From the NCBI GenBank assembly GCA_027313705.1, contig DAHVDE010000014.1, positions 1 to 64,000 of the forward strand: a stretch of 64,000 nucleotides of DNA, in the 5' to 3' direction. The notes below the pieces were generated by a model that searched no databases, was not told the origin of the DNA, and saw nothing but the letters and a program-made list of their open reading frames with translations. Position 1 is the stretch's first letter; every line of letters begins with the position of its first letter. Position numbers and translations under genes: made by a program. This document shows positions 1 through 64,000 of this stretch, piece after piece. Source of the DNA: Actinomycetota bacterium. Its GTDB lineage: Bacteria > Actinomycetota > Actinomycetes > Streptosporangiales > Streptosporangiaceae.

Positions 1-107
1 CCGCCAAGCAGGTAGTCATAGACCCTGGCGATGTTGGGCTGCCCGGTGTCGAATGGCGCGGGAACGGCTGGTTCGGTCTCGGTCACCGGTAGACCATATC
101 GCGTCAT
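1..107 (-). CDS. SAM-dependent methyltransferase (Methyltransf_19/DUF574 family), N-terminal fragment cut by window edge
   Basis: Reading the minus strand from the ATG at 107 gives MTRYGLPVTETEPAVPAP, then a segment ending PNIARVYDYLLGG at the window edge. The ARVYDYLLGG signature opens the actinobacterial DUF574 methyltransferase family (usually about 270 aa), so this is the first 35 codons of such a gene. Its ATG overlaps the TGA of the upstream TetR gene (ATGA), which implies translational coupling. A GTG at 86 is an alternative start. The substrate of this family is generally unknown, and nothing here ties it to phenylacetate metabolism apart from co-transcription with the regulator. Confidence 0.72.
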   Translation of the reverse strand, partial: MTRYGLPVTETEPAVPAPFDTGQPNIARVYDYLLG

Positions 108-736
108 GACAAAAGCCGCCGCGATGCGCGCGGGCCTGCCGGTGAGGCGGTCCTGAGCCCGTCGAAGGCAACGGCGCAGACCGCGTCGGCGAGCTCCTGA
201 TCAGCGGTACTTCCCCGGCCAGGGCGGTACCATTCGACCAGCGAGTTGACCATGCCGAAGAGCAGGCGGGCGGTGGTCGCCGGGTCGACATCCGGCCTGA
301 TGTCGCCTTCACGCTCCGCCTCGGCAACCAGGTCGGCGACAAGGCGATCGAACGTGCGGCGCCGGTTCAGTGCGTCCCGCTCGACCTCGGTGTTGCCGCG
401 GACGCGCAGCAGCAGCGTCACGCAGGGCAACTCGGACGCGAGCACGCCGACCGTTCCCCGCACCAGGTACTCGAGCCGGTCGATCGCGGGCGCCTTTAGC
501 TCGCTGGCCTGGCCGGCGATCCGTGACCAGCCGTCGAGTGCCCGGCCCAGCGCCAGGCGCAGCAGTTCCTCCTTGCCCGCGACGTGGTGATAGATGCTCG
601 ACTTGGAGATGCCAAGCCTGCGGGCGAGGTCTTCCATGCTGGTGCCGTCATAGCCGCGCTCGTTGAAAACCTCGACGGCGACGGCGAGCAATGCGGCGAG
701 ATCGTAGCCCGGTCGGCCTCGTCGTCCGGTTGTCAT
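104..736 (-). CDS. paaR: TetR-family repressor, probable phenylacetate regulator PaaR
   Basis: 210 aa. Residues 5-60 form a TetR DNA-binding domain with the helix-turn-helix SMEDLARRLGISKSSIYHHV. The C-terminal ligand domain has no recognisable motif. The gene is divergent from paaZ with a 58-bp intergenic region holding a 22-bp site that resembles the PaaR operator. PaaR-type TetR proteins repress paa genes and are released by phenylacetyl-CoA. Assignment to PaaR rests on position and operator rather than on the effector domain. The downstream methyltransferase overlaps its stop codon. Confidence 0.85.
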   Translation of the reverse strand: MTTGRRGRPGYDLAALLAVAVEVFNERGYDGTSMEDLARRLGISKSSIYHHVAGKEELLRLALGRALDGWSRIAGQASELKAPAIDRLEYLVRGTVGVLASELPCVTLLLRVRGNTEVERDALNRRRTFDRLVADLVAEAEREGDIRPDVDPATTARLLFGMVNSLVEWYRPGRGSTADQELADAVCAVAFDGLRTASPAGPRASRRLLS

Positions 737-748
737 CAGCGTAGAATA

Positions 749-770
749 ACTGAACGTTCGGTCGGTAAAT
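749..770. promoter_or_regulatory. PaaR-type operator overlapping the paaZ promoter
   Basis: A 22-bp imperfect palindrome centred on GAACGTTC starts ACT and carries CG and CGGT at the spacing expected of the PaaR consensus described for Corynebacterium (as I recall it), with two mismatches. It lies between the divergent starts at 736 and 795 and covers a TAAATA -10-like hexamer (766-771) for paaZ, so bound repressor would block paaZ transcription. A Shine-Dalgarno-like GGTGAGG follows at 781-787. Confidence 0.65.
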
Positions 771-794
771 AGGGCGCGCGGGTGAGGTACCTAG

Positions 795-2840
795 ATGGCA
801 GTGCTGCGAAGCTATGTGAACGGCCGGTGGCAGGCACCCGACGATGGCCAGCCAGTACATGATGCGGTCACCGGCGAGGAGGTCGCGAGAGTCTCCTCGC
901 ATGGCGTGGACTTCGCCGCCACGCTCGACTACGGCCGGCGCACCGGAGGTCCTGCGCTTCGCGCGCTGACGTTCCATCAGCGGGCCGCCCTGGTCAAATC
1001 GGTCGGGACCATGCTGCGCGAGCATCGCGACGAGCTTTACGCTTTGTCGGCCAGGACCGGTGCCACCTTGTTCGACAGCAAGTTCGACGTGGATGGCGGC
1101 ATCGGGGTACTGCTCAGTTATGCCAGCAAGGCCCGCAGGGAACTGCCAGACGAGCGTTGCTACGTCGAGGGCCCGCCCGAGCGGCTCGGCAAGACCGGCC
1201 TGTTCGCCGGCCGGCACGTGCTCACGCCGATGCTTGGCGTCGCCGTGCAGGTCAACGCCTTCAACTTCCCTGTCTGGGGCCCGCTGGAAAAGCTCGCCCC
1301 TGCCCTGATCGCGGGCGTGCCTTCGCTGATCAAGCCCGCCTCGCTGACCGCGTACGTCACGGCCGCGATGGTGGAGCTCATCGTCGATTCTGGCCTGCTG
1401 CCGGCCGGCGCCGTGCAACTGGCCTGCGGTGGCGCAGGCGACTTGCTGGATCACCTGACCGAGCAGGACATGCTCGGCTTCACCGGTTCGGCCGCCACCG
1501 CGCGCAGGCTGCGCGCCCATCCGGTCGTCGTAGGGCGGGCGGTGCGCTTCAACGCCGAGGCCGACTCGCTCAACTGCTCGGTCCTCGGCCAGGACGCCGT
1601 CCCTGGCACGCCCGAGTTTGACCTGTACGTCAAGCAGCTAGTCACCGAGATGACCGTGAAAGCCGGGCAGAAGTGCACCGCTATCAGGCGCGCTTTCGTC
1701 CCGGCCGGCCAGGTGGACGCGGTGATCGAGGCGGTCGGCGCCCGGCTGGCCAAGGTCGTCGTCGGCAATCCGGCCGATGAGTCAGTCAGGATGGGCGCCC
1801 TGGCCGGCCTCGAGCAGCGTGAGGAGGTACGCCGCGGCGTGAAGGCACTGGCGAACGCCGGCCGGCTCGTGTGGGGTGACCCTGACCACGTCGAGGTGAG
1901 CGGTGCTGACGACGAGCGCGGCGCGTTCATTTCGCCGGTCCTGCTCGCCGGTGATGCTGACCGTCCCGAGCCGCATGAGGTCGAGGCATTCGGTCCGGTG
2001 AGCACCGTCCTGCCTTACGAAAGCGTCGCGGAGGTCATCGAGCTCGCCGCGCGCGGGCGCGGAAGCCTAGCTGGCTCGGTCGTGACCGCCGACGCGGACT
2101 TCGCCCGCGAGGTCGTGCTCGGCCTGGCGCCATGGCACGGCCGGATCCTGGTACTCGACCGCGAGGGCGCACCAGAGTCGACTGGCCACGGCGCGCCGCC
2201 GCCAGTCCTGGTACATGGCGGTCCTGGCCGGGCCGGAGGCGGCGAGGAACTCGGCGGTCTGCGCAGCGTCTTCCACCATATGCAGCGCACGGCCGTGCAG
2301 GGCAGCCCGGGCATGCTCACCGCGATCACCGGACGCTGGACCAGCGGCGCCGAGCGGGACACGGCAGGCGGGCACCCGTTCCGCAAGTCGCTCGCCGACC
2401 TGCGGGTAGGCGACACCGTGGTGGCCGGCCCCCGGGCCGTCACGCTCGCTGACATCGAGCACTTCGCGGAGTTCACCAAAGACACCTTCTACGCCCACAT
2501 GGACGAGGCAGCCGCGGCCGCGAACCCGTTCTTCGAGGGTCGCGTCGCGCACGGTTACCTGGTCGTCTCGCTGGCCGCAGGGCTGTTCGTCGACCCGGAT
2601 CCGGGCCCGGTCCTCGCCAACTACGGCATCGACGACCTGCGCTTCCTCACCCCCGTCTATCCGGGCGACGAGCTGAAGGTGACGTTGACCTGCAAGCAGA
2701 TCAGCCCGAGGGATGGCGCCTACGGCGAGGTCAGGTGGGATACCGAGGTCACTAAGCAGGACGGCTCGGTCGCGGCCAGGTACGACGTGCTCACCATGGT
2801 CGCCAAGCAGTGGCCGCTAGCGGAAGGAAGCACCTCATGA
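795..2840 (+). CDS. paaZ: Bifunctional oxepin-CoA hydrolase / 3-oxo-5,6-dehydrosuberyl-CoA semialdehyde dehydrogenase PaaZ
   Basis: 681 aa, the usual length for PaaZ. Residues 1 to about 520 are an aldehyde dehydrogenase with the catalytic cysteine in [11 protein letters not shown] near residue 294. Residues about 535-675 are a MaoC-like hot-dog hydratase domain with [14 protein letters not shown]. In the aerobic phenylacetyl-CoA pathway PaaZ opens the oxepin-CoA ring and oxidises the resulting aldehyde with NADP. It begins the paa operon and its TGA overlaps the ATG of paaA. A ribosome site GGTGAGG sits 8 nt upstream. The downstream beta-oxidation genes (paaF, G, H, J, K) are not in this window. 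Confidence 0.95.
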
Positions 2841-3772
2841 CCACGGTGGAGGACCACTTCGATGCGACGATCGGGGGTAACCGCCGCATCGAGCCGCGCG
2901 ACTGGATGCCTGACGGTTACCGTGCCACGGTCATCCGCCAGATCGCGCAGCACGCCCACTCCGAGATCATCGGAATGCAGCCAGAAGGCAACTGGATCAC
3001 CCGCGCTCCCTCACTGCGCCGCAAGGCGATCCTGCTGGCCAAGGTACAGGACGAGGCCGGCCACGGCCTGTACCTGTACTCGGCGGCGGAAACCCTCGGC
3101 GCTGACCGGGCAGACCTGACCGAGATGCTGATCAGCGGGCGCCAGAAGTACTCCTCGATCTTCAACTACCCGACGCTCAGCTACGCCGACGTCGGCGTGA
3201 TCGGCTGGCTGGTCGACGGCGCCGCCATCTGCAACCAGGTACCGCTTTGCCGGTCATCGTACGGGCCCTACGCCAGGGCGATGATCAGGATCTGCAAGGA
3301 AGAGTCCTTCCACCAAAGGCAAGGCTACGAACTGCTGCTGACAATGATGCGCGGCTCGGACGCCCAGCGGCAGATGGTGCAGGACGCTACCAACAGGTTC
3401 TGGTGGCCGTCGCTGATGATGTTCGGCCCGCCCGACGACGCTTCGCCCAATACCGCCAGGTCCATGGCCTGGGGCGTCAAACGGCACACCAACGACGAAC
3501 TGCGGCAGCGGTTCGTGGACATGACGGTGCCCCAGGCAGCCAAGCTCGGCGTCACGCTGCCCGATCCCGAGCTGAAATGGAACGCCGGGCGCGGGCACTA
3601 CGATTTCGGCTCCATCGACTGGGAAGAATTCGCCGCGGTCGTGGCCGGTAACGGCCCGTGCAACGCTCAGCGGGTCGCCGTGCGCAGGCGGGCACACGCG
3701 GAAGGCGCATGGGTAAGGGAAGCCGCCAGCGCCTACGCCGCCAGGCAGGCACAGCGAAAGCGAGCCGCGTGA
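2837..3772 (+). CDS. paaA: 1,2-phenylacetyl-CoA epoxidase, catalytic subunit PaaA
   Basis: 311 aa. Ferritin-like diiron oxygenase that epoxidises phenylacetyl-CoA. Helical metal-binding segments are visible ([19 protein letters not shown] near residue 75 and [15 protein letters not shown] near 155). The start is the ATG overlapping the paaZ stop as ATGA, preceded by GGAAGGA at 2822-2828. PaaA forms the catalytic core with structural subunit PaaC, is joined by PaaB, and takes electrons from PaaE. Confidence 0.96.
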
Positions 3773-4056
3773 TGGAGCGCGGCTGGCCGCTCTGGGAGGT
3801 GTTCTTGCGCAGCAAGCGCGGCCTGAACCACGTCCACGTCGGCTCGCTGCACGCCGCCGACGCGCAGATGGCGCTGCGGCACGCCCGCGACCTGTACACC
3901 AGGCGCAACGAGGGTGTCAGCATCTGGGTGGTCAGGTCGGCCGACATCACCGCGTCGAGCCCGGACGAGAAGGATCCGTTCTTCGCGCCTTCAGGTGACA
4001 AGGTCTACCGGCATCCGACCTTCTACCCGATTCCCGACGACGTACCGCACATGTGA
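3772..4056 (+). CDS. paaB: 1,2-phenylacetyl-CoA epoxidase, subunit PaaB
   Basis: 94 aa. The start ATG overlaps the paaA stop as TGATG, which fits the family's normal length. The conserved opening is LWEVFLRSKRGLNHVHVGSL, and a conserved tail PTFYPIPDDVPHM follows. PaaB is a small subunit that bridges PaaAC heterodimers and is needed for in vivo activity. It is followed after 6 nt by paaC. Confidence 0.95.
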   Translation: MERGWPLWEVFLRSKRGLNHVHVGSLHAADAQMALRHARDLYTRRNEGVSIWVVRSADITASSPDEKDPFFAPSGDKVYRHPTFYPIPDDVPHM

Positions 4057-4062
4057 GCGGCC

Positions 4063-4947
4063 ATGACGCAGCACGATAGCCCCTTCGATCTTCTCGCACG
4101 GGACGATGAGGATCACCGCTGGGCGTTCGGCACTGGTTTCACCGACCCGCTGGCAGGCGTGGACACCGCGGTTCCCGAAGGGGTCGATGCCAAGGCGCTG
4201 GCCGCGTACTGCCTCATGCTCGGCGACGACGCGCTGATCTTCAGCCACCGGCTGCAGCAGTGGATCACGAACCTGCCCGAGCTCGAGGAAGAGACCGCCG
4301 TCGCCAACATCGCACTCGATCTGCTCGGCCAGGCGAGGATGCTGCTCGCCCGCGCGGCCGGCGCCGATCCGTCGCTCGCACCGCCAGTGCTCGCCTATCC
4401 GCAGGAGGACCGGCTGGCGTTCTTCCGCACCGAGTCGCAGTTCAAGAACGTGCGGCTGGCGGAGTGGGCGGACGGTGACTTCGCCGAGCTAGTGGCCAGG
4501 CTGCTGATCTTCGCTAGCTGGCGGCTGGCCTTGTTCGAGCGGCTGCGCGACACTGCTGATCCGGTGCTCGCCGCCATCGCCGCCAAAGGGGTGCATGAGC
4601 TGACTTATCACCGCGATTATGCGGCCGGGTGGGTCGTCCGCCTCGGCGAAGGCACCGAGTTGTCGCATGAGCGGATGCAGCGGGCGGTCGTCGCCCTGTG
4701 GCCGTTCGTGGACGAGCTTTTCATCGATCACCAGGCCGAGCTCGTCGCCCCGAGCGGTGTCAGGGGTGAGGTTGACGCAGTTCTTGACACCGTCTTCGAA
4801 CTGGCAGCGCTTGACCGGCCGCAGGTCGCGGCGCTTGGCGCGGTCGCCGGCCGCCGGGGCAGAGACGGCGCGCACACCGAGGCGATGGGTTACGTGCTGG
4901 CCGAACTTCAGTCCGTGGCCCGCGCCAACCCCGAGGCGACGTGGTGA
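4063..4947 (+). CDS. paaC: 1,2-phenylacetyl-CoA epoxidase, structural subunit PaaC
   Basis: 294 aa, ferritin-like helical protein. GDDALIFSHRLQQWITNLPE near residue 52 and ETAVANIALDLLGQARMLL near 78 are typical of PaaC. It pairs with PaaA in the epoxidase core but lacks the catalytic diiron role. The gene sits between paaB and paaD, and the stop overlaps the paaD start codon. Confidence 0.95.
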   Translation: MTQHDSPFDLLARDDEDHRWAFGTGFTDPLAGVDTAVPEGVDAKALAAYCLMLGDDALIFSHRLQQWITNLPELEEETAVANIALDLLGQARMLLARAAGADPSLAPPVLAYPQEDRLAFFRTESQFKNVRLAEWADGDFAELVARLLIFASWRLALFERLRDTADPVLAAIAAKGVHELTYHRDYAAGWVVRLGEGTELSHERMQRAVVALWPFVDELFIDHQAELVAPSGVRGEVDAVLDTVFELAALDRPQVAALGAVAGRRGRDGAHTEAMGYVLAELQSVARANPEATW

Positions 4948-5435
4948 GGCCGGGTGCGTGGGAGGTCGCGGCGGCTGTCCCCGACCCTGAGCTGCCGATC
5001 GTGACCGTGAGCGACCTCGGGATCTTGAGGGAGGTGGCGCAGGACGGCGGCTCGGTAACGGCGACGATCACGCCGACCTATTCCGGCTGCCCGGCACTGG
5101 CTGAGATCACGGCCGAGCTGCGGCATCGCCTGGTGGCCGCGGGTTACCTGGAGGTCGAGATACTGACCAGGCTTTCTCCGCCATGGACGAGTGACTGGAT
5201 CACCGCCGAGGGCCGCCGCAAGCTGGCCGCGGCCGGCCTCGCGCCGCCGCAGGCGGCCCGCCGTCATTCCGGCAGCGTGCCCCTCACCTTGCTGGCCGCG
5301 CGGCCGGCGGTCTCCTGCCCGCGGTGCGGCTCGGCCAGGACGGCGCGCACCGCGGAGTTCAGCGGCACGGCCTGCAAGGCGCTTTACCGGTGCGATGACT
5401 GCCTTGAGCCCTTCGAGTACGTCAAGGAGCACTGA
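4944..5435 (+). CDS. paaD: Phenylacetate-CoA oxygenase assembly protein PaaD (MIP18/DUF59 family)
   Basis: 163 aa from the GTG overlapping the paaC stop as GTGA; the GTG at 4941 is equally possible. The N-terminal DUF59/MIP18 domain (residues about 5-100) contains PDPELPIVTVSDLGIL and TPTYSGCPAL with the domain cysteine. The C-terminus is a four-cysteine zinc or Fe-S knuckle (CPRCG then CKALYRCDDC). PaaD is thought to help Fe-S assembly of the PaaE reductase. The stop overlaps paaE as TGATG. Confidence 0.93.
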   Translation: MRPGAWEVAAAVPDPELPIVTVSDLGILREVAQDGGSVTATITPTYSGCPALAEITAELRHRLVAAGYLEVEILTRLSPPWTSDWITAEGRRKLAAAGLAPPQAARRHSGSVPLTLLAARPAVSCPRCGSARTARTAEFSGTACKALYRCDDCLEPFEYVKEH

Positions 5436-6499
5436 TGAGCGCGGCGGCTGAGTTCCACAAGCTGCGGGTCGCGCGGGTCGACGACCTCACCGCCGACGCG
5501 GCGGCGGTGACCTTCGCGGTGCCTGACTCCCTGCGGGACCGGTTCATGTTCGCGCCAGGCCAGTCGGTGACCGTGCGGCGGGAAATCGGCGGCAGGGAAG
5601 AACGGCGGTCATACTCGATCTGCGCCCCGGCCGGGCAGGCTCCGAGGATCGGCGTGCGCGAGGTCGCCGGCGGCCTGGTCTCTGGCTGGCTGGTGCGCGA
5701 GGTACGGCCAGGGGACCTGGTCGAGGTGCAGGCGCCGTCCGGCAGTTTCACCCCGGACCTGCGCCAGGGCGGCGAGCATGTGCTGATCGCGGCGGGCAGC
5801 GGCATCACGCCGGTGCTCTCGATCGCCGCCTCGCTGCTCGGGTCGCATCCAGACTCCACTGTGACCCTGCTCTACGGCAACCGGCGCAGCGACACGGTGA
5901 TGTTCGCCGACGAGGTTTCTGACTTGAAAGATGGCTATCCGGCCAGGATGAGGCTGCTGCACGTGCTCTCAAGAGAGCCGCAGGAGGTCGAGTTGTTCAC
6001 CGGGAGGCTTGACGCCGCCAAGTTGCGTGAACTGCTTCCCGCGACAGTCACGGTGAGCCAGGTGGACCACTGGTGGATCTGCGGGCCGTTCGGAATGGTC
6101 AGCGACGCGATCGAGGTGCTCGGCGAACTCGGAGTACCGCGCACGCGGATCCATCGTGAGCTCTTCTACGTCGAGGAGGTGCCGCCCGCCGGGGTGCAGC
6201 ACGTTGACCAGCCTGCCGGGACCGGGGCAGAAGCGACGATCGTGCTTGACGGACGGGCGAGCGCGGTGACCGTGCCGCCGGGCACCGCCGTGCTCGACGC
6301 GGCCCAGCGGGTGCGGCCAGACCTGCCGTTCGCTTGCAAGGGCGGCGTGTGCGGAACCTGCCGGGCACTGCTGAGGGAAGGCGAGGTCAAGATGCGGCGC
6401 AACTACGCGCTCGAGCCTGAGGAACTGGCGGCCGGCTACGTGCTGACCTGCCAGTCCCTTCCGGTTTCCGAGCGGCTGGTCCTCGACTACGACGCCTGA
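5435..6499 (+). CDS. paaE: 1,2-phenylacetyl-CoA epoxidase reductase PaaE
   Basis: 354 aa. Ferredoxin-NADP-reductase-type FAD domain (RRSYSICAPAG near residue 53), NAD(P)-binding domain (AAGSGITPVLSIAASLL near 112), and a C-terminal plant-type 2Fe-2S domain with CKGGVCGTCRALL and a distant fourth cysteine in VLTCQ. It passes electrons from NADPH to the PaaABC epoxidase. The start ATG overlaps paaD (TGATG) with AAGGAG at 5424-5429. It ends 1 bp from the end of the convergent efp gene. Confidence 0.95.
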   Translation: MSAAAEFHKLRVARVDDLTADAAAVTFAVPDSLRDRFMFAPGQSVTVRREIGGREERRSYSICAPAGQAPRIGVREVAGGLVSGWLVREVRPGDLVEVQAPSGSFTPDLRQGGEHVLIAAGSGITPVLSIAASLLGSHPDSTVTLLYGNRRSDTVMFADEVSDLKDGYPARMRLLHVLSREPQEVELFTGRLDAAKLRELLPATVTVSQVDHWWICGPFGMVSDAIEVLGELGVPRTRIHRELFYVEEVPPAGVQHVDQPAGTGAEATIVLDGRASAVTVPPGTAVLDAAQRVRPDLPFACKGGVCGTCRALLREGEVKMRRNYALEPEELAAGYVLTCQSLPVSERLVLDYDA

Positions 6500-6500
6500 G

Positions 6501-7064
6501 TTACTCGTTGACCCGGCCAAGGTAATCGCCGGTCCTGGTGTCGACCCGCACCCGGTCGCCGATCTTGACGAACAGCGGTACCTGGATCTCGTAGCCGGTC
6601 GTCAGCTTCGCCGGCTTGGTGCCGCCAGAGGACCGGTCACCCTGCAGTCCTGGCTCGGTGTACTCGATGTCAATCGCGACGGCGGGCGGAAGTTCAACGT
6701 ACAGGGGAGTGTCGCCGTGCATCGCGATCACCGCTTCGGTGTTGTCGACCAGGAAATGGGCGGCGTCGCCGAGTGTCTCGCCAGACACGTGCAGCTGCTC
6801 GTAGGTATCGGCGGTCATGAAGACGTACTCGTTCCCGTCCTGGTACAAGTACTCCGCCTGGCGCCGGTCCACGTTGGCGGTCTCTACCTTGACTCCCGCG
6901 TTGAAGTTTCTTTCGACTACCTTTCCTGAGAGCACATTCTTGAGGGTGGTCCTGACGAAGGCTTGTCCTTTACCAGGATTGATGTGCTGGAATTTGACAA
7001 CGGCCCAAAGCTGTCCGTCGAGGTTCAGGACAAGACCGTTCTTCAGATCGTTGGTGGTGGTCAT
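6501..7064 (-). CDS. efp: Elongation factor P
   Basis: 187 aa, full length for EF-P with three beta-barrel domains. It rescues ribosomes stalled at polyproline. The loop that reaches the peptidyl-transferase centre reads [10 protein letters not shown] near residue 30, the actinobacterial type with an unmodified or unknown-modified lysine. The C-terminal OB domain ends [16 protein letters not shown]. The gene is convergent with paaE with essentially no room for a private terminator. Confidence 0.96.
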
Positions 7065-7126
7065 CTACTGCCTTATCACGTGGGAAGCGGGCCGCCCGGA
7101 CCCTGGCGAGCCGAAGCTGCGGGACG

Positions 7127-7167
7127 GCTACCATGGTAGCGATCTGTCACCTTGGCTTGGGCCAAGG
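7127..7167. repeat. Two adjacent inverted repeats between efp and the RNA methyltransferase gene
   Basis: A perfect 14-bp palindrome GCTACCATGGTAGC lies at 7127-7140. A stem of 7-bp arms CCTTGGC/GCCAAGG with a TTGG loop lies at 7150-7167. Both are in the divergent intergenic region about 65-100 bp upstream of the efp start. They could be regulator sites or a structured efp leader. No T-tract follows on either strand, so a terminator is unlikely. Confidence 0.45.
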
Positions 7168-7219
7168 GCTGCCGGGTATGCCGGTTTCCGCGCGCCAAGG
7201 TGGCTAGTTCGGCGTCTGG

Positions 7220-7225
7220 TATAGT
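7220..7225 (+). promoter_or_regulatory. Putative -10 (TATAGT) of a leaderless promoter
   Basis: TATAGT ends 7 nt before the GTG at 7233. In actinobacteria a -10 at this distance typically places the transcription start on the start codon, giving a leaderless mRNA. No convincing -35 and no Shine-Dalgarno sequence precede the gene, which is consistent with this reading. Confidence 0.55.
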
Positions 7226-7232
7226 CGCGCGG

Positions 7233-8060
7233 GTGTCCGTGAACAGCGGTTCTAGCCGGCCGGCGGGCGGCCGGCCTGGCAAGCCGGACAGGCCGGGCCA
7301 GCCGTACGGGCCAGGCAAGACGGTGCAGACCGGCGTGGTGTACGGCAAGCACTCGGTGCGCGCAGTATTCCTCAACCGTCCTGATTCCGTGCGACGTGTC
7401 GTGCTGCGCGAAGGCGCAGCCCGTTACCTTCAGGAGTTCATTGATCTTGCCCGCGGTGCGGGCATCGAGCCTGAGCTGGTCAGAACGGGTGAATTCCTGC
7501 GGCTGAGCGGCCTTTCCGAGGACGACAAGCACCAGGGTGTCTTCGTCATCGCCGACCCGCCGAAGGTTTACACGGAATACGACTTCGACCTGCTGCGAGA
7601 CGCCTCCGTAGTAGTCGTGCTCGACCAGCTGTCGAATCCGCAGAACTTCGGAACCATTATCCGTACCGGGGCCTTCTTCGGCGTCGACGGGATCGTGTGG
7701 CTCAAGGACCGGGCCGTCGACGTCGACGCGACCGTCGCCAGGATAGCCGTCGGCGGAACCGAGTTCGTCAGGCTGTTCCGCGTCACCAACCTGGCCAGGA
7801 GCCTGGAACTGCTCAAGGAGCGCGGGTTCTGGGTGTACGGCTTCGACGAGCGCGGCTCAAGGACGCTGGAGGAAACGGAGTTCGATCCCAAGACCGTCGT
7901 CATCATCGGCGCCGAGGGCCAGGGAATGCGGTCACGCACCAAGCTCTACTGCGACGAACTGGTCAGGATTCCAGGTGGCCAGCCTGGCCTGGAGAGCCTC
8001 AACGCCGCGGTCGCGGCGGGGATCGTGCTGGCCAAGGTCGCCGCCAGCGCGCCGCGCTAG
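7233..8060 (+). CDS. TrmH/SpoU-family RNA 2'-O-methyltransferase (RlmB-like, probable 23S rRNA)
   Basis: 275 aa from the GTG at 7233 (GTG 7239 possible). A basic, Gly/Pro-rich N-terminal tail is followed by a substrate-binding domain and then the SPOUT trefoil-knot domain with motif 1 NPQNFGTIIRTGAFFGVDG (near residue 137), motif 2 IIGAEGQGMR and motif 3 IPGGQPGLESLNAAVAAGI. SAM-dependent ribose methylation of rRNA is the family function. RlmB (Gm2251) is the closest common annotation, but TrmH members vary. The start was chosen by the TATAGT box 7 nt upstream and by homology starting after it. Confidence 0.9.
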   Translation: MSVNSGSSRPAGGRPGKPDRPGQPYGPGKTVQTGVVYGKHSVRAVFLNRPDSVRRVVLREGAARYLQEFIDLARGAGIEPELVRTGEFLRLSGLSEDDKHQGVFVIADPPKVYTEYDFDLLRDASVVVVLDQLSNPQNFGTIIRTGAFFGVDGIVWLKDRAVDVDATVARIAVGGTEFVRLFRVTNLARSLELLKERGFWVYGFDERGSRTLEETEFDPKTVVIIGAEGQGMRSRTKLYCDELVRIPGGQPGLESLNAAVAAGIVLAKVAASAPR

Positions 8061-8069
8061 GCGCAAGGA

Positions 8070-8097
8070 GGCACCCCGCCCGCCGCAGGCGGGTGCC
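8070..8097 (+). terminator. Hairpin terminator after the RNA methyltransferase gene
   Basis: Ten bases after the TAG, GGCACC and CCCGCC pair with GGCGGG and TGCC around a GCA loop with a small bulge. Only CTT follows the stem, so it is a GC-rich, T-poor terminator of the kind common in actinomycetes. Confidence 0.6.
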
Positions 8098-8098
8098 C

Positions 8099-8341
8099 TT
8101 ACGCCATGCGCAGAAGCATGGACTCGATCAGACGGCTCTGATTGAGTTCGTTCCAGATTCCGGGCAGTCGCTGAAAGTCGGGTTGGAGGTCAAGGAACCC
8201 GCGCCGGATGCGAGAAAGAAGCAGATCCACGGTCGGCGTGCGGGTAATGACGTCAATTTGCTCTGGATCGAAAGGCTGGTAGATTACGTCTTCGTATAGC
8301 TCTTCATACTCGACCCCAGTGCTTCGCTCCTTGAAGTGGCT
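8099..8341 (-). pseudogene. Truncated DUF262 (GmrSD-type) protein remnant
   Basis: The minus strand is open from 8341 to TAA 8099 and encodes a recognisable DUF262 N-terminus: YQPFDPEQIDVITRTPT, LLLSRIRRGFLDLQPDFQR and GIWNELNQSRLIESMLLR. It stops after MA, where intact homologues continue for hundreds of residues. No ATG/GTG start lies in frame; an in-frame TGA sits at 8344, and the preceding coding sense seems to shift frame near 8310. DUF262 proteins include GmrSD-type modification-dependent nucleases and ParB-like NTP hydrolases used in phage defence. The stop lies inside the preceding gene's terminator, so the deletion end is probably there. Confidence 0.75.
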
Positions 8342-8435
8342 TCAGAATCTGCCGATGCCACATCGGATAGCGGGACGTATCTACAGTAGCCACCGGAGTG
8401 GCAGATCGTGGTGCTCGCTCGCTCGCTTGGCGGCG

Positions 8436-8476
8436 CGGTTGGGCATGCGCAGAAGCCAGGCTGGCGTGCCCAACCG
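8436..8476. repeat. 13-bp-arm inverted repeat downstream of the efflux pump gene
   Basis: CGGTTGGGCATGC (8436-8448) and GCGTGCCCAACCG (8464-8476) pair with one mismatch around a 15-nt loop, 17 nt beyond the efflux pump stop on the minus strand. It may act as a transcription terminator, though no T-run follows on either side. The rest of 8342-8492 shows no gene. Confidence 0.55.
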
Positions 8477-8492
8477 CCGACTCTGTTCGGAG

Positions 8493-9989
8493 TTAGCTCG
8501 CTTTCGTCGCTATCGCGCGCAGTCGTACCGCAGCCAGGATTACCGCGATCGCGATCGCGTCGAATACGGCGGCGGTGGCGAAGGAGACGGCGACACCGTG
8601 GGAGAGTACCAGCCTGGCCTCCGCAAGTGCGGTCGCCTGACGCGGCACCTGGTGAGCCGCGTGCCCGTAGACCGTGACCAGGGCGGCGAGCCCGAGCGCG
8701 CCGCCGACCTGCTGGGTGACGTTGACCATCGCCGATGCGGCGCCCGAATCTGCCGGGTCAACCCCCGCGAGGGAGGCCGTGGTCAGCGGCACGAAGGCGA
8801 GTCCCATGCCGAAGCCCATCAGCAGCATCGGACCGAGCACGCCTGGCCAGTAGGTCGTGGCGGGAGAAAGCTGGCCGAGCCAGGCGAGGCCGCCTACCGC
8901 AGGCGCCAGTCCGGCCAGCATCAGCTGCCTGGCTCCCATCCGGTTCATCAGCCTCGGCGCTAGCCGGGAGACCGCGAACAAGGCGACGGTCATCGGCAGG
9001 AACGCCAGGCCAGCCTTGACCGGGCTGAAGCCGAGCACGTCCTGTATGAACTGGGTGAGGAAGAAGAACGTGCCGAACATGGCGCCGACGATCAGCACCC
9101 TGGCGAGGTAGGAGCCGACTCTGGTCCGGTCGGCGAGCAGGCGCAGCGGCATGATCGGCTGCGCGGACGTCGCCTCGGTCGCCACGAACGCGGCGAGCAG
9201 TACGGCCGATACGCCGAACGCCGCGAGCGTCACCGGGTCGGTCCAGCCGTTAGATGCCGCCCTGATGAAGGCATAGACCAGGGCCGTGACTCCGGCTGTC
9301 GAGGTCAGTGCCCCCTGGAAGTCGAACTTGCCGCGCTTCCTTGCCGATTCTGGCAGGAAACGCGGGCCGAAGATCAGGACGGCCGCGCCGACCGGTACGT
9401 TGACGAAGAATACCCAGCGCCAGGACGCCCAGGAAGTGATCAGGCCGCCGAGCACGAGCCCGAGCGAGGCGCCGCCGGTGATCACGCCGGTGAACAGGGC
9501 GAGGGCACGAGTACGGGCCCGGCCTTCAGGAACGCTGGCCACGATCGTGGCCAGCGTGGCCGGGGTGGCGAACGCGGCGCCGATCCCCTGGAGTGCCCGC
9601 GCCGCCAGCAGTTCGGTCGCGTTCACCGCCAGCCCGCCTGCCAGCGAGGCGAGCGTGAACAGGGCAAGGCCGCCGAGGAACACCCGGCGCCTGCCGAGAA
9701 TGTCGCCGGCCCGGCCGCCGAGCAGCAGCAGGCCGCCGAAGGTGAGCGAGTAGGAGTTCAGTACCCACGAAAGGCCGGCCGCGGACAGGTGCAGGCCGTG
9801 AGCGATGCCGGGCAGGGCGATATTCACCACGGTGGCGTCAAGGATGATCATCAGCTGCGCGCACAGCACGATCGCGAGGGTGAGGCCGAAGCGGCCCTGG
9901 CCTGACTCTGCTCGTTGCTTCCCGTGTTTCCTGGGTGGTTCAGTGATCTTGAGGTCGGTGATAGGTCGCGTCGCTGACTGTGACGACAT
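8493..9989 (-). CDS. MFS drug exporter, DHA2 (EmrB/QacA) family, 14 TM
   Basis: 498 aa. Fourteen hydrophobic segments can be picked out. Motif A is GGRAGDILGRRRVF near residue 91, and DATVVNIALPGIAHGL near residue 52 is typical of TM1 of DHA2 proton antiporters. Family members export dyes, antiseptics and antibiotics. It is divergent from a TetR gene, and its promoter holds two identical-arm palindromes, so it is a classic repressor-pump pair. The N-terminal 30 residues are hydrophilic. Confidence 0.92.
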   Translation of the reverse strand: MSSQSATRPITDLKITEPPRKHGKQRAESGQGRFGLTLAIVLCAQLMIILDATVVNIALPGIAHGLHLSAAGLSWVLNSYSLTFGGLLLLGGRAGDILGRRRVFLGGLALFTLASLAGGLAVNATELLAARALQGIGAAFATPATLATIVASVPEGRARTRALALFTGVITGGASLGLVLGGLITSWASWRWVFFVNVPVGAAVLIFGPRFLPESARKRGKFDFQGALTSTAGVTALVYAFIRAASNGWTDPVTLAAFGVSAVLLAAFVATEATSAQPIMPLRLLADRTRVGSYLARVLIVGAMFGTFFFLTQFIQDVLGFSPVKAGLAFLPMTVALFAVSRLAPRLMNRMGARQLMLAGLAPAVGGLAWLGQLSPATTYWPGVLGPMLLMGFGMGLAFVPLTTASLAGVDPADSGAASAMVNVTQQVGGALGLAALVTVYGHAAHQVPRQATALAEARLVLSHGVAVSFATAAVFDAIAIAVILAAVRLRAIATKAS

Positions 9990-10087
9990 GATGTCCTTTC
10001 GAAGGCCGCAATGCCTGACGACATGCTTGGCAGTGCCAGGCCGGCGTGATCACTGGCCGGCGTGACCAGGATGAGCTAACCTGAAAT

Positions 10088-10102
10088 CGGAGGTCCCCTC
10101 CG
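10088..10102. promoter_or_regulatory. TetR operator site 1 (CGGAGG-N3-CCTCCG)
   Basis: CGGAGG TCC CCTCCG is a perfect 6-bp-arm palindrome. It has the same arms as the site at 10112-10126, centre to centre 24 bp. It lies just downstream of the pump -10, covering the likely +1. Outer flanks AAAT and ATTT extend the symmetry across both sites. Confidence 0.75.
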
Positions 10103-10105
10103 GTA

Positions 10106-10134
10106 ACTATACGGAGGCACCCTCCGATTTGCAA
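10106..10134 (-). promoter_or_regulatory. Promoter of the efflux pump gene
   Basis: On the minus strand TTGCAA (10134-10129) and TATAGT (10111-10106) are separated by exactly 17 bp, a near-consensus sigma-70-type promoter. One operator palindrome fills the spacer and a second lies over the expected transcription start, explaining repression by the adjacent TetR protein. Confidence 0.7.
10112..10126. promoter_or_regulatory. TetR operator site 2 (CGGAGG-N3-CCTCCG)
   Basis: CGGAGG CAC CCTCCG lies within the 17-bp spacer of the pump promoter. Two sites 24 bp apart suggest cooperative binding of two TetR dimers and joint control of pump and repressor. Confidence 0.75.
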
Positions 10135-10156
10135 GCCTGGAAGGTGGCGTTGGGTC

Positions 10157-10780
10157 ATGAACACCGTCGAGTCGGCTGCTGCCCGGATGGCTGCGGGCGT
10201 GGATCAGCTCAGGTCGGCCCGCCCGGAAGCGATGCGTGCCGACGCCAGGCGCAACTATGACCGCTTGCTCGACGCGGCGGCCGCAGCCTTCGCCGAGCGC
10301 GGTAGCGACGACGTCTCGCTCGAGGAAATCGCCCGCCGTGCCGGTGTCGGGATCGGCACTCTGTACCGGCATTTCCCGACCAGGCCGGCGCTGCTCGAAG
10401 CCGTCTACCGCGAGCAGGTGGAGGTGCTCGGCGCGCGGGCGGTCACGTTGCTCGGGTCGCGATCGCCTGCCGGGGCACTAGCCGAGTGGGTACGGGCACT
10501 GGCCGAGTTCGGTATCACCAAGCAGGGCCTCAGCCGGGAATTGATGGCGGACTCGCCGTTCATGCCGGCCTGCAAGACCGTCATCACGGAATCTTCGAAC
10601 GCCTTGGTCGAGCAGGCCAGGATGGCCGGCGTGCTCAGGGCGCAAGTTACCGGTATCGAGCTGTACCGGATGGTGCACGGGCTGGTCATGGCCGTCAGCG
10701 CCGGCCCAGGCGATCCGACGCTGCTCGACCGGCTGCTTGCTGTCATGCTGGCCGGCCTGCTCGCCGAGGCTCCCTCCTGA
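10157..10780 (+). CDS. TetR-family repressor of the adjacent efflux pump
   Basis: 207 aa. HTH domain at residues about 25-85 with SLEEIARRAGVGIGTLYRHFPTR; the C-terminal effector domain ends MLAGLLAEAPS. The start ATG has GGAAGGTGG about 9 nt upstream. It is divergent from the DHA2 exporter, with twin palindromes between them. The ligand is presumably a pump substrate but cannot be read from sequence. Confidence 0.9.
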   Translation: MNTVESAAARMAAGVDQLRSARPEAMRADARRNYDRLLDAAAAAFAERGSDDVSLEEIARRAGVGIGTLYRHFPTRPALLEAVYREQVEVLGARAVTLLGSRSPAGALAEWVRALAEFGITKQGLSRELMADSPFMPACKTVITESSNALVEQARMAGVLRAQVTGIELYRMVHGLVMAVSAGPGDPTLLDRLLAVMLAGLLAEAPS

Positions 10781-10798
10781 GCCGTTCGCTTTGCTGCG

Positions 10799-10814
10799 GG
10801 CGGCTTACGCCGCC
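10799..10814 (+). terminator. Hairpin after the TetR gene
   Basis: GGCGGC-TTAC-GCCGCC, 19 nt after the TGA, forms a short, strong stem. There is no clear T-run, so confidence is limited. Confidence 0.4.
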
Positions 10815-10966
10815 GTGACTCGGGTTCTCGTGCGGCCTTCGGCAACGCCGGCCGATGAGTTTCTTGCTGATATGCAGAAAAGAAGCGGAATCGCTTTGCG
10901 GCAATGTTCCGTTGTGCAACAGTATTGGGGCTCGAGTCGGCCGGTCAGGTGCGGGAGGAAATTAAG

Positions 10967-11830
10967 ATGCGAAAACTTTTCATAGCGGTCGCCGCCGTGG
11001 CCGCTGTCGTGGGATCGGCGGGCACGGCGCTGGCCGTGAGCGGGGGTTCTTCGCCCACCGTGTACAGCGGTTGCATAGCGGGGAAGAACAGGGCGCTGGT
11101 CAACGTCCGTAAGGCAACCTCGGTGAAATGCGCGAACGGCGAGATCGAGATCTCGTGGAACCAGGCCGGCCCGAAGGGCGCGACCGGCGCCAGGGGACCG
11201 CAGGGACCCGCCGGGCCGCCAGGGAAAGCACAGCCGGTAATGGTCGTCGCCGAGTTCACCCTGACCGGCCGTGACGACAGCGGCGCCGCGGGCAACTGGG
11301 CCAAGGACGACATCACCAGGACCGTGACCCTGATCAGGCAAGGCGCGGTGCCGGTAAGCGACTGCAGCGACACCGCCACGGTCTGCTACTTCTACACCGA
11401 GACCATCTCAGACACGGGCTCGTTCACGACCGACACAGGGGCGGATACACCCAACCAGGGATGCACCGAGCCTAACGGTGCGACGTGCTCTGGCCTCACT
11501 ATCCAGGGCACCCTCGTGGGCAGCATGACCGGCGGGGGAAACCAGGAGTTCTACGCCAACAAGGCGTTCCCGAAGTCGCCGAGTACGCTCTCCTATACCG
11601 GGAATGCGCCGACCGACACTACCGACTGGTACAAGCTGTTCTTCCCGGCCGGCACCATTTTCGGGCTGGCTTCTGGTTCCTCGGCCGGAGAACCGTGGAC
11701 CAGCTGGTCCTGGAGCTACTCCGCGCCTACGACCTGCGAAACGTGGACCGACGCATACAACAACGGCGCGGGTGACGGAACTTTCGCCGCCGACGGCAAC
11801 ATCGCCGGCCTCAACCAGTGCAAGGGATAG
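10967..11830 (+). CDS. Secreted protein with a short collagen-like segment, function unknown
   Basis: 287 aa from ATG 10967, with GGGAGG 8 nt upstream. Residues 1-24 are a classical Sec signal peptide (MRKLFIAVAAVAAVVGSAG then TALA). The mature start has two cysteines (YSGCIAG, VKCANG). Residues about 65-86 are Gly-X-Y triplets (GPKGATGARGPQGPAGPPGK). The rest is a Thr/Ser/Gly-rich domain with paired cysteines (DCSDTATVC, GCTEPNGATC) likely to form disulfides outside the cell. The N-terminal part with the collagen tail resembles many actinobacterial surface proteins; I do not recognise the C-terminal domain. Confidence 0.85.
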   Translation: MRKLFIAVAAVAAVVGSAGTALAVSGGSSPTVYSGCIAGKNRALVNVRKATSVKCANGEIEISWNQAGPKGATGARGPQGPAGPPGKAQPVMVVAEFTLTGRDDSGAAGNWAKDDITRTVTLIRQGAVPVSDCSDTATVCYFYTETISDTGSFTTDTGADTPNQGCTEPNGATCSGLTIQGTLVGSMTGGGNQEFYANKAFPKSPSTLSYTGNAPTDTTDWYKLFFPAGTIFGLASGSSAGEPWTSWSWSYSAPTTCETWTDAYNNGAGDGTFAADGNIAGLNQCKG

Positions 11831-11848
11831 GACGCTAGCGAGATCAGA

Positions 11849-11889
11849 CCTAAAGGGCCGTGCTCCCGCCTGGGGCGCGGCCCTTTAGG
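11849..11889 (+). terminator. Strong hairpin terminator after the secreted protein gene
   Basis: CCTAAAGGGCCG (11849-11860) pairs perfectly with CGGCCCTTTAGG (11878-11889), followed by CTGTTT. It lies 19 nt after the stop codon. Confidence 0.8.
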
Positions 11890-11960
11890 CTGTTTGCGCG
11901 GTTCGTGCCCGGCGGGCGGTGCCTGCGGTGCGGCGGCCAAGCCACGGAGGAGGCGATCGG

Positions 11961-13745
11961 ATGCTGACCACGGCAGACAAGGAGACACTGCGCCTTAGGT
12001 ACCTGGCGGAGCGTGACAAGCGGCTGCGCCCTGACGGCAACGATCAGTACCTCAGGCTGACCGGAGATCTCGCGCATTTCGTGGTCGACCCGTACACGCC
12101 AAGGACCGAGCGGGCGCCGCTTGACGACTTCATCACGGTGGTCTGCGTGGGCGGCGGGTTCGCCGGCCTGGTGACCGGCGCCAGGCTGCGGCAGGCCGGG
12201 CTTGACGTCCGGGTGATCGAGAAGGGCGGCGGCTTCGGCGGTACCTGGTACTGGAACCGCTACCCTGGCGCGCAATGCGACACCGCCTCGATGGTGTACC
12301 TGCCGCTGCTGGAAGAAACCGGGCACATGCCCACGGAAAAGTACGTGCACGGCCCGGAGATCCTGGCCCACTGTCAGCGGATCGCCAGGCAGTTCGGCCT
12401 TTACGAAGATGCCTTGTTCCACACCGAGGTGACCGGGCTCGCCTGGGATGAGGCCAGGTCGGTATGGATCGTGGCAACCGACAGGGGCGACCGGCTGACG
12501 GCGCGGTTCGTGGTGCTCGGGACCGGCCCGCTGAGCGTGCCCAAACTGCCTGGTATTCCCGGAATAGGCTCATTCCTCGGGCACTCGTTCCACACCAGTC
12601 GCTGGGATTACGCCTACACCGGCGGCGACGCCGAGGGCGCGCCCATGGACAGGCTCGCGGACAAGCGGGTCGGCATCATCGGCACCGGGGCCACGGCCGT
12701 GCAGTGCGTGCCGCACCTGGCGCGAGCCTGCCGCGAACTGCGGGTGTTCCAGCGGACACCCTCGTCGGTTGACGTCAGGGGCAATCATCTGATCGACCCT
12801 GAGTGGTTCGCGTCGGTCGCGGCACCTGGCTGGCAGCGGCGGTGGCTGGAGAACTTCACCGCCAACCAGTCGGGCGGCGAAGCGGACGATGACCTGGTGA
12901 TGGACGGCTGGACCGACATCGCCAGGCGGATCCGCGCGAGGGTCGAGGCGTTGCCGCCCGACGCCCGGGACCTCGGCGCCCTGCTCGCCGCGGTCGAGGA
13001 CTCTGACTTCGAGAAGATGGAAGAGATCCGAGCCCGCGCCGACGCCGTCGTCGCCGATCGCGAGACCGCGCAGCGCCTGAAGGCCTGGTACCGCCAGTTG
13101 TGCAAACGGCCATGCTTCCACGACGAATACCTTCAGGCCTTCAACAACCCGAGCGCGCACCTGATCGACACCGACGGCAAGGGAGTCGAGCGGATCACAC
13201 CGGACGGCGTGGTCGTCGCGGGCCGGGAATACCCGCTGGACTGCCTTATCTACGCCTCAGGGTTCGAGGTCGGCACCGACTACGCCAGGCGGGCCGGCTT
13301 CGAGGTAACCGGGAAAGCCGGCCTTACGCTATCTGAGTACTGGGCGGACGGCATGCGCACCTTGCACGGGATTCACGTGCGCGGTTTTCCCAACCTGCTT
13401 TTCGTGCAGCCAACCCACGGTGCCAACCTGATCTCCAATATCCCGCACAACATCGTGGACTCGGCCGCCACCATCGCCCTTGTCGCGAGGCACGCGCGTG
13501 ATAACGGCTGCACCGAGGTCGAGCCCGTGCCCGAGGCAGAAGAAGACTGGGTGGCGCTGGTGAGAAGCGGACCGGAAAGCCTGATCGGCGGAGCGGACTG
13601 CACGCCTGGTTACTACAACAACGAGGGCAGGGAATCGCGGTTCTTCCTTGGCGAGGGATACCCCTACGGTCCGAGTGCCTACTTCGAGTACATCAGTCAA
13701 TGGCGGGCATCGGGCACCTTCGCTGGCCTCGAATTCCGCCGGTAA
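11961..13745 (+). CDS. Flavin-dependent Baeyer-Villiger-type monooxygenase
   Basis: 594 aa from ATG 11961, preceded by GGAGGAGG at 11947. FAD-binding Rossmann motif VGGGFAGLVTGARL is near residue 63; NADPH-binding motif IIGTGATAVQCVPHLA is near 239. The type I BVMO fingerprint F-x-G-x3-H-x3-W-D is present as FLGHSFHTSRWD near residue 204, and GGTWYWNRYPGAQCD is also characteristic. Such enzymes insert oxygen next to a ketone using NADPH and O2. It is a lone gene between a terminator and a convergent lipoprotein gene, so the substrate is unknown. About 70 extra N-terminal residues precede the FAD domain, as in longer BVMOs of the cyclopentadecanone/PAMO group. Confidence 0.9.
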   Translation: MLTTADKETLRLRYLAERDKRLRPDGNDQYLRLTGDLAHFVVDPYTPRTERAPLDDFITVVCVGGGFAGLVTGARLRQAGLDVRVIEKGGGFGGTWYWNRYPGAQCDTASMVYLPLLEETGHMPTEKYVHGPEILAHCQRIARQFGLYEDALFHTEVTGLAWDEARSVWIVATDRGDRLTARFVVLGTGPLSVPKLPGIPGIGSFLGHSFHTSRWDYAYTGGDAEGAPMDRLADKRVGIIGTGATAVQCVPHLARACRELRVFQRTPSSVDVRGNHLIDPEWFASVAAPGWQRRWLENFTANQSGGEADDDLVMDGWTDIARRIRARVEALPPDARDLGALLAAVEDSDFEKMEEIRARADAVVADRETAQRLKAWYRQLCKRPCFHDEYLQAFNNPSAHLIDTDGKGVERITPDGVVVAGREYPLDCLIYASGFEVGTDYARRAGFEVTGKAGLTLSEYWADGMRTLHGIHVRGFPNLLFVQPTHGANLISNIPHNIVDSAATIALVARHARDNGCTEVEPVPEAEEDWVALVRSGPESLIGGADCTPGYYNNEGRESRFFLGEGYPYGPSAYFEYISQWRASGTFAGLEFRR

Positions 13746-13752
13746 GTCGCGG

Positions 13753-14904
13753 CTAAGGTGCGGTGACGATTGCGGTGCTGGAGAAGGCACCGCAATCGGT
13801 GCCCTTGCAGGCTTGCAGCTTGAAGGCGTAGACATCGCCGGCGATCAGCAGTCCGGCCCGCCACGGGTCCTGCGCCGGTGACAGCGGAAACGGCAGCCGC
13901 TTGAAGCTGGCGGCTTTCCTGGTCACATTCTTTTCGTAGACGACGTAGCCATTAGCGCCAGGCACCAGCGTCCAGAGCAGTACCGCCTGGTCGGGCGTGA
14001 GCGATGGCCGCACGGTCAGCCGGGGCGAGGTCAGCGGCCCTACGGGCATGACGGGGTAGGGCCTTGGGTAGGGCTTGCCGAGGCCGAACCTGCGCGCCAG
14101 TGCATCGGCGAACGCGACCGCGATCTTGATCTGGCCGTTCGTGTTGGGGTGCGTGCCGTCCCATAGATCTCTGGCCACGCTGATGCCCGGCACGTCGTTG
14201 GCGACCGCGATAGGCGACGCGGCAGTCGACTCTTTCGCCGCGGTCGAGATAATGGTCACGTTGTAGGCGGCGACTGCGGCGGCGAAGGCATGACTGGTTT
14301 GCTCGTGGATATCGGGCGGCACCAGGCCAAGGACGATCTTGATAGCCGGGCTGGCGGCGCGGGCGGCGGCGATGAAACCGGCCAGGTTCGCGGCCATGCC
14401 CGCTTGACTGATGCCGTACCAGAACAAGTCATTAAGGCCTAGCAGCATCAGCAAGTAATCGGGCCGGTAAATGCTCACCAGATGGCCGATCTCAGTTTTC
14501 TCGCGGAAGAGCGTCAGGCCCCAGATGGCGTCGTTAGCGTGCTCGAAATCGGGGTTAGCATAGCTTTGATCCATCTGGCGGCCGGTCACGTTGTTGTAAA
14601 GCCAGCCGTAGGGCCCGACCATAGCCGGCCTGATCCCGTCGGCTCGCAGATGCTCGCACAGCCAGTATTGCCAGGTGTAGTCGCCGGCACTGCCCTGGGT
14701 AATCGAGTCGCCGACTATCATGATCCGCGGACCGGAGGTTGCCTGCCCGTCGATGACGGGCGCGGCACCGTGGTGTGCGGCCTGCCTCGCTCCCGCGTGC
14801 GGTGCAGGTGCCGCGGCCGGACCCTGGCACCCGGCGGCCGCGGCGAGGGTGACCGCGGCCAGCGCGGCCAGGTGACGCCGCGAGTTGCTTCGCCGAAATA
14901 GCAC
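13753..14904 (-). CDS. SGNH/GDSL-family hydrolase, putative lipoprotein
   Basis: 383 aa. The N-terminus has basic residues, a hydrophobic stretch and a lipobox-like AAAAGC near residue 26, so the protein is probably lipid-anchored. SGNH blocks: IVGDSITQGS (block I, nucleophile Ser), GLND (block III) and WDGTHPN (block V with Asp and His). The C-terminal 100 residues (LTPDQAVLLWTLVPGANGYVVYE onward) look like a fibronectin-III-type beta module. Esterase or deacetylase activity on extracellular carbohydrate or lipid is likely; the substrate is not known. It is convergent with the monooxygenase gene. Confidence 0.85.
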   Translation of the reverse strand: MLFRRSNSRRHLAALAAVTLAAAAGCQGPAAAPAPHAGARQAAHHGAAPVIDGQATSGPRIMIVGDSITQGSAGDYTWQYWLCEHLRADGIRPAMVGPYGWLYNNVTGRQMDQSYANPDFEHANDAIWGLTLFREKTEIGHLVSIYRPDYLLMLLGLNDLFWYGISQAGMAANLAGFIAAARAASPAIKIVLGLVPPDIHEQTSHAFAAAVAAYNVTIISTAAKESTAASPIAVANDVPGISVARDLWDGTHPNTNGQIKIAVAFADALARRFGLGKPYPRPYPVMPVGPLTSPRLTVRPSLTPDQAVLLWTLVPGANGYVVYEKNVTRKAASFKRLPFPLSPAQDPWRAGLLIAGDVYAFKLQACKGTDCGAFSSTAIVTAP

Positions 14905-14998
14905 TGATTCACCTCACCAGGACTTCGCGAGCATAGTGGTTGCCGCGAACCGGCGGGGTGGCAATGCCTTCCGGCGAAGAACCCGAGGGGCGCCGCCG

Positions 14999-16069
14999 TC
15001 AGCGCGCCTGGCTTCTGCCTGCCCTCCCGCGCGCCGCGTAGTACCGCCGGTAGATGACCTTGTAAAGAGGGATCAGGCGGGGTATCCGGTTGATGCCTGG
15101 TATCCAGGGCGCGAACATGGGCAGCAGGAAGCCGAGAAGAGTCATGAGCAGGCCCACGTCGAGGTCGAGGTTGGAGTTGCCGGTCGGGTCGAGGAACGGG
15201 AGCTGGTACATCCCTGAGTAGAGCCAGAGCCATACCTGGCCGGGAAAGTTCCAGACCTCGTTCATGACGCCCCACTGCGAGCCGATGATGCCCTGCGCCT
15301 TAGCGATCTTGAACCAGAGCGAACCATCGCTGAAGAACATGGTCCCCTGGTAGGTATCGGTGCTGATTTGCTGCTGGCTGCCCTGGAGATAGCCGTCGAG
15401 CGCGCCGCTGTGGGCGGCGAGCAGTTCGGCCGTGACTAGTTCCCTGACCGGCCCGTAGTCACCTGGCGGCACCGTTATCGAGGTGGGCGTTATCCTGGCG
15501 CTCCTGGCGGTCAGTGCCTTCGCGAAGTTTGCCAGCCAGTGCTGCTGGGTTGCCGAGGCCAGCTTGGCCCCTGGCGCTCCCGGCGCGAAGTCACCCCCGG
15601 CGGCCTCGTACCGCCTGACGGCGAGCGCGGCCCTGGTGCTGTAGGGCGCTACGAGTTGCGATACCGGCGCAAGCACGAAATCCTTCGCGGTATTGACCGG
15701 CAGGGTCAGGCCGAAGATGTCCTTGGCTATCACGGCGGGCTTGATGCCGATGAACTCTTGCGAGTCTCCTGTCGTGGTGAACGGCGGCCCGTAACCGGCC
15801 GTCGTGCTGCTGCCCTGCAACTCGCTGACCGCGGTTGCCGCCAGGTCAGCGGGATCGCTGGTGTCCCAGTACCTTGCGCTGAAAGCCTGCCCGGCCGGGC
15901 TCTTGCCACCACCGGGGTAGGTAAGCCCGGCATCGGGTGATCCCCAGATGATCGCCGCGGCGACGCAGAGCAGCGTGACGAGCACCACCGCGATGGTGCC
16001 TTCCGCGATCAGGTCGTAAGAACGCTCGGGTCCTGTCCAGGTCCTGAGCGGATGCCGGCTGCCGCTCAT
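14999..16069 (-). CDS. Membrane protein of the cytochrome b operon, function unknown
   Basis: 356 aa. The start ATG at 16069 overlaps the upstream cytochrome b stop as ATGA. A TM segment at residues about 20-45 (TIAVVLVTLLCVAAAIIWG) is followed by a 250-residue probably extracytoplasmic domain and a second TM near residue 315 (LLMTLLGFLLPMFAPWIPG). It ends in a basic tail. No CXXCH heme motif or Rieske cysteine motif is present. I recognise no family. Its place suggests a partner subunit of the b-type cytochrome, perhaps taking the role of the usual electron-transfer subunits. Confidence 0.8.
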   Translation of the reverse strand: MSGSRHPLRTWTGPERSYDLIAEGTIAVVLVTLLCVAAAIIWGSPDAGLTYPGGGKSPAGQAFSARYWDTSDPADLAATAVSELQGSSTTAGYGPPFTTTGDSQEFIGIKPAVIAKDIFGLTLPVNTAKDFVLAPVSQLVAPYSTRAALAVRRYEAAGGDFAPGAPGAKLASATQQHWLANFAKALTARSARITPTSITVPPGDYGPVRELVTAELLAAHSGALDGYLQGSQQQISTDTYQGTMFFSDGSLWFKIAKAQGIIGSQWGVMNEVWNFPGQVWLWLYSGMYQLPFLDPTGNSNLDLDVGLLMTLLGFLLPMFAPWIPGINRIPRLIPLYKVIYRRYYAARGRAGRSQAR

Positions 16070-16779
16070 TGCCCGGCCGCCCTTACCTGGCCATCGGTCA
16101 GATCGGGCACCTCGAGAGCTTCCTCGCCAGGCGGCGGCACCACGCCGCGACGCCTGACCAGGCCAAGATGGAGCGTGACGACCAGGACGAGCAACGTCAC
16201 GGTGAGGACCACGTGCAAGGTGAACTGCTGTCCGGCGTCCATCACGTTCCAGATCGCCCCGAGGCCGAGCGCGTTGAACGCGTCCTTGGCCTGCTGCGCG
16301 ATCCACTGGCTATCCCAGTTGGTCATCATCAAGAATCCGGTAAATGACGTGAGTATGCCGAGTATGAAGCAGAGCACGCCGGTAATCCAGGTCCAGCCGC
16401 GGCCACCGCGCCAGGCCATGATGAAGAAGTTGAAAATGAAATGGACGGCCATGAAGAGGAAGAAGAGCTGCACGCTCCAGAAATGAACGCTGTTCATGAA
16501 CGCGCCGAACGAGTTGGTATGCCAGAAAGAGACGCCGCCGAGGGCGATCAGGGCGCCGCTCAGCACCGCAACGACGAGACCGGCGAGCGCGAGCACGCCC
16601 ATCGCGTAAAGCAGGGAAGACACGTAAGCTGGCTCGCGGTCTGGCAGTAGCTTGCGCAGCGGGTAATTGCGGACCAAGGCGCCGCGAAGCCACGGGCTCG
16701 GGTGCGACCAGGAGAACCTGGCCTCCTGGTCGGACGGTCTTTCCTGGCCAGGCGGCCAGGAAGCCGCAGACCCGCTCAT
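16066..16779 (-). CDS. Cytochrome b (b6-type N-terminal) domain protein
   Basis: 237 aa, four TM helices. Heme ligand pairs are readable: H-x13-H in VHFWSVQLFFLFMAVHFIF and H-x14-H in LHVVLTVTLLVLVVTLHLG, the second spacing being typical of cytochrome b6 rather than mitochondrial b. TGFLMMTNWDSQW follows helix C. It lacks the C-terminal (subunit IV) half of full cytochrome b. It would carry two b hemes across the membrane for quinol oxidation. It overlaps the genes on both sides by 4 bp (ATGA). No Rieske or cytochrome c gene is nearby, which is unusual. Confidence 0.88.
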   Translation of the reverse strand: MSGSAASWPPGQERPSDQEARFSWSHPSPWLRGALVRNYPLRKLLPDREPAYVSSLLYAMGVLALAGLVVAVLSGALIALGGVSFWHTNSFGAFMNSVHFWSVQLFFLFMAVHFIFNFFIMAWRGGRGWTWITGVLCFILGILTSFTGFLMMTNWDSQWIAQQAKDAFNALGLGAIWNVMDAGQQFTLHVVLTVTLLVLVVTLHLGLVRRRGVVPPPGEEALEVPDLTDGQVRAAGQ

Positions 16780-16967
16780 CGCCGGTGCCCGCGCGGCCGC
16801 GCGGACCGGTCAGGAAGCCCAATGAGCAGGCCGGCCGCGAACAGCGCAACCACTAGAATTATCTCAATCAGGTTCGAGTTCTTGATCAGCACCCATCCGG
16901 CGCTGACCGCCGCGAAACCGCCGTTTCCGGTCAGGTCGAAGAAAGGACCCCAAAGCTGGTTTATCAC
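16776..16967 (-). CDS. Small single-TM protein, first gene of the cytochrome b operon
   Basis: 63 aa: one helix (LIEIILVVALFAAGLLIGLP, residues about 32-51) and a basic C-terminal tail. Its stop overlaps the cytochrome b start as ATGA. A GAAAGGAATGC stretch just upstream can serve as ribosome site. It is likely a small subunit of the membrane complex; no family recognised. Confidence 0.75.
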   Translation of the reverse strand: MINQLWGPFFDLTGNGGFAAVSAGWVLIKNSNLIEIILVVALFAAGLLIGLPDRSARPRGHRR

Positions 16968-17024
16968 TGCGCATTCCTTTCGCGATGCCGCCTGGCTGGC
17001 TCGTGATTGCGCCGTTGCCTGAGA

Positions 17025-17043
17025 ATAAGCTAGCGCAGCTTAT
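17025..17043 (-). terminator. Hairpin between the glycosyltransferase gene and the cytochrome b operon
   Basis: ATAAGCT and AGCTTAT (7-bp arms, 5-nt loop) begin at the glycosyltransferase stop codon on the minus strand and are followed there by TTCTC. It probably terminates or attenuates transcription reaching the cytochrome operon from upstream. Confidence 0.5.
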
Positions 17044-18467
17044 CAGCTTGCCTCGATCAAGCCGCTCAGCAGTTGTTCGTAACGGAGCAAATGCATGTCA
17101 CCGACGAAGTGCGCGGCGATGTAACCCTTCGCGGCGCGGCCGATCGCGCTGGCGGTGCCCGGCTCGTCGATCAGCAGGCGGACGGTGGTGCCGAAGGCGG
17201 CGAGATCGGCGGGATCGGGCAGCAGGACCCCGGTGCCTTCGGCTATCTGGTCGATGATCCCGCCGACGGCCGAGCCGACGACCGGGCGGCCTTTCCACAT
17301 GCCTTCAGCGACAGTCAGCCCGAAGCCTTCCGCCAGGCTCTTCTGCACGATCACCGACGCCCGCCGCTGGAGTGCGTTGACCATGGCCGCGTTCTCCTCG
17401 ATGTCGTCAAGCGGCAAAGTGACAAGCAGTACCCGGTTCTGGATTTCCGAGGGCAGGTCGCGCCACTTGAGCAGGCAGTCACCGAAAACGGCCGCTCCTT
17501 CAGGATCGTCGGTCACGCCCGCCACTGCCGGGCCGACCAAGAGCAGGAAGCCGTCACCTTGGGGTGCGACATGCTCGGCGAAGCCGCGCATGACCCCGAG
17601 CATGTCCTTGAGCTTGTCCCATCTGGAGACCTGGACCACCAGCGGATCGGCTGGTGCCGGGTGCCGGGTGGCAGTGATGTCGGCGACCCCGGTGACCAGC
17701 CCGGCGCCGCCGTCACTCCGGGTGAACGAGGCGTCGCCTGCCCTGGCGGTGCCGTCGAAGACGCCGATCTGGCGCAAGATGGCGTGCGCCGATTTGTTGT
17801 CGAGGTCACGGTTCTTCGCCGACAGGGGGTCGATCGAGGGCGGTATGACGCTGACCTTAGCCGCCGGCATCCACAGGGGCGCGTACTCGCGGCGAGTGAA
17901 AATGAATGCATCTGCCGCAGTCAGGTAGGGGCGCAGGAAGTCCCAGGCCGCCTGGGTAGTCTCGGTCTGCCAGTCGGCCCCGATGTGACAGCGCCACGCG
18001 ATCTTCGCGCCCGCCTTGGCGAGCGGTCCGGCCAGCCCGGCGGTCTGCGGGTCGTGCAGTATCACCAGATCCCCCGGCTTCACCTGCTGGGTAAGCTCGG
18101 CCGCGTTGGCGGCGAGCATCCGGGTGTAGTGCGCGGCATCGTCGTCGGTGAGAGCGCCGTCGGCCGTCATGCCGTGGATGTGGTTATGCAGCCGTTTAGT
18201 GATCACGAAGAAACTGGCGTCTCCCGTGATGACGATCCACCGGCAGGAGACGCCGAGATCACCGACATACCCGAGCAGCACCTGAAGCATCTCGGCGACC
18301 CCGCCGCCGACCGAGGTAGAACTGATGTTCCAGATGGTGCGGCCCCCCATCTTCCGGCGGAATGCCTCGGCCGCGCTCATCAGTCGCGCCTCACGCGCTG
18401 TGCCGATCACGGGCGCGAGTTGCGCGACCGGGCGCGGCGCCACCTCCACGGGCTCCGCCAGGCTCAC
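17043..18467 (-). CDS. GT4-family glycosyltransferase (trehalose synthase TreT / phosphorylase-like)
   Basis: 474 aa from GTG 18467, chosen because AAGGAGG (18482-18476) lies 8 nt upstream; a longer reading to 18617 adds an unconserved N-terminus. Family hallmarks: WNISSTSVGGGVAEMLQVLL near residue 47, ILHDPQTAGL, and the GT-B nucleotide-sugar signature KSLAEGFGLTVAEGMWKGRPV with the E-x7-E pair near residue 375. Proteins of this type make trehalose from NDP-glucose and glucose, or act as trehalose phosphorylases. A 45-residue insert (GTARAGDASFTRSDGGAG region) interrupts the middle. There is no trehalose gene neighbour to confirm the reaction. Confidence 0.82.
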   Translation of the reverse strand: MSLAEPVEVAPRPVAQLAPVIGTAREARLMSAAEAFRRKMGGRTIWNISSTSVGGGVAEMLQVLLGYVGDLGVSCRWIVITGDASFFVITKRLHNHIHGMTADGALTDDDAAHYTRMLAANAAELTQQVKPGDLVILHDPQTAGLAGPLAKAGAKIAWRCHIGADWQTETTQAAWDFLRPYLTAADAFIFTRREYAPLWMPAAKVSVIPPSIDPLSAKNRDLDNKSAHAILRQIGVFDGTARAGDASFTRSDGGAGLVTGVADITATRHPAPADPLVVQVSRWDKLKDMLGVMRGFAEHVAPQGDGFLLLVGPAVAGVTDDPEGAAVFGDCLLKWRDLPSEIQNRVLLVTLPLDDIEENAAMVNALQRRASVIVQKSLAEGFGLTVAEGMWKGRPVVGSAVGGIIDQIAEGTGVLLPDPADLAAFGTTVRLLIDEPGTASAIGRAAKGYIAAHFVGDMHLLRYEQLLSGLIEAS

Positions 18468-18661
18468 CGGCCGTGCCTCCTTACCCCAAGAATCGCTGGA
18501 CGGCTCTACGTTCGCGCCCGCCCGCGAGGCGCGCACCACCTGCGGCGGGTGATGCGAGAGCCGAGCGACCGGCTCGGTCAAGCATCGCCAAAGCCTTCCC
18601 GTTGGTTTAGTCCCCATTCACTGACACCGACAGCAGCCTGCGTGTGACTGTCAGTTATCAC

Positions 18662-18702
18662 GGGGAGTCATGTTGTCATGGGGGGGAGTCATGTTGTCAT
18701 GG
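18662..18702 (+). repeat. 21-bp tandem duplication over a start codon
   Basis: GGGGAGTCATGTTGTCATGG occurs at 18662-18681 and again at 18683-18702, period 21 bp. Each copy carries a G-rich ribosome site and an ATG in the same frame (18678 and 18699), so the following gene has two equivalent starts that differ by 7 codons. Confidence 0.85.
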
Positions 18703-19232
18703 GTGAGTTCGGGGTGCGCGAGCGTGGCCGTGACTGGCCACGTCAGGTCGTCGCCTGGACGGGCGCCGCGCTCGCTTACGCGGGAGCGCAGGGGTTGTCG
18801 GCGTGGATTGCCATGCGGGCGAGGGGCAGCGACGCCAGATCGCAGTACACGGATTTCGCGCGGCCGGCCTTTGCGCCGCCAGGCGCGGTCTTTCCGCTCG
18901 CCTGGACGGCGCTCAACCTGACCACGGCGACTTCAGCCTGGCTGGTCTGGCGAGCCGGGCGCCCGACGGACCGGACATCGTCGCGCGGGCCCGCCCTGAC
19001 CTGGTGGGCACTGGCGATCGCCGCCCGTAGTGCCTACCTGCCCGTCGCCTTCGGCCGCCGTCAGTTCTGGGCGGCAACGGCCGACTCTGCCATTCTCTGC
19101 GCCGTGATGACCCGCTACGCGATCCTGGCGCGCCGCGCCAATCCGGCCGCCTGCGCCCTTGCGGTACCAGAGATCGCCTGGACGGCGTTCGCCACCGTGC
19201 TCAGCGCCGCCGTGGCCAGGGCTAACACCTGA
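18678..19232 (+). CDS. TspO/MBR-family membrane protein (divergent)
   Basis: 184 aa (177 if the second duplicated ATG at 18699 is used). Five hydrophobic segments. The TspO signature region is recognisable as PAFAPPGAVFPLAWTALNL followed by a WLVWR helix near residue 85, and PEIAWTAFATVLSAAV near the C-terminus replaces the usual PYLAWVSFA-type helix. TspO proteins bind porphyrins and steroids and modulate stress responses. Conservation is weak, so family assignment is moderate. Confidence 0.65.
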   Translation: MGGSHVVMGEFGVRERGRDWPRQVVAWTGAALAYAGAQGLSAWIAMRARGSDARSQYTDFARPAFAPPGAVFPLAWTALNLTTATSAWLVWRAGRPTDRTSSRGPALTWWALAIAARSAYLPVAFGRRQFWAATADSAILCAVMTRYAILARRANPAACALAVPEIAWTAFATVLSAAVARANT

Positions 19233-19256
19233 ACTCGCTGAGCGGAGGAGAACGTC

Positions 19257-20264
19257 ATGCGCAAAGCCGGGGTAGCTAGCGGCATAGTCGGTGTCCTGCT
19301 TGTGATTGCCGCCTTCTTGACGGCGTTCTGGATCACGCCTTCTTACATCGCGCGGCTGCCGGGAAACTACAACAAGACATATACCTATCAAGGCACGCTA
19401 TCGCGGTTGCTCGACCCGACGGCACTGGCTTCAGGCAACCTGGCCGGCGCTTTCAAGACCGGACTGCCGCAGACCATCGGCATGCACGTCAAGGTGCTGC
19501 GAACCTCAGGCAATGCCGCTCAGGTGAAGTACACGAACTCGGAAACCATCTCAGGCATCCCGGTCGCCTCGGTTACCGAGAACTACGCGGTCGACAGACG
19601 GTCACTTGAAGCCACGGCCAGCCACCCGAGCAACTGGAGCGTAACCAAGGCCAGAGGACTCGTGGTCTCCTGGCCGATCCCGGCGGAAAAGCATAATTAC
19701 ACCGGATGGGTCGAACTGACCGGCACGACGGTTCCGCTGAAGTACATCAAGCAGGTACAGCACGGCGGCATCAGCACCTACGAGTACCAGTCCGCCGTGC
19801 CCGCGACGCCGATCACCAGCTCGCAGGCGCTGGCTGCCCTGCCGAAGTCCTTGCCAGTTGCGCTGGCTCCCAAGCTCAAGGCGGCCGGGCTGATCTCGGC
19901 GAGCCAGGCCTCCGCGCTCGGCAAGCTGTTCCCGCACGCCGCGTCGATCCCGCTCGGCTACACCTACGAGTCGACAAGCACGTACTGGGTTGATCCCGCG
20001 ACCGGGCTCATCGTGGACATCAAGTCGAGCGAACGGCAACTCGGCGGCGTGAAGCTGCCGGGCGGAAAGATCGTCCCATTTGTCCCAGTCCTGATCGGTG
20101 ACTATCAGGCCACCAAGTCAAGCCTGAACGCCGCTGTTTCCAACGCACGCAACGGCGCCAGTGCCATATCTACCTGGGGTATCACCGTGCCCGTCATCGC
20201 GGGCGTGGTCGGCTTCTTGCTCGTGATGCTCGGGGCGATCCTCTGGTGGCGCCGCGAAAATTAA
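19257..20264 (+). CDS. DUF3068 (PorA-like) membrane protein
   Basis: 335 aa. N-terminal TM (SGIVGVLLVIAAFLTAFWITP), a large extracytoplasmic domain, and a C-terminal TM (VPVIAGVVGFLLVMLGAILWW) ending with WRREN. The conserved stretch YTYESTSTYWVDPATGLIVD near residue 238 is typical of DUF3068 proteins of actinobacteria. Their function is undefined. The gene follows the TspO-like gene by 24 bp with GGAGGAG upstream. Confidence 0.82.
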   Translation: MRKAGVASGIVGVLLVIAAFLTAFWITPSYIARLPGNYNKTYTYQGTLSRLLDPTALASGNLAGAFKTGLPQTIGMHVKVLRTSGNAAQVKYTNSETISGIPVASVTENYAVDRRSLEATASHPSNWSVTKARGLVVSWPIPAEKHNYTGWVELTGTTVPLKYIKQVQHGGISTYEYQSAVPATPITSSQALAALPKSLPVALAPKLKAAGLISASQASALGKLFPHAASIPLGYTYESTSTYWVDPATGLIVDIKSSERQLGGVKLPGGKIVPFVPVLIGDYQATKSSLNAAVSNARNGASAISTWGITVPVIAGVVGFLLVMLGAILWWRREN

Positions 20265-20356
20265 GAAACTAGCCGCACGTTAAGCTCGCTGACTACTGGC
20301 CAATGCAGGCCACCGTTGCGGGGTTGCGGGTGCGGGGGCGCGCACGTTGCGGAGGC

Positions 20357-20377
20357 GGGGGCGGGGGCGGGGCGGGG
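20357..20377 (+). repeat. G-quadruplex-forming G-run cluster
   Basis: Four runs of 4-5 G separated by single C bases at 20357-20377, with two more runs just upstream from 20316. This is an ideal short-loop G4 motif on the plus strand, 40 bp ahead of a small ORF. The remaining sequence in 20265-20416 shows nothing else. Confidence 0.7.
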
Positions 20378-20416
20378 TTTATGAGTAGTGCGGGGATTGT
20401 TGGGTAGCTGGCGGCA

Positions 20417-20593
20417 ATGGCTAGAGTCAGAACCGTTGCCGGGCACGCCGTTCCCGGCATCATTGTGTTCTTCTTCTGGGTGGTCGTCGCTATCCTGGCG
20501 ATCATCTTGCTGGCGTTCATCGTGAACTGGGCCGGCGGCGGCGATCTCCACCTGCGGCTTGGTCACTTTTTCCTTGACGTTGGTTTCACCTGA
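20417..20593 (+). CDS. Small single-TM protein (58 aa), hypothetical
   Basis: An uninterrupted ATG-to-TGA frame encodes a hydrophilic start (MARVRTVAGHAVPG), one strongly hydrophobic helix (IIVFFFWVVVAILAIILLAF) and a short tail. Third codon positions are mostly G/C, supporting coding. The ribosome site is weak. No family recognised. Confidence 0.5.
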   Translation: MARVRTVAGHAVPGIIVFFFWVVVAILAIILLAFIVNWAGGGDLHLRLGHFFLDVGFT

Positions 20594-20630
20594 CAGGTCC
20601 GGTCGGCTAGGGCGCGTGCGGGCGGCGGTC

Positions 20631-21160
20631 CTACGGTCTCAGCAGCACGGCCCTTAGCTGGTCAGGCGGGAGATCGCCGACCCGGTCAAAGAGCCGGTCG
20701 CCGATGATGGCGAGGACGGCGTCGACCGCGCGGTACTCGGTGCGGCCCGACAGGTCAAATTCCGGGTTGACCTCGCATAGGTCGATGCCGGCCAGCGTGC
20801 CTACGGCGGCAAGCACGCCAAGCGCCTCGATCAGGGCCCGCGCCGGGATGCCAAGGTAGCCTGGCGCCGACGTGGCCGGGGCATCACTGGCGTTGACCAC
20901 GTCGATGTCGATGCTGACGTAAAGCGCGCCGGTGCCGTCGAGCAGGTATTCGAGGACCCGGGTCATCGCGTCGACGGGTCAGACCGTTTCCACGTACGAG
21001 GCGGTCGCTGGCAGGCGCCGCGGCCAGGCTCGCACGATGCCGCTTCCGAAGTCGCTGATGCCCGTGTCCGACTGCATGCCGTGGTAGCCCGCGATGAACA
21101 AGGGACGCCTCCCTGATCCGGCGCGGGCCTAGCCGCATCCCTGTGTGCCCGACCGAGGTG
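20631..21160 (-). pseudogene. Broken agmatinase/arginase-family (ureohydrolase) gene
   Basis: The C-terminal 110 residues are a good ureohydrolase end: GALYVSIDIDVVNASDAP holds the D-x-D metal ligands, and LCEVNPEFDLSGRTEYRAVD follows. Upstream, a typical ureohydrolase N-terminal piece MRLGPRRIREASL occurs near 21137-21099, but the central domain with the other metal-binding histidine and aspartates is missing. The intervening reading (AGYHGMQSDTGISDFG) ends at a TGA near 20980. A large internal deletion plus frame damage explains this. Confidence 0.7.
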
Positions 21161-21420
21161 GCGGGTATTCGCCTTTCCTGACGACCTCGCCCTTCGCGGC
21201 CTGGCACAGCGAGCCCGCCGAGATGCCGAGTGTCTCGCACAGCCGCATCAGCGAGGCGACCGAGACCCTGGTCAGGTCGCGCTCTAGCCTGGACAAGAAT
21301 CCCTTGGTCAGCCCGCTGCGCTCGGCGACCTCGGCCTGCTCTGCCGGGAGGCGAGCCGCGCGGCGCGAGTCATCCAGTCTTCGCGCAAGGCATCCCGGAG
21401 CGCCTTCGCGCTCGGACGCT
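21129..21420 (-). pseudogene. Truncated and frameshifted XRE-family regulator
   Basis: The minus strand reads AEVAERSGLTKGFLSRLERD then VSVASLMRLCETLGISAGSL, an XRE helix-turn-helix of the kind fused to cupin domains. It runs to VVRKGEYPPPRSG and ends at TAG 21129 where a cupin domain should start. The N-terminal RLASRQ lies in a shifted frame near 21355. The end overlaps the agmatinase remnant in another frame. XRE-cupin regulators often precede polyamine or amino-acid genes, so the two remnants may come from one former locus. Confidence 0.65.
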
Positions 21421-21561
21421 CAATCACGTCTGATGACTTCAGTTCGACCGCGGTCCACCGGCCGTCCGCGCCACGGTTGACCGCTTACCACCCGCCCAAG
21501 CATCGGCGGAGATGATCTAGCTCGGAGTCGTCGTGCGGCCTGAAAGCCGCATCGCTCGGAC

Positions 21562-22174
21562 GTGTACGCGTCAGAAGAGGCTGATCCGGAGGTGATCGGC
21601 GCCGAGCGCGACCCGGATCTTTGCGTGCTGGTCGATCCGCTTGACACCAGCGAGCTTGCGGTCCGGGCGCTGTACGGGTACACGCACGTGCTGGTCTACT
21701 CCCGCCGGCCTGCCCGGCCAGTCATGGCCGTGGTCGGCGACATCTTCCACCATGTTCAGCTCTATGTCGCCGCCAGGCAGGACGACGGCACGGACAAGGC
21801 CTTCGCAATCACTGCGGACCGCGCTGAGCATGTCCTTCACGTGCTGCCCAAGGCCCTGTCCAGCGCGCTGGTCACCAATTACCTGATGCGGCCGGTGGAG
21901 AGGTTCCTGCCACTGGCCGGGCAGCGGGACCCGATGACGGCACTGGCCGCGTCGCCAGGCGGCGGGAAGTCCTCAGGTCGTATCGGCGTCGATTTCGGCT
22001 CCGTGGGCCTGTGCCATGTGGCGGCCGGATTCTCCGACGCGATGATCGAGTTCGCGAAGGGGTTCGCGTGCCGCCGGCAGCATGCAGTACGTAGTGCCCA
22101 GGCGACAGGTTGCGGCGGCCAGTCCGGACCTGGCGCACGCGATCCTGGGAACGCTGCACGCGCATGAGCGGTAG
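21562..22174 (+). pseudogene. Inositol-monophosphatase-like gene, degraded
   Basis: The frame from 21562 contains VLVDPLDTSELAVR (IMPase-type metal motif D-P-L-D) and GRIGVDFGSVGLCHVAAGFS then IEFAKGFA, which resembles the C-terminal half of the family. After about 22075 the sense continues in another frame as VAAASPDLAHAILGTLHAH and ends at TAG 22172. The N-terminal substrate loop is absent. At least one frameshift and one deletion are needed, so it is called a pseudogene; family assignment is moderate. Confidence 0.55.
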
Positions 22175-22210
22175 CCAGCCAAGCCCAGCGTCGACAACCC
22201 GCGCGCTGGG

Positions 22211-22700
22211 CTAAGGGCGCTGGACGCGGGCAGGCTGCGGCCCGGGGCGGCTGCCTGAATGCCGCCTGGGGCGCGGACGGGGCAAGCCGGGCTCAGGCTG
22301 CGGGGACGGGACCGCACGCGGCTTGTCGTCCCCGGCCGGGACGGCGGTCGCGGCGGCGGGCAAGCTCCCGTCCCGCTGGCTGCTGTCGGCGGCGGCGAAG
22401 GGGCTGGCCGCATCGCGGTGCTCCAGGATGCCTGAAAGCAGCTTGACCGCGATCAGCAGCGCGACGGCTGGCCAGCCGTCGATGACCCGGCTGACGGTGC
22501 CGTGCCCGGCGGTGGCGACGTTCGCGGCGGCGGTGCCGATGGCCAGGGCCGCTCACGGGAGCCAGCCGGACCGGCGTCCGGCGTGGCGGTCGGCGAGCAG
22601 GACCAGGGACGCGGCGATCTCCACGCCGTCCACCGACAGCGGGAAGGCGTGGGCGTGCCAGCCAGTGTCGCCAGGGGCAGCATCGTCGCCGAGCACTATT
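22211..22700 (-). pseudogene. DUF2637 (Spd/Tra-type) membrane protein with nonsense codon
   Basis: The minus strand reads GWHAHAFPLSVDGVEIAASL then LADRHAGRRSGWLP, a TGA at 22553-22555, and continues in frame AALAIGTAAANVATAGHGTV and VIDGWPAVALLIAVKLLSGI, then a Pro-rich tail to TAG 22211. This is the DUF2637 family carried by actinomycete conjugative plasmids and AICEs. The TGA stands where homologues have Trp (TGG to TGA). The N-terminal helix is missing. It marks a decayed integrative element. Confidence 0.65.
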
Positions 22701-23559
22701 TCAACGGCATGGCGGCCGACACGCCGCATCTGCTGCCTGGCAGGCCGCGGCATGCTCGACGTCACGGCACCGGTCACCGGCTACGTTCCCGAACTGGCCG
22801 GACACTTCTCCGGCGCGACCGTGCAGCAATTGCTTGACATGCGGACGGGAACCAGGTTCGAAGAGAACTACGACGACCTCGCCGCCGATGCGCGCAGGTA
22901 CGAGCAGGTCTATCTATGGCGGCCGCGGACAACTCCTGATATCCCCGGTGACGCGCTGAGCTATTTCCTGACACTGCGCAACGATGGCGAGCACGGCTGG
23001 CCGTTCAGGTACCGGTCGATTCTGACCGACATACTCGCGCTTTGTACTCGAACGGGCCACCGGACTCCGGTTCCGCCAGTTGGTCTCCCGCGAGTTGTGG
23101 CAGCCGACGGGTGCCGAGTTCGACGCGGAAGTGACGGTCGACGCCCACGGCAACGCGATGGCCGACGGAGGTATCTCGGCGTGCTTGCGCGACCTCGGAC
23201 GGCTTGGCCTGCTTTACCTGAGCGACACCTCGCCGCGGCCAGATGTCGTGCCGCGGGCCTGGGTGGCAGACACGGTGCGAGGTGCCGCCGACGGTGCCGC
23301 CGCCTTCACGGCCGGAGATAATCCGCCTGGCTTTCCGGCCGGGGCGCATTACCGTAACGGGTGGTGGGTTCGCGATCCTGGCGGGCCTTTCCTGCATGGC
23401 TCAGGAATCTACGGCCAGAATCTCTTCGTCCATGCCCCGACCGGCACGGTCGTCGTCAAGTTCTCCGCCTGGCCGACTCCGCTCGACCGGCCGGCGCTCA
23501 CCGCCACCGCGAAGGTCGCCGTCTCCATCGGCGAGCACCTAGCGCAAGCGAGCGCCTGA
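22655..23559 (+). pseudogene. Beta-lactamase-family (class C-like serine hydrolase) gene, inactivated
   Basis: The sense starts GSIVAEHYFNGMAADTPHLL, skips the catalytic S-x-x-K helix entirely, and resumes in another frame as GMLDVTAPVTGYVPELAGHF and TVQQLLDMRTGTRFEENYDD. A one-base insertion near 23040 shifts the frame again to FVLERATGLRFRQLVSRELW and runs to the TGA at 23557. The C-terminal part contains the conserved HGSGIYGQ in place of the K-T-G-like triad. Loss of the SxxK motif plus two frame breaks means no active enzyme. Homologues hydrolyse esters, amides or nylon-type oligomers. Confidence 0.75.
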
Positions 23560-23678
23560 ACCAAGGTTGCGCCAGGCAGATGCGCTGCGCAATAGCGTCG
23601 CGTTCAGGAGTTTCATTACTTCTTGCCCGATGCGATAGCATCACGCCGTTCTATCCAATGATCGGCGAGTGGGGAAAT

Positions 23679-24398
23679 ATGACGCCGGGCGAACGTGCCA
23701 GGATCAACGAGGCTGTCGGCTACTGGGTCAAAGCCAAACAGGCGCAGGGCCAGCGGTCCCGCGATGGGGGCAGGGCTCAGGAAGGTACCCGCGCACAAGT
23801 GACAGGCGGTACCCACCTGAATGGCGTTAACAAGCTGATCATTGACGAGATCACGGCCATTGGCCTTGCTGACGTGGAATTCAGGCTTCACCGCCGGGCT
23901 GTTCTTGCGGGCTGGTACAGGAGTTCCAAGGCGTGGGATCTGCTCGTGCTTCAGCGGGGACTGCCAGTGCTTGCCGTCGAGTACAAGTCGATGGCTGGCA
24001 GCGAGGGAAAGAATTTGAACAACCGCGCAGATGAGGTATTCGGCATCGCCGAGGACGCACGCGAAGCCGAGCGGCGCGGCATCCTGCCACCGAACCTGCG
24101 CCGTGCCTACATATATGTGCTCGAAGTCACACCCGCTGTCGAGGGTCCTGTCGACGTCGGGAAACCGTACGGAAAGCCCGATCCGGTATTCCACGGTGCG
24201 TCGTACCTCCAGCGCGTGGCCATCATGTGCGAGCGAATGCTTGAGTCCGGTCTCTACCATCTCGCCTGGGTCCTCGCTGTGACCCGGGATCCGGTGGGAT
24301 TCGTCGAACCATCCCCGACGGTCGGCTGGGATGCCTTCGCCGTTGAGCTTCGCCGGGGATTTCAAGCCGGCCAAGCCGTTCTCGCACCCCAGGACTAA
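23679..24398 (+). CDS. Type II restriction endonuclease, XhoI/PaeR7I family (predicted CTCGAG)
   Basis: 239 aa from ATG 23679; ATG 23658 would add 7 residues. The protein follows XhoI/PaeR7I closely: INEAVGYWVKAKQAQ at the N-terminus, VTGGTHLNGVNKLI, the PD-(D/E)XK core with WDLLVLQRG then VLAVEYKSMAGS near residue 102, NNRADEVFGIAEDA, and PDPVFHGASYLQRVAIMCER. The family cuts CTCGAG. The open frame appears intact and the family length (about 246 aa) is matched. It is tail-to-tail with the cognate methyltransferase, 56 bp apart, and its GC content seems lower than that of neighbours, consistent with transfer. Confidence 0.88.
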   Translation: MTPGERARINEAVGYWVKAKQAQGQRSRDGGRAQEGTRAQVTGGTHLNGVNKLIIDEITAIGLADVEFRLHRRAVLAGWYRSSKAWDLLVLQRGLPVLAVEYKSMAGSEGKNLNNRADEVFGIAEDAREAERRGILPPNLRRAYIYVLEVTPAVEGPVDVGKPYGKPDPVFHGASYLQRVAIMCERMLESGLYHLAWVLAVTRDPVGFVEPSPTVGWDAFAVELRRGFQAGQAVLAPQD

Positions 24399-24454
24399 GC
24401 GCATCGTGCTGGACCCGAAGTCGATGAAAATGGCCGCGGATGCCCACGACTTCG

Positions 24455-26188
24455 CTAGTTGGTTAGAAGTCCGGTCAGGTCTGTGATCCCATAGGCTTCG
24501 GCAGCCACCTTGGTGGCGGCGGTGACATCCCTGGACCTGAATGCCTGCCGGAGGCGCTCACCCATTTCGGCGGGGATCGCAGCTGGGTCAGGAACTCGGA
24601 TGCGGCGCAGGTACTGAGCCTGGAACCGCAAGGTGCCCCCGCGCATCTTCACGCAGTAGGCTTCGATGAACATCTGGGCGATTCGCGAGAGCAGCAGTCC
24701 GCCGAGAACTTCCAGATCCCAGTTCCGCGATGTCAGGAAGTACAGGGCGTGGTGCGGATAGGTTTCGCCCAGGTCCAGCACGGGATGGCTGGTCAGCTTC
24801 ATATCGGGGAAGTACAGCTTCGGCTGTCCGGTCAGATCATGATGGACCCGGTCGATGGTGCGGTACCAGTCCCTCGGCATGCGCTGGGCTACGTTACGGC
24901 TCTGAAGCTCTTTTCGTCGCTGCTCGAAATAAGCACGCAGCCGCGGATAGGCGGCTAGGTCGACCAAGCCGCCGCCCCGCTGCCACGGATCGATCAAGTA
25001 GTTTCCTGACCAGCGCAAGTCGCCGTGCCGCGTGTCGGCGGTCATCGCCAGCGGGACCATTCGATCCGGCTCTGCCGCAGCTGGATCAGTGGTGATGAAC
25101 ACGCGGTCCGCGCCAGTCGCCACTCCAATACCGACTCTCGTACCGGTGATCTCGTCCTCCAACGGTGCGAACTCTGCCTCAAGCCGTCGGAGCAGAACAA
25201 GTTGCTCTGGCGGCAACGACGGCCATGGGCCTGTTCCGTTGAACCACCGATCCACGACTCCTGCCGTGAACCCCGGCACCGCCTGCCGGCGTCCTTCAGC
25301 CAGAGCAGTAATGGCATTGGCTAGCGGCTTGCTGTCGGACGGCGCCCCTGCGGTGGCATCGCCGCTGGCCACGATCACGCGACCTTGCGGTGCGCGCCGG
25401 ATGATGATGACAGCCGGATAGGCAGAGACCTGGCTCTCAAAGGCGGGGGCGTTGTGCATCTCAATCACTGCTTCCACCCCGAATGCGGATGACACCATGC
25501 GGCGGAGCTCTGAGCCGTAAGCCGACCGCATCCAGCGGTCCGCGCAGATGAAGCCGAGTACGCCGCCGTCGGCAAGCTGCCGAAGGCCTGCCTCGAGAAA
25601 GCCCACGTAGATGTCGCCCCGACCTACCATCGTCGGATACATCTTCCGATAAGCAGCCAAAGACGCTGAAGGAACTTCGTCGTAGCGGATATACGGGGGG
25701 TTGCCTACCACCAGGTCAGCGCGTCCAGCGCTTGGTGAATTCAGCAGGTAGTCGCCGACCCTGACCCATCCTGCTGCTAGGCCCAGAGCCTGGTCGGCGC
25801 TCACTCCGTGGCGGCGCAGCTCGCTGGCCGCCAGGTCGATTGCTCTCGCCGCGCTGGATGCGTCTAGCTCGAATGCTCGAACCGAGTCCCGCACATCGGC
25901 GATGCTCCGTCCGTGCGCTGACGCTGAGGTCATCAATCGTCTAATTATCGGCACCAGAAACGCGCCCTCCCCGGCCGAGGGCTCGACCACCCGTGTGGCC
26001 GCCAGATCCCGGTCGGCCCGGTATCCGGCAAGGTCGAGGATCAAGTCGACGACCCATGGGCGGGTGAACACGACACCGCCAGGTGACTCACCGCAGGGTG
26101 CTGGCCGTTCCAGGCGAATTACCTTGGCCGACTGAACTCCTGCGCTATCCTCCAGGTCGAAGTCGAGGTAAGCCTCTGACGCCGTCAT
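24455..26188 (-). CDS. DNA adenine-N6 methyltransferase of the XhoI-type system
   Basis: 577 aa from ATG 26188, with GGGGAGGTG 6 nt upstream. SAM-binding motif I is VVEPSAGEGAF near residue 70, and catalytic motif IV is NPPYIRY near residue 163, the N6-adenine (gamma) type. The C-terminal 300 residues form a target recognition region with TGVATGADRVFI-like and YLRRIRVP segments as in Eco57I-like and M.XhoI enzymes. It would protect CTCGAG by methylating the adenine. It is transcribed toward the endonuclease gene, so each has its own promoter. Confidence 0.88.
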   Translation of the reverse strand: MTASEAYLDFDLEDSAGVQSAKVIRLERPAPCGESPGGVVFTRPWVVDLILDLAGYRADRDLAATRVVEPSAGEGAFLVPIIRRLMTSASAHGRSIADVRDSVRAFELDASSAARAIDLAASELRRHGVSADQALGLAAGWVRVGDYLLNSPSAGRADLVVGNPPYIRYDEVPSASLAAYRKMYPTMVGRGDIYVGFLEAGLRQLADGGVLGFICADRWMRSAYGSELRRMVSSAFGVEAVIEMHNAPAFESQVSAYPAVIIIRRAPQGRVIVASGDATAGAPSDSKPLANAITALAEGRRQAVPGFTAGVVDRWFNGTGPWPSLPPEQLVLLRRLEAEFAPLEDEITGTRVGIGVATGADRVFITTDPAAAEPDRMVPLAMTADTRHGDLRWSGNYLIDPWQRGGGLVDLAAYPRLRAYFEQRRKELQSRNVAQRMPRDWYRTIDRVHHDLTGQPKLYFPDMKLTSHPVLDLGETYPHHALYFLTSRNWDLEVLGGLLLSRIAQMFIEAYCVKMRGGTLRFQAQYLRRIRVPDPAAIPAEMGERLRQAFRSRDVTAATKVAAEAYGITDLTGLLTN

Positions 26189-26365
26189 GTCGCACCTCCC
26201 CGCCGCGAATCGAGACTCAGGCAGAGCGCGTCTCGCTGGCAATGACCACGGTGGTCAGCACGGATCGATCATACGAATGAGCTCTGACAGGCGTGTGTCA
26301 ATCTGGCTCAGGATACGGGAACAGGCCTTTCCTCAGGTCGCCGGTGCCTGCTTGACCGGCAAGGC

Positions 26366-27910
26366 TCACGCCCGCTCGTGCTTGAGCTGACCGTCGATCC
26401 AGACCTGGTCGACAGAGATGGCCGGCAGGTCGTCGACTTTGACCTGCCAGGGGTTGGCGCCGAGTACGACCAGGTCGGCGAGCTTGCCAGGGGCGAGCAC
26501 GCCGCGGTCGTCGAGATGGCAGGCCCAGGCCGCGTCTGCGGTGAACATTCGGAGCGCGGCATCGAGGCCGATCCGCTCGCGCGGCACGAGTTCCTTGCCT
26601 AGCCTCGTGCGGCGCGTCATGGCGCACCAGATGCCGTGGAACGGGTTGGCGGCCTCTGGCTGGCTCCCCGTGCTGTCGCTGTTGCCAGGCACGACGAAGC
26701 CCCGGTCATGCAGGGTGCGGAGCGGCGGCTGGCTGGCTTCTGGCTGCGCGTCGCCGTAGCTGTAGATGAACTGGGGCGTGGCGACAGGCACGACGCCGAG
26801 CGCGGCCATCCGGTCAAGCCGCACCTCGTCCGCGGGCAGGTCGCCGGCATGCTCGAGCCGGTGCCTGTGATCGGCTCTCGGGTGACTTGACAGCGACCGC
26901 TCGAGTGCGAGCAGTGCCATGTCGACCGCCTGCGCCGACTGCACGTGCATCATGAGCTGCAATCCGGCCCGGTGCGCGGCCCCGACCTCGCGGTCGAGGT
27001 CTTCCTGGCGCCACTTGAGATCGACGAGTGTCTCGTGGGCCAGGTTGTGCCCGGCACCGTCGACGAACAGCTTGATCCCGCCGACCCGCAGCCAGGCATC
27101 GCCGAACCCGGTTTCCAGGCCGGTCGCGGCCAGGTCCGCCGAGGTCAGCTGCCTGGGGCTGTGGAAGCGCAGGTCGATTCTGGCCGGCAAGCCGGCTGCG
27201 CGGTGCAGCCGCTGGTAGGCCCGCACCCCCTCCGCCGAGTGGACCACTTCGTTAATCGTGGTCACGCCGCGGGCGGTGAACATCGTGCGGCCGAGTCCGG
27301 CGATCGCCTCGGCCACGGCACCGACGCCGAAGTCGGGTTGCGGCAGGCAACTCCACAGCTCGGTGCCTCGCCCGCTGTCCAGGTCGATCAGCGCGCCGGC
27401 CGGCGGCGGCGTCCCGTCGAGAAAGCCCGCGGCGCGAAGGCCAGCGGTGTTGAGCGTCGTGACGTGCATCCCCGAGTAGACGACCACCGGTCGGTTGGGG
27501 ACGGCCTCGTCCAGGTCCTGGCGGGTGATCGGCCGTTGCTCGGCGACGAACTGGTGCAGGCCGAAATTGGCCCGCCCCACGATCCAGCCCGACCCAGGCG
27601 CTGACGCGGCCCGGTCACGCAGGGTCTGGCAGATCTCGCGCAGGCCGGCATGCGGGGGAGCGTGCAGCGGGACCGCATATGAAAGGTGCGTGGTGGTCAG
27701 TTCGAAATGACAGTGCGCGTCGACGAATCCGGGAATGACCACCCGGCCGCCGAGGTCAATGACGCGGGCACCTGGGCTGGCGGCCTTGAGCTCGTCGCTC
27801 TCCCCCGTGCCGCTAATCCGGCCGCCGGTCATCGCCACGGCGGAAACGACCGGTCTGGCCGGGTCCATCGTGTGGACTTCGGCGTTCACCAGAATGCAGC
27901 CCTGGTCCAT
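26366..27910 (-). CDS. Amidohydrolase (YtcJ-type, Amidohydro_3)
   Basis: 514 aa from ATG 27910 (GTG 27916 overlaps the upstream stop and is an alternative). Metal-dependent hydrolase: the N-terminal strand ILVNAEVHTMDP, metal ligands in GFVDAHCHFE near residue 66, a histidine in LMMHVQSAQAV, HRLEHAGDL near 350, and NSDSTGS near 415. Carbamoyl-lysine and binuclear zinc chemistry is usual; YtcJ members act on amides or formamides of unknown identity. It follows the CocE-like gene by 2 bp as an operon, suggesting joint breakdown of an amide or ester substrate. Confidence 0.88.
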   Translation of the reverse strand: MDQGCILVNAEVHTMDPARPVVSAVAMTGGRISGTGESDELKAASPGARVIDLGGRVVIPGFVDAHCHFELTTTHLSYAVPLHAPPHAGLREICQTLRDRAASAPGSGWIVGRANFGLHQFVAEQRPITRQDLDEAVPNRPVVVYSGMHVTTLNTAGLRAAGFLDGTPPPAGALIDLDSGRGTELWSCLPQPDFGVGAVAEAIAGLGRTMFTARGVTTINEVVHSAEGVRAYQRLHRAAGLPARIDLRFHSPRQLTSADLAATGLETGFGDAWLRVGGIKLFVDGAGHNLAHETLVDLKWRQEDLDREVGAAHRAGLQLMMHVQSAQAVDMALLALERSLSSHPRADHRHRLEHAGDLPADEVRLDRMAALGVVPVATPQFIYSYGDAQPEASQPPLRTLHDRGFVVPGNSDSTGSQPEAANPFHGIWCAMTRRTRLGKELVPRERIGLDAALRMFTADAAWACHLDDRGVLAPGKLADLVVLGANPWQVKVDDLPAISVDQVWIDGQLKHERA

Positions 27911-27912
27911 GC

Positions 27913-29580
27913 TCACTCCCCGCCGAGTACGGTCAGGCGCAGCGAGGACGGCGCGCAGGGCCCGGTGCGCAGGCACTGGGTGCTCGGCGTAGTCGTCGTC
28001 GCCAGCCAGGGATTCTCTCCGGTGCCCGGATGGCGGACGAACTCAGGGAAGTCGCTGCTGGTGATGTTGAGCCGCAGCCGGTGCCCCGGCTGCAGCCGGT
28101 AGCCGGTGTGCCCCATCTCGATCTTCACCTGGCCCGCTCCTGAGACGTCGGTGAGCTCGCCCTGGCCGCGCACGACCAGCCGGGCGGTGCCGTCGGGCGC
28201 CTCGTCGAGCAACTTGGCGAACAGGTACGTGGACGGTGCCGTGCTCGTCACGGTGATCAGGAGGTCGACAGGGCCGGCCAGGTCCAGTGGCGAGCTGGCC
28301 GGCCCTGATACGAAGCTGAGCACGTCCGCCCGCCCGGCCATGGCTGACTCGTCAGGGAACTCGTGCAGGAACGCGAAGGAGTTGGGCACGCTGGAAGCGA
28401 CCAGGTCCGCCGGGTCGTAGGTCCACTCCGCTGCCTCCTCTCCAGCCGGCTCGCTGCCGGCCAGCCGCCCGCCGGCGGCCTGAGCGGCGGTCAGGTCGGC
28501 GAGGAACAGGTGATGTTCCCTGCTGCCTGGCGGCGGCCAGCACGGCGCCTCGTGATACCCCTCATGCCCTAGGTGCCATGACACCCTCGGCAGGGTGCTC
28601 GCTTCCCTGATCCCTTTCAGGAAGACGTCGAAGAAGTCGAGCGCTGGCTCGGTGTAGAGGGCGAGCATCCTGGCAAGTGCCTGGTCGTTGACTCCGTGGT
28701 CGTCCTGCTCCGCGATCGGCGCGTTCGACAGGTGGAAGTTCTCGTGGTCGACAGAGTCGGCGGTGAGGTACTGCAGGGAAGCCCAGCCTGGCTTGCGCGC
28801 CAGAGTCATGTAGTCGCGCATGGAGACGATCGAGAGGTTGTCGAACCAGCCCACGGCGTGCAGCACCGGGATTGGCCTGGCATCGAACGGGTGGCCGTCC
28901 GGATAGATCGGCAGTGGCACGCGATGCGGCACCGAGACGTCATAGGCCGCCGATCGCTTGCCAACCGCGCGGAAATAGTCCTCGAAAACCTCGGTGAGCG
29001 GGCGAAGCGTCCAGTCAAGCTCGCGCCAGTAGATGTGCTTGTCCAGCCAGAAGTGCGTGACGTAGTCGGCGTGCACCAGCCAGGGCACGTCCCGAATCGT
29101 GCCGTCCGCGTGCGGTTCGCCGAACAAGTCGGCGCTGGTGACCCTGGGGACGATCGCACGCAGCGCGCGGTGCCCGCTGCTGACCGCCGCCCACTGGGTG
29201 AACCCGTAATAGGAATCACCGAACATTCCGACGATGCCGTTCGACCATGGCTGGGCGATGATCCAGTCGATCGTGTCGTAGCCGTCGCCGGCCTCGCCGA
29301 CGAACCCGAGCGTATGGCCTTCCGACCGGAACTTGCCCCGCACGTCCTGCACCACCATGGCGTAGCCGCGGGCGGTGAAGATCTCCGCCACCCACTTGAA
29401 GAACACGTACCTGCTGTTCTTGTCGTAAGGGAGCCGCACCAGGACGGTCTCGGCCTGGCCGCCGCCCGCTGGCAGGTAGACATCGGTAGCGAGGCGGACA
29501 CCGTCGCGCATCCGCACCATGTGCTGCGCAGCCGTGTCGGGCACCGTCTCTTCCGTGGTCCGCTCGAAGTAATCAGGCAA
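27913..29580 (-). CDS. CocE/NonD-family hydrolase (X-Pro dipeptidyl-peptidase S15-like)
   Basis: 555 aa from TTG 29580, chosen for the ribosome site AAAAGGAGC 5 nt upstream; ATG 29676 would add an unconserved 32-residue extension. Alpha/beta hydrolase domain with GYAMVVQDVRGKFRSEG and nucleophile GDSYYGFTQW near residue 120. A C-terminal jelly-roll domain (PAX-type) contains LDLAGPVDLLITVTSTAPST. The family cleaves esters, dipeptides or acyl-amides. It pairs with the amidohydrolase downstream and is divergent from a TetR gene that precedes a peptide importer, so import and hydrolysis of a peptide-like compound is a reasonable reading. Confidence 0.87.
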   Translation of the reverse strand: MPDYFERTTEETVPDTAAQHMVRMRDGVRLATDVYLPAGGGQAETVLVRLPYDKNSRYVFFKWVAEIFTARGYAMVVQDVRGKFRSEGHTLGFVGEAGDGYDTIDWIIAQPWSNGIVGMFGDSYYGFTQWAAVSSGHRALRAIVPRVTSADLFGEPHADGTIRDVPWLVHADYVTHFWLDKHIYWRELDWTLRPLTEVFEDYFRAVGKRSAAYDVSVPHRVPLPIYPDGHPFDARPIPVLHAVGWFDNLSIVSMRDYMTLARKPGWASLQYLTADSVDHENFHLSNAPIAEQDDHGVNDQALARMLALYTEPALDFFDVFLKGIREASTLPRVSWHLGHEGYHEAPCWPPPGSREHHLFLADLTAAQAAGGRLAGSEPAGEEAAEWTYDPADLVASSVPNSFAFLHEFPDESAMAGRADVLSFVSGPASSPLDLAGPVDLLITVTSTAPSTYLFAKLLDEAPDGTARLVVRGQGELTDVSGAGQVKIEMGHTGYRLQPGHRLRLNITSSDFPEFVRHPGTGENPWLATTTTPSTQCLRTGPCAPSSLRLTVLGGE

Positions 29581-29631
29581 GGCTCGCTCCTTTTGTCCGC
29601 TCAGACCGGGAGCGTGCCAGCCAGCCAGTAG

Positions 29632-29701
29632 ATTGTCAAGGTTGCCGAACAATTCCGCGCGGTATGCTCGCGGCACGGTCAGTGAGGTGACGTAGTGACC
29701 G
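29632..29701. promoter_or_regulatory. Candidate operators in the divergent CocE/TetR intergenic region
   Basis: Two inverted repeats: ATTGT...ACAAT at 29632-29653, and CGGTCA...TGACCG at 29676-29701. Between them lie TTGCCG (29642-29647) and TATGCT (29663-29668), a possible promoter for the TetR gene whose +1 would fall at the second repeat. This is consistent with autoregulation and control of both directions. Confidence 0.4.
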
Positions 29702-29717
29702 GAGCGGAAGGCGGGTC

Positions 29718-30317
29718 ATGGGTCGGCCGAGCTTGGCATCGCAGCGGCGTGAGCAGATCCTGGCCGCCGTGACCATGTGCGTAGGTGAGTACGGCGTCGA
29801 GGGAACGACGCTTGAACGGGTCGCGGAAGCCTCAGGGTTCAGCCGCGGGCACATCAGGCACTACGTCGGGAACCGCGAAGAGATGCTCGAGCAGTTCATG
29901 CACCGGCTCACCGCGCGGTACGTCGAGCGGATGCGCGAGGTCGGCGCCGCCGCGGCGCCAGGCCGCCGGGGCGAGCAACTGGCCAGGTTCCTGTTCGGCA
30001 AGGAGTGGGCACCCGGAGACGACAGTTCGGCCATCAATGCGCTGCTGTGGGCCGCCGCCAGGGACGAGTCGGCTCGTGGTCACTTGCGGGCAAATTATCT
30101 GGCGATGGAGCGCACGCTGACCCGCGCGTTGCGCGAGGACTACCCTGATGCCCCTTCGGCGGAGTGCGCTGGCACCGCCTACACGCTGCTCTGCCTGGCG
30201 TTTGCGCACTCCACGTTGCTGGAGTTGTCGTTTCCGCAGGCCCGCCAGCGCACCGTCGACGCCATGACGGCCACCCTGCTTGGCCGGCTGGCCGGCTACG
30301 GCGGAACCGCGATCTGA
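29718..30317 (+). CDS. TetR-family transcriptional regulator
   Basis: 199 aa. HTH domain with TTLERVAEASGFSRGHIRHY near residue 30; C-terminal domain ends MTATLLGRLAGYGGTAI. It is divergent from the CocE-like/amidohydrolase pair and upstream of the five-gene peptide importer, so it probably controls one or both. GGAGCGGAAGG sits upstream of the ATG. Confidence 0.88.
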   Translation: MGRPSLASQRREQILAAVTMCVGEYGVEGTTLERVAEASGFSRGHIRHYVGNREEMLEQFMHRLTARYVERMREVGAAAAPGRRGEQLARFLFGKEWAPGDDSSAINALLWAAARDESARGHLRANYLAMERTLTRALREDYPDAPSAECAGTAYTLLCLAFAHSTLLELSFPQARQRTVDAMTATLLGRLAGYGGTAI

Positions 30318-30466
30318 CCGCCCCGCCTGGCCGAGAGTGTCCCTTCCGTTATTTAGTCGCTATTGACTATCTATCGATGGTCGTGCCAGAGTCCTCGCAC
30401 CAGGTCACGGCGGGTGCGCAGCCGAGCACGCCGCAGTGCCGCCGAGCCGATCAGGGAAAGTGGCCG

Positions 30467-32152
30467 ATGAGCGAACAAATAACTCCGAGCGGCCCGCGTG
30501 CCCGGCGCGGCCGCCGTATCGCGCTGCCCGCCGTGGTTCTTGCCCTGGTCTTCGGCGCCGCCGCCTGCTCGGGCAACGGGACTGCCGCGACCGGAGGCGG
30601 GAAGTCGCAGGGAAGCGCGCCGGTCCGGCTGGTCGCGACCAGCCCGCCGGCCAAGGGCGACCTGACCAGCCTGACTTGGGACCTGCCGGCAGGGGAGCCC
30701 ACCACGCTCGACTACGTCAAGGCCGGCGACTACAGCCCGGACATGGTCATCTCCAACCTGTGCGACTCGCTGCTGCGGCTCAACCCCGACTTCTCCATCA
30801 GCCCGAACCTCGCGACCTCGTGGACTTACGGGCCCGGGCACCTGTCGCTGACCTTCAGCCTGCGCGCAGGGGTGAGGTTCTGGGACGGTCACCCGCTGAC
30901 CGCACAGGACGTGGCCTACAGCCTGCTGCGCAACATGAACCAGAAGAACAGCCCGGTCAACGGCGGCTTCTACGTCAACGTCAAGTCGATCACCGCGACC
31001 GGCCCGCATACCGTAGTGGTCAAGTTCAGTCATCCCGACGAGTTGTTCATCAAGGAAATGGCCACCGTCGCGGGCGACGTCTCCGAGGAGCAGTACACCA
31101 AGGCCAAGGGCGCCGCATACGGCACCGCCCAGGGCGGGGTCATGTGCTCTGGCCCGTTCGAGCTAGCCAAGTGGTCACCTGGCCAGAGCATCACCCTGAC
31201 CGCTAACCCGCACTACTGGAACCCGGCCTACCAGCCACGGGCGAAGAAAGTAACGCTCGACTTCATCACCGACAGCGCCAGCCTGGTGCAGGCGCTGAAG
31301 TCTGGTGCGGTGCAGGGCACCTTCGAGGCACCGGTCTCCGAACTGCCCGCGCTTGAAGCCGATTCCGGCGGCACGGTGTACCAGGGCAAGAGCCTGGCCA
31401 TTTACGAACTGGGCGTTACCTCTGCCAGCACGGACGTCAAGATCAGGACCGCGCTCAGCATGGTGATCGACAGGTCGGCCCTGGCCCACGTCGTATTCCA
31501 CGACGCGGCGTCCGCGAACTACACCCTGATACCGCCGCCCGCCTGGGACCCGACCGCGATCGGCACGTACCAGGCCGCGCTGAACGCGCTGCCCAAGGCG
31601 ACGACGGTGAACACGGCCGCCGCGAAGAAGGTCATCGCCGGTGACCCGCAAGCCGCCCAGCCGCTCACGCTCGGCATCTTGGCCGGCGACCAGACCGAGA
31701 TCGACACGGCGACGCTGATCCAGCAGGAGGCCGCCACCATCGGGCTGAACGTCATGATCAAGCAGTTGCAGCCGCTCCAGTTCTCCAACGCCTTCTACGT
31801 GCCCTCGGCGCGCAAGGGCCTGAACCTGATCTTGACCAAGGGATATCTTGACGTTCCTGACCCGCTGGACTACCTGGGCCTGATCGTGCTGCCGACGTCC
31901 ATCTTCAACTGGACGAATTTCGACAACGCGACCGTCAGCAAGGACGTCGGCTTGGCGCAGCAGACCTTCGACAACGCCAAAAGGGCCCAGCTGATCACCT
32001 CGGCCCAGGCACTGTGGGAGTCGGCGCACTTCCTGATTCCGATGCTGAGCCTGCACGAGGTGGTCTTCATGAACAAGGCCATCACCGGCGCCCCGATCTC
32101 CTTCGCCTATATCTACGAGCCGTCGCTGGCGACGGTGGGCTCGTCGAAGTAG
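30467..32152 (+). CDS. ABC transporter substrate-binding lipoprotein (peptide/opine/nickel class, SBP_bac_5)
   Basis: 561 aa from ATG 30467 with GGGAAAG upstream. Signal peptide with lipobox FGAAAC near residue 33, so it is lipid-anchored outside. SBP_bac_5 motifs are visible: SPNLATSWTYG, VRFWDGHPLTAQDVAYSLLR near residue 140 and the pocket segment GPFELAKWSPGQSITLTANP near 230. It binds a peptide-like ligand and delivers it to the permeases encoded just downstream. The 150-bp leader before it holds AT-rich promoter-like sequence around 30350-30375. Confidence 0.92.
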   Translation: MSEQITPSGPRARRGRRIALPAVVLALVFGAAACSGNGTAATGGGKSQGSAPVRLVATSPPAKGDLTSLTWDLPAGEPTTLDYVKAGDYSPDMVISNLCDSLLRLNPDFSISPNLATSWTYGPGHLSLTFSLRAGVRFWDGHPLTAQDVAYSLLRNMNQKNSPVNGGFYVNVKSITATGPHTVVVKFSHPDELFIKEMATVAGDVSEEQYTKAKGAAYGTAQGGVMCSGPFELAKWSPGQSITLTANPHYWNPAYQPRAKKVTLDFITDSASLVQALKSGAVQGTFEAPVSELPALEADSGGTVYQGKSLAIYELGVTSASTDVKIRTALSMVIDRSALAHVVFHDAASANYTLIPPPAWDPTAIGTYQAALNALPKATTVNTAAAKKVIAGDPQAAQPLTLGILAGDQTEIDTATLIQQEAATIGLNVMIKQLQPLQFSNAFYVPSARKGLNLILTKGYLDVPDPLDYLGLIVLPTSIFNWTNFDNATVSKDVGLAQQTFDNAKRAQLITSAQALWESAHFLIPMLSLHEVVFMNKAITGAPISFAYIYEPSLATVGSSK

Positions 32153-32160
32153 GCGCGACG

Positions 32161-33096
32161 GTGCGATCAGTTCTTCGGATCATCGGCACGGCCGCGGGCA
32201 CCCTGCTCGCGGCCAGCCTGGTGATTTACGGTGCACTCGCGCTGGCGCCTGGGGATCCCGCGACTGAACTGGCCGGTCCGCGGGCGACGCCGCGACTCAT
32301 CGCGCAAATCAGGCACCAGTACGGCCTTGACCGGCCGCTGCCGGTGCGTTACTGGTCCTGGCTCACCGGCGCGGTGCACGGCAACTTCGGTATCTCGCTG
32401 CAGTTTCGCGAGAGCGTTAGCGCGCTGCTCGCGCCGAGGCTTCCGGTCACGCTTGAACTTGTCGCCTACGCGTCGGTGATCATCTTCGTATTCGGGCTCG
32501 GCCTCGGACTGCTGCCTTCGCTCTCCGCCAGGCTCAACGTGCTGGTGACCGTGACGGCGGGGGTTGGCATCGCCGTGCCGACCTTCGTCGCCGCCCTGGT
32601 GCTTGTCGAGGTCTTCGCGCTGAAACTCGGCTGGTTCCCCGCCGTGGGCACCGGTACCGGCTTCGCCGGTCAGGTCGAGCACCTGACCTTGCCCGCGTTC
32701 GCGCTCGCCTTCTCCTGGGCCGCCTACGTCGCCCAGATCAGCCGGGCCAGCGTGCGCGAGCAGCAGGGCCGTGAGCATGTGACCACGGCGCGCGGGCGCG
32801 GCCTGCCTTCCCCGCTTGTCTTCCGCCGCCATGTACTGCGCAACGCCGCGATGCCGATCGTCACGGTCTCCGGCCTCACCGTCGCCGGGCTTATCGCCGG
32901 CTCGATCGTGGTCGAGACGGCGTTCGGCATCGGCGGGCTCGGATCGCTGCTCGTCCAGTCAGTCTCGGCCAAGGACAACAACGTGGTGCTCGCGATCAGC
33001 ATGATCCTGGTCGTCGCCTTCGTGCTGGCGACCACGCTCTCCGACCTGGCGCACCTGGCGCTCGATCCTCGCATCAGGGCCAGTGCCAGGTCATGA
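32161..33096 (+). CDS. ABC transporter permease (DppB-like)
   Basis: 311 aa from GTG 32161. Six TM segments. The EAA loop region reads GREHVTTARGRGLPSPLVFR near residue 200. DppB-type N-terminus with LAPGDPATELAGPRATP and YGLDRPLPVRYWSWL. It forms the membrane channel together with the DppC-like protein. Its stop overlaps the next gene as ATGA. Confidence 0.92.
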   Translation: MRSVLRIIGTAAGTLLAASLVIYGALALAPGDPATELAGPRATPRLIAQIRHQYGLDRPLPVRYWSWLTGAVHGNFGISLQFRESVSALLAPRLPVTLELVAYASVIIFVFGLGLGLLPSLSARLNVLVTVTAGVGIAVPTFVAALVLVEVFALKLGWFPAVGTGTGFAGQVEHLTLPAFALAFSWAAYVAQISRASVREQQGREHVTTARGRGLPSPLVFRRHVLRNAAMPIVTVSGLTVAGLIAGSIVVETAFGIGGLGSLLVQSVSAKDNNVVLAISMILVVAFVLATTLSDLAHLALDPRIRASARS

Positions 33097-33956
33097 GCCT
33101 GGCATCAGTGAACCTGGTAACGGTCGAGCCCGCATCAGGCCGGCGGCGGACCCGGCTTGACCCGGCGCTGGCCGGCATCGGCGCCGTGCTTGTCCTGCTT
33201 GTCCTCGCTGCTGTCCTGGCACCGCTGATCGCGCCGTACTCGCCCGATCAGGGCAACATCCTGATCGCCAACGCCCCGCCCTCGCCAGCCCACTTGCTCG
33301 GCACCGACGCGGTCGGTCGGGACATCGTGTCGCGGCTGATCTACGGCGCGCGGCTCAGCCTTCTCGGACCCGCCCTGATCATCGCGCTCGCCACCACGGC
33401 AGGCGTCACGCTGGCGATCAGCGCGGTGTGGATCGGCGGCTGGTATGACGTCGTCGTCAGCCGCGTGCTTGACTTGCTCTTCGCGATCCCTGGCCTGCTG
33501 GTCGCGATCATCGCGGTCGCGGTGCTCGGCACCGGGCTGATCGCGCCGGTGCTGGCGCTTTCGCTTGCCTACACCCCGTACATCGCGCGGGTGCTGCGCT
33601 CGGTAGCGCTGCGGGAACGGCGCCTTGCCTACATCGAGTCCGTGCAGTTGGCCGGCTTTTCCGGCTGGGCGATCTGCCTGCGGCACCTGCTGCCCAACGT
33701 GATGCCGCTGATCAGGGCGCAGGCCACGCTGGCCTTCGGCGCCGCCCTCGTGGACCTGGCCGCGATCTCCTACCTCGGCCTCGGCGTCCAGCCGCCCACG
33801 CCAGAATGGGGAATCATGGTGTCTGACGGCCAGGCCTCGCTGCTGAACGGGTACCCGCTCGAGTCGATCTCGGCCGGCTTCCTCATCGTCGTCGTGGTCG
33901 TGCTTGTGAACCTGCTCGGCGACCGGTTCGCCATCCGCGCGGAGGAGGCCGGATGA
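33093..33956 (+). CDS. ABC transporter permease (DppC-like)
   Basis: 287 aa. The typical DppC N-terminal segment LIAPYSPDQGN...LLGTDAVGRDIVSRLIYGAR is present near residues 45-85, and the EAA loop YIESVQLAGFSGWAICLRHL near 180. Six TM helices. It overlaps both neighbouring genes by 4 bp, indicating coupled translation within the importer operon. Confidence 0.93.
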   Translation: MSLASVNLVTVEPASGRRRTRLDPALAGIGAVLVLLVLAAVLAPLIAPYSPDQGNILIANAPPSPAHLLGTDAVGRDIVSRLIYGARLSLLGPALIIALATTAGVTLAISAVWIGGWYDVVVSRVLDLLFAIPGLLVAIIAVAVLGTGLIAPVLALSLAYTPYIARVLRSVALRERRLAYIESVQLAGFSGWAICLRHLLPNVMPLIRAQATLAFGAALVDLAAISYLGLGVQPPTPEWGIMVSDGQASLLNGYPLESISAGFLIVVVVVLVNLLGDRFAIRAEEAG

Positions 33957-34954
33957 GCGCGCCGCTGCTTGAGCTCGACCGGCTGGCGGTGCGGTTGCCC
34001 GTCCATGGCGAGCTGAGCACCGTTATCCACGATGCCAGCTTCGAGATCGCGGCCGGTGAAGCGCTCGGCCTGGTAGGTGAGTCAGGATCGGGAAAGTCGA
34101 TGACGGCGCGCGCGATCATGCGGCTGCTGCCGCCGCGCGCTGAAATCTCCGGTTCCGTCAGCTACCTCGGCCAGTCAGTACCTGGCTTCAGCCGGTCCGC
34201 GCTGCGAGACTTCAGGGCCACGCAGATCGCAATGATCTACCAGGACCCCAGGGCGCACATCAATCCGGTGCGGACCAATGGCGACTTCCTGCTCGAGGCG
34301 ATGCTCGCGCAGGGAGTCAGGCCGGCTGCCGCGCGCGAGCGAGCCGTCGGCCTGCTTGCCCAGGTCGGGATCGCCGACGGCGGCCGGCGGCTCAGGCAGT
34401 ACCCGCACCAGATGTCTGGCGGCCAGCTTCAGCGCATCATGATCGCGGCCGCGCTCGTGACCAGTCCGCGGCTGCTGCTGGCGGACGAGCCCACCACCGC
34501 GCTCGACGTCACCACCCAGGCAGAAGTGATGGCGATACTCGGCGACCTGCGCGTCGAGCGCGGCCTGGCGCTGCTGTTCATCACCCACGACCTGGACCTG
34601 GCGGCGGCGGTCACCGACCGGATGGCCGTCATGTACGCGGGGATGATCGTGGAAATCGGCTCGTCCCAGACCATCCATCAAGACGCGCTGCACCCGTACA
34701 CCGTCGGGCTCCTGCGGTCAAGGCCAAAGATCGGCAGCCGGGCCAGGATCTGGGTCATACCAGGACGTCCTGTCTCGGCTTTCGAGGCCGGGCCAGGCTG
34801 CGTGTTCGCTGCCAGGTGCCCCTATGCCACCGGGCGGTGCCGCACCGAGCGGCCAGGACTCCGCGAGGTTGAGCGTCAGCTAGTCGCCTGTCACCGGGCC
34901 GAGGAGCTCAAGGGCAGCGTCTCCTTCAGCGCCGAGGCGGCCATCAGTGATTAG
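33953..34954 (+). CDS. ABC transporter ATP-binding protein (DppD-like)
   Basis: 333 aa. Walker A GESGSGKS near residue 42, signature MSGGQLQRIMIAAAL, Walker B LLLADEPTTALDV, and H-loop FITHDL. The C-terminal oligopeptide-type extension holds the cysteine cluster GCVFAARCPYATGRC that in DppD/OppD proteins can bind an Fe-S cluster. It energises import with the DppF-like partner. Its last codons overlap the next gene. Confidence 0.93.
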   Translation: MSAPLLELDRLAVRLPVHGELSTVIHDASFEIAAGEALGLVGESGSGKSMTARAIMRLLPPRAEISGSVSYLGQSVPGFSRSALRDFRATQIAMIYQDPRAHINPVRTNGDFLLEAMLAQGVRPAAARERAVGLLAQVGIADGGRRLRQYPHQMSGGQLQRIMIAAALVTSPRLLLADEPTTALDVTTQAEVMAILGDLRVERGLALLFITHDLDLAAAVTDRMAVMYAGMIVEIGSSQTIHQDALHPYTVGLLRSRPKIGSRARIWVIPGRPVSAFEAGPGCVFAARCPYATGRCRTERPGLREVERQLVACHRAEELKGSVSFSAEAAISD

Positions 34955-35795
34955 CCAGCAGCACCACCAGCTCGGGCCGGCCGACCCGGCAGGCCCGCCC
35001 ATCTTGCAAGTGCGCGGCCTGCGCAAGGTGTTCAAGATCAGGAGCGAAGGGTCACGCCGCACAGAGAACCTGGTCGCGGTCGACGGCGTCTCCTTTGACC
35101 TGCCGCCGTCGGGATCGCTTGGCATAGTCGGCGAATCGGGTTCGGGAAAGACCACGGTAGCGAGGATCATCGCCGGGCTTGAACAGCCGAGCGCCGGCAC
35201 GGTGCTGGTCGGCGGGTCTCCGCTCGCGCGCCGCCGGCGGCGCCGGCGGCGCCGCGTTCAGATGGTCTTCCAGGACCCTTACTCCTCGCTCGATCCCAGG
35301 CAGACAATCCTGGCGGGCCTTGACGAGGTGCTGCGTCTGCACACGAAGTCGGGCAAGTCAGGGCGGCGGGCACGCGCGCTCGAACTGCTGCACCAGGTCG
35401 GCCTCGACGAACGGCACGAGAATCTGCGGCCCAGGTCGCTGTCGGGCGGGCAGCGCCAGCGAGTGGCTATCGCCAGGGCACTGGCCTGCGGGCCAGAGGT
35501 GCTGATACTCGACGAGGCGGTCTCCGCGCTTGACGTCTCCGTGCAGGGTCAGGTACTCAACCTGCTCGCCGAGCTGCGAACCCAGATCCAGGTGGCGTAC
35601 CTGTTCGTCTCCCACGATCTCGCAGTCGTGCAGCAGGTGACCGACGACACAATCGTCATGCACCGCGGCCGCGTGGTCGAGGCAGGTCCAACCGACGCGA
35701 TCTTGACCTCACCGGCCGATGACTACACCCGCCGCCTGCTCGCGGCCGTACCGCGGCCGGGCTGGAAGCCGTCCAGGCGGGCGGACGGCGGTTGA
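34947..35795 (+). CDS. ABC transporter ATP-binding protein (DppF-like)
   Basis: 282 aa from GTG 34947. Walker A GESGSGKTTVARI near residue 55, signature SLSGGQRQRVAIARAL, Walker B VLILDEAVSALDV, H-loop LFVSHDL. An Arg-rich stretch RRRRRRRRVQMVFQDPY-type surrounds the Q-loop (35230-35265). The C-terminal Fe-S type extension is shorter than in the DppD partner. It is the last gene of the importer operon; 35796-35971 shows no gene. Confidence 0.92.
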   Translation: MISQQHHQLGPADPAGPPILQVRGLRKVFKIRSEGSRRTENLVAVDGVSFDLPPSGSLGIVGESGSGKTTVARIIAGLEQPSAGTVLVGGSPLARRRRRRRRRVQMVFQDPYSSLDPRQTILAGLDEVLRLHTKSGKSGRRARALELLHQVGLDERHENLRPRSLSGGQRQRVAIARALACGPEVLILDEAVSALDVSVQGQVLNLLAELRTQIQVAYLFVSHDLAVVQQVTDDTIVMHRGRVVEAGPTDAILTSPADDYTRRLLAAVPRPGWKPSRRADGG

Positions 35796-35971
35796 CCGTT
35801 CCGGTGCCTGCTGGCCGGGAGCATGCGCCTATGGTCAGCCCGCAGGCGTCATTCTCGCGTCGATACCTGATCGCGTCCGGCCAGCGCGCACCAGCACCCA
35901 GGTGGCGTCCTTCCAGCCACGGGTGCCGGCGGACCTGGCGTGCGCGATCGCGGGCGAATGCCCGGGCAGCC

Positions 35972-36196
35972 TCAGAGTGCTCCAGGCTCCGCCGCTTGGC
36001 CCGGGCCATGGCCGGCATCCATCTGCCGCTGAGCCTGGGAGAGCGCCAGGGCCAGGCTGCCCGCAGCGAAATGCGCCGTCGCGCGGGAAAAGTGCAGTGC
36101 CTGCTCTTCCGCCAGGACAGCCTCAGGGTAGTTGAGCAGGTTCTCGCCCTTGCGGTAGTGGTCGAGCGCGACATCAAAGGCATGCTGAGCGTCCAC
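35972..36196 (-). CDS. Hypothetical 74-aa helical protein
   Basis: Start GTG 36196 is fixed by AAGGAAGG 6 nt upstream on the minus strand. The sequence is all-helical and Ala-rich: VDAQHAFDVALDHYRKGENL, then EAVLAEEQALHFSRATAHFA and a Gln-rich end. It resembles small actinobacterial proteins with an HYR...A-Q-x-HA pattern, of unknown function, that often sit near mobile or phage genes. Convergent with the importer operon. Confidence 0.65.
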   Translation of the reverse strand: MDAQHAFDVALDHYRKGENLLNYPEAVLAEEQALHFSRATAHFAAGSLALALSQAQRQMDAGHGPGQAAEPGAL

Positions 36197-36633
36197 GGTC
36201 ACCCTTCCTTTCTGTCTGCACCGGCGCCAGCCGGCCCTCGCTGCGCCAGTAATCCGCCACAGGCTACGGCAGATCACCCGCCCCGGCGACCGTGCGGGCA
36301 TACTCAATCACGCCGTCGGCTGGTTTGGCGGTCATGCCCAGGTGTCCCGCCGCGGGCTTGCTGGCGGAGCGGCACCTGAGGTAAGGAGCGGTCGCGAACG
36401 CGCGTCAGGCGCACGCCTTGACGGTGACCGAGCAGGATGCCTGGAGATATCGCGGCGGTCCAGTTACGCAACCCTTGAATGACCTTGCCGGGTGACACGT
36501 AATCACCTCGCTTACACGCCCTGATGATTTCCAAATAGCGGGCCTTGAACTCTTCCCGTGCATCTCACCCAGAGTTACAGTGCATCAGGACGCGATATGG
36601 CTCCGCCGATGACTGTGGCACAGTAGGGGGGAA

Positions 36634-36720
36634 ATGCCAATGCAAGCCTTTGCGGCGGGATTTCTCGTCGCCGCGTTTCGGATAGTACGCATGGGCCGGC
36701 TGGCCGGCTGTGACCTCTAA
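36634..36720 (+). CDS. Possible 28-aa leader peptide upstream of the NRPS genes
   Basis: AGGGGGG followed by ATG 36634 opens a short frame (MPMQAFAAGFLVAAFRIVRM then GRLAGCDL) ending TAA 36718, 68 bp before the first NRPS. Hydrophobic and basic. It may be a translated leader or chance. The rest of 36197-36788 shows no convincing gene on either strand. Confidence 0.25.
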   Translation: MPMQAFAAGFLVAAFRIVRMGRLAGCDL

Positions 36721-36788
36721 TTCGGCCTGACTGCCGCGGGCGACGATGGCCGGCCGGACAGGACCTGCGGTGGCGACAGGAGGGCGCG

Positions 36789-39700
36789 ATGATGATGGGA
36801 TCAGCTAGCGAGTCGCCGCGTGCACCCGGTACCACCGGGGCTGCGACGACTGCGCCGACCCGCACCGCGGGCTCCGAGCGGCGCGGCGAGCCTGCCGGAC
36901 CGCGGGACTCGGTACCGCTCTCTTTCGCCCAGCGGCGGCTGTGGATCCTGCATCACCTATTTCCCGAGTCGCCTTTTTATCATGTGCCAGTCGCCTACCG
37001 GCTTAAGGGTCATATTGACCGGGCCGCGCTCGATGCTGCCTGCACCGAGCTTATTGCTCGCCATGATGTGCTCCGGGCGTCTTACTATAACGATGCCGAG
37101 GGCGAGCCTTTTCAGCTGATTAATCCGCCGCGAAATATCGCGGTCCCGGTAATAGAAATCTCCGGAGCATCTGATTCCGAGCGGCTTGAGAATGCTCGGC
37201 AGGTAGCGCGGGAACGTAGCCGGATACTGTTCGCGCTCGGCGCCGGATACGTGATACGCGCGGACTTGCTGCGACTTGGCGCCGATGACCACATCCTGCT
37301 GATCGTCTTGCACCACATAGTCGCGGATCACTGGAGCCTCGGCGTACTCGCGAACGAACTTTCAGCGCTTTATGCGGCGCACCTGGAGCCGGGACCCGCA
37401 CCGCGACAGGCGGCGCCGCCCCTGCTGCGGCAGTACGCTGACCATGCAGAACTCCAAGCCAGAAGGCTCGGTAACGGTGCATTCGACCGGCATCTCGACT
37501 ATTGGCGCAAACAGCTAGCTGACCTGACAGTGCCTGTGATTCCTGGCGATCGACCGCGCCCGCCGGTACCGAACTTCGAAGGCGCCAGGACCTCAATAGA
37601 CATCGATCGCGAAGTTATGCATGGTTTGCGCATGTTCGCGGGCAAAGCGCGTGTTACTGTCTTCGCGGTCATGCTTGCCGGGTTGAAGGTGCTGTTGTCG
37701 AGATACTGCGGCACCGACGACATCGCAGTTGGCTGCGCGATGGCCGACCGGAGCGAGTCAGAATTTGAGCTGCTTGTCGGCGCGTTCGTCGACAGCGTGG
37801 TAATCCGCACTGACCTGTCCGGAAACCCTGGCTTCACCGAATTGGCCAGGCGGGTACAGCGAGTAACCCTCGACGCGCACGAGCACAGGGACCTGCCGTT
37901 CGAGAAGCTGGTGGAAGTATTCGCGCCCGACCGCGATCTCAGTTACACGCCGTTCTTCACCGTGGCGGTCTCGTACCTGAGCGCGCCCACGTCCAGCCTG
38001 GAGTTGCCTGGCGTGACGGCCACGGCCTTCAGCTTCGATCCCGGCCTGGTGCGTTTCGACGCCGACCTGTTCGTCAGCGACAAGGACGGCGTGGTCACCC
38101 TTGACCTGGACTACCGCACCGACATCTTCGACCGCGAGACGATGGAGCGGTTGCTCGCCCGCTACGTGCACGTGCTCAAGAGCGCGATCGACCGCCCGGA
38201 GTGCGCCGTCAGCGAGCTGACGCTGCTCGATGACGCCGAACGGGCAAAGATTGCCCGCTTCGGCCTTGGCCAGGAGGTTCATCGGGCCTGGCGGGCCGTC
38301 CCCGATCTCGTCGCGGCCCAGGCGGCCCGCGCGCCCCTGGCGATCGCGGTCACCAGTGCGGGTCGCTCGCTCAGCTACGCCGAGCTCGACCGGCGCGCCG
38401 AGATGCTGGCCGGCGTGCTTCGGCAGCATGGCGTAGGTCCCGAGGTGCTGGTGGGCGTCGGGCTGAAGCGCTCGGCTGACCTGGTCGTCGCGCTGCTTGG
38501 CGTGCTCAAGGCGGGCGGCGGCTATCTCGCGCTCGATCCCGACCATCCGGCCGACCGGCTGGCCTACCTGGTGCGCGACAGCGGCGTGCGGCTGGTGGTA
38601 GCCGAGTCTTCGCCTGGCAACGGTGATCGTTACGGCGATGCGGTCGTCATCGACCCGGCCGGCGTCGGGCCGGACGCGCCAGGAGGGCAGGACGCGCCGG
38701 GAAGGCCGGCCCCGCCAGCGCCCGCGGAGTTGCCCGCCGTGACCGGCGCGGCGCAGCTTGCCTATGCGATCTACACATCAGGATCGACCGGCAGGCCCAA
38801 GGGCGTGCTCGTCACTCACGGCGGGCTGGCCAATCTGTGCGACTGGCATGTCAGGCGGTATGAGATTACGCCGGCGGACCGGGCCACCATGGTCGCCGCG
38901 CAGAGCTTCGACGCCTCGGTATGGGAGCTGTGGCCCTACCTGACCGCCGGGGCGCGCGTGTGCATCGCCGACGATGCCACCCGCACCGATCCTGACCTGC
39001 TCAGCGCCTGGCTGCGCGAACAGTGCGCCAGCGTGATGTTCGCGCCGACCCCGATGGCTGAGCTGCTGATGTCTCGTGCCGACGCGGCCGGGCTGCCGAT
39101 TCGCGCCCTGCTGACCGGCGGTGACACGCTGCGCAAGCACCCTGCGGACGGCCTGCCCTTCGAGCTGTTCAACCACTACGGCCCGACCGAGTGCGCGGTG
39201 GTGGCAACCGCTGGCCCGGTGCCGCCATTGCCGCCGGGAGCGCGCCCTGAGCAGGTGGCCATGCCCGACATCGGCCGGCCGATCGACAACGTCAAGGCCG
39301 TCGTGCTCGACAAGCACCTGCGGCCGGTTCCTGTCGGGCTGGTCGGCGAGCTTTACCTGGGCGGTGCCGGAGTGGCGCGCGGGTACCTTGGCAGGCCGGG
39401 GCTGACGGCGAGCCGGTTCTTGCCCGACCCGGATGGGCCGCCAGGGTCGCGGCTGTACAGCACGGGTGACCTGGTTCGCTGGCGGCCGGAAGGCACGCTC
39501 GAGTTTTGCGGGCGCAATGACAGGCAGATCAAGATCAGGGGTTACCGCATCGAGCCTGGCGAGATCGAGGCCAGGCTCTGCGCCTACCCGGGCGTCTCTG
39601 AAGCGGTTGTGACCGCGGTCCAGACGCCGTCCGGCCGGGAAACCGGGCGACTGGCGGCGTACCTGACCAGCGCGGGGGAGCACGAGCCTGGCCAGGACGA

Positions 39701-40211
39701 CCTGCGGGCCTGGCTCGCTGACCGGCTGCCTGACTACATGATTCCCGCCACGTTCACCGTGCTGCCCAGGCTGCCGATTACGGGCAACGGGAAGATCGAC
39801 TACGCGGCACTGCCCGCGCCAGCGGCCACCGCCGCGCAGCCCAGCCTGCGTCCGCCGCGCACGGAGACCGAACGCCGGCTCGAGGCGATCTTCAACGAGG
39901 TCTTCGACCGCACGGCCACCAGCCTGGAGGATGACTTCTTCGATCTGGGCGGGCACTCCGTGCTCGCGGTGATGCTGGCCAGCCGGGTCCAGCGCGAGTT
40001 CGGGGTAAAGTTGCCCGTCCGCAGCGTGTTCAGGGCGCCGACCATCGAGCGGCTGGCCGAAGAGGTCGCGGCCGCCCAGTCGGCAAGCGAGGATGAGGTC
40101 AGCAGGCGCCTGCTCGGCGCGCTGTCGGCCATGTCGCCAGAACAGGCGCGCGAACTGGTCGAGTCGGCCCTGGGCAACCCGGGCACACCGCAGGCGGGGA
40201 TAGCGCAATGA
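36789..40211 (+). CDS. Nonribosomal peptide synthetase, C-A-PCP, predicted Leu-like
   Basis: 1140 aa; start ATG 36789 (two more ATGs follow directly) with CAGGAGG upstream. Condensation domain residues about 42-470, active site HHIVADH near 175 (catalytic second His and Asp kept, usual Gly replaced by His). Adenylation domain about 495-1005, with A3 YTSGSTGRPKG near 660 and A10 NGKIDY near 1000. The specificity residues, read against GrsA, give D-A-W-F-L-G-H-V-V-K, one change from a known Leu code. Carrier domain LGGHS near 1055. No epimerase or TE. A 40-residue disordered start may be a docking region. Its stop overlaps the next NRPS as ATGA. Confidence 0.93.
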   Translation: MMMGSASESPRAPGTTGAATTAPTRTAGSERRGEPAGPRDSVPLSFAQRRLWILHHLFPESPFYHVPVAYRLKGHIDRAALDAACTELIARHDVLRASYYNDAEGEPFQLINPPRNIAVPVIEISGASDSERLENARQVARERSRILFALGAGYVIRADLLRLGADDHILLIVLHHIVADHWSLGVLANELSALYAAHLEPGPAPRQAAPPLLRQYADHAELQARRLGNGAFDRHLDYWRKQLADLTVPVIPGDRPRPPVPNFEGARTSIDIDREVMHGLRMFAGKARVTVFAVMLAGLKVLLSRYCGTDDIAVGCAMADRSESEFELLVGAFVDSVVIRTDLSGNPGFTELARRVQRVTLDAHEHRDLPFEKLVEVFAPDRDLSYTPFFTVAVSYLSAPTSSLELPGVTATAFSFDPGLVRFDADLFVSDKDGVVTLDLDYRTDIFDRETMERLLARYVHVLKSAIDRPECAVSELTLLDDAERAKIARFGLGQEVHRAWRAVPDLVAAQAARAPLAIAVTSAGRSLSYAELDRRAEMLAGVLRQHGVGPEVLVGVGLKRSADLVVALLGVLKAGGGYLALDPDHPADRLAYLVRDSGVRLVVAESSPGNGDRYGDAVVIDPAGVGPDAPGGQDAPGRPAPPAPAELPAVTGAAQLAYAIYTSGSTGRPKGVLVTHGGLANLCDWHVRRYEITPADRATMVAAQSFDASVWELWPYLTAGARVCIADDATRTDPDLLSAWLREQCASVMFAPTPMAELLMSRADAAGLPIRALLTGGDTLRKHPADGLPFELFNHYGPTECAVVATAGPVPPLPPGARPEQVAMPDIGRPIDNVKAVVLDKHLRPVPVGLVGELYLGGAGVARGYLGRPGLTASRFLPDPDGPPGSRLYSTGDLVRWRPEGTLEFCGRNDRQIKIRGYRIEPGEIEARLCAYPGVSEAVVTAVQTPSGRETGRLAAYLTSAGEHEPGQDDLRAWLADRLPDYMIPATFTVLPRLPITGNGKIDYAALPAPAATAAQPSLRPPRTETERRLEAIFNEVFDRTATSLEDDFFDLGGHSVLAVMLASRVQREFGVKLPVRSVFRAPTIERLAEEVAAAQSASEDEVSRRLLGALSAMSPEQARELVESALGNPGTPQAGIAQ

Positions 40212-43200
40212 GCGAGCAAGACAGCGCGCCTGGCGAGCTTTCCGCGCTGCTCGCCCGCCTCGACCCCGCGCAGCGCCAGGCACTGCTCAGCCAGCTAGAC
40301 GGTGCCGCGAACCCGGCGGGTGCCGGTGCCGTCGGCAGGGCAGATAAGGGAGCGGCAGGCGAGGTGCCGCGGGCGCAGGTCGCCAGGCGCGGTGCGGCGC
40401 AGGCGCCGCTTTCTTTCGCCCAGCGCGGCCTGTGGTTCTTGCATCACCTGCGGCCGCAGGACACGGCGTATCACATCTGCTATGCGATCGAGTGGGACCG
40501 GGCGCCTGACGTGACCGCGCTGAACTCCGCGCTCGATGTCCTGGTCGGGCGGCATGAGGCGCTGCGCACCGTATTCCCCGCGATCGACGGCGAGCCCAGG
40601 CAGGTGATCCTGCCCGCCATGAGCGTGCCACTGGCCGAGGTTGACCTCGGCAGCGGCGACAGCGCCGGGGAACAGAAATGGACGCAAAGCGCGGCGGCGC
40701 AGCCATTTGACCTGGAGCGCGGTCCGCTCATTCGCGCCACGCTCATCCACAGCGGCGGCAGGGCCACGCTCGTCATCGCGGTACACCACATCATCTTCGA
40801 CGCCCGCTCGACGGAGATCCTGCTCGGCGAGCTCGCCGTCCTTTACGACGCTCAGGTGGCGGGGGTACCGCACCGCCTCGCACCGCTGCCGGTGCAGTTC
40901 GCCGACTTCGCGGCCTGGCAGCACGAGTTGCTTGCCGGTACTGCGCTCGACCAGGACCGGGCGTACTGGCACGCGAAGCTGGCCGGGGCTCAGGCACTTG
41001 CGCTGCCCGTCGACCGCCAGCGCGGGCGGGTGCTCAGGTCGGCGGGCGCCGTGCACCGGTTCGAGGTCCCCGCCGAACTGCGGGCCAGGCTGGCCGGTGT
41101 CGGGCGCCGCCGCGACGCGACCTTGAACATGGTCCTGCTCGCCGGGTATTTCGCCCTGCTGTACCGGTACACAGGGCGCGAAGACATCGTGGTAGGCACC
41201 TCGGTCACGAGCCGCAGCAGGCCCGAGCTCGAGGACCTGATCGGCTACTTCCTCAATACCTTGGTACTGCGGTCGGCGCTGGCTGCCGAACTGCCGTTCG
41301 GTGCGCTCGTCGAACAGGTGCGGACCACCGTGCTCGAAGCCTTCGAGCACGGTGACATGCCGTTCGAGCAGCTCATCGAGGACCTGGCGCCAGAGCGGGA
41401 AATCGGCGCCCTGCCGCTGGTGCCGGTACTTTTCGCCTTCGCTACCCGCGGCGACGCTAAGCAGGGCGACGCAGGCAGCGGACTGGCCGCTCGCGGCGTG
41501 ACGAGCCGGGGAGCGCGCGCCGACCTGACGCTCATGTTCTTCGACGGGTCAGACGGTCTGCACGGCGCGCTTGAATACGACCTCGGGCTGTTCGACGCCG
41601 ATACCATCGAGCGGATGGGCGGACGACTGCTGCGGTTGCTCGCGGCCGCCGCGGCGGCGCCAGATACCACGCTCGGCGGCCTGCCGATCACTGCGGACTG
41701 GGAGGCGGCCGAGCTAGCGGGGTGGAATACCGCCACCGGGCCGACCTGGCCGGCTGACACGCTCGTCACGATGGTGACCGACCAGGCGCGCCGCGCTCCC
41801 TTCGCCATCGCGGTGAGCGATGAGCAAACTCAGATCAGTTATGCCGAGCTTGACCGGCGGTCGGACCTGGTCGCCTCCTGGCTGGCAGCGGCGGGCACCG
41901 GGACAGGCCAGCCGGTCGCGGTGCTGCTGCCGCGCAGCGCCGAGCAGGTGGTCGCGCTAGCCGGGATACTCAAGGCCGGGGGCGCCTACCTCCCGCTCGA
42001 CCCTGGCTACCCGCCGGGGCGGCTGCGGTTCATGGGAGCAGACGCCGGCGCGCGGGTGGTCATCACCCGCGCGCATCTCGCCGAACTGGCCGCTGAGGTG
42101 CTGCCAGGCAGCGACCGCGTGCTTTTGATTGACCAGCCATCGGACGACCAGGTGAGCGTGCCTGCTGGCGGGTCCTCGCCTCGCCGCGGCCTGGTGCATC
42201 GGGACCAGCCCGCCTATTTCCTGTATACCTCGGGTTCTACCGGCCGGCCGAAGGGCGTGGTCAACACCCATCGCGGGCTGATCAACCGGCTCGGCTGGAT
42301 GCTCGATCACTTCGGCGTTACCTCAGCTGACGTCATCTTGTACAAGACTCCGATGAGCTTCGACGTGTCGTTGTGGGAACTCGTGCTGCCCTTGATGGCA
42401 GGCGCGCACCTGGTGGCGGCCGGGCCGCATGGGCACATGGACCCCGCCTACCTCACTGACCTGATCGAGCGGCACGGCGTCACCATGGTCCATTTCGTGC
42501 CTTCGATGCTCCAGGCCTTCCTCGCCGGAACCGATCCGGCCAGGTGCTCCTCGCTGCGCCAGGTGCTCTGCAGCGGCGAGGCGCTGTCGGCCGCGCTCAG
42601 GGACCGGTATTACTCGGCGGGCTTTGCCGCGGAGCTGCAGAACCTCTACGGGCCGACCGAGGCAGCGATCGACGTGACCCACTGGGCCTGCGGCAGGGAA
42701 GATGCGGGCGAGGTCCCGATCGGAGTGCCGATCGCCAACACGGCCAGCTACGTGCTTGACCCGCGCGGCCAGCAGCTGCCCGCCGGCATTCCCGGCGAGC
42801 TGTGGATCGGCGGCTGCCAGCTAGCGCTCGGCTATGCCGGCCGGCCAGGACTGACCGCTGCCACGTTCTGCCCCGACACCTTCGGAAGCCAGCCAGGCGG
42901 GCGGCTCTACCGCACCGGCGATATCGCCAGGCGCCGCCGCGACGGCGCGCTTGAGTACCTCGGTCGGCAAGACCAGCAGGTCAAGCTGCGCGGCCACCGC
43001 ATCGAACTGGCCGAGATCGAGGTCGCGCTCCGGGCACACGACCGGGTGAGCGACGCCGTCGTGCTGCTCACCGGCACGGGCCAAGACGCCAGGCTGGTCG
43101 CCTACATCGTGCCCGCGGGCGATGTCAGCGAAGGCGGCCCGCCCTCGCACGCGGAGCTGCGTGACCATCTTGGCCGGGCGCTCCCTGCGTACATGGTGCC

Positions 43201-43642
43201 CTCAAGTTACGCGCTCATCGACGCCATACCGCTGACCGCGAACGGCAAGGCAGACAGGAACGCGCTGGCCGCCGTTGTCCCGCAAGCGGTCAGGCCGGCG
43301 GAATACGTGGCGCCGCGCGACAGCTTCGAAATGGCGGTGGCTGACCTGTTCACCGAACTGACAGGTGCCGAGCGGGTCAGTGCCCATGACGGCTTCTTCG
43401 AGATCGGCGGCCATTCCCTGCTCGCGCTCAGGCTGCGCGCCCGCGTGCACCGTGACTTCGGGGTGGACCTGCCGCTCGGACAGGTCTTCGAAGACCCCAC
43501 CGTGGCCGGCCTGGCCGCGAAGATCGTCCGTCAGATCACCGAGTGGGCCGACGCGGCGGAACTCCTGGCCGGCTCTTCTTCGGCATCACTTCATCCGGGC
43601 GAGGAGTCCGGGCCGGCTTTCGCGGCGGAAGGCGAACCGTGA
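40208..43642 (+). CDS. Nonribosomal peptide synthetase, C-A-PCP, predicted Ser
   Basis: 1144 aa. N-terminal docking-like region (residues 1-60), C domain with HHIIFDA near 193, A domain about 510-1015 with A3 YTSGSTGRPKG near 674 and A10 NGKADR near 1011, carrier domain IGGHS near 1068. The specificity residues read D-V-W-H-L-S-L-I-D-K, the textbook serine code. It overlaps the upstream NRPS by 4 bp, so the two modules are translated together and probably work in series (Leu-like then Ser, or with an upstream donor). No TE at the C-terminus; the chain must pass to another protein. Confidence 0.94.
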   Translation: MSEQDSAPGELSALLARLDPAQRQALLSQLDGAANPAGAGAVGRADKGAAGEVPRAQVARRGAAQAPLSFAQRGLWFLHHLRPQDTAYHICYAIEWDRAPDVTALNSALDVLVGRHEALRTVFPAIDGEPRQVILPAMSVPLAEVDLGSGDSAGEQKWTQSAAAQPFDLERGPLIRATLIHSGGRATLVIAVHHIIFDARSTEILLGELAVLYDAQVAGVPHRLAPLPVQFADFAAWQHELLAGTALDQDRAYWHAKLAGAQALALPVDRQRGRVLRSAGAVHRFEVPAELRARLAGVGRRRDATLNMVLLAGYFALLYRYTGREDIVVGTSVTSRSRPELEDLIGYFLNTLVLRSALAAELPFGALVEQVRTTVLEAFEHGDMPFEQLIEDLAPEREIGALPLVPVLFAFATRGDAKQGDAGSGLAARGVTSRGARADLTLMFFDGSDGLHGALEYDLGLFDADTIERMGGRLLRLLAAAAAAPDTTLGGLPITADWEAAELAGWNTATGPTWPADTLVTMVTDQARRAPFAIAVSDEQTQISYAELDRRSDLVASWLAAAGTGTGQPVAVLLPRSAEQVVALAGILKAGGAYLPLDPGYPPGRLRFMGADAGARVVITRAHLAELAAEVLPGSDRVLLIDQPSDDQVSVPAGGSSPRRGLVHRDQPAYFLYTSGSTGRPKGVVNTHRGLINRLGWMLDHFGVTSADVILYKTPMSFDVSLWELVLPLMAGAHLVAAGPHGHMDPAYLTDLIERHGVTMVHFVPSMLQAFLAGTDPARCSSLRQVLCSGEALSAALRDRYYSAGFAAELQNLYGPTEAAIDVTHWACGREDAGEVPIGVPIANTASYVLDPRGQQLPAGIPGELWIGGCQLALGYAGRPGLTAATFCPDTFGSQPGGRLYRTGDIARRRRDGALEYLGRQDQQVKLRGHRIELAEIEVALRAHDRVSDAVVLLTGTGQDARLVAYIVPAGDVSEGGPPSHAELRDHLGRALPAYMVPSSYALIDAIPLTANGKADRNALAAVVPQAVRPAEYVAPRDSFEMAVADLFTELTGAERVSAHDGFFEIGGHSLLALRLRARVHRDFGVDLPLGQVFEDPTVAGLAAKIVRQITEWADAAELLAGSSSASLHPGEESGPAFAAEGEP

Positions 43643-43700
43643 CGTCCGCTGCGGACGTGGCATAGATAATGCCTGCCCAGCCGGTACCGGCTGGGCAGGC
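43642..43700. promoter_or_regulatory. Two perfect palindromes flanking a -10-like box before the exporter gene
   Basis: ACGTCCGC-T-GCGGACGT occupies 43642-43658 right at the NRPS stop. A perfect 30-bp palindrome with half-site GCCTGCCCAGCCGGT occupies 43671-43700. Between them is GATAAT (43665-43670). This could be an internal, regulated promoter for the exporter, with the palindromes as operators, or a strong attenuating hairpin. The long palindrome ends 30 bp before the GTG start. Confidence 0.6.
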
Positions 43701-43729
43701 CAGCCGCAGGTGCCGAAGGGAGGACAGGA

Positions 43730-45076
43730 GTGCAGGAAACGAGTGAACCGGGCGCGCGCGGATGGTTGCGTGCCCCGGTCTGGGCGCAGCGGAGCTTCCT
43801 CAAGCTCTGGGCCGGGCAGTCGGTATCTTTGGCGGGATCGGCGGTTACCACGCTGGCCCTGCCGCTGACGGCCATTTACACGCTGCACGCCTCGGCGGCG
43901 CAGCTTGGCCTGATGCGGACGGTGCAATGGCTGCCCTACATCCTTTTCTCGCTGCACCTAGGTGCCTGGACCGACCGGCGCAGGCGCAAGCCACTGATGA
44001 TCGGCGCCAATCTGGGGCAGGCCATCGTGCTTGCCGGAATCGTCGCGCTCGCCCTGACGCACGTGCTGACGCTGCCGATCCTGATTGCGGCGGTCTTCCT
44101 CACCGGCGGGCTGACGGTCGCCTTCGATCTCAGCTACAACGCCTACCTGCCTTCCCTGGTCGACACGGATCTGCTGATCCAGGCCAACTCCAGGCTCCAG
44201 GCCAGCGCTTCTGTGGCGGTGATCGGAGGTCCAGGCCTCGGCGGCTTGCTGGTGCAGTGGCTGACCGCCCCCGTCGCCTTGCTCGCCGACGCGGCGTCCT
44301 TCGTCGTCTCGGTGGTCAGCCTGATCTGGATCAGGCAGCCAGAGTCCGCTCCGGCTAAGCCGGCCGACGCGCCAGGAGTCACCAGCCAGATCAGGACCGG
44401 CCTGGCCGTCGTGCTCGGCGATCCGCTGCTGCGCGCCCTGGTGGGAACCTCGGCCTTCTTCAACCTTTTCGCGCAGTGGATATCGGTGCTGCTCATCTTG
44501 TTCGCGGTCCGCGTGCTGCATCTGCCTGCCGGGGAAATCGGGCTCATGGTCGGGACGCCCGCGATAGGCGCCCTGATCGGATCGCTGCTTGCCGACCGGG
44601 TCAGCAAGAAACTGGGGATCGGGCCGACCGTGATGTCCTGTGTGGTGTTCGAGTGCGCGGTCCTGCTCGTGATCCCGTTCGCCCCGGTCAGCCATCCAGG
44701 CCTCGCGGCAGTGATCATCGCCGTCGCCCTGGCCGCGAGTGGCGTCGGGTCGGCGCTGTCCAGCATCGTGGGCATCAGCGTGCGGCAATCGGTCACGCCG
44801 CCGCATCTGTATGGCCGGATGACGGCCACTTACCGGTTCGTCTCCTTCGGAGTGATCGCGCTCGGCTCGCTCTTCGGCGGCCTGGCCGGCCAGTTGCTCG
44901 GACTGCGATCAGGCTTGCTTTACGGCGCGATCGGCTTGCAGAGCACGATCATCTGGATGGCGCTTTCCAAGCTGCCCAGAGTCCGCGAGCTGCCGTCACC
45001 GGCATCGGCCGGGCCTGGCGCTCGGCCGGAACCGGAAGCGGAACCGGCCAGCGGGCCAGCCGCGGTGCGGGACTGA
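43730..45076 (+). CDS. MFS exporter (DHA3-like), likely product efflux or self-resistance
   Basis: 448 aa from GTG 43730 with GGGAGGACAGGAG upstream. Twelve TM helices; LGAWTDRRRRKPLMIGANLG near residue 78 is motif A, and FDLSYNAYLPSLVD near 137 is typical of the enterobactin/macrolide exporter branch of MFS. A Pro/Glu-rich C-terminal tail is cytoplasmic. Its position directly behind the NRPS genes suggests export of the peptide product. Confidence 0.88.
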   Translation: MQETSEPGARGWLRAPVWAQRSFLKLWAGQSVSLAGSAVTTLALPLTAIYTLHASAAQLGLMRTVQWLPYILFSLHLGAWTDRRRRKPLMIGANLGQAIVLAGIVALALTHVLTLPILIAAVFLTGGLTVAFDLSYNAYLPSLVDTDLLIQANSRLQASASVAVIGGPGLGGLLVQWLTAPVALLADAASFVVSVVSLIWIRQPESAPAKPADAPGVTSQIRTGLAVVLGDPLLRALVGTSAFFNLFAQWISVLLILFAVRVLHLPAGEIGLMVGTPAIGALIGSLLADRVSKKLGIGPTVMSCVVFECAVLLVIPFAPVSHPGLAAVIIAVALAASGVGSALSSIVGISVRQSVTPPHLYGRMTATYRFVSFGVIALGSLFGGLAGQLLGLRSGLLYGAIGLQSTIIWMALSKLPRVRELPSPASAGPGARPEPEAEPASGPAAVRD

Positions 45077-45216
45077 CTTCGTGCGGACGAGGCGAGCGCG
45101 GAGAGGTGGTGCCCAGGGTAACCGTGACAGCTGCCACGACAAGATCCTTCGGCGGCATTGAGTAACCCGAAGGTGATGATAAACCGAATAATCAGCATTA
45201 ACCGGCATATATTATT

Positions 45217-45246
45217 TGACATCCGCCGCGGTGCCGCGGCGATGAT
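45217..45246 (+). promoter_or_regulatory. Promoter of the LuxR-type regulator gene
   Basis: TTGACA (45217-45222), an 18-bp spacer and GATGAT (45241-45246), preceded by an AT-rich tract unusual in this DNA (about 45170-45220). The expected transcript start near 45253 leaves an 18-nt leader containing GGGAGG. Confidence 0.5.
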
Positions 45247-45270
45247 GCCTGTGTGGCCTTGGGAGGGCAC

Positions 45271-45936
45271 ATGGCCGTGCGAGTTCTCATCTGCGACGAA
45301 CTGCCGGTAGTACGGGATGGGCTGCGCACTTTACTTGAGTCAGTCCCCGATATAGAGGTCATCGAGACCACAGGTAACGGCATGGAAGCGATCATGCTCA
45401 GCCGGTCGCTCCGGCCAGATGTCGTCGTCACCGACCTGAAGCTCGAGGGCATTTCCGGCCTGGAGGTGACCCGCAGGCTTACCAAAGAGAACCTGGAACC
45501 GCCGCTTCGCGTGGTCGTGTTCGCGATGAGCGACACCGATGAGACGATGAGCGACGTCCTGCACGCCGGCGCCAGCGGGCTGCTCGGCAAGGATGCCAGC
45601 CTGGCCGATCTGATCTCGGCTATCAGGCTGGCCGCACGCGGCCAGACGATGCTCGCCCCGGTGGTGGCTCAGCGCCTCGTCAACTGGTTCCGTGACCGGC
45701 GCAGCCCGTCAGAGATGGTGCTCGAGCCCATGGTCTCCTCGCTGACTCAGCGGGAGCGTGAGGTGATGCTGCTCATTGCGCGCGGCCTGTCGACCGACGA
45801 GATCGCGCGCGAGCTGACGATCGGCGTCGCGACCGTCCGCACCCACGTGTACCGGGTGCGCTGCAAGCTGGGCGCCAGGGACCGTGCCCAGCTTGTCTCG
45901 CTCGCCTACCGCTCAGGGATCATGCAAGTGGCGTAA
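45271..45936 (+). CDS. NarL/LuxR-family response regulator, probable cluster regulator
   Basis: 221 aa from ATG 45271 (GGGAGG 4-5 nt upstream). Receiver domain residues 1-120: acidic CDE near residue 10, phospho-acceptor Asp in VVVTDLKLEG near 57, and conserved Lys in GLLGKDAS near 107; the usual MPxMDG after the Asp is changed to LKLEGISG. LuxR HTH at about 155-215 with SLTQREREVMLLIARGLSTD then EIARELTIGVATVRTHVYR. No sensor kinase is adjacent. Its 3' end overlaps the acyl-CoA dehydrogenase operon tail-to-tail by 17 bp. It probably controls the NRPS cluster. Confidence 0.88.
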   Translation: MAVRVLICDELPVVRDGLRTLLESVPDIEVIETTGNGMEAIMLSRSLRPDVVVTDLKLEGISGLEVTRRLTKENLEPPLRVVVFAMSDTDETMSDVLHAGASGLLGKDASLADLISAIRLAARGQTMLAPVVAQRLVNWFRDRRSPSEMVLEPMVSSLTQREREVMLLIARGLSTDEIARELTIGVATVRTHVYRVRCKLGARDRAQLVSLAYRSGIMQVA

Positions 45937-47044
45937 GCGAGCCGGCCGCACGGGCGGCGACCGCTGCCGCGAGCCTGCTGGCGCCGACCTCACGCCATAG
46001 CTCACCAGGCCTGCCGTAACGGCAGGGTTCGGCCGCGGCGAGGCGGTAGTAGCGATGCACGGCGAGTTCTGAGGTCATCCCGTGCCCTCCGCACGCCTGC
46101 ATGCAGGTGCGTGCGGTCTCGATGAGCGTCTCCGCCGCGGTCGCCAGCGCCTCGAGCGGCGCGGCAGGTTCCCGCACGGCGGCCGTGCCCGCGCCGCCCG
46201 CGTCGGCCAGCCAGGCGGCGCGGTGCACGAGCATCCTGGCCGCCCGCAGCGAGATCATCGCCTGGGCCAGCGGGAAGCCGACACCCTGAAAGTCGCGCAG
46301 TTTGCTGCCGAACTGCCTGCGGGTGCCCGCGTACCTGGCGGTCCCCTCTAGCATGCCGGCGGCCAGGCCGCACAGGTAGGCTGCCTGCCTGATGCGCGCC
46401 CTCGCCAGGGCGGCCAGGGCGGGCGCGTTCCAGGTGATCAGGTTCCGCTCGCCGATCACGACTCCGCTGAGCCTGACCGCGTGCGGCCAGCCGTCGCCCA
46501 GCCACTTGTAACCAGCGGTACCGGCCGGGACCAGTGCGATGCGGGTCAGGGCGGACGGCTCGGGGAGGCGGCAGGTGACGGCCAGGATGTCGGCGCTCGC
46601 GGCGTCGGCGGTGGCGGTGCCGTTCAGCTCTATGCCACCATCGGTGAATGTCGCGGTGACACCACCCCCAGACCGGGTCAGGTTCTCGAGCCCGGCGGTG
46701 GCGGCGGTGGCCCCGGCCCTCAGGTCCTCGAGCACATCTGGCCGCCCCGCGGCCAGGGCCAGGTCGGCCAGGAAGGCGTGCGCACGGTAAGGGTTGCCGC
46801 AGGCGGCCCGGCCAAGTTCCTCGCTCACCGTGGCACCGGCCATCAGGCCGAGCTCGAGGCCGCCGTGGCCGGCTGGCAGCTCGAAAGCCAGCGCGCTCAG
46901 GTCGCTGAGCACCTGGCTCGCCTGGCTGGCGGGACCGTCGAGCACGGGCGCGCCCCGCACGCCTGGCCGGACGGCGGCGCCGGCCAGGCCGGTGCGCAAG
47001 GCACGGCGCAGCTGCGCCTGCAATGGATCTGGACGCAGGTCCAT
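45920..47044 (-). CDS. Acyl-CoA dehydrogenase-like protein (second of a pair)
   Basis: 374 aa. FAD flavoprotein fold; C-terminal domain RQFGSKLRDFQGVGFPLAQA near residue 245 and QACGGHGMTSELAVHRYYR near 325. Low conservation in the first 100 residues. It starts 1 bp after the stop of the other dehydrogenase and is the last gene of the 14-gene operon. Adjacent unequal pairs usually form alpha/beta heterooligomers that share active sites. In an NRPS cluster they may desaturate an amino acid or acyl group held on a carrier protein. Confidence 0.85.
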   Translation of the reverse strand: MDLRPDPLQAQLRRALRTGLAGAAVRPGVRGAPVLDGPASQASQVLSDLSALAFELPAGHGGLELGLMAGATVSEELGRAACGNPYRAHAFLADLALAAGRPDVLEDLRAGATAATAGLENLTRSGGGVTATFTDGGIELNGTATADAASADILAVTCRLPEPSALTRIALVPAGTAGYKWLGDGWPHAVRLSGVVIGERNLITWNAPALAALARARIRQAAYLCGLAAGMLEGTARYAGTRRQFGSKLRDFQGVGFPLAQAMISLRAARMLVHRAAWLADAGGAGTAAVREPAAPLEALATAAETLIETARTCMQACGGHGMTSELAVHRYYRLAAAEPCRYGRPGELWREVGASRLAAAVAARAAGSLTPLA

Positions 47045-47045
47045 G

Positions 47046-48200
47046 TCAGTTCTCCTGTCCGGCCCGGTCGATGGCCGCCGCCACTAGCTGGAGCATCATT
47101 TCCGAGGTGCCGGCCGACAACGTCACGCCAGGTGCCTCGAGGTAGCCCTCGTCGAGCACGGCGGCCAGGCCCCCTGCCGCACGCTGGGCGGCGGTCGGCA
47201 CGCTGCCCGCCCACCTGGCGATGGAGCCGGCCAGCTCGCCCGCGTGATACCTGGCTATCGCGGCGGAGGTCTCGTCGACCTTGTCCGCCTTGATCTGGCC
47301 AAGTACGTCCCAGGCAAGCAAGTGGCTGGCGTGCAGGCTCGCGCTGTTCCTGCCGATCAGCTCGAGCACGCTATCGCTAGCGTCGCGAGGCACCGGGTAC
47401 TGCTCGGCCAGGCAGGCAAGCGCGGCCTCGAACCAGCGCTCGGCCTTCAGGTAGTAGTCGAGCCCGTTCCGCTCGATAGGCAGGCCCTTGCTCAGCAGCG
47501 CCCACCCTTCGCCTGGCCGGCCAAGCACGCAGTCGGCGGGCACGAAGGCGCCGTCGAGTTCCACCCGGTAGAAAGGCTCATCCCAGATGGTCGGGATCGG
47601 CGATACCGAGATGCCTGGCGTCGCCATGTCCACCATGAACAAGGTGATCCCGGCATACCGCGTATCGCCTTCGCCGGTGCGTGCCGCGCACAGGCTGTAT
47701 GCCGCCAGGTGCGTCTTGAGGCTGAACACCTTCGTGCCGGTCAGCCGGAAGCCGTCGCCCGCAGGTTGCGCCACCGTGGTCAGTGACCCGATGTCGCATC
47801 CGGTGCCCGGCTCGGTGTAGAGGACGCTGACGAAGTGCTCGCCGCGCGCGATCGGCGGCAGGTGCCGCAGTTTCTGCTCCCGGTTTCCGATGGCAAGCAG
47901 GAACTGGCCGACGATCTGCACCGTGCTGATGTGCAAGGTCTCAGGTACTCCGGCCCGCGCCAGTTCCTCGGTGACGATGCCGCCGAAATTGAAGGGCAGG
48001 CCGAGGCCGCCGTACTCGGCCGGCCACTGCGGCGCGAGCAGGTTACGCTCGCCGAGCAGCAGGTGCAGCCGCTGCAATTCCGCGCCGCCGACGTTGTCAT
48101 CGGGCAGGCCGGCCAGCGCCGCCTGTATCTCTGTGCCGCGCAACTCGGCCCTGATCCGGGCCCTGAACTCCTCTTCCGCCGTGGTGAAACCAAAGTCCAT
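47046..48200 (-). CDS. Acyl-CoA dehydrogenase (first of a pair)
   Basis: 384 aa. N-terminal helical domain (WPAEYGGLGLPFNFGGIVTE near residue 59), middle beta domain with YTEPGTGCDIGSLTTVAQ near 128 and GTKVFSL, and a C-terminal helical domain ending with TLSAGTSEMMLQLVAA. The S-A-G-T-S-E segment is the FadE-type variant of the usual catalytic loop. It follows the thioesterase gene with a one-base overlap. Likely removes two hydrogens alpha-beta to a thioester, with FAD. It is more conserved than its partner and presumably provides the catalytic residues. Confidence 0.88.
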   Translation of the reverse strand: MDFGFTTAEEEFRARIRAELRGTEIQAALAGLPDDNVGGAELQRLHLLLGERNLLAPQWPAEYGGLGLPFNFGGIVTEELARAGVPETLHISTVQIVGQFLLAIGNREQKLRHLPPIARGEHFVSVLYTEPGTGCDIGSLTTVAQPAGDGFRLTGTKVFSLKTHLAAYSLCAARTGEGDTRYAGITLFMVDMATPGISVSPIPTIWDEPFYRVELDGAFVPADCVLGRPGEGWALLSKGLPIERNGLDYYLKAERWFEAALACLAEQYPVPRDASDSVLELIGRNSASLHASHLLAWDVLGQIKADKVDETSAAIARYHAGELAGSIARWAGSVPTAAQRAAGGLAAVLDEGYLEAPGVTLSAGTSEMMLQLVAAAIDRAGQEN

Positions 48201-49102
48201 CAGCGGTCACCTCCCGATCTGCTGGCCAGTTCGCTGGCCGCGTCCTCGATAGCCCCGGCCAGCATTGGCAGGACCGGTGGCGTGAATAGCGTGTAGTGGT
48301 CGCCTGGCAGCCGGACGCAGCGGTAAGGTCCGGTCACGACCCGCCGCCAGAGCGCGTCGATCGAATCCGCCTGCTCGGCTACGCAGAGCACGACGGCACC
48401 GCCGAAGGGGCCGGCCGGCCGGTAGGAGAGCAGCCCGAGAGCACAGGACCTGAAGGTCTGGTAGCGCTCGGCAAGCTCGGCATCGGTCAGGGCCGGGTCC
48501 ACGTGCGCGGCCTCGAGCAGCCCGCGCACGCCGGTCACCGCAGGGTCGGCGGCCTGGACCGCAGCCCTGACCGCTGCGTGATCTCGCCCGGCCAGGCGGG
48601 CGAAGTCATAGACGAAGTGACTGCGCACCGTGGACTCGTCGTCCAGGTCCCTGTCGCCGTAGTAGGCCGCGTCGAGCAGCACCACGCTCGGGCGGGTGCC
48701 GGTGGCCGCCTCATGCCGCCGCGCCATCTCGAACGCCAGCGCTCCGCCATGGGACCAGCCGGAGAAGACGCAGGCTGCCGGGTCGGCGACCTTGGCCAGG
48801 GCGGCGAGCGTCCGGCCGGCCACGACTTCCAGCCTGGTAGCCAAGTCAAGGCCGGCGTCGGCCGGATCGGCAGGGAAGCCGATCACGTCGATATCGGGCC
48901 GCAGCGCCCGCACCAGCGGCGTGTAGCAGAACAGCGCGCCGCCTGACGGGTGCGCCAGCACCAGCCTGGCCGGGCCATCGCCTGGCCGCAGCGGCACCGG
49001 CTGATGGTCGGCCCTGGCCGCCGCCCTGGCCCGGCCGGCCTGGAGCTTGGCGTAAAGCGCCCGCCTGGACTCGGACATGGCATCGGCGCGGGACGAGCTC
49101 AC
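48200..49102 (-). CDS. Stand-alone thioesterase of the NRPS cluster
   Basis: 300 aa from GTG 49102, which overlaps the NRPS stop as GTGA; ATG 49078 is an alternative. Alpha/beta hydrolase with LAHPSGGALFCYTPLV near the oxyanion region, the nucleophile GWSHGGALAFEMARR near residue 113, and a C-terminal GDHYTLF holding the His. The sequence is closer to chain-releasing TE domains than to editing type II TEs, because of the PSGGALFCY segment, but this is a weak call. None of the complete NRPS proteins here has its own TE, so this protein may release the product. Confidence 0.88.
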   Translation of the reverse strand: MSSSRADAMSESRRALYAKLQAGRARAAARADHQPVPLRPGDGPARLVLAHPSGGALFCYTPLVRALRPDIDVIGFPADPADAGLDLATRLEVVAGRTLAALAKVADPAACVFSGWSHGGALAFEMARRHEAATGTRPSVVLLDAAYYGDRDLDDESTVRSHFVYDFARLAGRDHAAVRAAVQAADPAVTGVRGLLEAAHVDPALTDAELAERYQTFRSCALGLLSYRPAGPFGGAVVLCVAEQADSIDALWRRVVTGPYRCVRLPGDHYTLFTPPVLPMLAGAIEDAASELASRSGGDR

Positions 49103-52100
49103 GTCGTGTTGCCGTCGTCGAGCAGGCTGCTCACCTGGTCTTCTGGCATGTGCTCCAGCATTTCGAGCAATTCTTCGTCGCTTAGCTGCTCGGCCCGCCT
49201 GGCGTCGATGACGCTGGAGAGGTGAGCCACGGTAGGCGAGGCGAAGAAGTCGGCCAGTGACACCTCGACAGAGAACCTGCGGTTCAGCGCCGACATGAGC
49301 TGTGCCGCCTGGAGGCTGTTGCCTCCGGCCCTGAAGAAGTCGTCGTAGATCCCGACTCGCTCGTTCTTGAGCAGCGGCACGAGCACCTCGGTGAGCAGCA
49401 CCCGCTCGGTGTCGGTGCGAGGCGCGCCATCGGGCGCGGCGGGGCCGGCGGCCAGGCTCAGCTCCGGCGCGGGAAGCTGGCGCTTGTCGACCTTGCCGCT
49501 GCTGGTCAGCGGCAGCTCTTCCAGGACCACGAAGTAGGAAGGGATCATGTAGGCGGGCAGGATCCCGGCCAGGTGGTCGCGCAGTTCTTCGACGTCGGGC
49601 GCCCGGGTACCCGCGGTCACGTAGCCGACCAGGTGGCGCTCGCCTTCTTCGTCGGTCCACGGCTGGGCGGTGACCTGGCCGATGCCGCGGTAGCTTGCCA
49701 TAGCCGATTCGACCTCGCCAAGCTCGATCCGCAGTCCGCGTATCTTGACCTGCTCGTCGATCCGGCCGAGGAACACCAGTTGGCCGTCAGGCTGCCTGCG
49801 CACCAGGTCGCCGGTGCGGTACAGCCTGCCGCCTGGCGCGGTGCCGAACGGGTCGGTCACGAACTTCTCGGCGGTCAGCTCTGGCCTGCGCAGGTAGCCG
49901 CGGGCCAGGCCGGCGCCGCCGATGACCAGTTCGCCTGGCAGTCCGGCGGGCACCAGCCGGAGCTTGTCGTCGAGAACGTGCCCGACGTGATTGGTCATCG
50001 GCAGCCCGATCGGCGGCGATGACGACCAGCTACCAGGGCACTCCGCCACGATCATGGTGACCGTGCACTCGGTCGGGCCGTACCCGTTGAACAGCCGCCT
50101 CCCGACGTTCCACCTGTTCACCAGTTCGCCGCTGAACTCCTCGCCGCCGACGAACGCGATCCGCAGGCTTGAGTAAAGCTCGGGTTCCAGCAGCGGCATG
50201 ACGGTCGGCGGCAGGTCGATCACCGTGATGCCCTCGCCGGCCAGCACGGCGGACAGGCGGCGGAGGTCGAGCCGCTCACTGTCGCCGAGCAGATGCAGCC
50301 GGGCGCCGTTGAGCAGGGAAGCGAAGGTCTCGAACACCGAGACGTCGAAGGTGGCCGAGGCGAAGCCGAGTATGGCGTCCGCGGGCGTCAGGTCGAACAG
50401 GTCCCTGGTCGTGTCGGCGAAGTTGACGACGCTGCGATGCTCGACGAGCACGCCCTTGGGCTGTCCGGTGCTGCCTGAGGTGTAGATCACGTAGGCGACG
50501 TCCTGCGGACCCGCGGCAAGCGGCGGGTTGCCTGCCGCGTGCGCCGCCAGTTCCCCGGCCATGGCGTCCACCGCGAGCAGCGGTGCCGACACTCCGGCGA
50601 GCGCCCCGGTGAGGTCGGAATGGCAGAGCACCGCGGCGAGTCCGGCATCGGCCGCGAGTGCGCTCAGCCTGGCGGGCGGCGCGGCGGTGTCGAGCGGCAC
50701 GTAGGCCGCTCCCGCCTTGAGCGTCGCCAGCATCGCGACGGTCAGGTCGGCGGTGCGGTGCAGGCAGAGCCCGACGAAGGAGCCCTGGCCCGCGCCGTGC
50801 TCGCGCAGGGCGGCGGCCAGCTTGTTGGCCCGCTCGTTGAGCTCGGCATAGCTGAGCCGCTGTTCGCCCGCGGCCAGCGCGAGGTGCCCTGGCGATCGCC
50901 TGGCCTGCTCTTCGAACTCGGCCACGATGGTGGTCTCGCGCACCGGCCGCATCGGGCCGCTGCCGATCGCCAGCAGTTCCTCGCGTTCCGCGGCGGTCAG
51001 CAATTGCACGCCTTCGATCGGCACGTCAGGCGCGGCCACCAGGTTCTTGAGCATCTCGTGGTAGTGCCCGGCGTGGCGCAGCATCGTCTGCTGGTCGAAC
51101 AGGTCAGTGTTGAACTCGATCGCCAGTACCGCATCGCCCTCGCGCTCGGCGATGTTCCAGCTCATGTCGAGCCGCGAGGTGACGATGTTAGGTATCTGGT
51201 ACTCCATCGTGACCTCGGGCAGCGTCAGCGGCGCCCCGGCGTTCTGCAGCGCGAAAGTAATCTGGAATACCGGCGACCTGGACGCGTCACGCGGCGGGTT
51301 GACCGCGTCGACGAGCTTGCCGAACGGCAGGTCGCTGTGCGCGATGGCGTCGAGTATCACCGGCTTGAGGCGGTTCACCAGCTCACGGAACGTCGGGTTG
51401 CCTGACAGGTCGGCGCGGAGCACCATCATGCCGATGAAGAACCCGATCACCGGCTCGACCGATGAATAGCGCCGGTTCGCGTTGGGTGCGGCGATGACCA
51501 GGTCGTCACTGCCGGAGCAGCGCTGCAGCCAGGTGAAGTAGGCGGCGACCCAGACCGTGAACGGGGTGACGCCCTCTTCCCTGGCAAGCGCCCTGATGCC
51601 GCGCAGCGCCTCGCCGCCGATGGTGGTGCTGACCTGCGAGCCGTTGAAACTGACCGAGTCCGGCCTTGGCCGGTCGGCAGGGAATTCCAGCGTCTGCAGG
51701 CCGGCGAGCTGGTCGCGCCAGTAGCCGGCCAGCTCGTCCATGTTGCCTGACAGCCACTCCCGCTGCCAGGCGCAGTAGTCCGGGTACTGCACGTTGAGCT
51801 CGGGTAGCTGCGGCTCCGTGCCCTCCACCCGCGACCGGTACAGTTCGGCAAGCTCGCCGCTCAGCAGCCCGAGCGACCAGCCGTCGAACACGATGTGATG
51901 CACGTTGAACACGAACAGGTAGTCATCGGGCGCGAGCCTGAGCAGGTAGGCACGCCAGAGCGGCAGCTTGGTCAGGTCGAGCGGTGCGACGATCTCGGCG
52001 TCGAGCATCTCCTGCGCGCGCCGCTCGCGCTCGGCGAGGGTGTCGCCAGGCACGTCGATCACCGGGATCTCGGCGGGCACGTGGTCGGCGATCACCTGGA

Positions 52101-52425
52101 CGGGACCGTCTTCGCGCTCGGCGATCGCCGTCCGCATCGCCTCGTGCCTGGCCACCACCCCGGCAAGCGCGGCGCGCAGCGCGTCGATGTCGAGATTGCC
52201 GCGCACCCGGTGAAAGAGCGGCACGCTGTAGACCGGCCGGCCTGGCGCCAGCCGGTCAAGGAACCACAGGCTTTCCTGCGCGTGCGAAAGCGGCGCGGGC
52301 CCGGTGTCCCTGCGGGGCTGCGGGCCGCGGGTGGCCACGCCTTCGACCTGGGCGCGGAGCTGGGCGAGGAACTTGGCTCGCCGCTCCTCTGGCAGGTTGG
52401 CTAGCCGCTTCATCATGTCGGTCAT
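49099..52425 (-). CDS. Nonribosomal peptide synthetase, C-A-PCP, unusual substrate code
   Basis: 1108 aa. C domain with canonical HHIVFDG near residue 173; A domain about 490-980 with A3 YTSGSTGQPKG near 648 and A10 SSGKVDK near 975; carrier domain AGGNS near 1035 followed by an acidic tail. Specificity residues read D-V-F-D-F-G-G-V-T-K, which matches no common amino acid code I know. The acidic residue at the GrsA-278 position often pairs with a basic or amino-bearing side chain. The gene follows the LysK-like gene with ATGA overlap, at the end of the carrier-protein pathway, so its substrate may be the DADH-type diamino acid. A TE gene follows. Confidence 0.93.
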   Translation of the reverse strand: MTDMMKRLANLPEERRAKFLAQLRAQVEGVATRGPQPRRDTGPAPLSHAQESLWFLDRLAPGRPVYSVPLFHRVRGNLDIDALRAALAGVVARHEAMRTAIAEREDGPVQVIADHVPAEIPVIDVPGDTLAERERRAQEMLDAEIVAPLDLTKLPLWRAYLLRLAPDDYLFVFNVHHIVFDGWSLGLLSGELAELYRSRVEGTEPQLPELNVQYPDYCAWQREWLSGNMDELAGYWRDQLAGLQTLEFPADRPRPDSVSFNGSQVSTTIGGEALRGIRALAREEGVTPFTVWVAAYFTWLQRCSGSDDLVIAAPNANRRYSSVEPVIGFFIGMMVLRADLSGNPTFRELVNRLKPVILDAIAHSDLPFGKLVDAVNPPRDASRSPVFQITFALQNAGAPLTLPEVTMEYQIPNIVTSRLDMSWNIAEREGDAVLAIEFNTDLFDQQTMLRHAGHYHEMLKNLVAAPDVPIEGVQLLTAAEREELLAIGSGPMRPVRETTIVAEFEEQARRSPGHLALAAGEQRLSYAELNERANKLAAALREHGAGQGSFVGLCLHRTADLTVAMLATLKAGAAYVPLDTAAPPARLSALAADAGLAAVLCHSDLTGALAGVSAPLLAVDAMAGELAAHAAGNPPLAAGPQDVAYVIYTSGSTGQPKGVLVEHRSVVNFADTTRDLFDLTPADAILGFASATFDVSVFETFASLLNGARLHLLGDSERLDLRRLSAVLAGEGITVIDLPPTVMPLLEPELYSSLRIAFVGGEEFSGELVNRWNVGRRLFNGYGPTECTVTMIVAECPGSWSSSPPIGLPMTNHVGHVLDDKLRLVPAGLPGELVIGGAGLARGYLRRPELTAEKFVTDPFGTAPGGRLYRTGDLVRRQPDGQLVFLGRIDEQVKIRGLRIELGEVESAMASYRGIGQVTAQPWTDEEGERHLVGYVTAGTRAPDVEELRDHLAGILPAYMIPSYFVVLEELPLTSSGKVDKRQLPAPELSLAAGPAAPDGAPRTDTERVLLTEVLVPLLKNERVGIYDDFFRAGGNSLQAAQLMSALNRRFSVEVSLADFFASPTVAHLSSVIDARRAEQLSDEELLEMLEHMPEDQVSSLLDDGNTT

Positions 52426-53558
52426 AGTTGGCTCCCTTCCAAGCCTTCAGTGCGGCTGGCCACGGCGGGCGTGGCCACGGTGTCGCTCAGCTCGCCGAGA
52501 GCGTGCGACAGGACCGCAACGCCCCTGATGTAGTCGGCCAGCATGATGTGCTCGTCGTCGGCGTGGTCGAGCTTGCTGTCTCCAGGCCCGTAGGTCGCCA
52601 TCGGCACGTCCCAGACCTCGGCCAGCGTGTTCATGTCTGAGGTGGCGGTCTTGACCATGACGGAAGGCTGGCCGAGTTGCTTCCTGATGCCCGCGGTCAG
52701 CGCCCGCACCGCCGGGTTGCGCCGGTCGGCACGGCACGCGGCGACCGAGTTGACGATCGCCAGGTCCCCGGCGGTCAGTCTGGACCTGACCGAGCCGACG
52801 AAGCCGGCTACATCGAACCCTGGCGGCGTGCGCACGCTCACGGCGGCGACGGCGCGGCTGGTGTCCGCTGAGATCGAGTCGAGGGTGATGCCAGGCTTGT
52901 CGAACGCGGTGTGGTCGGCATCGCCGAGCACGTCGTTGAGCACCCGCCAGCAACTAGCCGCCAGCTCGGAGGCCTTGGGCGCCGGATTGCTCGGGTGGGT
53001 GGGCGCGCACTCGACGCTATAGCGGAGGTCGAGCTTGCCTTTGTAGCCGAGCACCACGGTGAAGCAACCGCTCGGCTCGCCGATGATCACCGCGTCCGGC
53101 TTGGCGAAGGTGTTCCTGATCGCGACCGCGCCCCGCGAGCACGGCGTCTCCTCCTCGACCACGCCGGCCACGATGATCTTCCCGGTGAACTCGGTGGCGC
53201 TGGCCGCCGCGCAGATCATGGCCGCGAGCGGTCCCTTGGCGTCGGCTGCGCCTCGCCCGTAAAGCCTGCCGCCCGCCGACCGAACCGGGACATGGCCCTG
53301 GATCGTGTCCAGGTGCCCGAGCAGCATGATCACCGGGCCAGGGCCGCGTTCGAGCATGCCGATCACGTTGCCCGCGCCGTCGACGTAAGACCAGAACCCG
53401 AGTCCGGCCATGGCCTCCGCGAGATAGGCGGCGAGGTCCATCTCACGGTAGGAAGGCGAAGGGATCTCCAGCATCTGGCGCAGCAGCCCGACGGCGTAGG
53501 CCTCCCTGACCCTGCCCTCGGCGTTGAATACCCGGCCAGCGGTGACCCGGCCGCTCAT
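52422..53558 (-). CDS. M20-family hydrolase, LysK/ArgE-like (release from carrier protein)
   Basis: 378 aa from ATG 53558 overlapping the kinase stop (ATGA). Metal-binding motifs of M20/DapE/LysK: LLGHLDTIQGHVPV near residue 66, GRGAADAKGPLAAMI near 88, the catalytic EEETPCSRG near 120, GEPSG near 147, and a final ligand His in KLDHADDEHIM near 343. In Thermus and archaea LysK cleaves the isopeptide bond that joins the product amino acid to LysW. Here it should free the finished amino acid from the 54-aa carrier encoded in the same operon. Confidence 0.88.
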   Translation of the reverse strand: MSGRVTAGRVFNAEGRVREAYAVGLLRQMLEIPSPSYREMDLAAYLAEAMAGLGFWSYVDGAGNVIGMLERGPGPVIMLLGHLDTIQGHVPVRSAGGRLYGRGAADAKGPLAAMICAAASATEFTGKIIVAGVVEEETPCSRGAVAIRNTFAKPDAVIIGEPSGCFTVVLGYKGKLDLRYSVECAPTHPSNPAPKASELAASCWRVLNDVLGDADHTAFDKPGITLDSISADTSRAVAAVSVRTPPGFDVAGFVGSVRSRLTAGDLAIVNSVAACRADRRNPAVRALTAGIRKQLGQPSVMVKTATSDMNTLAEVWDVPMATYGPGDSKLDHADDEHIMLADYIRGVAVLSHALGELSDTVATPAVASRTEGLEGSQL

Positions 53559-54406
53559 CGCGCCCGCTCCGCGTACTCGCCGAGCACCACCGAGGTGGCC
53601 GCGCCTGCCAGCGCGCCGCGAACCGGCTTGTCCGCCCTGGCGTCGCCGATCAGCACCCGCGGCACCCCGGCGGCGAGAGCCGTGCGGGCCGCGATGAGCT
53701 TCACGCCCATGCCTCCTGCCCGCTGCGGCGGCGGCCCGGCGGGCGGCACCTCGCAGACCGCGAGCACTGAGCCAGGGTCGCCGGCGTCGGCGAGCACGCC
53801 AGGGGCGCTGGTGAGCAGCACGAGCACGGCGGCGCGCATCGCCACGGCCACCGCGGCAGCCACCTGGTCGGCGTCCGCATTGACCGGCTTCAGATCGCCA
53901 GCAAGCACCGGCGGGCAGATCACCGGCAGGAAGCCCGCGTCGAGCAGGCACCAAAGCAGCGCGGTCCGCACGTCCGTGATCCGGCCGCTGTGATCACCGC
54001 GCACGACGACCTGGCGGCCGTCGCGGATCGTTCGCTGCGCGGTACGCCGCGCGGCGCGCAGCAGCCCTCCGTCGATGCCGGTCAGCCCGACTGCGGCAGT
54101 GCCGGCCGCGAGCAGCGCGGTCACCAGCCTGGGCTGCACCGCGCCGGCCAGGGCGAGCGTCACCACCTCGAGCGTGCCCGCGTCGGTGACCCGCGCCGAC
54201 AGGCCGTCAGGTGAGGTCATTCGCCGCATCGGCACGCCGAGCCTGGCACCTAGCCGGTCGATCTCGGTCGAGCCGCCGTGCACCACGATCACCGGGCGGC
54301 CATCGCCTGCCAGGGCGGCGACGTCGGCGCTGAACGCGCTCACGTCGCCGGCTGCCCGGCCGCCGTACTTGACCACCATCACCTCACGAGCCGTTACGTC
54401 ACCCAT
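53555..54406 (-). CDS. LysZ/ArgB-like amino-acid kinase acting on carrier-bound glutamate
   Basis: 283 aa from ATG 54406, with GAGGTG 6 nt upstream. Amino-acid-kinase fold: MVVKYGG near residue 10, VIVVHGGSTEIDRL near 38, and PVNADADQVAAAVAVAM near 165. It would phosphorylate the side-chain carboxylate of glutamate attached to the carrier. Homology alone cannot separate ArgB from LysZ; the neighbouring LysW-like carrier and LysX-like ligase favour LysZ. The 3' end overlaps the LysK-like gene. Confidence 0.87.
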   Translation of the reverse strand: MGDVTAREVMVVKYGGRAAGDVSAFSADVAALAGDGRPVIVVHGGSTEIDRLGARLGVPMRRMTSPDGLSARVTDAGTLEVVTLALAGAVQPRLVTALLAAGTAAVGLTGIDGGLLRAARRTAQRTIRDGRQVVVRGDHSGRITDVRTALLWCLLDAGFLPVICPPVLAGDLKPVNADADQVAAAVAVAMRAAVLVLLTSAPGVLADAGDPGSVLAVCEVPPAGPPPQRAGGMGVKLIAARTALAAGVPRVLIGDARADKPVRGALAGAATSVVLGEYAERAR

Positions 54407-54414
54407 CGCGCACC

Positions 54415-55470
54415 TCAGTTCGGATGCAGGCCGGGAAATTCGAGCCCGAGCCGCTCCGGCCAGCCGAGCCTGATGTTGAGGCATTGCACCGCCGCTCCCG
54501 CCGCGCCCTTGACCAGGTTGTCGAGCGCGGCGATCACGACGATGCGGCGGCCTTGCGGTTCGACCGCGAACCCGACGTCGCAGAAATTGGAGCCGAGCAG
54601 GATCTTGGGTTCGGGGAACCTGTAGTTGCCGCGCCGCTTGGCGACGACCCTGACGAACGGCTCATCCTGGTAGGCCCGCCGGTAGGCCTGCCGCACGTTG
54701 GCCTCGCCCGCCCCGGCGGCGAGAGTGCCGTGACAGAGCAGCTGGACGCCGCGTACCGCCTCCACGCCGGTGGCCGACATCCGCACCGCAAGCCCGGTCT
54801 CCTGGGTGATCTCGGCCTGGTGCCGGTGCGAGGTCGGCGCGAACACGCGCATCGCGCCGCTTCGCTCGGCGTGCAGGTTAGCCTCGCCTGCCCCGGCGCC
54901 GGCGCCGCTCGATCCTGACCTCGCGTCGATCTCGACCGGTCCGTCGAGCAGGTGTGCCAGCGGCCCGAGCGCGAGTATCCCTGCCGTGGCCATGCAGCCA
55001 GGCACGCTGATCAGGTCGGCATCCTTCAGCTCTGCCCGGTGCCGCTCGGGCAGTCCGGGAACGAACGCGCCGATCAGGTCGGGCGCGGTGTGCGGCACGC
55101 CGTAGTACCCGGCGTAGACCGCTGGATCGCGCAGCCTGAAGTCGGCGGACAGGTCGACGATGTGCTTCGCCGTGCCGAGCATGGCGGGCAGCACGTCCAT
55201 GGTCTGCCGGTGCGGCAGGGCAAGAAGCAGCACGTCGGCCTCGCCGAGCCGGTCAGGCGCGGTGAACGTCAGATCGCAAAGGCCGCGCAGATTCGGGTGC
55301 ACGGTGTCGATCCGTCGGCCTGCCAGCCTGGTCGAGGTCGCCGCGACGACTTCGACCAGCGGATGGCCGATCAGCAGCCGCAGCAGTTCGCCCCCGACGT
55401 AGCCGGCGCCGCCCGCGATGGCGGCCCTGATGGCCGGGCAGGCCCCGGCGGTTGCGGTCAGTTCTGGCAT
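54415..55470 (-). CDS. LysY/ArgC-like N-acyl-gamma-glutamyl-phosphate reductase
   Basis: 351 aa from ATG 55470. Rossmann start AIAGGAGYVGGELLRLLIGH near residue 16, VDLSADFRLRDPAVYAGYYG near 110, and catalytic Cys in SVPGCMATAGILAL near 158; C-terminal GSNFCDVGF and LDNLVKGAAGAAVQ. NADPH-dependent reduction of the acyl phosphate to a semialdehyde on the carrier. Overlaps the LysX-like gene by 13 bp and is followed after 8 bp by the kinase gene. Confidence 0.9.
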   Translation of the reverse strand: MPELTATAGACPAIRAAIAGGAGYVGGELLRLLIGHPLVEVVAATSTRLAGRRIDTVHPNLRGLCDLTFTAPDRLGEADVLLLALPHRQTMDVLPAMLGTAKHIVDLSADFRLRDPAVYAGYYGVPHTAPDLIGAFVPGLPERHRAELKDADLISVPGCMATAGILALGPLAHLLDGPVEIDARSGSSGAGAGAGEANLHAERSGAMRVFAPTSHRHQAEITQETGLAVRMSATGVEAVRGVQLLCHGTLAAGAGEANVRQAYRRAYQDEPFVRVVAKRRGNYRFPEPKILLGSNFCDVGFAVEPQGRRIVVIAALDNLVKGAAGAAVQCLNIRLGWPERLGLEFPGLHPN

Positions 55471-56339
55471 TGGCTCGCCCTGCCGATCAGCAGGTCCGCG
55501 ATGCGGCCGGCCACGTCGACCCGGTCGCCCATGGCGTGCTGGAACCCGGAGAACTCCACCCGGTGGTTGACCTCGAGCACCAGCAGGTTGCCCGACCGGT
55601 CTTCGACCAGGTCGACGGCGGCGATGTCGGCGCCCACGGCGGCGGCGGCCTCGATCGCGAGCTTGGCCAGTTCTGGCGTCGGCGGGCACGGCTTGCTCGT
55701 CGCGCCGCGTGCCACGTTGGTCTTCAGGTCAGCCGCGATCCGGTAGGTGGCCCCGATCAGGTCGCCGCCGACTACGATCGCGCGGATGTCACGGCCAGGC
55801 TTGACGATCAGCTCCTGCACGTACACCAGGTGCGATTGCGGACCTGGCAGGGCGGCCACGTACTCGAAAAGCTCGCTCGCAAGCTGCCGGTCGCGCAGTT
55901 CGGCGATCAGGCGGCCCCACGATCCGGTCAGTGGCTTGATCAGGGCCGGGTACCCGATCTGGTCGAGCGCGTCGAGGCCGGCCTGCGGTGTCAGCCCGAG
56001 CGCGGTGCGCGGTGCGGGCAGTCCAGCCGCGGCGAGCGCCAGCGAGGTACGCCACTTATCGCCGCACACCTCGATGCAGGCCGCGTCGTTCATGACCGTG
56101 ACGCCAGCGGCCTGCAGCGACCGCGCCGCATAAGCCGCCCTGACCTGGCCGATCTCCCTGTTCATGACCAGCTGCCAGGGGAACGCCGCAGGCGGGGATC
56201 CTGGCGCGAAGCTCAGCTGCCTGGTGTCCAGGCAGGCGTAGCTGACCTTGCGACGGTCGAGCGCGTCAAGCAGCCTGCGCTCGTCGGCGCGGACCGCGCA
56301 GGCAAGTACCGCGATCTGCGCAGTATCGCCCTGGTTCAC
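55458..56339 (-). CDS. LysX/ArgX-like ATP-grasp ligase (loads carrier protein)
   Basis: 293 aa from GTG 56339, which overlaps the carrier stop as GTGA. RimK-type ATP-grasp fold: KWRTSLALAAAGLPAP near residue 95, YPALIKPLTGSWGRL near 128, VYVQELIVKPGRDIRAIVVG near 165, and EVNHRVEF near 258. LysX joins the gamma-carboxyl of the terminal Glu of LysW to the alpha-amino group of an amino acid, using ATP. Glutamate is the expected substrate here, given the kinase and reductase that follow. Confidence 0.9.
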   Translation of the reverse strand: MNQGDTAQIAVLACAVRADERRLLDALDRRKVSYACLDTRQLSFAPGSPPAAFPWQLVMNREIGQVRAAYAARSLQAAGVTVMNDAACIEVCGDKWRTSLALAAAGLPAPRTALGLTPQAGLDALDQIGYPALIKPLTGSWGRLIAELRDRQLASELFEYVAALPGPQSHLVYVQELIVKPGRDIRAIVVGGDLIGATYRIAADLKTNVARGATSKPCPPTPELAKLAIEAAAAVGADIAAVDLVEDRSGNLLVLEVNHRVEFSGFQHAMGDRVDVAGRIADLLIGRASQCQN

Positions 56340-56500
56340 TCGCCCCAGTCCTCCTCGACCTCTGGCGCGAGTGCCAGGGTGACCGGGTCGAGCGAGAGGA
56401 TCTCGAGTTCGCTACGGCAGTCAGCGCACTCGAGGATCTCGCTCAGGCGAGACTGGGACGGGATGGCTACTGCTACATCGCAGACGGGGCAGCTGATCAT
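56336..56500 (-). CDS. LysW-like amino-group carrier protein (AmCP), 54 aa
   Basis: ATG 56500 to TGA 56336. The protein opens MISCPVCDVAVAIP, continues LSEILECADCRSELEILSLD and ends EVEEDWGE. The two CxxC pairs (C4, C7, C25, C28) form the zinc knuckle, and the EDWGE tail with Glu54 as last residue matches Thermus LysW exactly in length and attachment motif. The carrier masks the alpha-amino group of the substrate through its terminal Glu. It overlaps the transketolase stop upstream (ATGA) and the ligase start downstream (GTGA). As it is only 54 codons long it is easily missed by annotation. Confidence 0.95.
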   Translation of the reverse strand: MISCPVCDVAVAIPSQSRLSEILECADCRSELEILSLDPVTLALAPEVEEDWGE

Positions 56501-57468
56501 GATCTACTCCAGGCGAGCGGTTGTGATTCCAGTACGGCGCGCACCCGGCCGGCGATGCCCTGGGCATCGACTCCGTGGCGCTGGAGAATCTCCTCTTGGC
56601 ACCCGACGCCTGGTGCAAGCACGTCGGGCAGGCCGATCCGCAGGACGCGGCGCGGCACGGACTCGGCGAGTACCTCGGCGACCAGGCCGCCGAGGCCGCC
56701 TGTGGTCCTGTGCTCCTCCACCGTGACGACCAGGGCCGACCTCGCCGCGCAGTCGAGCAGGGTGGCCAGGTCGAACGGGCGCAGGGTGTGCACGTTCAGA
56801 ACGCAGGCGCCGATGCCTGCGCGGGCAAGCAGTTCCGCCGCGCTGAGCCCGGCAAGCACGGGAAGCGGACCGCAGCACGCGATCACCACGTCGTCGCCGT
56901 CGCGCAGTCGCTGTACCTGGCCGATCACCGCCTGCCCTGAGCCGGCCGGCAGCGGCGCCGTCGCCTTCCTGCCCAGGCGTACATAGAGCGGGCCGTCGAT
57001 CGCCGCGGCCTGCTCGACGACGCTGGCCGCGGCGCTGGCGTCGGCGGGAACCACGACGGTCATGGCGGGCAGTGCTCGCATCACGGCGAGATCTTCGAGC
57101 GCGAAGTGGGTGAACCCGAGATGCCCGGCGGCCACGCCGCCGTGGGTCGCCATGATCCGCACCGGCAGCTCGTTGTAGGCGATGTTGATCTTGACGGATT
57201 CCAGCGCCCGGGTGCTCGCGAAGGTGGCCATCGTGTTGACGAACGGCACCAGCCCTGTCCTTGCCATCGCGGCGGCGGCGGCCATCGCGGTGTGCTCGGC
57301 GATGCCGAGGTCGAGGTACCGGCACGCGGCCGGGCCGAAGTCCGTTCCCGTGAACAGGCCGGTGTCGGTGTCCAGGCACACGACCCTGGGGTCGGCCGCC
57401 ATCAGGGCGACCAGGCGGTCCCGGTAGGCGTGCCTGGTGGCGATGGCCTGGCTCGGCTCGCCGCTCAT
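56497..57468 (-). CDS. Transketolase-like protein, C-terminal (pyrimidine-binding) subunit
   Basis: 323 aa from ATG 57468 with AGGAG upstream. Pyrimidine domain with the catalytic Glu in YLDLGIAEHTAMAAAAAMA near residue 56 and ATHGGVAAGHLGFTHFALED near 112; C-terminal transketolase domain from about 200. Together with the adjacent N-terminal subunit it makes a split thiamine-diphosphate transketolase. In vazabitide A biosynthesis such a pair moves a two-carbon hydroxyacetyl unit onto carrier-bound glutamate semialdehyde. Its stop overlaps the carrier gene. Confidence 0.9.
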   Translation of the reverse strand: MSGEPSQAIATRHAYRDRLVALMAADPRVVCLDTDTGLFTGTDFGPAACRYLDLGIAEHTAMAAAAAMARTGLVPFVNTMATFASTRALESVKINIAYNELPVRIMATHGGVAAGHLGFTHFALEDLAVMRALPAMTVVVPADASAAASVVEQAAAIDGPLYVRLGRKATAPLPAGSGQAVIGQVQRLRDGDDVVIACCGPLPVLAGLSAAELLARAGIGACVLNVHTLRPFDLATLLDCAARSALVVTVEEHRTTGGLGGLVAEVLAESVPRRVLRIGLPDVLAPGVGCQEEILQRHGVDAQGIAGRVRAVLESQPLAWSRS

Positions 57469-58319
57469 GATCGTCTCCTGATATGGGCGGCGAGGGCGGC
57501 GCGCGCCCGGCCGTGCTGGCGTTCGCTGAGCGTGGCGTAGTGGCTGGCGACCTGCCCGGCGATGAACCCGACGCCATGCCCCTTTTGGGTGTGCGCGATC
57601 AGCGCGCTCGGCTTGCCTGCCTGCCAGGGCACGCCGGTCAGGGCTCCAGCCAGGGCCGCCTGGTCGTGGCCGTCGCACTCGCGCACGCTCCAGCCGAACG
57701 CGCTCCAGCGGTCGGCAAGTGCTCCTGGCGCGCCCAGGTCGGCGATCTGGCCGCCTAGCTGCAGACCGTTCGCGTCCACGATCGCGGTGAGCGAGTCGGC
57801 ACCCTGGGCGGCCGCGCACCCGGCCGCTTCCCAGCACGAGCCTTCCTGCAGTTCGCCGTCGCCGGTGAGCACGTAGACGCGCCCCGGCCGGCCGGTGATC
57901 CTGGCGGCAAGCGCGAACCCGAGGCCGAGCGCCAGGCCGTGACCGAGTGATCCGGTCGGCATCTCGACGCCGGGCACGGCCCGCACTGGGTGACCGGCAA
58001 GCCGGCTGCCTGCCGCGCCGAAACTGGCCAGTTCCGTCTCGGGGAGGAATCCGCGCTCGGCCAGCACCGCGTAAAGCGCGAGCGCCGCGTGCCCCTTGCT
58101 GAGCAGGAAGATGTCCCTGTCAGGGTCGTCGGCATCGCGCGGGCTGACCTTGAGCACCTGAAAATAGAGCACGGTCAAGATGTCCGCGACCGAAAGCGAA
58201 CCGCCGAGGTGGCCGCCTTCTGCGCCGCCGCACATGTCGATGATCAGGCCGCGCAGCCGGTCGGCGACCTCGACCAGATCGCTGCGGCCCGGCTCCGTCT
58301 TCGTCAAGATCGCGCTCAT
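57465..58319 (-). CDS. Transketolase-like protein, N-terminal (ThDP-binding) subunit
   Basis: 284 aa from ATG 58319, overlapping the aminotransferase stop. ThDP/Mg motif [19 protein letters not shown] near residue 143 through [10 protein letters not shown], with [19 protein letters not shown] near 37 and [13 protein letters not shown] near 65. It binds the diphosphate and metal. It pairs with the next gene to give full transketolase; split forms are common in archaea and in secondary metabolism. Dedicated to the carrier pathway by its place between the aminotransferase and the carrier gene. Confidence 0.9.
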
Positions 58320-59659
58320 TGCTTCGCCCGCGCCAGCATCGCGACGGTGTCCAGGTGCCGCCATACCTTCTCGAAGGCGGCCGCGTACTGCGCGAGCGTG
58401 TCGCGCGCGGCCGGATTCAGGTGGCGTTTCTGCAAGGTAAGCGAGTCGGCGAGCACCGCACGCGCGACCGGGCAGTCTGGTCTTGGCTCAGGTGCCGCCG
58501 CGGCCCATGGGTAGCCGCCGCCGAAGCCGGTCCGTTCGGTGAAGACCTGCTGATCGGGTAGCGGCATGAGCTGGTACCTGGACATCGGCACGCCTTCTGC
58601 CCGCAGCAGCCTGCGTAGCGCATCGCGCATCGCCGCCGGGCTCACCCCGGTCAGGCCGGCTGCTGCCGGGTCGAACCGCAGCCGCAGGATGTGCCAGGCG
58701 TGCACGGTGTCCTGCCGTACAGCGGGCACCCGCACTCCCGGCAGGGCGCTCAGCCGGTCAAGGAAGGCGGTCACCGACTCGTGCCGCGCGCTGGCGTCGG
58801 CGTCGAACCGGTCAAGCTGCGACAGGGTGAAGGCGGCCTGCACGGCGCTGAACTTGGCGTTCCAGCCGAGCTGGTAGGAGATGTAGGCACGGTCCTTGCC
58901 CGGCTCGATCACCTCGCCGAACTGGCGGCCCATCCGGGCGTATTCGGCCAGTCTTGGATCGTCGGTGGTGATCAGCCCGCCCTCGCCGCAGGTCGGCAGG
59001 TTCTTGGTGACCTGGAGGCTGAACGCCGCCATGTCGCCGAGCGATCCCGCCTCGCGACCGCGGTAGCGGGCGCCTTGCGCCTGGGCGGCGTCTTCGACCA
59101 CCGCCAGGCCGTGCCTGCTGGCGATCTTGGCGATGGCGGCCATGTCGGCGACCTGGCCGTGCAGGTGCACGGGCATGATCGCGGCCGTGCGGGGGGTGAT
59201 CGCCGCCTCGATCGCCGCCGGGTCGATGGTGAAATAGACCGGGTCGATGTCGGCGAAAACCGGCACCGCCATCTGGTGCACCGGCGCCAGCCCGGTCGCG
59301 ATGAAGGACAGCGCGGGTACGATCACCTCGTCACCAGGCCCGACCCCCAGTGCGGCCAGGCACAGGGCAAGCGCGATCGTGCCATTCGAGGTGGCGACGC
59401 AGTGGCCGGTGCCGCATCGCTGCGCCCAGCGGCGCTCAAGCTCGCTGACCGGCGTGTCGCCGTCGGAGTCAGATACCAGCGGCCCGTCGAGCGCGGCCAG
59501 CACGGCCGCCCGGTCATCGTCGGTGATGACCGGCCAGGTAGTGCCGAGCTTAGGGTCGGCTACGGCTCGCTGGCCGCCGAAAATGGCAAGCCGGCCAGGG
59601 TCGGCCGCCAGATCCTGGCGCGCCTGGCGCGGCCTGGCCTGATCTCCGGTCGTGGTCAA
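58316..59659 (-). CDS. DegT/DnrJ/EryC1-type PLP aminotransferase
   Basis: 447 aa from TTG 59659, overlapping the upstream stop as TTGA. Fold type I motifs: [20 protein letters not shown] near residue 84, [29 protein letters not shown] near 185, and the PLP lysine in [20 protein letters not shown] near 212. In the pathway it should aminate the C6 ketone made by the transketolase step to give the second amino group of DADH. It belongs to the sugar-aminotransferase-like group that acts on keto groups, not alpha-keto acids. Confidence 0.9.
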
Positions 59660-60786
59660 AGCAGCTCCACCGCTTCGTCGAGGCTGGCCAGTGCGAGGTC
59701 ATAGCAGTGCCGCAGCCAGGCCGCGTGTCTGGCCAGGTCCCGCGTGCAGGCGGCCGGGTCGGCAACCCCGTGCGCGGCGGTCATCCGCAGCCCGGTCCAG
59801 GCATGCGCGGTCGCCTCGACCAGCCGCCCGGCTTCGCGCAGCGCGAGCGTGCCGCCGCATGGTGCTTGCTGGCCATTCCCGATGCCGTACCTGCGGAGCA
59901 ACTCCGCGTGCAAGCTGGTCTGTGCCTGCATGCCCCAGCCGAACGGGTAGGTCTGCGCGAGCAGCCCGCTGTCGCCGCTCGCGCAGCCGTCGAGCAGGGC
60001 GGCGAGGAAGCTGTCGAGCCCGGCAAGGCCGGTCAGGTCGCCGCCAGGCGCCCGGGCCGCGCGATAGCCGGCCAGGTTCGCGCCGAGCACGGTTCGCAGC
60101 ATGGCCGGGTCGAGCTCGGGAAACGGCGTCCCGATCGTCATGGTCATGAATCGCCTGTCGATCTTGGCGGCACTGAAGAACACGTCCTGCGAGTCCGCCG
60201 GATTGGCCGAGCTCGCGGCCCTGATGAAATCGGCGACCGGGATAGGGCCGAGGAACGCGGGCGGCATCGCGTCGCTGACGTAGACCTCTCCCGCGCCGAG
60301 ATCGACCCCGAAGACCACGACCAGGTGCGCCGCGTGCACGTCGCCGAACGCCGGCCGGAACGGCAGGTAGAAGTTGTCGACCGCGGTGATGACGAGCGTG
60401 CCCGCCTCGAGCGCGGTGATGATCTCGGCCATCGCGCTGGCGGGCTCGTCCGCTGGTGCCGGGGCGGACTGGCACCAAGCCGAGCTGACCGGGTGGTGCG
60501 GCGCGAGGCTGGCCGCGAGGTCGCCGGGGACGGCGCAGGGGTAATAGAACTCCTCGGTGCGCACGTCACCTGGCCGGTACCTGAACTCCCAGTGCGCGCC
60601 GAGCACCTCGAGCGGGTCGTGCCCGGCGTGCGCGAGCACGGTGGCGAACGTCGACTGCAGGCAGCTCACCAGGTCACGGCACCAGTGCGGGACACCTTCG
60701 GCGACCTGCACGGGCGCGACCAGCACGGGCGCGGCCGGTGCGGAACCGTGCTCCCTGGTAGTGTCCGCCCGATATGTGATGGTCAT
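59656..60786 (-). CDS. BtrH-N-like protein, candidate partner in aziridine formation
   Basis: 376 aa from ATG 60786, overlapping the 205-aa gene as ATGA. The first 200 residues resemble the N-terminal domain of butirosin BtrH, a papain-like fold: [20 protein letters not shown] near residue 40, [20 protein letters not shown] near 135, and [15 protein letters not shown]. BtrH transfers an acyl chain from a carrier protein to an amine. By gene order next to the transketolase pair and aminotransferase it corresponds to the slot of the aziridine-forming enzyme pair of vazabitide and azinomycin (Vzb10/11, AziU3/U2). Whether it is a transferase or the aziridine synthase subunit is open. Confidence 0.72.
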
Positions 60787-61400
60787 GGCCGCGTCCCGGC
60801 GGCCGACTGGTGGTCTGGTGCCGTCTGCAAGGTCAGCGCGAACACGTGAATGGCGACATTCCTCGGCAACCGGAGGCCGGTGAGCGGCTGGCCTCGGGTG
60901 ACCGGAACGCGCTGGCGCCATATCAGCGCGCTCAGCCCTGGCTGGACGTGATGCGGGTAATGCATCTGGCCGGTCAGGCAGGCCTGGTGCTCGCCGAACC
61001 TGGCAGGCGCGGCCCAGAAGTCAGACACGCGCAGCGCCTCGAAGTCCACGTCGCCTTCGGTGAAGTGCAGCGCGACGGTGTCCTCGGCCCGGCGTTCCGC
61101 CGCCGCCAGCAGGTGCAGCCAGTCGTAACGGCCGGGCGGCACGAAGATCATCTGACCGGCGCAGCGGATGTTGTCGCCTGCCGGGGTCGGCGCGGGGAAG
61201 TCGAAAGGGATTTTGGCAACCTCGATCCTGCTGCCGGGCGCTGGCAGGTGCCCGGCGGGAAACGAGTTGCCCCAGACGTTGAACCGGCCCGCGCTGGTAT
61301 CGCTCGCCGAGGAAATGGCGCGATTATTGAAGTGCTCGCCAATCGGCATCGGCAGGTAGGTGAACGTGACACCTTCCATGCGCACATTTGTCAGCTGCAC
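60783..61400 (-). CDS. Uncharacterised 205-aa protein, first gene of the carrier operon
   Basis: GTG start at 61400 with a TACTCT -10 box 7 nt before it, suggesting a leaderless transcript and hence the operon start; ATG 61379 is an alternative. No motif recognised. Beta-rich with VTFTYLPMPIGEHFNNRAIS near residue 12, FNVWGNSFPAGHLP near 40 and RYDWLHLLAAAERRAEDTV near 95. It overlaps the BtrH-like gene by 4 bp, which suggests the two products work together. Possible second subunit of an aziridine-forming complex (inference from gene order). Confidence 0.75.
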   Translation of the reverse strand: MQLTNVRMEGVTFTYLPMPIGEHFNNRAISSASDTSAGRFNVWGNSFPAGHLPAPGSRIEVAKIPFDFPAPTPAGDNIRCAGQMIFVPPGRYDWLHLLAAAERRAEDTVALHFTEGDVDFEALRVSDFWAAPARFGEHQACLTGQMHYPHHVQPGLSALIWRQRVPVTRGQPLTGLRLPRNVAIHVFALTLQTAPDHQSAAGTRP

Positions 61401-61407
61401 GTTCGCT

Positions 61408-61413
61408 AGAGTA
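61408..61413 (-). promoter_or_regulatory. Putative -10 box of the carrier-protein operon
   Basis: On the minus strand TACTCT is followed by 7 nt and then GTG 61400, a typical leaderless arrangement. This single promoter could serve the 14 tightly packed genes down to 45920. The 237-bp region to the divergent sulfotransferase start contains no other feature I can support. Confidence 0.45.
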
Positions 61414-61637
61414 GGCAGGCGGAATCTTCCCTGACGTCCCAGGCGGAGTGATCATCGGCAGCAGCGTGCCGTTGACTTTCCCGGCCCCTTCCCATCGCGG
61501 TAATGACGGCGGCGGCGAAAAGTAATCAGCGTGCTTACGTGCGATCGCGGGCCTTTTGCGACAGGCACTTACCACGTACAGTGGCCACGTTCGGCGGCCC
61601 GCAGGCCGCGTGCCGATCAGTTCCGCGGAGACGGCTC

Positions 61638-62387
61638 ATGGGACGTCGGATCTGGCCGGGCGGCCAGCCTGGCATGCTCGCCCTGTGGAGTGCGCCCAGG
61701 TGCCGGTCGACGGCCTTCGCGCGGATGATCGCCGAGCGCGGCGACTTCACCACCTTGCACGAGCCGTTCTCGCACCTGAAAAACTTCGGCGTGACGCAGG
61801 TTGGTGACGTGGCCGCGCAGGACGAACCCGAGCTGATCGCGGCGATCCGCTCGCTGGCTGACGGCGGGCCGGTGTTCTTCAAGGACACGACCGACTACCA
61901 TTACCCCGGCCTGCTCGCGGACGATGCCTTCTTGTCCGGCGCCTCGCACACCTTCATCGTCAGGCATCCGGCCGCCGCCATTGCCTCGCATTACGCGCTG
62001 AACCCGGCGCTGCGGCTGGACGAGATCGGATTTGCCTGGCTGGCCGAGATCTTCGCCGCGGTCAAGGCGGCCAGCGGCACTGTGCCCGTCGTGGTCGACT
62101 CTGACCTGCTGATACAGCAGCCATTCGAGGTCATCACGGCCTATTGCGAGGCGGTCGGCATGCCCTTCGTCCCGGCCGCCTTGCGCTGGACGCCTGGGAT
62201 GCAGACGGAGTGGCAGCGGACCAGCCGCTGGCATGAGTCGACGAGCGGCACGACCGGCTTCGCTTCCCTGCCAGGTCATGACGAGGAAGCGTGCTCCCTG
62301 GTAACAGGTCACCCTGTGCTGGCCGGTTACCTCGAATACCACCTGCCGTTCTATGAGGAGCTGCGCCGGGCGGCGCTGCGCGTCTAA
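61638..62387 (+). CDS. Sulfotransferase-family protein (PAPS-dependent)
   Basis: 249 aa from ATG 61638 with GCGGAG 8 nt upstream. The 5'-phosphosulfate-binding loop is LWSAPRCRSTAFARMI near residue 17, followed by the catalytic-region HEPFSHL; the 3'-phosphate-binding segment is FIVRHPAAAIASHYAL near 106. It transfers sulfate from PAPS to a hydroxyl. It is divergent from the carrier operon. In vazabitide and azinomycin aziridine formation proceeds by loss of sulfate from a sulfated hydroxyl, so the likely target is the C7 hydroxyl of a DADH derivative. Substrate assignment is inference. Confidence 0.85.
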   Translation: MGRRIWPGGQPGMLALWSAPRCRSTAFARMIAERGDFTTLHEPFSHLKNFGVTQVGDVAAQDEPELIAAIRSLADGGPVFFKDTTDYHYPGLLADDAFLSGASHTFIVRHPAAAIASHYALNPALRLDEIGFAWLAEIFAAVKAASGTVPVVVDSDLLIQQPFEVITAYCEAVGMPFVPAALRWTPGMQTEWQRTSRWHESTSGTTGFASLPGHDEEACSLVTGHPVLAGYLEYHLPFYEELRRAALRV

Positions 62388-62415
62388 CAGCACCGCGTCT
62401 CACAGCACCGCGTCT
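62388..62415 (+). repeat. Short tandem repeat after the sulfotransferase gene
   Basis: CAGCACCGCGTCT occurs at 62388-62400 and 62403-62415 (15-bp period), directly after the TAA. A third, partial copy (GCGCGTCTAA) overlaps the stop codon. No function evident; 62416-62676 shows no gene. Confidence 0.6.
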
Positions 62416-62676
62416 GGCGGAACCGGTACCCGGTGGCGGCCAGGTGGCAGGCTTGCCGTGCTAAAAGACCGGGTAAATGCGGTAGTTACCGCGCCAGCCT
62501 GGCGTCAGCGAGGCGATTACCCGGCGCTTTAAAGCTAAGCGAAATACGGGCCATGCTTTTCACGGCCGTGCGGACGCCTATCGCTGTCAGGTCGCCCTAT
62601 CCTGCCCGGGAAGTCGCGATAACCGCCCCGATCAAGTGGCTGAATTTTCCAGGCGCGCTTCGCACGGGAGGTCAGC

Positions 62677-64000
62677 ATGAGCAGTGCCCGCGAGCAGGTT
62701 CAGGCCGGGAGCGATGCCAGCCGCAGCGCGATGTCGGCGTCGCAGCTGGCGATCTGGCTCGCCGATCGCGCGTTCGTCGGCGGTGCCGCCTACAACCTGG
62801 GCTGGATGATCGACCTGGATGGCAGCCTCGATGCCGATGCGCTCGGGCTGGCGCTCGGGGCGGTGACGGCCAGGCACGAGGCGCTCCGCATGGCGGTGCT
62901 CGAGGTCGACGGGCAGTTCATGATCAGGACGGACCCGCCGAGACCGGACGCGGAGTTCAAGCTCGCCGTGGTCGACGTGCCTGAAGCGGAGGCGGACGCG
63001 CTGGCCAAGGCCGTCGTGGTCCGGCCGTTCGACCCGGACGCGGCGCCGCTTTGGCGAGCCGAGCTGCACCGGCTGGGACCGCGAAGGCACCGGCTCGTCT
63101 TCGTCGCGCATCACGTGATCGCCGACACGGCGACGGTTGCCCTCGTGCTCGCCGACATCGCGGCGGCTTACCGGCCAGGGGAGCGGCACCCTGCCCGCCT
63201 GCCTGTGGCCAGGGCGTTCACCGAGTACATCGCCTGGGAGCGTGACTTCGCCGGCCGCCATGACGGCGCCGTCGCTATCGCGTACCTGACCGGGCAGGTC
63301 AGCGAGGTGCCGCCGCTTGAGTTGCCTGCCGACCGTCCGCGCAATCCCGAGTCGGCCAGGCCAGGCGCGATCTTGCGGTGCAGCATCGCCGCGGCCGACG
63401 CGGACTCGCTCAGGGAACTCGCCCGCAGGCAAGGAGCCACCTTGCAGCACGTGCTGCTTGCCTGCTACGCGACGATGCTGCACAGGTTCACGGGCCGGGA
63501 TGAGCTGCTCGTGGGTGTCCCTGTCTCGCTCAGGCGCGGTGGCTGGGCCGACTGCGCCGGGTTGTTCGTCAACACCGTGCCGATCCGGGTCAGCCTGCGG
63601 GATAACCCGCAACTGCGCGACCTGGTCTCCCAGGTCCGCAGCACCGTATTCGCGGCCATCGGCGCCGCGCCTGCGCCGATCACCGAGGTCGTGGCGGCGG
63701 CGCGCAGGCTGCCAGGACACGCCGGCCCGCTGTACCAGGCCACGTTCGGCCTGACCCCACGCGCCAGGATCGGCCTTCACCTGCCGCAGGTCAGGGCCGA
63801 GATTCGCGGTGTCTACCCGGACCAGGCCAAGTTCGATCTGCACCTCGAAGTCGCTGAGCACGGTCCTCAAGAGCCGCTGACCTGCGCGCTGGAGTACGAC
63901 GCCGACCTGTTCGAAGCGGCGACGGCGCGGCGGTTCGCCGACGGGTTCGCCGCGATCGCCAGGGCTGCCTGCCGCTCACCCGAGCAGGTAGTCGGCGCGA
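62677..64000 (+). CDS. Nonribosomal peptide synthetase, condensation domain at N-terminus, runs off window
   Basis: The frame opens at ATG 62677 (GGGAGG 62666-62671) and has no stop before the window end, giving at least 441 aa. The condensation domain spans residues about 18-430: SASQLAIWLADRAFVGGAAY, active site AHHVIADTATVAL near 148 (HHxxxDT, final Gly replaced by Thr), LPADRPRNPE, and FTGRDELLVGVPVSLRRG near 270. An adenylation or other domain should follow. Fourth synthetase of the cluster, separated from the others by the operon and sulfotransferase, so the cluster extends beyond this window. Confidence 0.9.
   Translation, partial: MSSAREQVQAGSDASRSAMSASQLAIWLADRAFVGGAAYNLGWMIDLDGSLDADALGLALGAVTARHEALRMAVLEVDGQFMIRTDPPRPDAEFKLAVVDVPEAEADALAKAVVVRPFDPDAAPLWRAELHRLGPRRHRLVFVAHHVIADTATVALVLADIAAAYRPGERHPARLPVARAFTEYIAWERDFAGRHDGAVAIAYLTGQVSEVPPLELPADRPRNPESARPGAILRCSIAAADADSLRELARRQGATLQHVLLACYATMLHRFTGRDELLVGVPVSLRRGGWADCAGLFVNTVPIRVSLRDNPQLRDLVSQVRSTVFAAIGAAPAPITEVVAAARRLPGHAGPLYQATFGLTPRARIGLHLPQVRAEIRGVYPDQAKFDLHLEVAEHGPQEPLTCALEYDADLFEAATARRFADGFAAIARAACRSPEQVVGA

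What the first reader, a model, noticed from the sequence alone, without database searches (positions are those of the whole stretch)
45920..64000. LysW-type carrier-protein pathway embedded in an NRPS cluster: candidate new aziridine/azabicycle peptide
One operon carries a 54-aa LysW-like carrier with EDWGE tail, LysX, LysY, LysZ and LysK homologues, a split transketolase and a DegT aminotransferase. This is the gene set known to make DADH on a carrier in vazabitide A biosynthesis (related to azinomycin and ficellomycin). Here it is joined to at least four NRPS proteins, a TE, two acyl-CoA dehydrogenases and a sulfotransferase. The NRPS content (Ser, Leu-like and unknown codes) does not match the products I know, so a new azabicycle-containing peptide is plausible.
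Basis: partly seen in the sequence, partly recalled or inferred. Interest (0 to 1): 0.95.

Follow-up and report, generated by a model that had tools for sequence, protein, structure and literature searches.

The report
Aziridine (azabicycle) peptide gene cluster
This stretch of an actinobacterial genome holds what looks like a complete set of genes for building a reactive three-membered-ring (aziridine) amino acid on a tiny carrier protein and fitting it into a short peptide, probably a new relative of the DNA-attacking antibiotics ficellomycin and azinomycin.

Summary
The two acyl-CoA dehydrogenases match the two chains of the Fic32-33 complex of the ficellomycin producer (8hk0; E 8e-127, 4e-75). 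With the divergent sulfotransferase, each catalysed step to 1-azabicyclo[3.1.0]hexane (ABCH) has a homologue here. The NRPS module beside them has A-domain code DVFDFGGVT. DVFDFGGV[T/A] occurs in 46 of 61 AziU3 loci that hold an A domain and in 0 of 52 A domains of 19 control loci; no held paper prints it. The other modules read Leu-like, Ser and Val-like, a set not seen in the stretches fetched of 80 AziU3 loci. It is not azinomycin (no ketosynthase on the contig) and, by identity, not ficellomycin: a new variant of a known kind. Reactions, module order, product and activity are inferred. A discrete PCP and a LanB-like gene right of the window are frameshifted.

The parts
60783..61400 (-). 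AziU2 homologue (205 aa), one half of the aziridine synthase
   Evidence: phmmer to PDB 7wuw_A AziU2 E 1.4e-57 and 8gs1_A Azi28 E 1.2e-57; 28 of 29 columns that are >=95% conserved in 79 relatives are kept
59656..60786 (-). AziU3 homologue (376 aa; Pfam BtrH_N), other half of the aziridine synthase
   Evidence: Pfam PF14399; PDB 7wuw_C AziU3 E 2.4e-70; 40 of 41 columns >=95% conserved in 81 relatives kept
58316..59659 (-). DegT-type PLP aminotransferase (C6 amination of the carrier-bound ketose)
   Evidence: Pfam DegT_DnrJ_EryC1 E 2e-87; 48-68% to the copies listed in the AziU3 loci
57465..58319 (-). transketolase N-terminal half
   Evidence: Pfam Transketolase_N E 3e-43
56497..57468 (-). transketolase C-terminal half
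   Evidence: Pfam Transket_pyr E 4e-30, Transketolase_C E 1e-21
56336..56500 (-). LysW-type amino-group carrier protein, zinc-ribbon cysteines and C-terminal ...EEDWGE
   Evidence: Pfam PF21344 E 5e-13; only copy in the genome; TIGR01206 51.3 bits, cut-off 53.2, and NF041070 56.5 bits, cut-off 75
55458..56339 (-). LysX-type ATP-grasp ligase (loads Glu on the carrier)
   Evidence: Pfam LysX_preATP_grasp and RimK; TIGR02144 261.7 bits, cut-off 275.6
54415..55470 (-). LysY/ArgC-type phosphate reductase
   Evidence: TIGR01850 340.1 bits, cut-off 233.6; second copy besides argC on C54
53555..54406 (-). LysZ-type kinase
   Evidence: NF010659 [LysW]-aminoadipate kinase 229.6 bits, cut-off 223
52422..53558 (-). 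LysK-type M20 hydrolase that frees the amino acid from the carrier
   Evidence: PDB 4q7a E 2.6e-70 and 5xoy [LysW]-lysine hydrolase E 2.9e-62; TIGR01902 278.8 bits, cut-off 163.1; NF003367 [LysW]-lysine hydrolase 330.4 bits, under its cut-off 363
49099..52425 (-). NRPS3, C-A-PCP, A code DVFDFGGVT: module for the aziridine/ABCH amino acid
   Evidence: Pfam domains; 57-61% to two class-sample genomes with the same operon, next best 45%; code shared with 46 of 61 AziU3 loci holding an A domain
48200..49105 (-). discrete thioesterase, GWSHG; start uncertain
   Evidence: Pfam Thioesterase E 4e-19; motif
47046..48200 (-). acyl-CoA-dehydrogenase-like subunit, homologue of 8hk0 chain A (Fic32-33 complex)
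   Evidence: 8hk0_A E 8.1e-127, 54% identity to the printed part; AlphaFold model (mean pLDDT 83.7) best match 8hk0 'Fic32-33 complex from Streptomyces ficellus' Z 47.0, rmsd 2.6 over 373, next Z 37.3
45920..47044 (-). acyl-CoA-dehydrogenase-like subunit, homologue of 8hk0 chain C (Fic32-33 complex)
   Evidence: 8hk0_C E 4.3e-75, next hit E 1.8e-16; 49% identity to the printed part
61503..62387 (+). sulfotransferase (makes the sulfate leaving group)
   Evidence: Pfam Sulfotransfer_5 E 5e-18; 40 of 40 columns >=95% conserved in 51 relatives kept; no PDB sequence match up to E 0.01
36789..40211 (+). NRPS1, C-A-PCP, A code DAWFLGHVV (Leu-like)
   Evidence: Pfam; code, identical in three sister clusters L136, L146, L148
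40208..43642 (+). NRPS2, C-A-PCP, A code DVWHLSLID (the textbook Ser code, recalled)
   Evidence: Pfam; code
62677..64000 (+). NRPS4, C-A-PCP (continues to C113:65820), A code DALFIGGTF (Val-like); followed by MbtH (65821-66036)
43730..45076 (+). MFS exporter
   Evidence: Pfam MFS_1; 41-42% copies beside three sister clusters
45253..45936 (+). LuxR-type response regulator
   Evidence: Pfam; 54-67% copies beside three sister clusters and beside ficellomycin-type loci L062, L071, L144, L145

Best explanation
A biosynthetic cluster for a short nonribosomal peptide that carries a 1-azabicyclo[3.1.0]hexane (ABCH) amino acid as warhead. Proposed working (each enzyme's presence is shown here; its reaction is inferred from solved homologues and published pathways). 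LysX joins Glu to the C-terminal Glu of LysW; LysZ and LysY turn its side chain into the semialdehyde; the split transketolase adds two carbons; DegT aminates C6, giving carrier-bound DADH; the M20 hydrolase frees it. The sulfotransferase sulfates the C7 hydroxyl, and the AziU3/U2 homologues let the C6 amine displace the sulfate to form the aziridine. NRPS3 (code DVFDFGGVT) loads this amino acid. On its carrier domain the Fic32-33-type dehydrogenase pair oxidises the Calpha-Cbeta bond so that the aziridine nitrogen bonds to C3 and closes the second ring. NRPS1 (Leu-like), NRPS2 (Ser) and NRPS4 (Val-like, with MbtH) supply the other residues. The TE next to NRPS3 releases a peptide that probably has the ABCH unit at its C end. 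The P450 hydroxylates a carrier-bound unit, the ABCH residue or another. MFS exports, LuxR regulates.
For: AziU2/AziU3: E 1.4e-57 and 2.4e-70 with family-invariant residues kept. Oxidase pair: both chains of one PDB entry, 8hk0, are the best hits of the two window proteins, the entry being the Fic32-33 complex of Streptomyces ficellus. M20 matches [LysW]-lysine hydrolase 5xoy E 3e-62. One coupled 14-gene run. The gene combination recurs: AziU2 with AziU3 in 79 of 80 loci, sulfotransferase in 53, an ACAD2 homologue in 50, at least 4 of LysX/LysY/LysZ/TKN/DegT in 51 of 80 within the stretches fetched, up to ~21 kb each. Code DVFDFGGV[T/A] in 46 of 61 AziU3 loci that hold an A domain (50 of 81 A domains); control: 54 A domains in 20 loci, two positives, both in L175, which itself carries AziU2/U3; 0 of 52 in the other 19. 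A separate primary argC exists.
Against: No product, expression or enzyme data. LysW and LysX score below NCBIfam cut-offs. 15 of the 61 loci with an A domain lack the code in the stretch first fetched, five of them azinomycin-type; for three of the 15 (L047, L052, L053) wider flanks do show it. These three sister clusters have AziU3/U2 and the ABCH code but no ACAD pair in the flanks fetched, so the ACAD step is not universal. No AlkZ-type resistance gene on the contig. Three C domains have HHxxxD followed by H, A or T instead of G. A discrete PCP and a LanB-like gene at 66033-67545 are frameshifted, so part of the right flank may be decayed.
Confidence: 0.87

Rival explanations
1. It is a cluster for an already known ABCH compound (ficellomycin, azinomycin or vazabitide A) in a new host.
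For: NRPS3, TE and the dehydrogenase pair are arranged as in the ficellomycin-type loci, and NRPS3 is 54-61% identical there.
Against: The dehydrogenase pair is only 54% and 49% identical to Fic32-33, whereas 15 of the 80 loci carry a 73-88% copy of 8hk0_A. AziU3 is 46% to the azinomycin enzyme, against 78-94% in 7 of the 80 loci. No ketosynthase on the contig, so no azinomycin naphthoate PKS there; no PF02274 (ADI/amidinotransferase) gene on the contig for a guanidine (that family may not be the one ficellomycin uses). The AziU3 tree places the window apart from both sets. The three loci I take for vazabitide-type (L107, L108, L126) have a DALW[VL]GGTF module and, in L107 and L108, two ABCH-code modules in the stretch fetched. 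The vazabitide cluster sequence itself was not at hand.
Confidence: 0.06
2. The carrier pathway makes DADH, but the final unit is not an aziridine: the nitrogen or leaving group is used otherwise (pipecolate-type ring, hydrazone as in s56-p1, or an opened aziridine).
For: AmCP pathways feed several products (PMC9303977, passages). Aziridines can be opened later.
Against: AziU3/U2, sulfotransferase and Fic32-33-type pair are all present; conserved residues were checked for AziU3, AziU2 and the sulfotransferase.
Confidence: 0.06
3. The cluster is partly decayed and makes nothing, or only a truncated peptide.
For: Discrete PCP and LanB-like gene at 66033-67545 hold several frameshifts.
Against: The 14 operon genes, the four NRPS proteins, MbtH and P450 are open. 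The LanB-like pieces found no strong match in the AziU3 loci (best hits in AmCP loci L037/L038, E 2e-4 and 5e-4), so nothing marks them as essential; the draft genome may also hold sequence errors.
Confidence: 0.1
4. Primary lysine or arginine operon next to an unrelated NRPS cluster.
For: LysWXYZK-type genes are the primary route in Thermus and some archaea (recalled; LysW rings in such control genomes).
Against: Separate argC on C54; genes translationally coupled to AziU2/U3, NRPS3 and TE; similar arrangements in other actinobacteria.
Confidence: 0.01

Closest known systems
Ficellomycin cluster type (Streptomyces ficellus, Fic32-33)
   Same: Same block NRPS3-TE-ACAD2-ACAD1 with M20, LysX, sulfotransferase, AziU2/U3, DegT, split transketolase and LysW in many of the 15 loci with high-identity Fic32-33 subunits (some stretches are cut); ABCH A code DVFDFGGVT
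   Different: Window has its carrier, aziridine and ABCH genes in one minus-strand run; NRPS3 54-61%, oxidase subunits 54%/49%; three further C-A-PCP proteins (Leu-like, Ser, Val-like) and a P450; no P450 homologue is listed in those 15 loci in the stretch fetched
Azinomycin cluster (AziU2/AziU3)
   Same: In seven loci with 78-94% AziU3: AziU2/U3, LysX, sulfotransferase, P450 and ACAD2 in all seven, ACAD1 in six, LysZ and M20 in two, within the stretch fetched
   Different: No ketosynthase on the window's contig; AziU3 46%; five of the seven show a Thr-like code DFWSVGMVH module near AziU3 and no ABCH code in the stretch fetched
Vazabitide A (Vzb) and the vzb-like S. kitasatoensis 'cluster 3' (PMC12690601)
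   Same: DADH on an amino-group carrier; NRPS with one Val module, P450, and A domains of 'unclear specificity' (section 7 read)
   Different: That cluster has two unclear A domains of 90% identity plus Thr; the window has one ABCH-code module, plus Ser and Leu-like
AziU3 sister clusters L047/L135/L136 (Actinocrispum wychmicini), L052/L146 (Streptomyces seoulensis A01), L053/L148 (Streptomyces sp. NRRL F-6131)
   Same: Nearest by AziU3 tree (set of five with L048, SH-aLRT 95); share codes DAWFLGHVV, DVFDFGGVT and a Ser code (DVWH[LVI]SL[IV]D); MFS, LysW and LuxR neighbours
   Different: Sisters run Leu-like, ABCH, DVRHFALLA, Ser, TE in one direction and lack the ACAD pair in the flanks fetched; window has Val-like NRPS4 instead and the ficellomycin-type oxidase block

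Membership tests
AmCP (LysW)-mediated DADH pathway | LysW-type carrier with C-terminal Glu plus LysX, LysY, LysZ and LysK-type enzymes | tested here: met
   LysW and LysX over the Pfam cut-offs but under strict NCBIfam cut-offs
AmCP (LysW)-mediated DADH pathway | split transketolase and DegT aminotransferase in the same operon | tested here: met
AmCP (LysW)-mediated DADH pathway | Glu and DADH adducts on the carrier | not testable with these tools
   needs protein mass spectrometry
AziU3/U2 aziridine synthase | both subunits, adjacent, homologous over most of their length, conserved residues kept | tested here: met
AziU3/U2 aziridine synthase | sulfate elimination from DADH-sulfate | not testable with these tools
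   needs enzyme assay
Fic32-33 ABCH oxidase | two different ACAD-like subunits, each closest to one chain of 8hk0, next to the ABCH NRPS module | tested here: met
   54% and 49% identity
Ficellomycin cluster | high-identity Fic32-33 subunits as in the ficellomycin-like loci | tested here: not met
   window 54%/49%, against 73-88% for chain A in 15 loci and 56-75% for chain C in 14 of them
Ficellomycin cluster | guanidine-forming genes | tested here: inconclusive
   two PF02274 matches in the genome, none on C113; the family ficellomycin uses was not verified
Azinomycin cluster | naphthoate polyketide synthase in the cluster | tested here: not met
   10 ketosynthase matches in the genome, none on C113
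Vazabitide A cluster | Vzb NRPS set | tested here: inconclusive
   vzb sequence not held; compared only with the text description of a vzb-like cluster and with L107, L108, L126, which I infer to be vazabitide-type
Primary lysine/arginine biosynthesis | only argC/LysY copy of the genome, outside a secondary cluster | tested here: not met
   better-scoring argC on C54; operon with NRPS3/TE

The most novel reading that the evidence does not exclude
The cluster makes an ABCH peptide of a class not yet isolated, with Leu-like, Ser and Val-like residues and a C-terminal ABCH amino acid, hydroxylated by its P450. DVFDFGGV[T/A] is then the general specificity code for the aziridine amino acid, so actinobacterial NRPSs that load this warhead could be found from the A domain alone.
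Probability: 0.5. Interest if true: 0.72.

Novelty: new variant of a known kind. Interest (0 to 1): 0.6.

Why it matters
Few ABCH natural products are known (recalled), and azinomycin is a DNA-alkylating antitumour agent (PMC9570651, section 3.3 read). This cluster holds a homologue for each catalysed step from Glu to ABCH, all but the sulfotransferase in one coupled run, joined to an NRPS set not seen in the stretches fetched of the other AziU3 loci. A warhead-associated A-domain code turns the question 'which module loads the aziridine amino acid' into a direct biochemical test. It may also explain the A domains called 'unclear specificity' in a vzb-like cluster (PMC12690601, section 7 read), though I did not see those sequences.

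Tried and rejected
Self-resistance by an AlkZ-type glycosylase in the cluster: five PF06224 matches in the genome, none on C113. Close relative in the same genus: of the 5 genomes of the genus (window's own included) one other, G440, has a LysW match, below the cut-off, and its locus L046 shows only 31-39% LysZ/LysY/LysX. First A-code reading left a gap at position 278 for NRPS1 and NRPS4; the larger alignments gave DAWFLGHVV and DALFIGGTF, and I use those. P450 substrate from PDB relatives: best hits are CYP125MRCA (E 6e-80) and 4l0e 'P450 monooxygenase' (E 2e-63), which I recall as P450sky, a hydroxylase of carrier-bound amino acids; suggestive only. BtrH-type acyl transfer as the role of 59656-60786 was dropped once AziU3 matched residues 29-371 of 376. 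Paper searches: amino-group carrier protein + vazabitide (2), amino-group carrier protein (7), any 2 of 6 terms (24, 22 listed), aziridine + sulfate elimination + biosynthe (3), azabicyc/azinomycin/gene cluster/genome mining (31 with 3 of 4 terms, 20 listed), vazabitide (25, 24 listed), DVFDFGGV (0). The library holds open-licence papers only. The two key JACS papers (10.1021/jacs.2c07243, 10.1021/jacs.2c12507) are not held: I saw only their citations in PMC10764440 and PMC11880133 (passages), so details of those enzymes are recalled. Other papers seen as passages only: PMC8346489 and PMC9040887, PMC10957976.

Full report
Observation. The window is bases 1-64000 of contig C113 (114514 bp) in a draft genome of 5.3 Mb. 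From 61400 down to 45920 fourteen minus-strand genes follow each other with gaps of -13 to +8 nt: AziU2-like, AziU3-like, DegT, transketolase N, transketolase C, LysW, LysX, LysY, LysZ, M20 hydrolase, NRPS3, TE and two acyl-CoA-dehydrogenase-like proteins. A sulfotransferase and NRPS4 lie to the right on the plus strand; NRPS1, NRPS2, an MFS exporter and a LuxR regulator lie to the left on the plus strand. Right of the window come MbtH (65821-66036), a frameshifted discrete PCP and LanB-like gene (66033-67545), a P450 (67553-68812) and a LuxR-family regulator (69638-72370). Start codons are my choice.

The protein at 60783-61400 has no Pfam family but matches AziU2 in the PDB (7wuw_A, E 1.4e-57; 8gs1_A Azi28). 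The protein at 59656-60786, Pfam BtrH_N, matches AziU3 (7wuw_C, E 2.4e-70). These two subunits form the azinomycin aziridine synthase, which acts by sulfate elimination (Kurosawa et al. 2022; paper not held; pathway summarised in PMC9570651 section 3.3; subunit details recalled). The window keeps 40 of 41 AziU3 columns, 28 of 29 AziU2 columns and 40 of 40 sulfotransferase columns that are at least 95% conserved among 81, 79 and 51 relatives (hits shorter than 280, 150 and 200 aa were dropped before the count).

The dehydrogenase pair. ACAD2 (47046-48200) and ACAD1 (45920-47044) hit chain A and chain C of the same entry, 8hk0 (E 8.1e-127 and 4.3e-75). A model of ACAD2 (mean pLDDT 83.7) has 8hk0 as best match, Z 47.0, rmsd 2.6 over 373 residues, next 37.3. 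The entry title is 'Crystal structure of Fic32-33 complex from Streptomyces ficellus NRRL 8067'. [quoted passage not shown] linking that paper to 8hk0 is my inference. So each catalysed step from Glu to ABCH that I know of has a homologue here.

Relatives. One pattern-seeded scan of named genomes with the AziU3 alignment gave 80 loci, L047-L126 (86 relatives found, best 80 kept; records near the window's own genome may be left out). Of these 79 also hold AziU2, 53 the sulfotransferase, 50 an ACAD2 homologue, 20 the P450, and 51 at least four of LysX/LysY/LysZ/transketolase N/DegT within the stretch fetched. Seven loci are azinomycin-like (AziU3 78-94% to the printed PDB sequence). Fifteen carry 73-88% copies of 8hk0_A and are ficellomycin-like. 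In a quick AziU3 tree (SH-aLRT only, long branches warned) the window falls with L047, L048, L052 and L053 (support 95), apart from both sets. By synteny and NRPS3 (54-61%) the operon is instead closest to the ficellomycin-like loci; in a class sample of 394 genomes NRPS3 reaches 57-61% only in two such genomes and at most 45% elsewhere among matches with E up to 1e-200. The cluster thus looks like a mosaic.

A-domain codes. With a recalled GrsA ruler, NRPS3 reads DVFDFGGVT. DVFDFGGV[T/A] occurs in 46 of the 61 AziU3 loci that hold any A domain (50 of 81 A domains). Of the 15 others, L047, L052 and L053 show it once wider flanks are read; five are azinomycin-like and show only DFWSVGMVH; seven (L096, L099, L103, L104, L111, L113, L117) lack it in what was fetched. 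Control: one search listed 26 NRPS matches. I left out the window's own and the three in known AziU3 loci (G173, G133, G197) and fetched the other 22 in 20 stretches of 17-20 kb (one G162 match cut at the end). They gave 54 A-domain pieces (one domain in L161 counted as two pieces). Two had the code, both in L175, which itself carries AziU2/U3 and DegT; in the other 19 loci it was 0 of 52. Near-codes DVSDFGGVT (L159) and DVFESGGVA (L158) sit in loci with ACAD pairs. No held paper prints the string. Other codes: NRPS1 DAWFLGHVV (Leu-like), NRPS2 DVWHLSLID (Ser), NRPS4 DALFIGGTF (Val-like); substrate readings are recalled. DAWFLGHVV is identical in three sister clusters. There, in L146, it belongs to a module without a C domain, in one protein with a C-A module at the place of the ABCH code, followed by DVRHFALLA, Ser and TE; the window's NRPS1 does have a C domain. 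The four C domains keep HHxxxD.

Mechanism and limits. The pathway is set out under best explanation. Shown: presence, order, homology and conserved residues. Inferred: all reactions, release timing, module order, C-terminal position of ABCH (from NRPS3 next to TE), P450 role. The P450 is 57% to one beside ACAD1 in L084 and 50% to one in L085, and at most 42% in the other 18 loci that have one, so it may act on the ABCH unit rather than on NRPS4. Against: no AlkZ on the contig, frameshifts at 66033-67545, sub-cut-off LysW/LysX scores, and no ACAD pair in the sister clusters' fetched flanks. Primary metabolism is unlikely: argC has its own copy on C54.

Known or new. It belongs to the AziU3/AmCP kind. 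It is not azinomycin (no ketosynthase on C113) and not ficellomycin by identity (54%/49% to Fic32-33). Vazabitide cannot be excluded by sequence, but a vzb-like cluster described in PMC12690601 (section 7 read) has two near-identical A domains of unclear specificity plus Thr and Val, unlike the window. I call it a new variant of a known kind.

Noticed in passing
C113:66033-67545 (L002:6033-7545), right of the window: Discrete PCP and a LanB-like gene (PF04738, C-terminal end) between MbtH and P450, both interrupted by frameshifts while the genes around them are open.
   Followed up: partly
L037:6140-18028 and L176:1542-2093, minus strand; L038 similar: In another genome of the same family (G161) an AmCP operon (M20-LysZ-LysY-LysX-LysW-transketolase-DegT) continues into two Lant_dehydr_C genes and a Lant_dehydr_N gene. 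Upstream lies a small reading frame whose end looks like a RiPP leader and core: a possible AmCP-RiPP hybrid.
   Followed up: partly
L159 (G275:C89) and L032 (G275:C106): Genome with an AmCP operon on one contig and an ACAD pair, a sulfotransferase and the near-code DVSDFGGVT on another.
   Followed up: no
L122:2047-2949: AziU3/U2, MbtH and an NRPS3-like gene on a 4.9-kb contig labelled Candidatus Melainabacteria, possibly a binning error.
   Followed up: no
window 23361-26242: XhoI-type restriction endonuclease followed by an Eco57I-type methylase gene on the other strand.
   Followed up: no
C113:77851-78687 (L002:17851-18687): Reading frame with a TNT-type domain (PF14021).
   Followed up: no

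What the first reader, a model, noticed from the sequence alone, without database searches (positions are those of the whole stretch)
49099..52425. NRPS with unassigned adenylation code D-V-F-D-F-G-G-V-T-K in the DADH operon
The specificity residues, aligned by eye to GrsA, do not match any standard code I know. An acidic residue at position 278 suggests recognition of a positively charged side chain. The gene is translationally coupled to the LysK-like enzyme that would release DADH, so direct activation of DADH (or its cyclised form) is the simplest idea.
Basis: partly seen in the sequence, partly recalled or inferred. Interest (0 to 1): 0.7.

Follow-up and report, generated by a model that had tools for sequence, protein, structure and literature searches.

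The report
Loader module of an azabicycle pathway
The odd peptide-synthetase gene carries a substrate code that travels with the genes making a strained, DNA-reactive aziridine amino acid, so it most likely loads that home-made building block onto a carrier where its ring is finished; the cluster is a new relative of the known ficellomycin, azinomycin and vazabitide families.

Summary
Confirmed: the gene at 49099-52425 (-) is an intact C-A-T NRPS with code DVFDFGGVTK, coupled by an ATGA overlap to a LysK-like gene. The code is not a one-off. In 299 genomes of the order, 16 have the aziridine-synthase subunit AziU3 and all 16 have this code or a one- or two-residue variant; no best-matching A domain examined from a genome without AziU3 has it. 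Among 75 named AziU3 loci, 64 of 71 assessable have it, although the A domains differ widely (median pairwise identity 47%). The 7 without it also lack the acyl-CoA-dehydrogenase partner. The window operon encodes AziU2, AziU3, the LysW/DADH enzymes, a sulfotransferase and homologues of both chains of the ficellomycin Fic32-33 complex. In the closest, ficellomycin-type clusters the code is invariant while the C-domain HHxxxDG motif is usually lost. So the module most likely loads the pathway's own DADH-derived amino acid onto its carrier for desaturation and ring closure. The aziridine form is the likelier substrate; free DADH is not excluded. New member of a known kind. No biochemistry was done, and subscription papers on these pathways could not be read.

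The parts
49099..52425 (-). NRPS C-A-T module (N3) with A-domain code DVFDFGGVTK
   Evidence: Pfam domains, motifs, code positions
50056..50346 (-). Stretch encoding specificity residues 235-331 of the A domain (DVFDFGGVT); K517 codon at 49492-49494
48200..49102 (-). Thioesterase, GTG start overlaps the N3 stop (GTGA)
   Evidence: PF00975, junction sequence
47046..48200 (-). Acyl-CoA-dehydrogenase-like protein ACAD1, homologue of Fic32-33 chain A
   Evidence: PDB 8hk0_A E 8e-127; entry title and fold match Z 47.1, 52% identity
45920..47044 (-). Partner dehydrogenase ACAD2, homologue of Fic32-33 chain C
   Evidence: PDB 8hk0_C E 4e-75
52422..53558 (-). LysK-like hydrolase that would release DADH from LysW
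   Evidence: PF01546; [LysW]-lysine hydrolase NCBIfam model, PDB 5xoy
53555..54484 (-). LysZ-like amino acid kinase
   Evidence: PF00696
54415..55470 (-). LysY-like semialdehyde dehydrogenase
   Evidence: PF01118, PF22698
55458..56339 (-). LysX-like ATP-grasp ligase
   Evidence: PF08443, PF22626
56336..56500 (-). LysW amino-group carrier protein, ends EDWGE
   Evidence: NCBIfam lysW, PDB LysW, sequence
56497..57468 (-). Transketolase C-terminal half
   Evidence: PF02779, PF02780
57465..58364 (-). Transketolase N-terminal half
   Evidence: PF00456
58316..59659 (-). DegT-family aminotransferase
   Evidence: PF01041
59656..60786 (-). AziU3 homologue, aziridine synthase subunit (start inferred from overlap with AziU2)
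   Evidence: PDB 7wuw_C AziU3 E 4e-70, 8gs1_B Azi29; PF14399
60783..61400 (-). AziU2 homologue, aziridine synthase subunit
   Evidence: PDB 7wuw_A AziU2 E 1e-57, 8gs1_A Azi28
61503..62387 (+). Sulfotransferase
   Evidence: PF19798; conserved near AziU2/AziU3 in relatives
36789..40211 (+). NRPS C-A-T (N1), code DAWFLGHVVK
40208..43642 (+). NRPS C-A-T (N2), code DVWHLSLIDK (serine-like)
62677..64000 (+). NRPS C-A-T (N4), runs past the window edge to C113:65820, code DALFIGGTFK (valine-like)

Best explanation
The operon makes DADH on the LysW carrier (Glu, semialdehyde, two-carbon transketolase transfer, transamination), releases it with LysK, sulfates it and closes an aziridine with AziU2/AziU3. 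The N3 A domain (DVFDFGGVTK) then activates this DADH-derived amino acid, most likely the aziridine form, and loads it on the N3 carrier domain. There the Fic32-33-type dehydrogenase pair desaturates it between C-alpha and C-beta, the aziridine nitrogen adds to C-beta to give the 1-azabicyclo[3.1.0]hexane, and a C domain or the thioesterase passes it on. Shown here: the domains and motifs, the code, homology to AziU2/AziU3 and Fic32-33, the linkage to AziU3 and to the dehydrogenase, and C-domain decay with an unchanged code. From literature: DADH as precursor, sulfate elimination, AziU3/U2 as aziridine synthase. Inferred: the exact form loaded, the tethered desaturation, and the ring-closing step.
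For: AziU2/AziU3 and Fic32-33 homologues in the same operon. Order sample of 299: 16 AziU3 genomes, all 16 with the code type (15 DVFDFGGV[T/A]K, one DTFDFGGVAK), and none of the best A-domain hits coded from AziU3-negative genomes has it (hypergeometric P 8e-27, treating genomes as independent). 64 of 71 assessable named AziU3 loci have it. AziU3 genomes with the code have ACAD1 in 16 of 17 cases, those without it in 0 of 7. Over 80 F-type domains D235, V236, D278, G301 and K517 never vary while pairwise identity has median 47% and minimum 35%; at 40-48% identity to N3, F-type domains match the code at 8-10 positions and others at 3-7. In ficellomycin-type relatives HHxxxDG is lost in nearly all; in the two Herbidospora clusters N3 is the only NRPS A domain seen in 40 kb and an L-amino-acid ligase gene is present. 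S. niger ACAD1 from this group is a very close relative of Fic32 (690 bits over 382 residues). Literature: DADH, sulfation and aziridine route (PMC9570651); AziU3/U2 as aziridine synthase (PMC12559475).
Against: No substrate was tested. G303 (Streptomyces seoulensis) has the code and AziU3 but no ACAD1 at the threshold. Sister clusters with DVSDFGGVTK have N3, TE, both dehydrogenases and a sulfotransferase but no AziU2/AziU3, so the module can serve another amino acid. The window cluster also has serine-like, valine-like and N1 modules, so its N3 with an intact C domain may simply condense a finished building block. Several clusters have two such modules, which the model does not explain.
Confidence: 0.6

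Rival explanations
1. The A domain activates DADH itself (or DADH sulfate), and sulfation, aziridine formation and ring closure all happen on the carrier.
For: N3 is translationally coupled to LysK, which would release DADH. Asp278 could bind the C6 amine (inference).
Against: Seven AziU3 clusters with the LysW operon and (as far as seen) the sulfotransferase lack N3 and ACAD1, so sulfation and AziU chemistry do not need this carrier. AziU3/U2 works on a free sulfated amino acid in the literature (own knowledge of the Nishiyama work; short summary in PMC12559475).
Confidence: 0.2
2. The A domain activates the finished azabicyclic amino acid and N3 is an ordinary elongation module; the dehydrogenases act elsewhere, for example on a free or CoA-linked substrate.
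For: The window N3 has an intact C domain and the cluster has three more modules.
Against: In the nearest relatives the C domain is degenerate, yet the code, carrier, thioesterase and dehydrogenases are kept. Carrier-linked dehydrogenases (PigA, AnaB, ColB1) are structural relatives of ACAD1, though so are many CoA-dependent ones.
Confidence: 0.12
3. The A domain activates a different common amino acid that is always joined to the azabicycle, such as glutamine, ornithine or lysine.
For: An acid at position 278 occurs in codes for such amino acids (own knowledge).
Against: It would have to be present in all sub-types, including clusters where N3 is the only NRPS A domain seen and an L-amino-acid ligase is present.
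Confidence: 0.08

Closest known systems
Ficellomycin cluster (Streptomyces ficellus; Fic32-33, PDB 8hk0)
   Same: Both dehydrogenase chains are homologous to ACAD1 and ACAD2; clusters with very close Fic32 relatives carry the same A-domain code, TE, LysK, LysX, AziU2/U3, transketolases and sulfotransferase.
   Different: The window adds serine-like, valine-like and N1 NRPS modules, has an intact C domain in N3, and no L-amino-acid ligase of the Herbidospora type was found in the window or C113:61000-80000. The S. ficellus cluster itself was not among the loci.
Azinomycin B cluster (AziU2/AziU3, PDB 7wuw and 8gs1)
   Same: AziU2 and AziU3 homologues; DADH-type azabicycle precursor (PMC9570651).
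   Different: Azinomycin is described with N-acetylated intermediates (AziC2 to AziC6) and an iterative PKS (PMC9570651); the window uses LysW and no PKS was seen among the genes examined.
Vazabitide A cluster (LysW/AmCP route to DADH)
   Same: Complete LysW, LysX, LysZ, LysY, LysK, transketolase pair and aminotransferase set.
Carrier-tethered amino acid dehydrogenation (PigA/RedW prolyl-PCP, ColB1 cysteine)
   Same: Acyl-CoA-dehydrogenase fold acting on an aminoacyl carrier; ACAD1 matches the RedW model and the PigA, AnaB and ColB1 structures.
   Different: Here two unlike subunits, and a ring closure after desaturation is proposed but not shown.

Membership tests
1-Azabicyclo[3.1.0]hexane biosynthetic clusters (ficellomycin, azinomycin, vazabitide) | AziU2/AziU3 aziridine synthase pair | tested here: met
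   PDB sequence matches E 1e-57 and 4e-70
1-Azabicyclo[3.1.0]hexane biosynthetic clusters (ficellomycin, azinomycin, vazabitide) | DADH-forming enzymes (transketolase pair, kinase, reductase, aminotransferase) | tested here: met
   Pfam; same set in relatives
1-Azabicyclo[3.1.0]hexane biosynthetic clusters (ficellomycin, azinomycin, vazabitide) | Sulfotransferase for the leaving group | tested here: met
   PF19798 gene next to AziU2; its substrate was not tested
1-Azabicyclo[3.1.0]hexane biosynthetic clusters (ficellomycin, azinomycin, vazabitide) | Product contains an azabicycle | not testable with these tools
   Needs expression and chemistry
Ficellomycin-type cluster | Fic32-33-type dehydrogenase pair | tested here: met
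   8hk0 chains A and C, title
Ficellomycin-type cluster | L-amino-acid ligase as in the Herbidospora relatives (seen there; not known to be defining) | tested here: not met
   No tblastn match in the window or C113:61000-80000; so the window is not filed as a ficellomycin cluster
AmCP (LysW) pathway | LysW with C-terminal EDWGE plus LysX, LysZ, LysY, LysK | tested here: met
NRPS C-A-T module | Intact C, A and T motifs | tested here: met
A domain for a known standard amino acid | Code matches an assigned code | tested here: inconclusive
   No hit for the string in open papers; code databases were not available

The most novel reading that the evidence does not exclude
DVFDFGGV[T/A]K is the first recognisable A-domain code for an aziridine amino acid, and the A-T-TE part with the two dehydrogenases is a tethering station, separable from peptide-bond formation, where the azabicycle is closed on a carrier protein by desaturation and conjugate addition.
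Probability: 0.45. Interest if true: 0.7.

Novelty: new member of a known kind. Interest (0 to 1): 0.55.

Why it matters
How the second ring of azinomycin-type DNA alkylators is closed is still given as tentative in the 2022 review read here. A conserved code that marks the loading module lets such clusters be found from sequence, separates AziU clusters that should make an azabicycle from those that may stop at the aziridine, and turns the timing question into one loading assay with Fic32-33-type enzymes.

Tried and rejected
Paper search for the code string found nothing, and a 2025 catalogue of bacterial codes does not print it in its main text (its supplements could not be read). The DOI tried for the AziU3/U2 paper is not held. 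A plasmid search gave no A domain above 60% identity. Self-resistance by an AlkZ-like glycosylase in the cluster: such genes exist in the genome but no match lies on this contig. The genome scan returned neither S. ficellus nor S. sahachiroi by name, so their own modules could not be read. Chance as the source of the code is rejected by its recurrence. Common ancestry alone as the cause of the shared code is not fully excluded, but non-code columns have diverged widely.

Full report
Observation. The gene at 49099-52425 on the minus strand encodes 1108 residues with C, A and T domains and intact motifs. Its ATG overlaps the stop of the LysK-like gene, and its own stop overlaps the GTG of a thioesterase.

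Surroundings. The operon runs from AziU2 and AziU3 homologues through a DegT aminotransferase, a split transketolase, LysW, LysX, LysY, LysZ and LysK to N3, the thioesterase and two dehydrogenase-like genes. Both dehydrogenases match chains of one PDB entry, whose title is 'Crystal structure of Fic32-33 complex from Streptomyces ficellus NRRL 8067'. A sulfotransferase gene stands divergently next to AziU2. This is the gene set expected for a 1-azabicyclo[3.1.0]hexane: a review describes DADH, its sulfation, aziridine formation and a later, tentative cyclisation (PMC9570651), and another names AziU3/U2 an aziridine synthase (PMC12559475).

Is the code more than chance? LysX-guided retrieval gave related clusters in the same order; six of them had exactly the same code in A domains 58-70% identical, and paralogues had close variants. 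A scan with an AziU3 alignment found 75 named loci. Of these, 44 have the code type within the fetched flank. Seven do not, and four loci on short contigs were not assessed. In a sample of 299 genomes of the order, AziU3 occurs in 16 and all 16 have the code or a close variant; the best A-domain matches coded from AziU3-negative genomes have other codes. Only A domains above an E-value limit were coded, so weaker copies in AziU3-negative genomes could have been missed.

Selection on the pocket. Among 80 F-type A domains, median pairwise identity is 47%, yet five code positions never vary (two of them, D235 and K517, are near-universal in A domains) and four others are 96-99% constant; only position 331 changes freely, mostly T or A. 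At 40-48% identity to N3, F-type domains match at 8-10 code positions while unrelated domains match at 3-7. The code was used to define the F group, so this contrast is partly built in; the linkage to AziU3 is the independent part. F- and S-type domains share one group with support 100 that includes six other rows.

Linkage to the dehydrogenase. Of 24 AziU3 genomes searched, ACAD1 homologues occur in 16 of 17 with the code and 0 of 7 without it (Fisher P 2e-5, genomes taken as independent). So the module goes with the dehydrogenase pair rather than with aziridine formation as such. Conversely, twelve genomes carry a sister code DVSDFGGVTK; the three clusters read have N3, TE, both dehydrogenases and a sulfotransferase but no AziU2/AziU3, and two of them were found to carry an amino acid kinase and an aldo-keto reductase, one also an A-T-reductase and an argininosuccinate-synthase-like gene. 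The cassette can therefore be used on another amino acid.

A natural experiment. Among the closest relatives of N3, the ficellomycin-type clusters, the C-domain motif HHxxxDG is lost in 16 of 17 read, while the A code is unchanged. The S. niger member has an ACAD1 that is a very close relative of Fic32. In the two Herbidospora clusters of this group, N3 is the only NRPS A domain seen in 40 kb and an L-amino-acid ligase gene is present, which could form the peptide bond. There, loading, modification and release by A-T-TE is the simplest role, and the DADH derivative is the obvious non-standard amino acid at hand.

Mechanism. N3 most likely loads the aziridine amino acid made from DADH; the dehydrogenase pair desaturates it on the carrier; the aziridine nitrogen closes the five-membered ring; TE or a C domain moves it on. 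That some DADH-derived compound is loaded I hold at about 0.85; the full sequence of steps at about 0.6. Which form is loaded was not tested. In the window, serine-like, valine-like and N1 modules suggest that the unit is built into a longer peptide.

Novelty. The cluster is a new member of a known family. The code-to-pathway link seems undocumented in the open papers searched, but subscription papers on the fic, vzb and azi clusters were not readable, so priority cannot be claimed.

Noticed in passing
L245-L247 (three of twelve genomes with code DVSDFGGVTK): Sister clusters keep the N3-TE-ACAD1-ACAD2 cassette and a sulfotransferase but lack AziU2/AziU3, LysW and transketolase in the 20 kb read; they have an amino acid kinase, aldo-keto reductase and (L245) A-T-reductase and argininosuccinate-synthase-like genes. 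Possibly a different ring-forming pathway.
   Followed up: partly
L113, L114, L116, L142, L144, L145, L146: Clusters with LysW operon, sulfotransferase and AziU2/AziU3 but without the F-type A domain or ACAD1; they may make an aziridine amino acid that never becomes an azabicycle.
   Followed up: partly
L135, L140, L156, L164, L166, L184 and G186, G222 (L076/L077, L090/L091): Two F-type modules in one cluster, in some cases one by LysK/TE (VTK) and one by the dehydrogenases (VAK).
   Followed up: no
L123, L125, L149: AziU2, AziU3, F-type module and dehydrogenases without LysW or transketolase genes in the fetched stretch; source of the precursor unclear.
   Followed up: no
window 47046-48200 and 45920-47044: Neither dehydrogenase shows the usual catalytic YEG segment near its C-terminus (SAGTSE in ACAD1, RYGRPGE in ACAD2), and ACAD2 matches only the C-terminal Pfam domains, so the pair may share one active site.
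   Followed up: no
window 30164-35795: An oligopeptide-type ABC transporter operon lies left of the NRPS genes; link to the cluster not tested.
   Followed up: no
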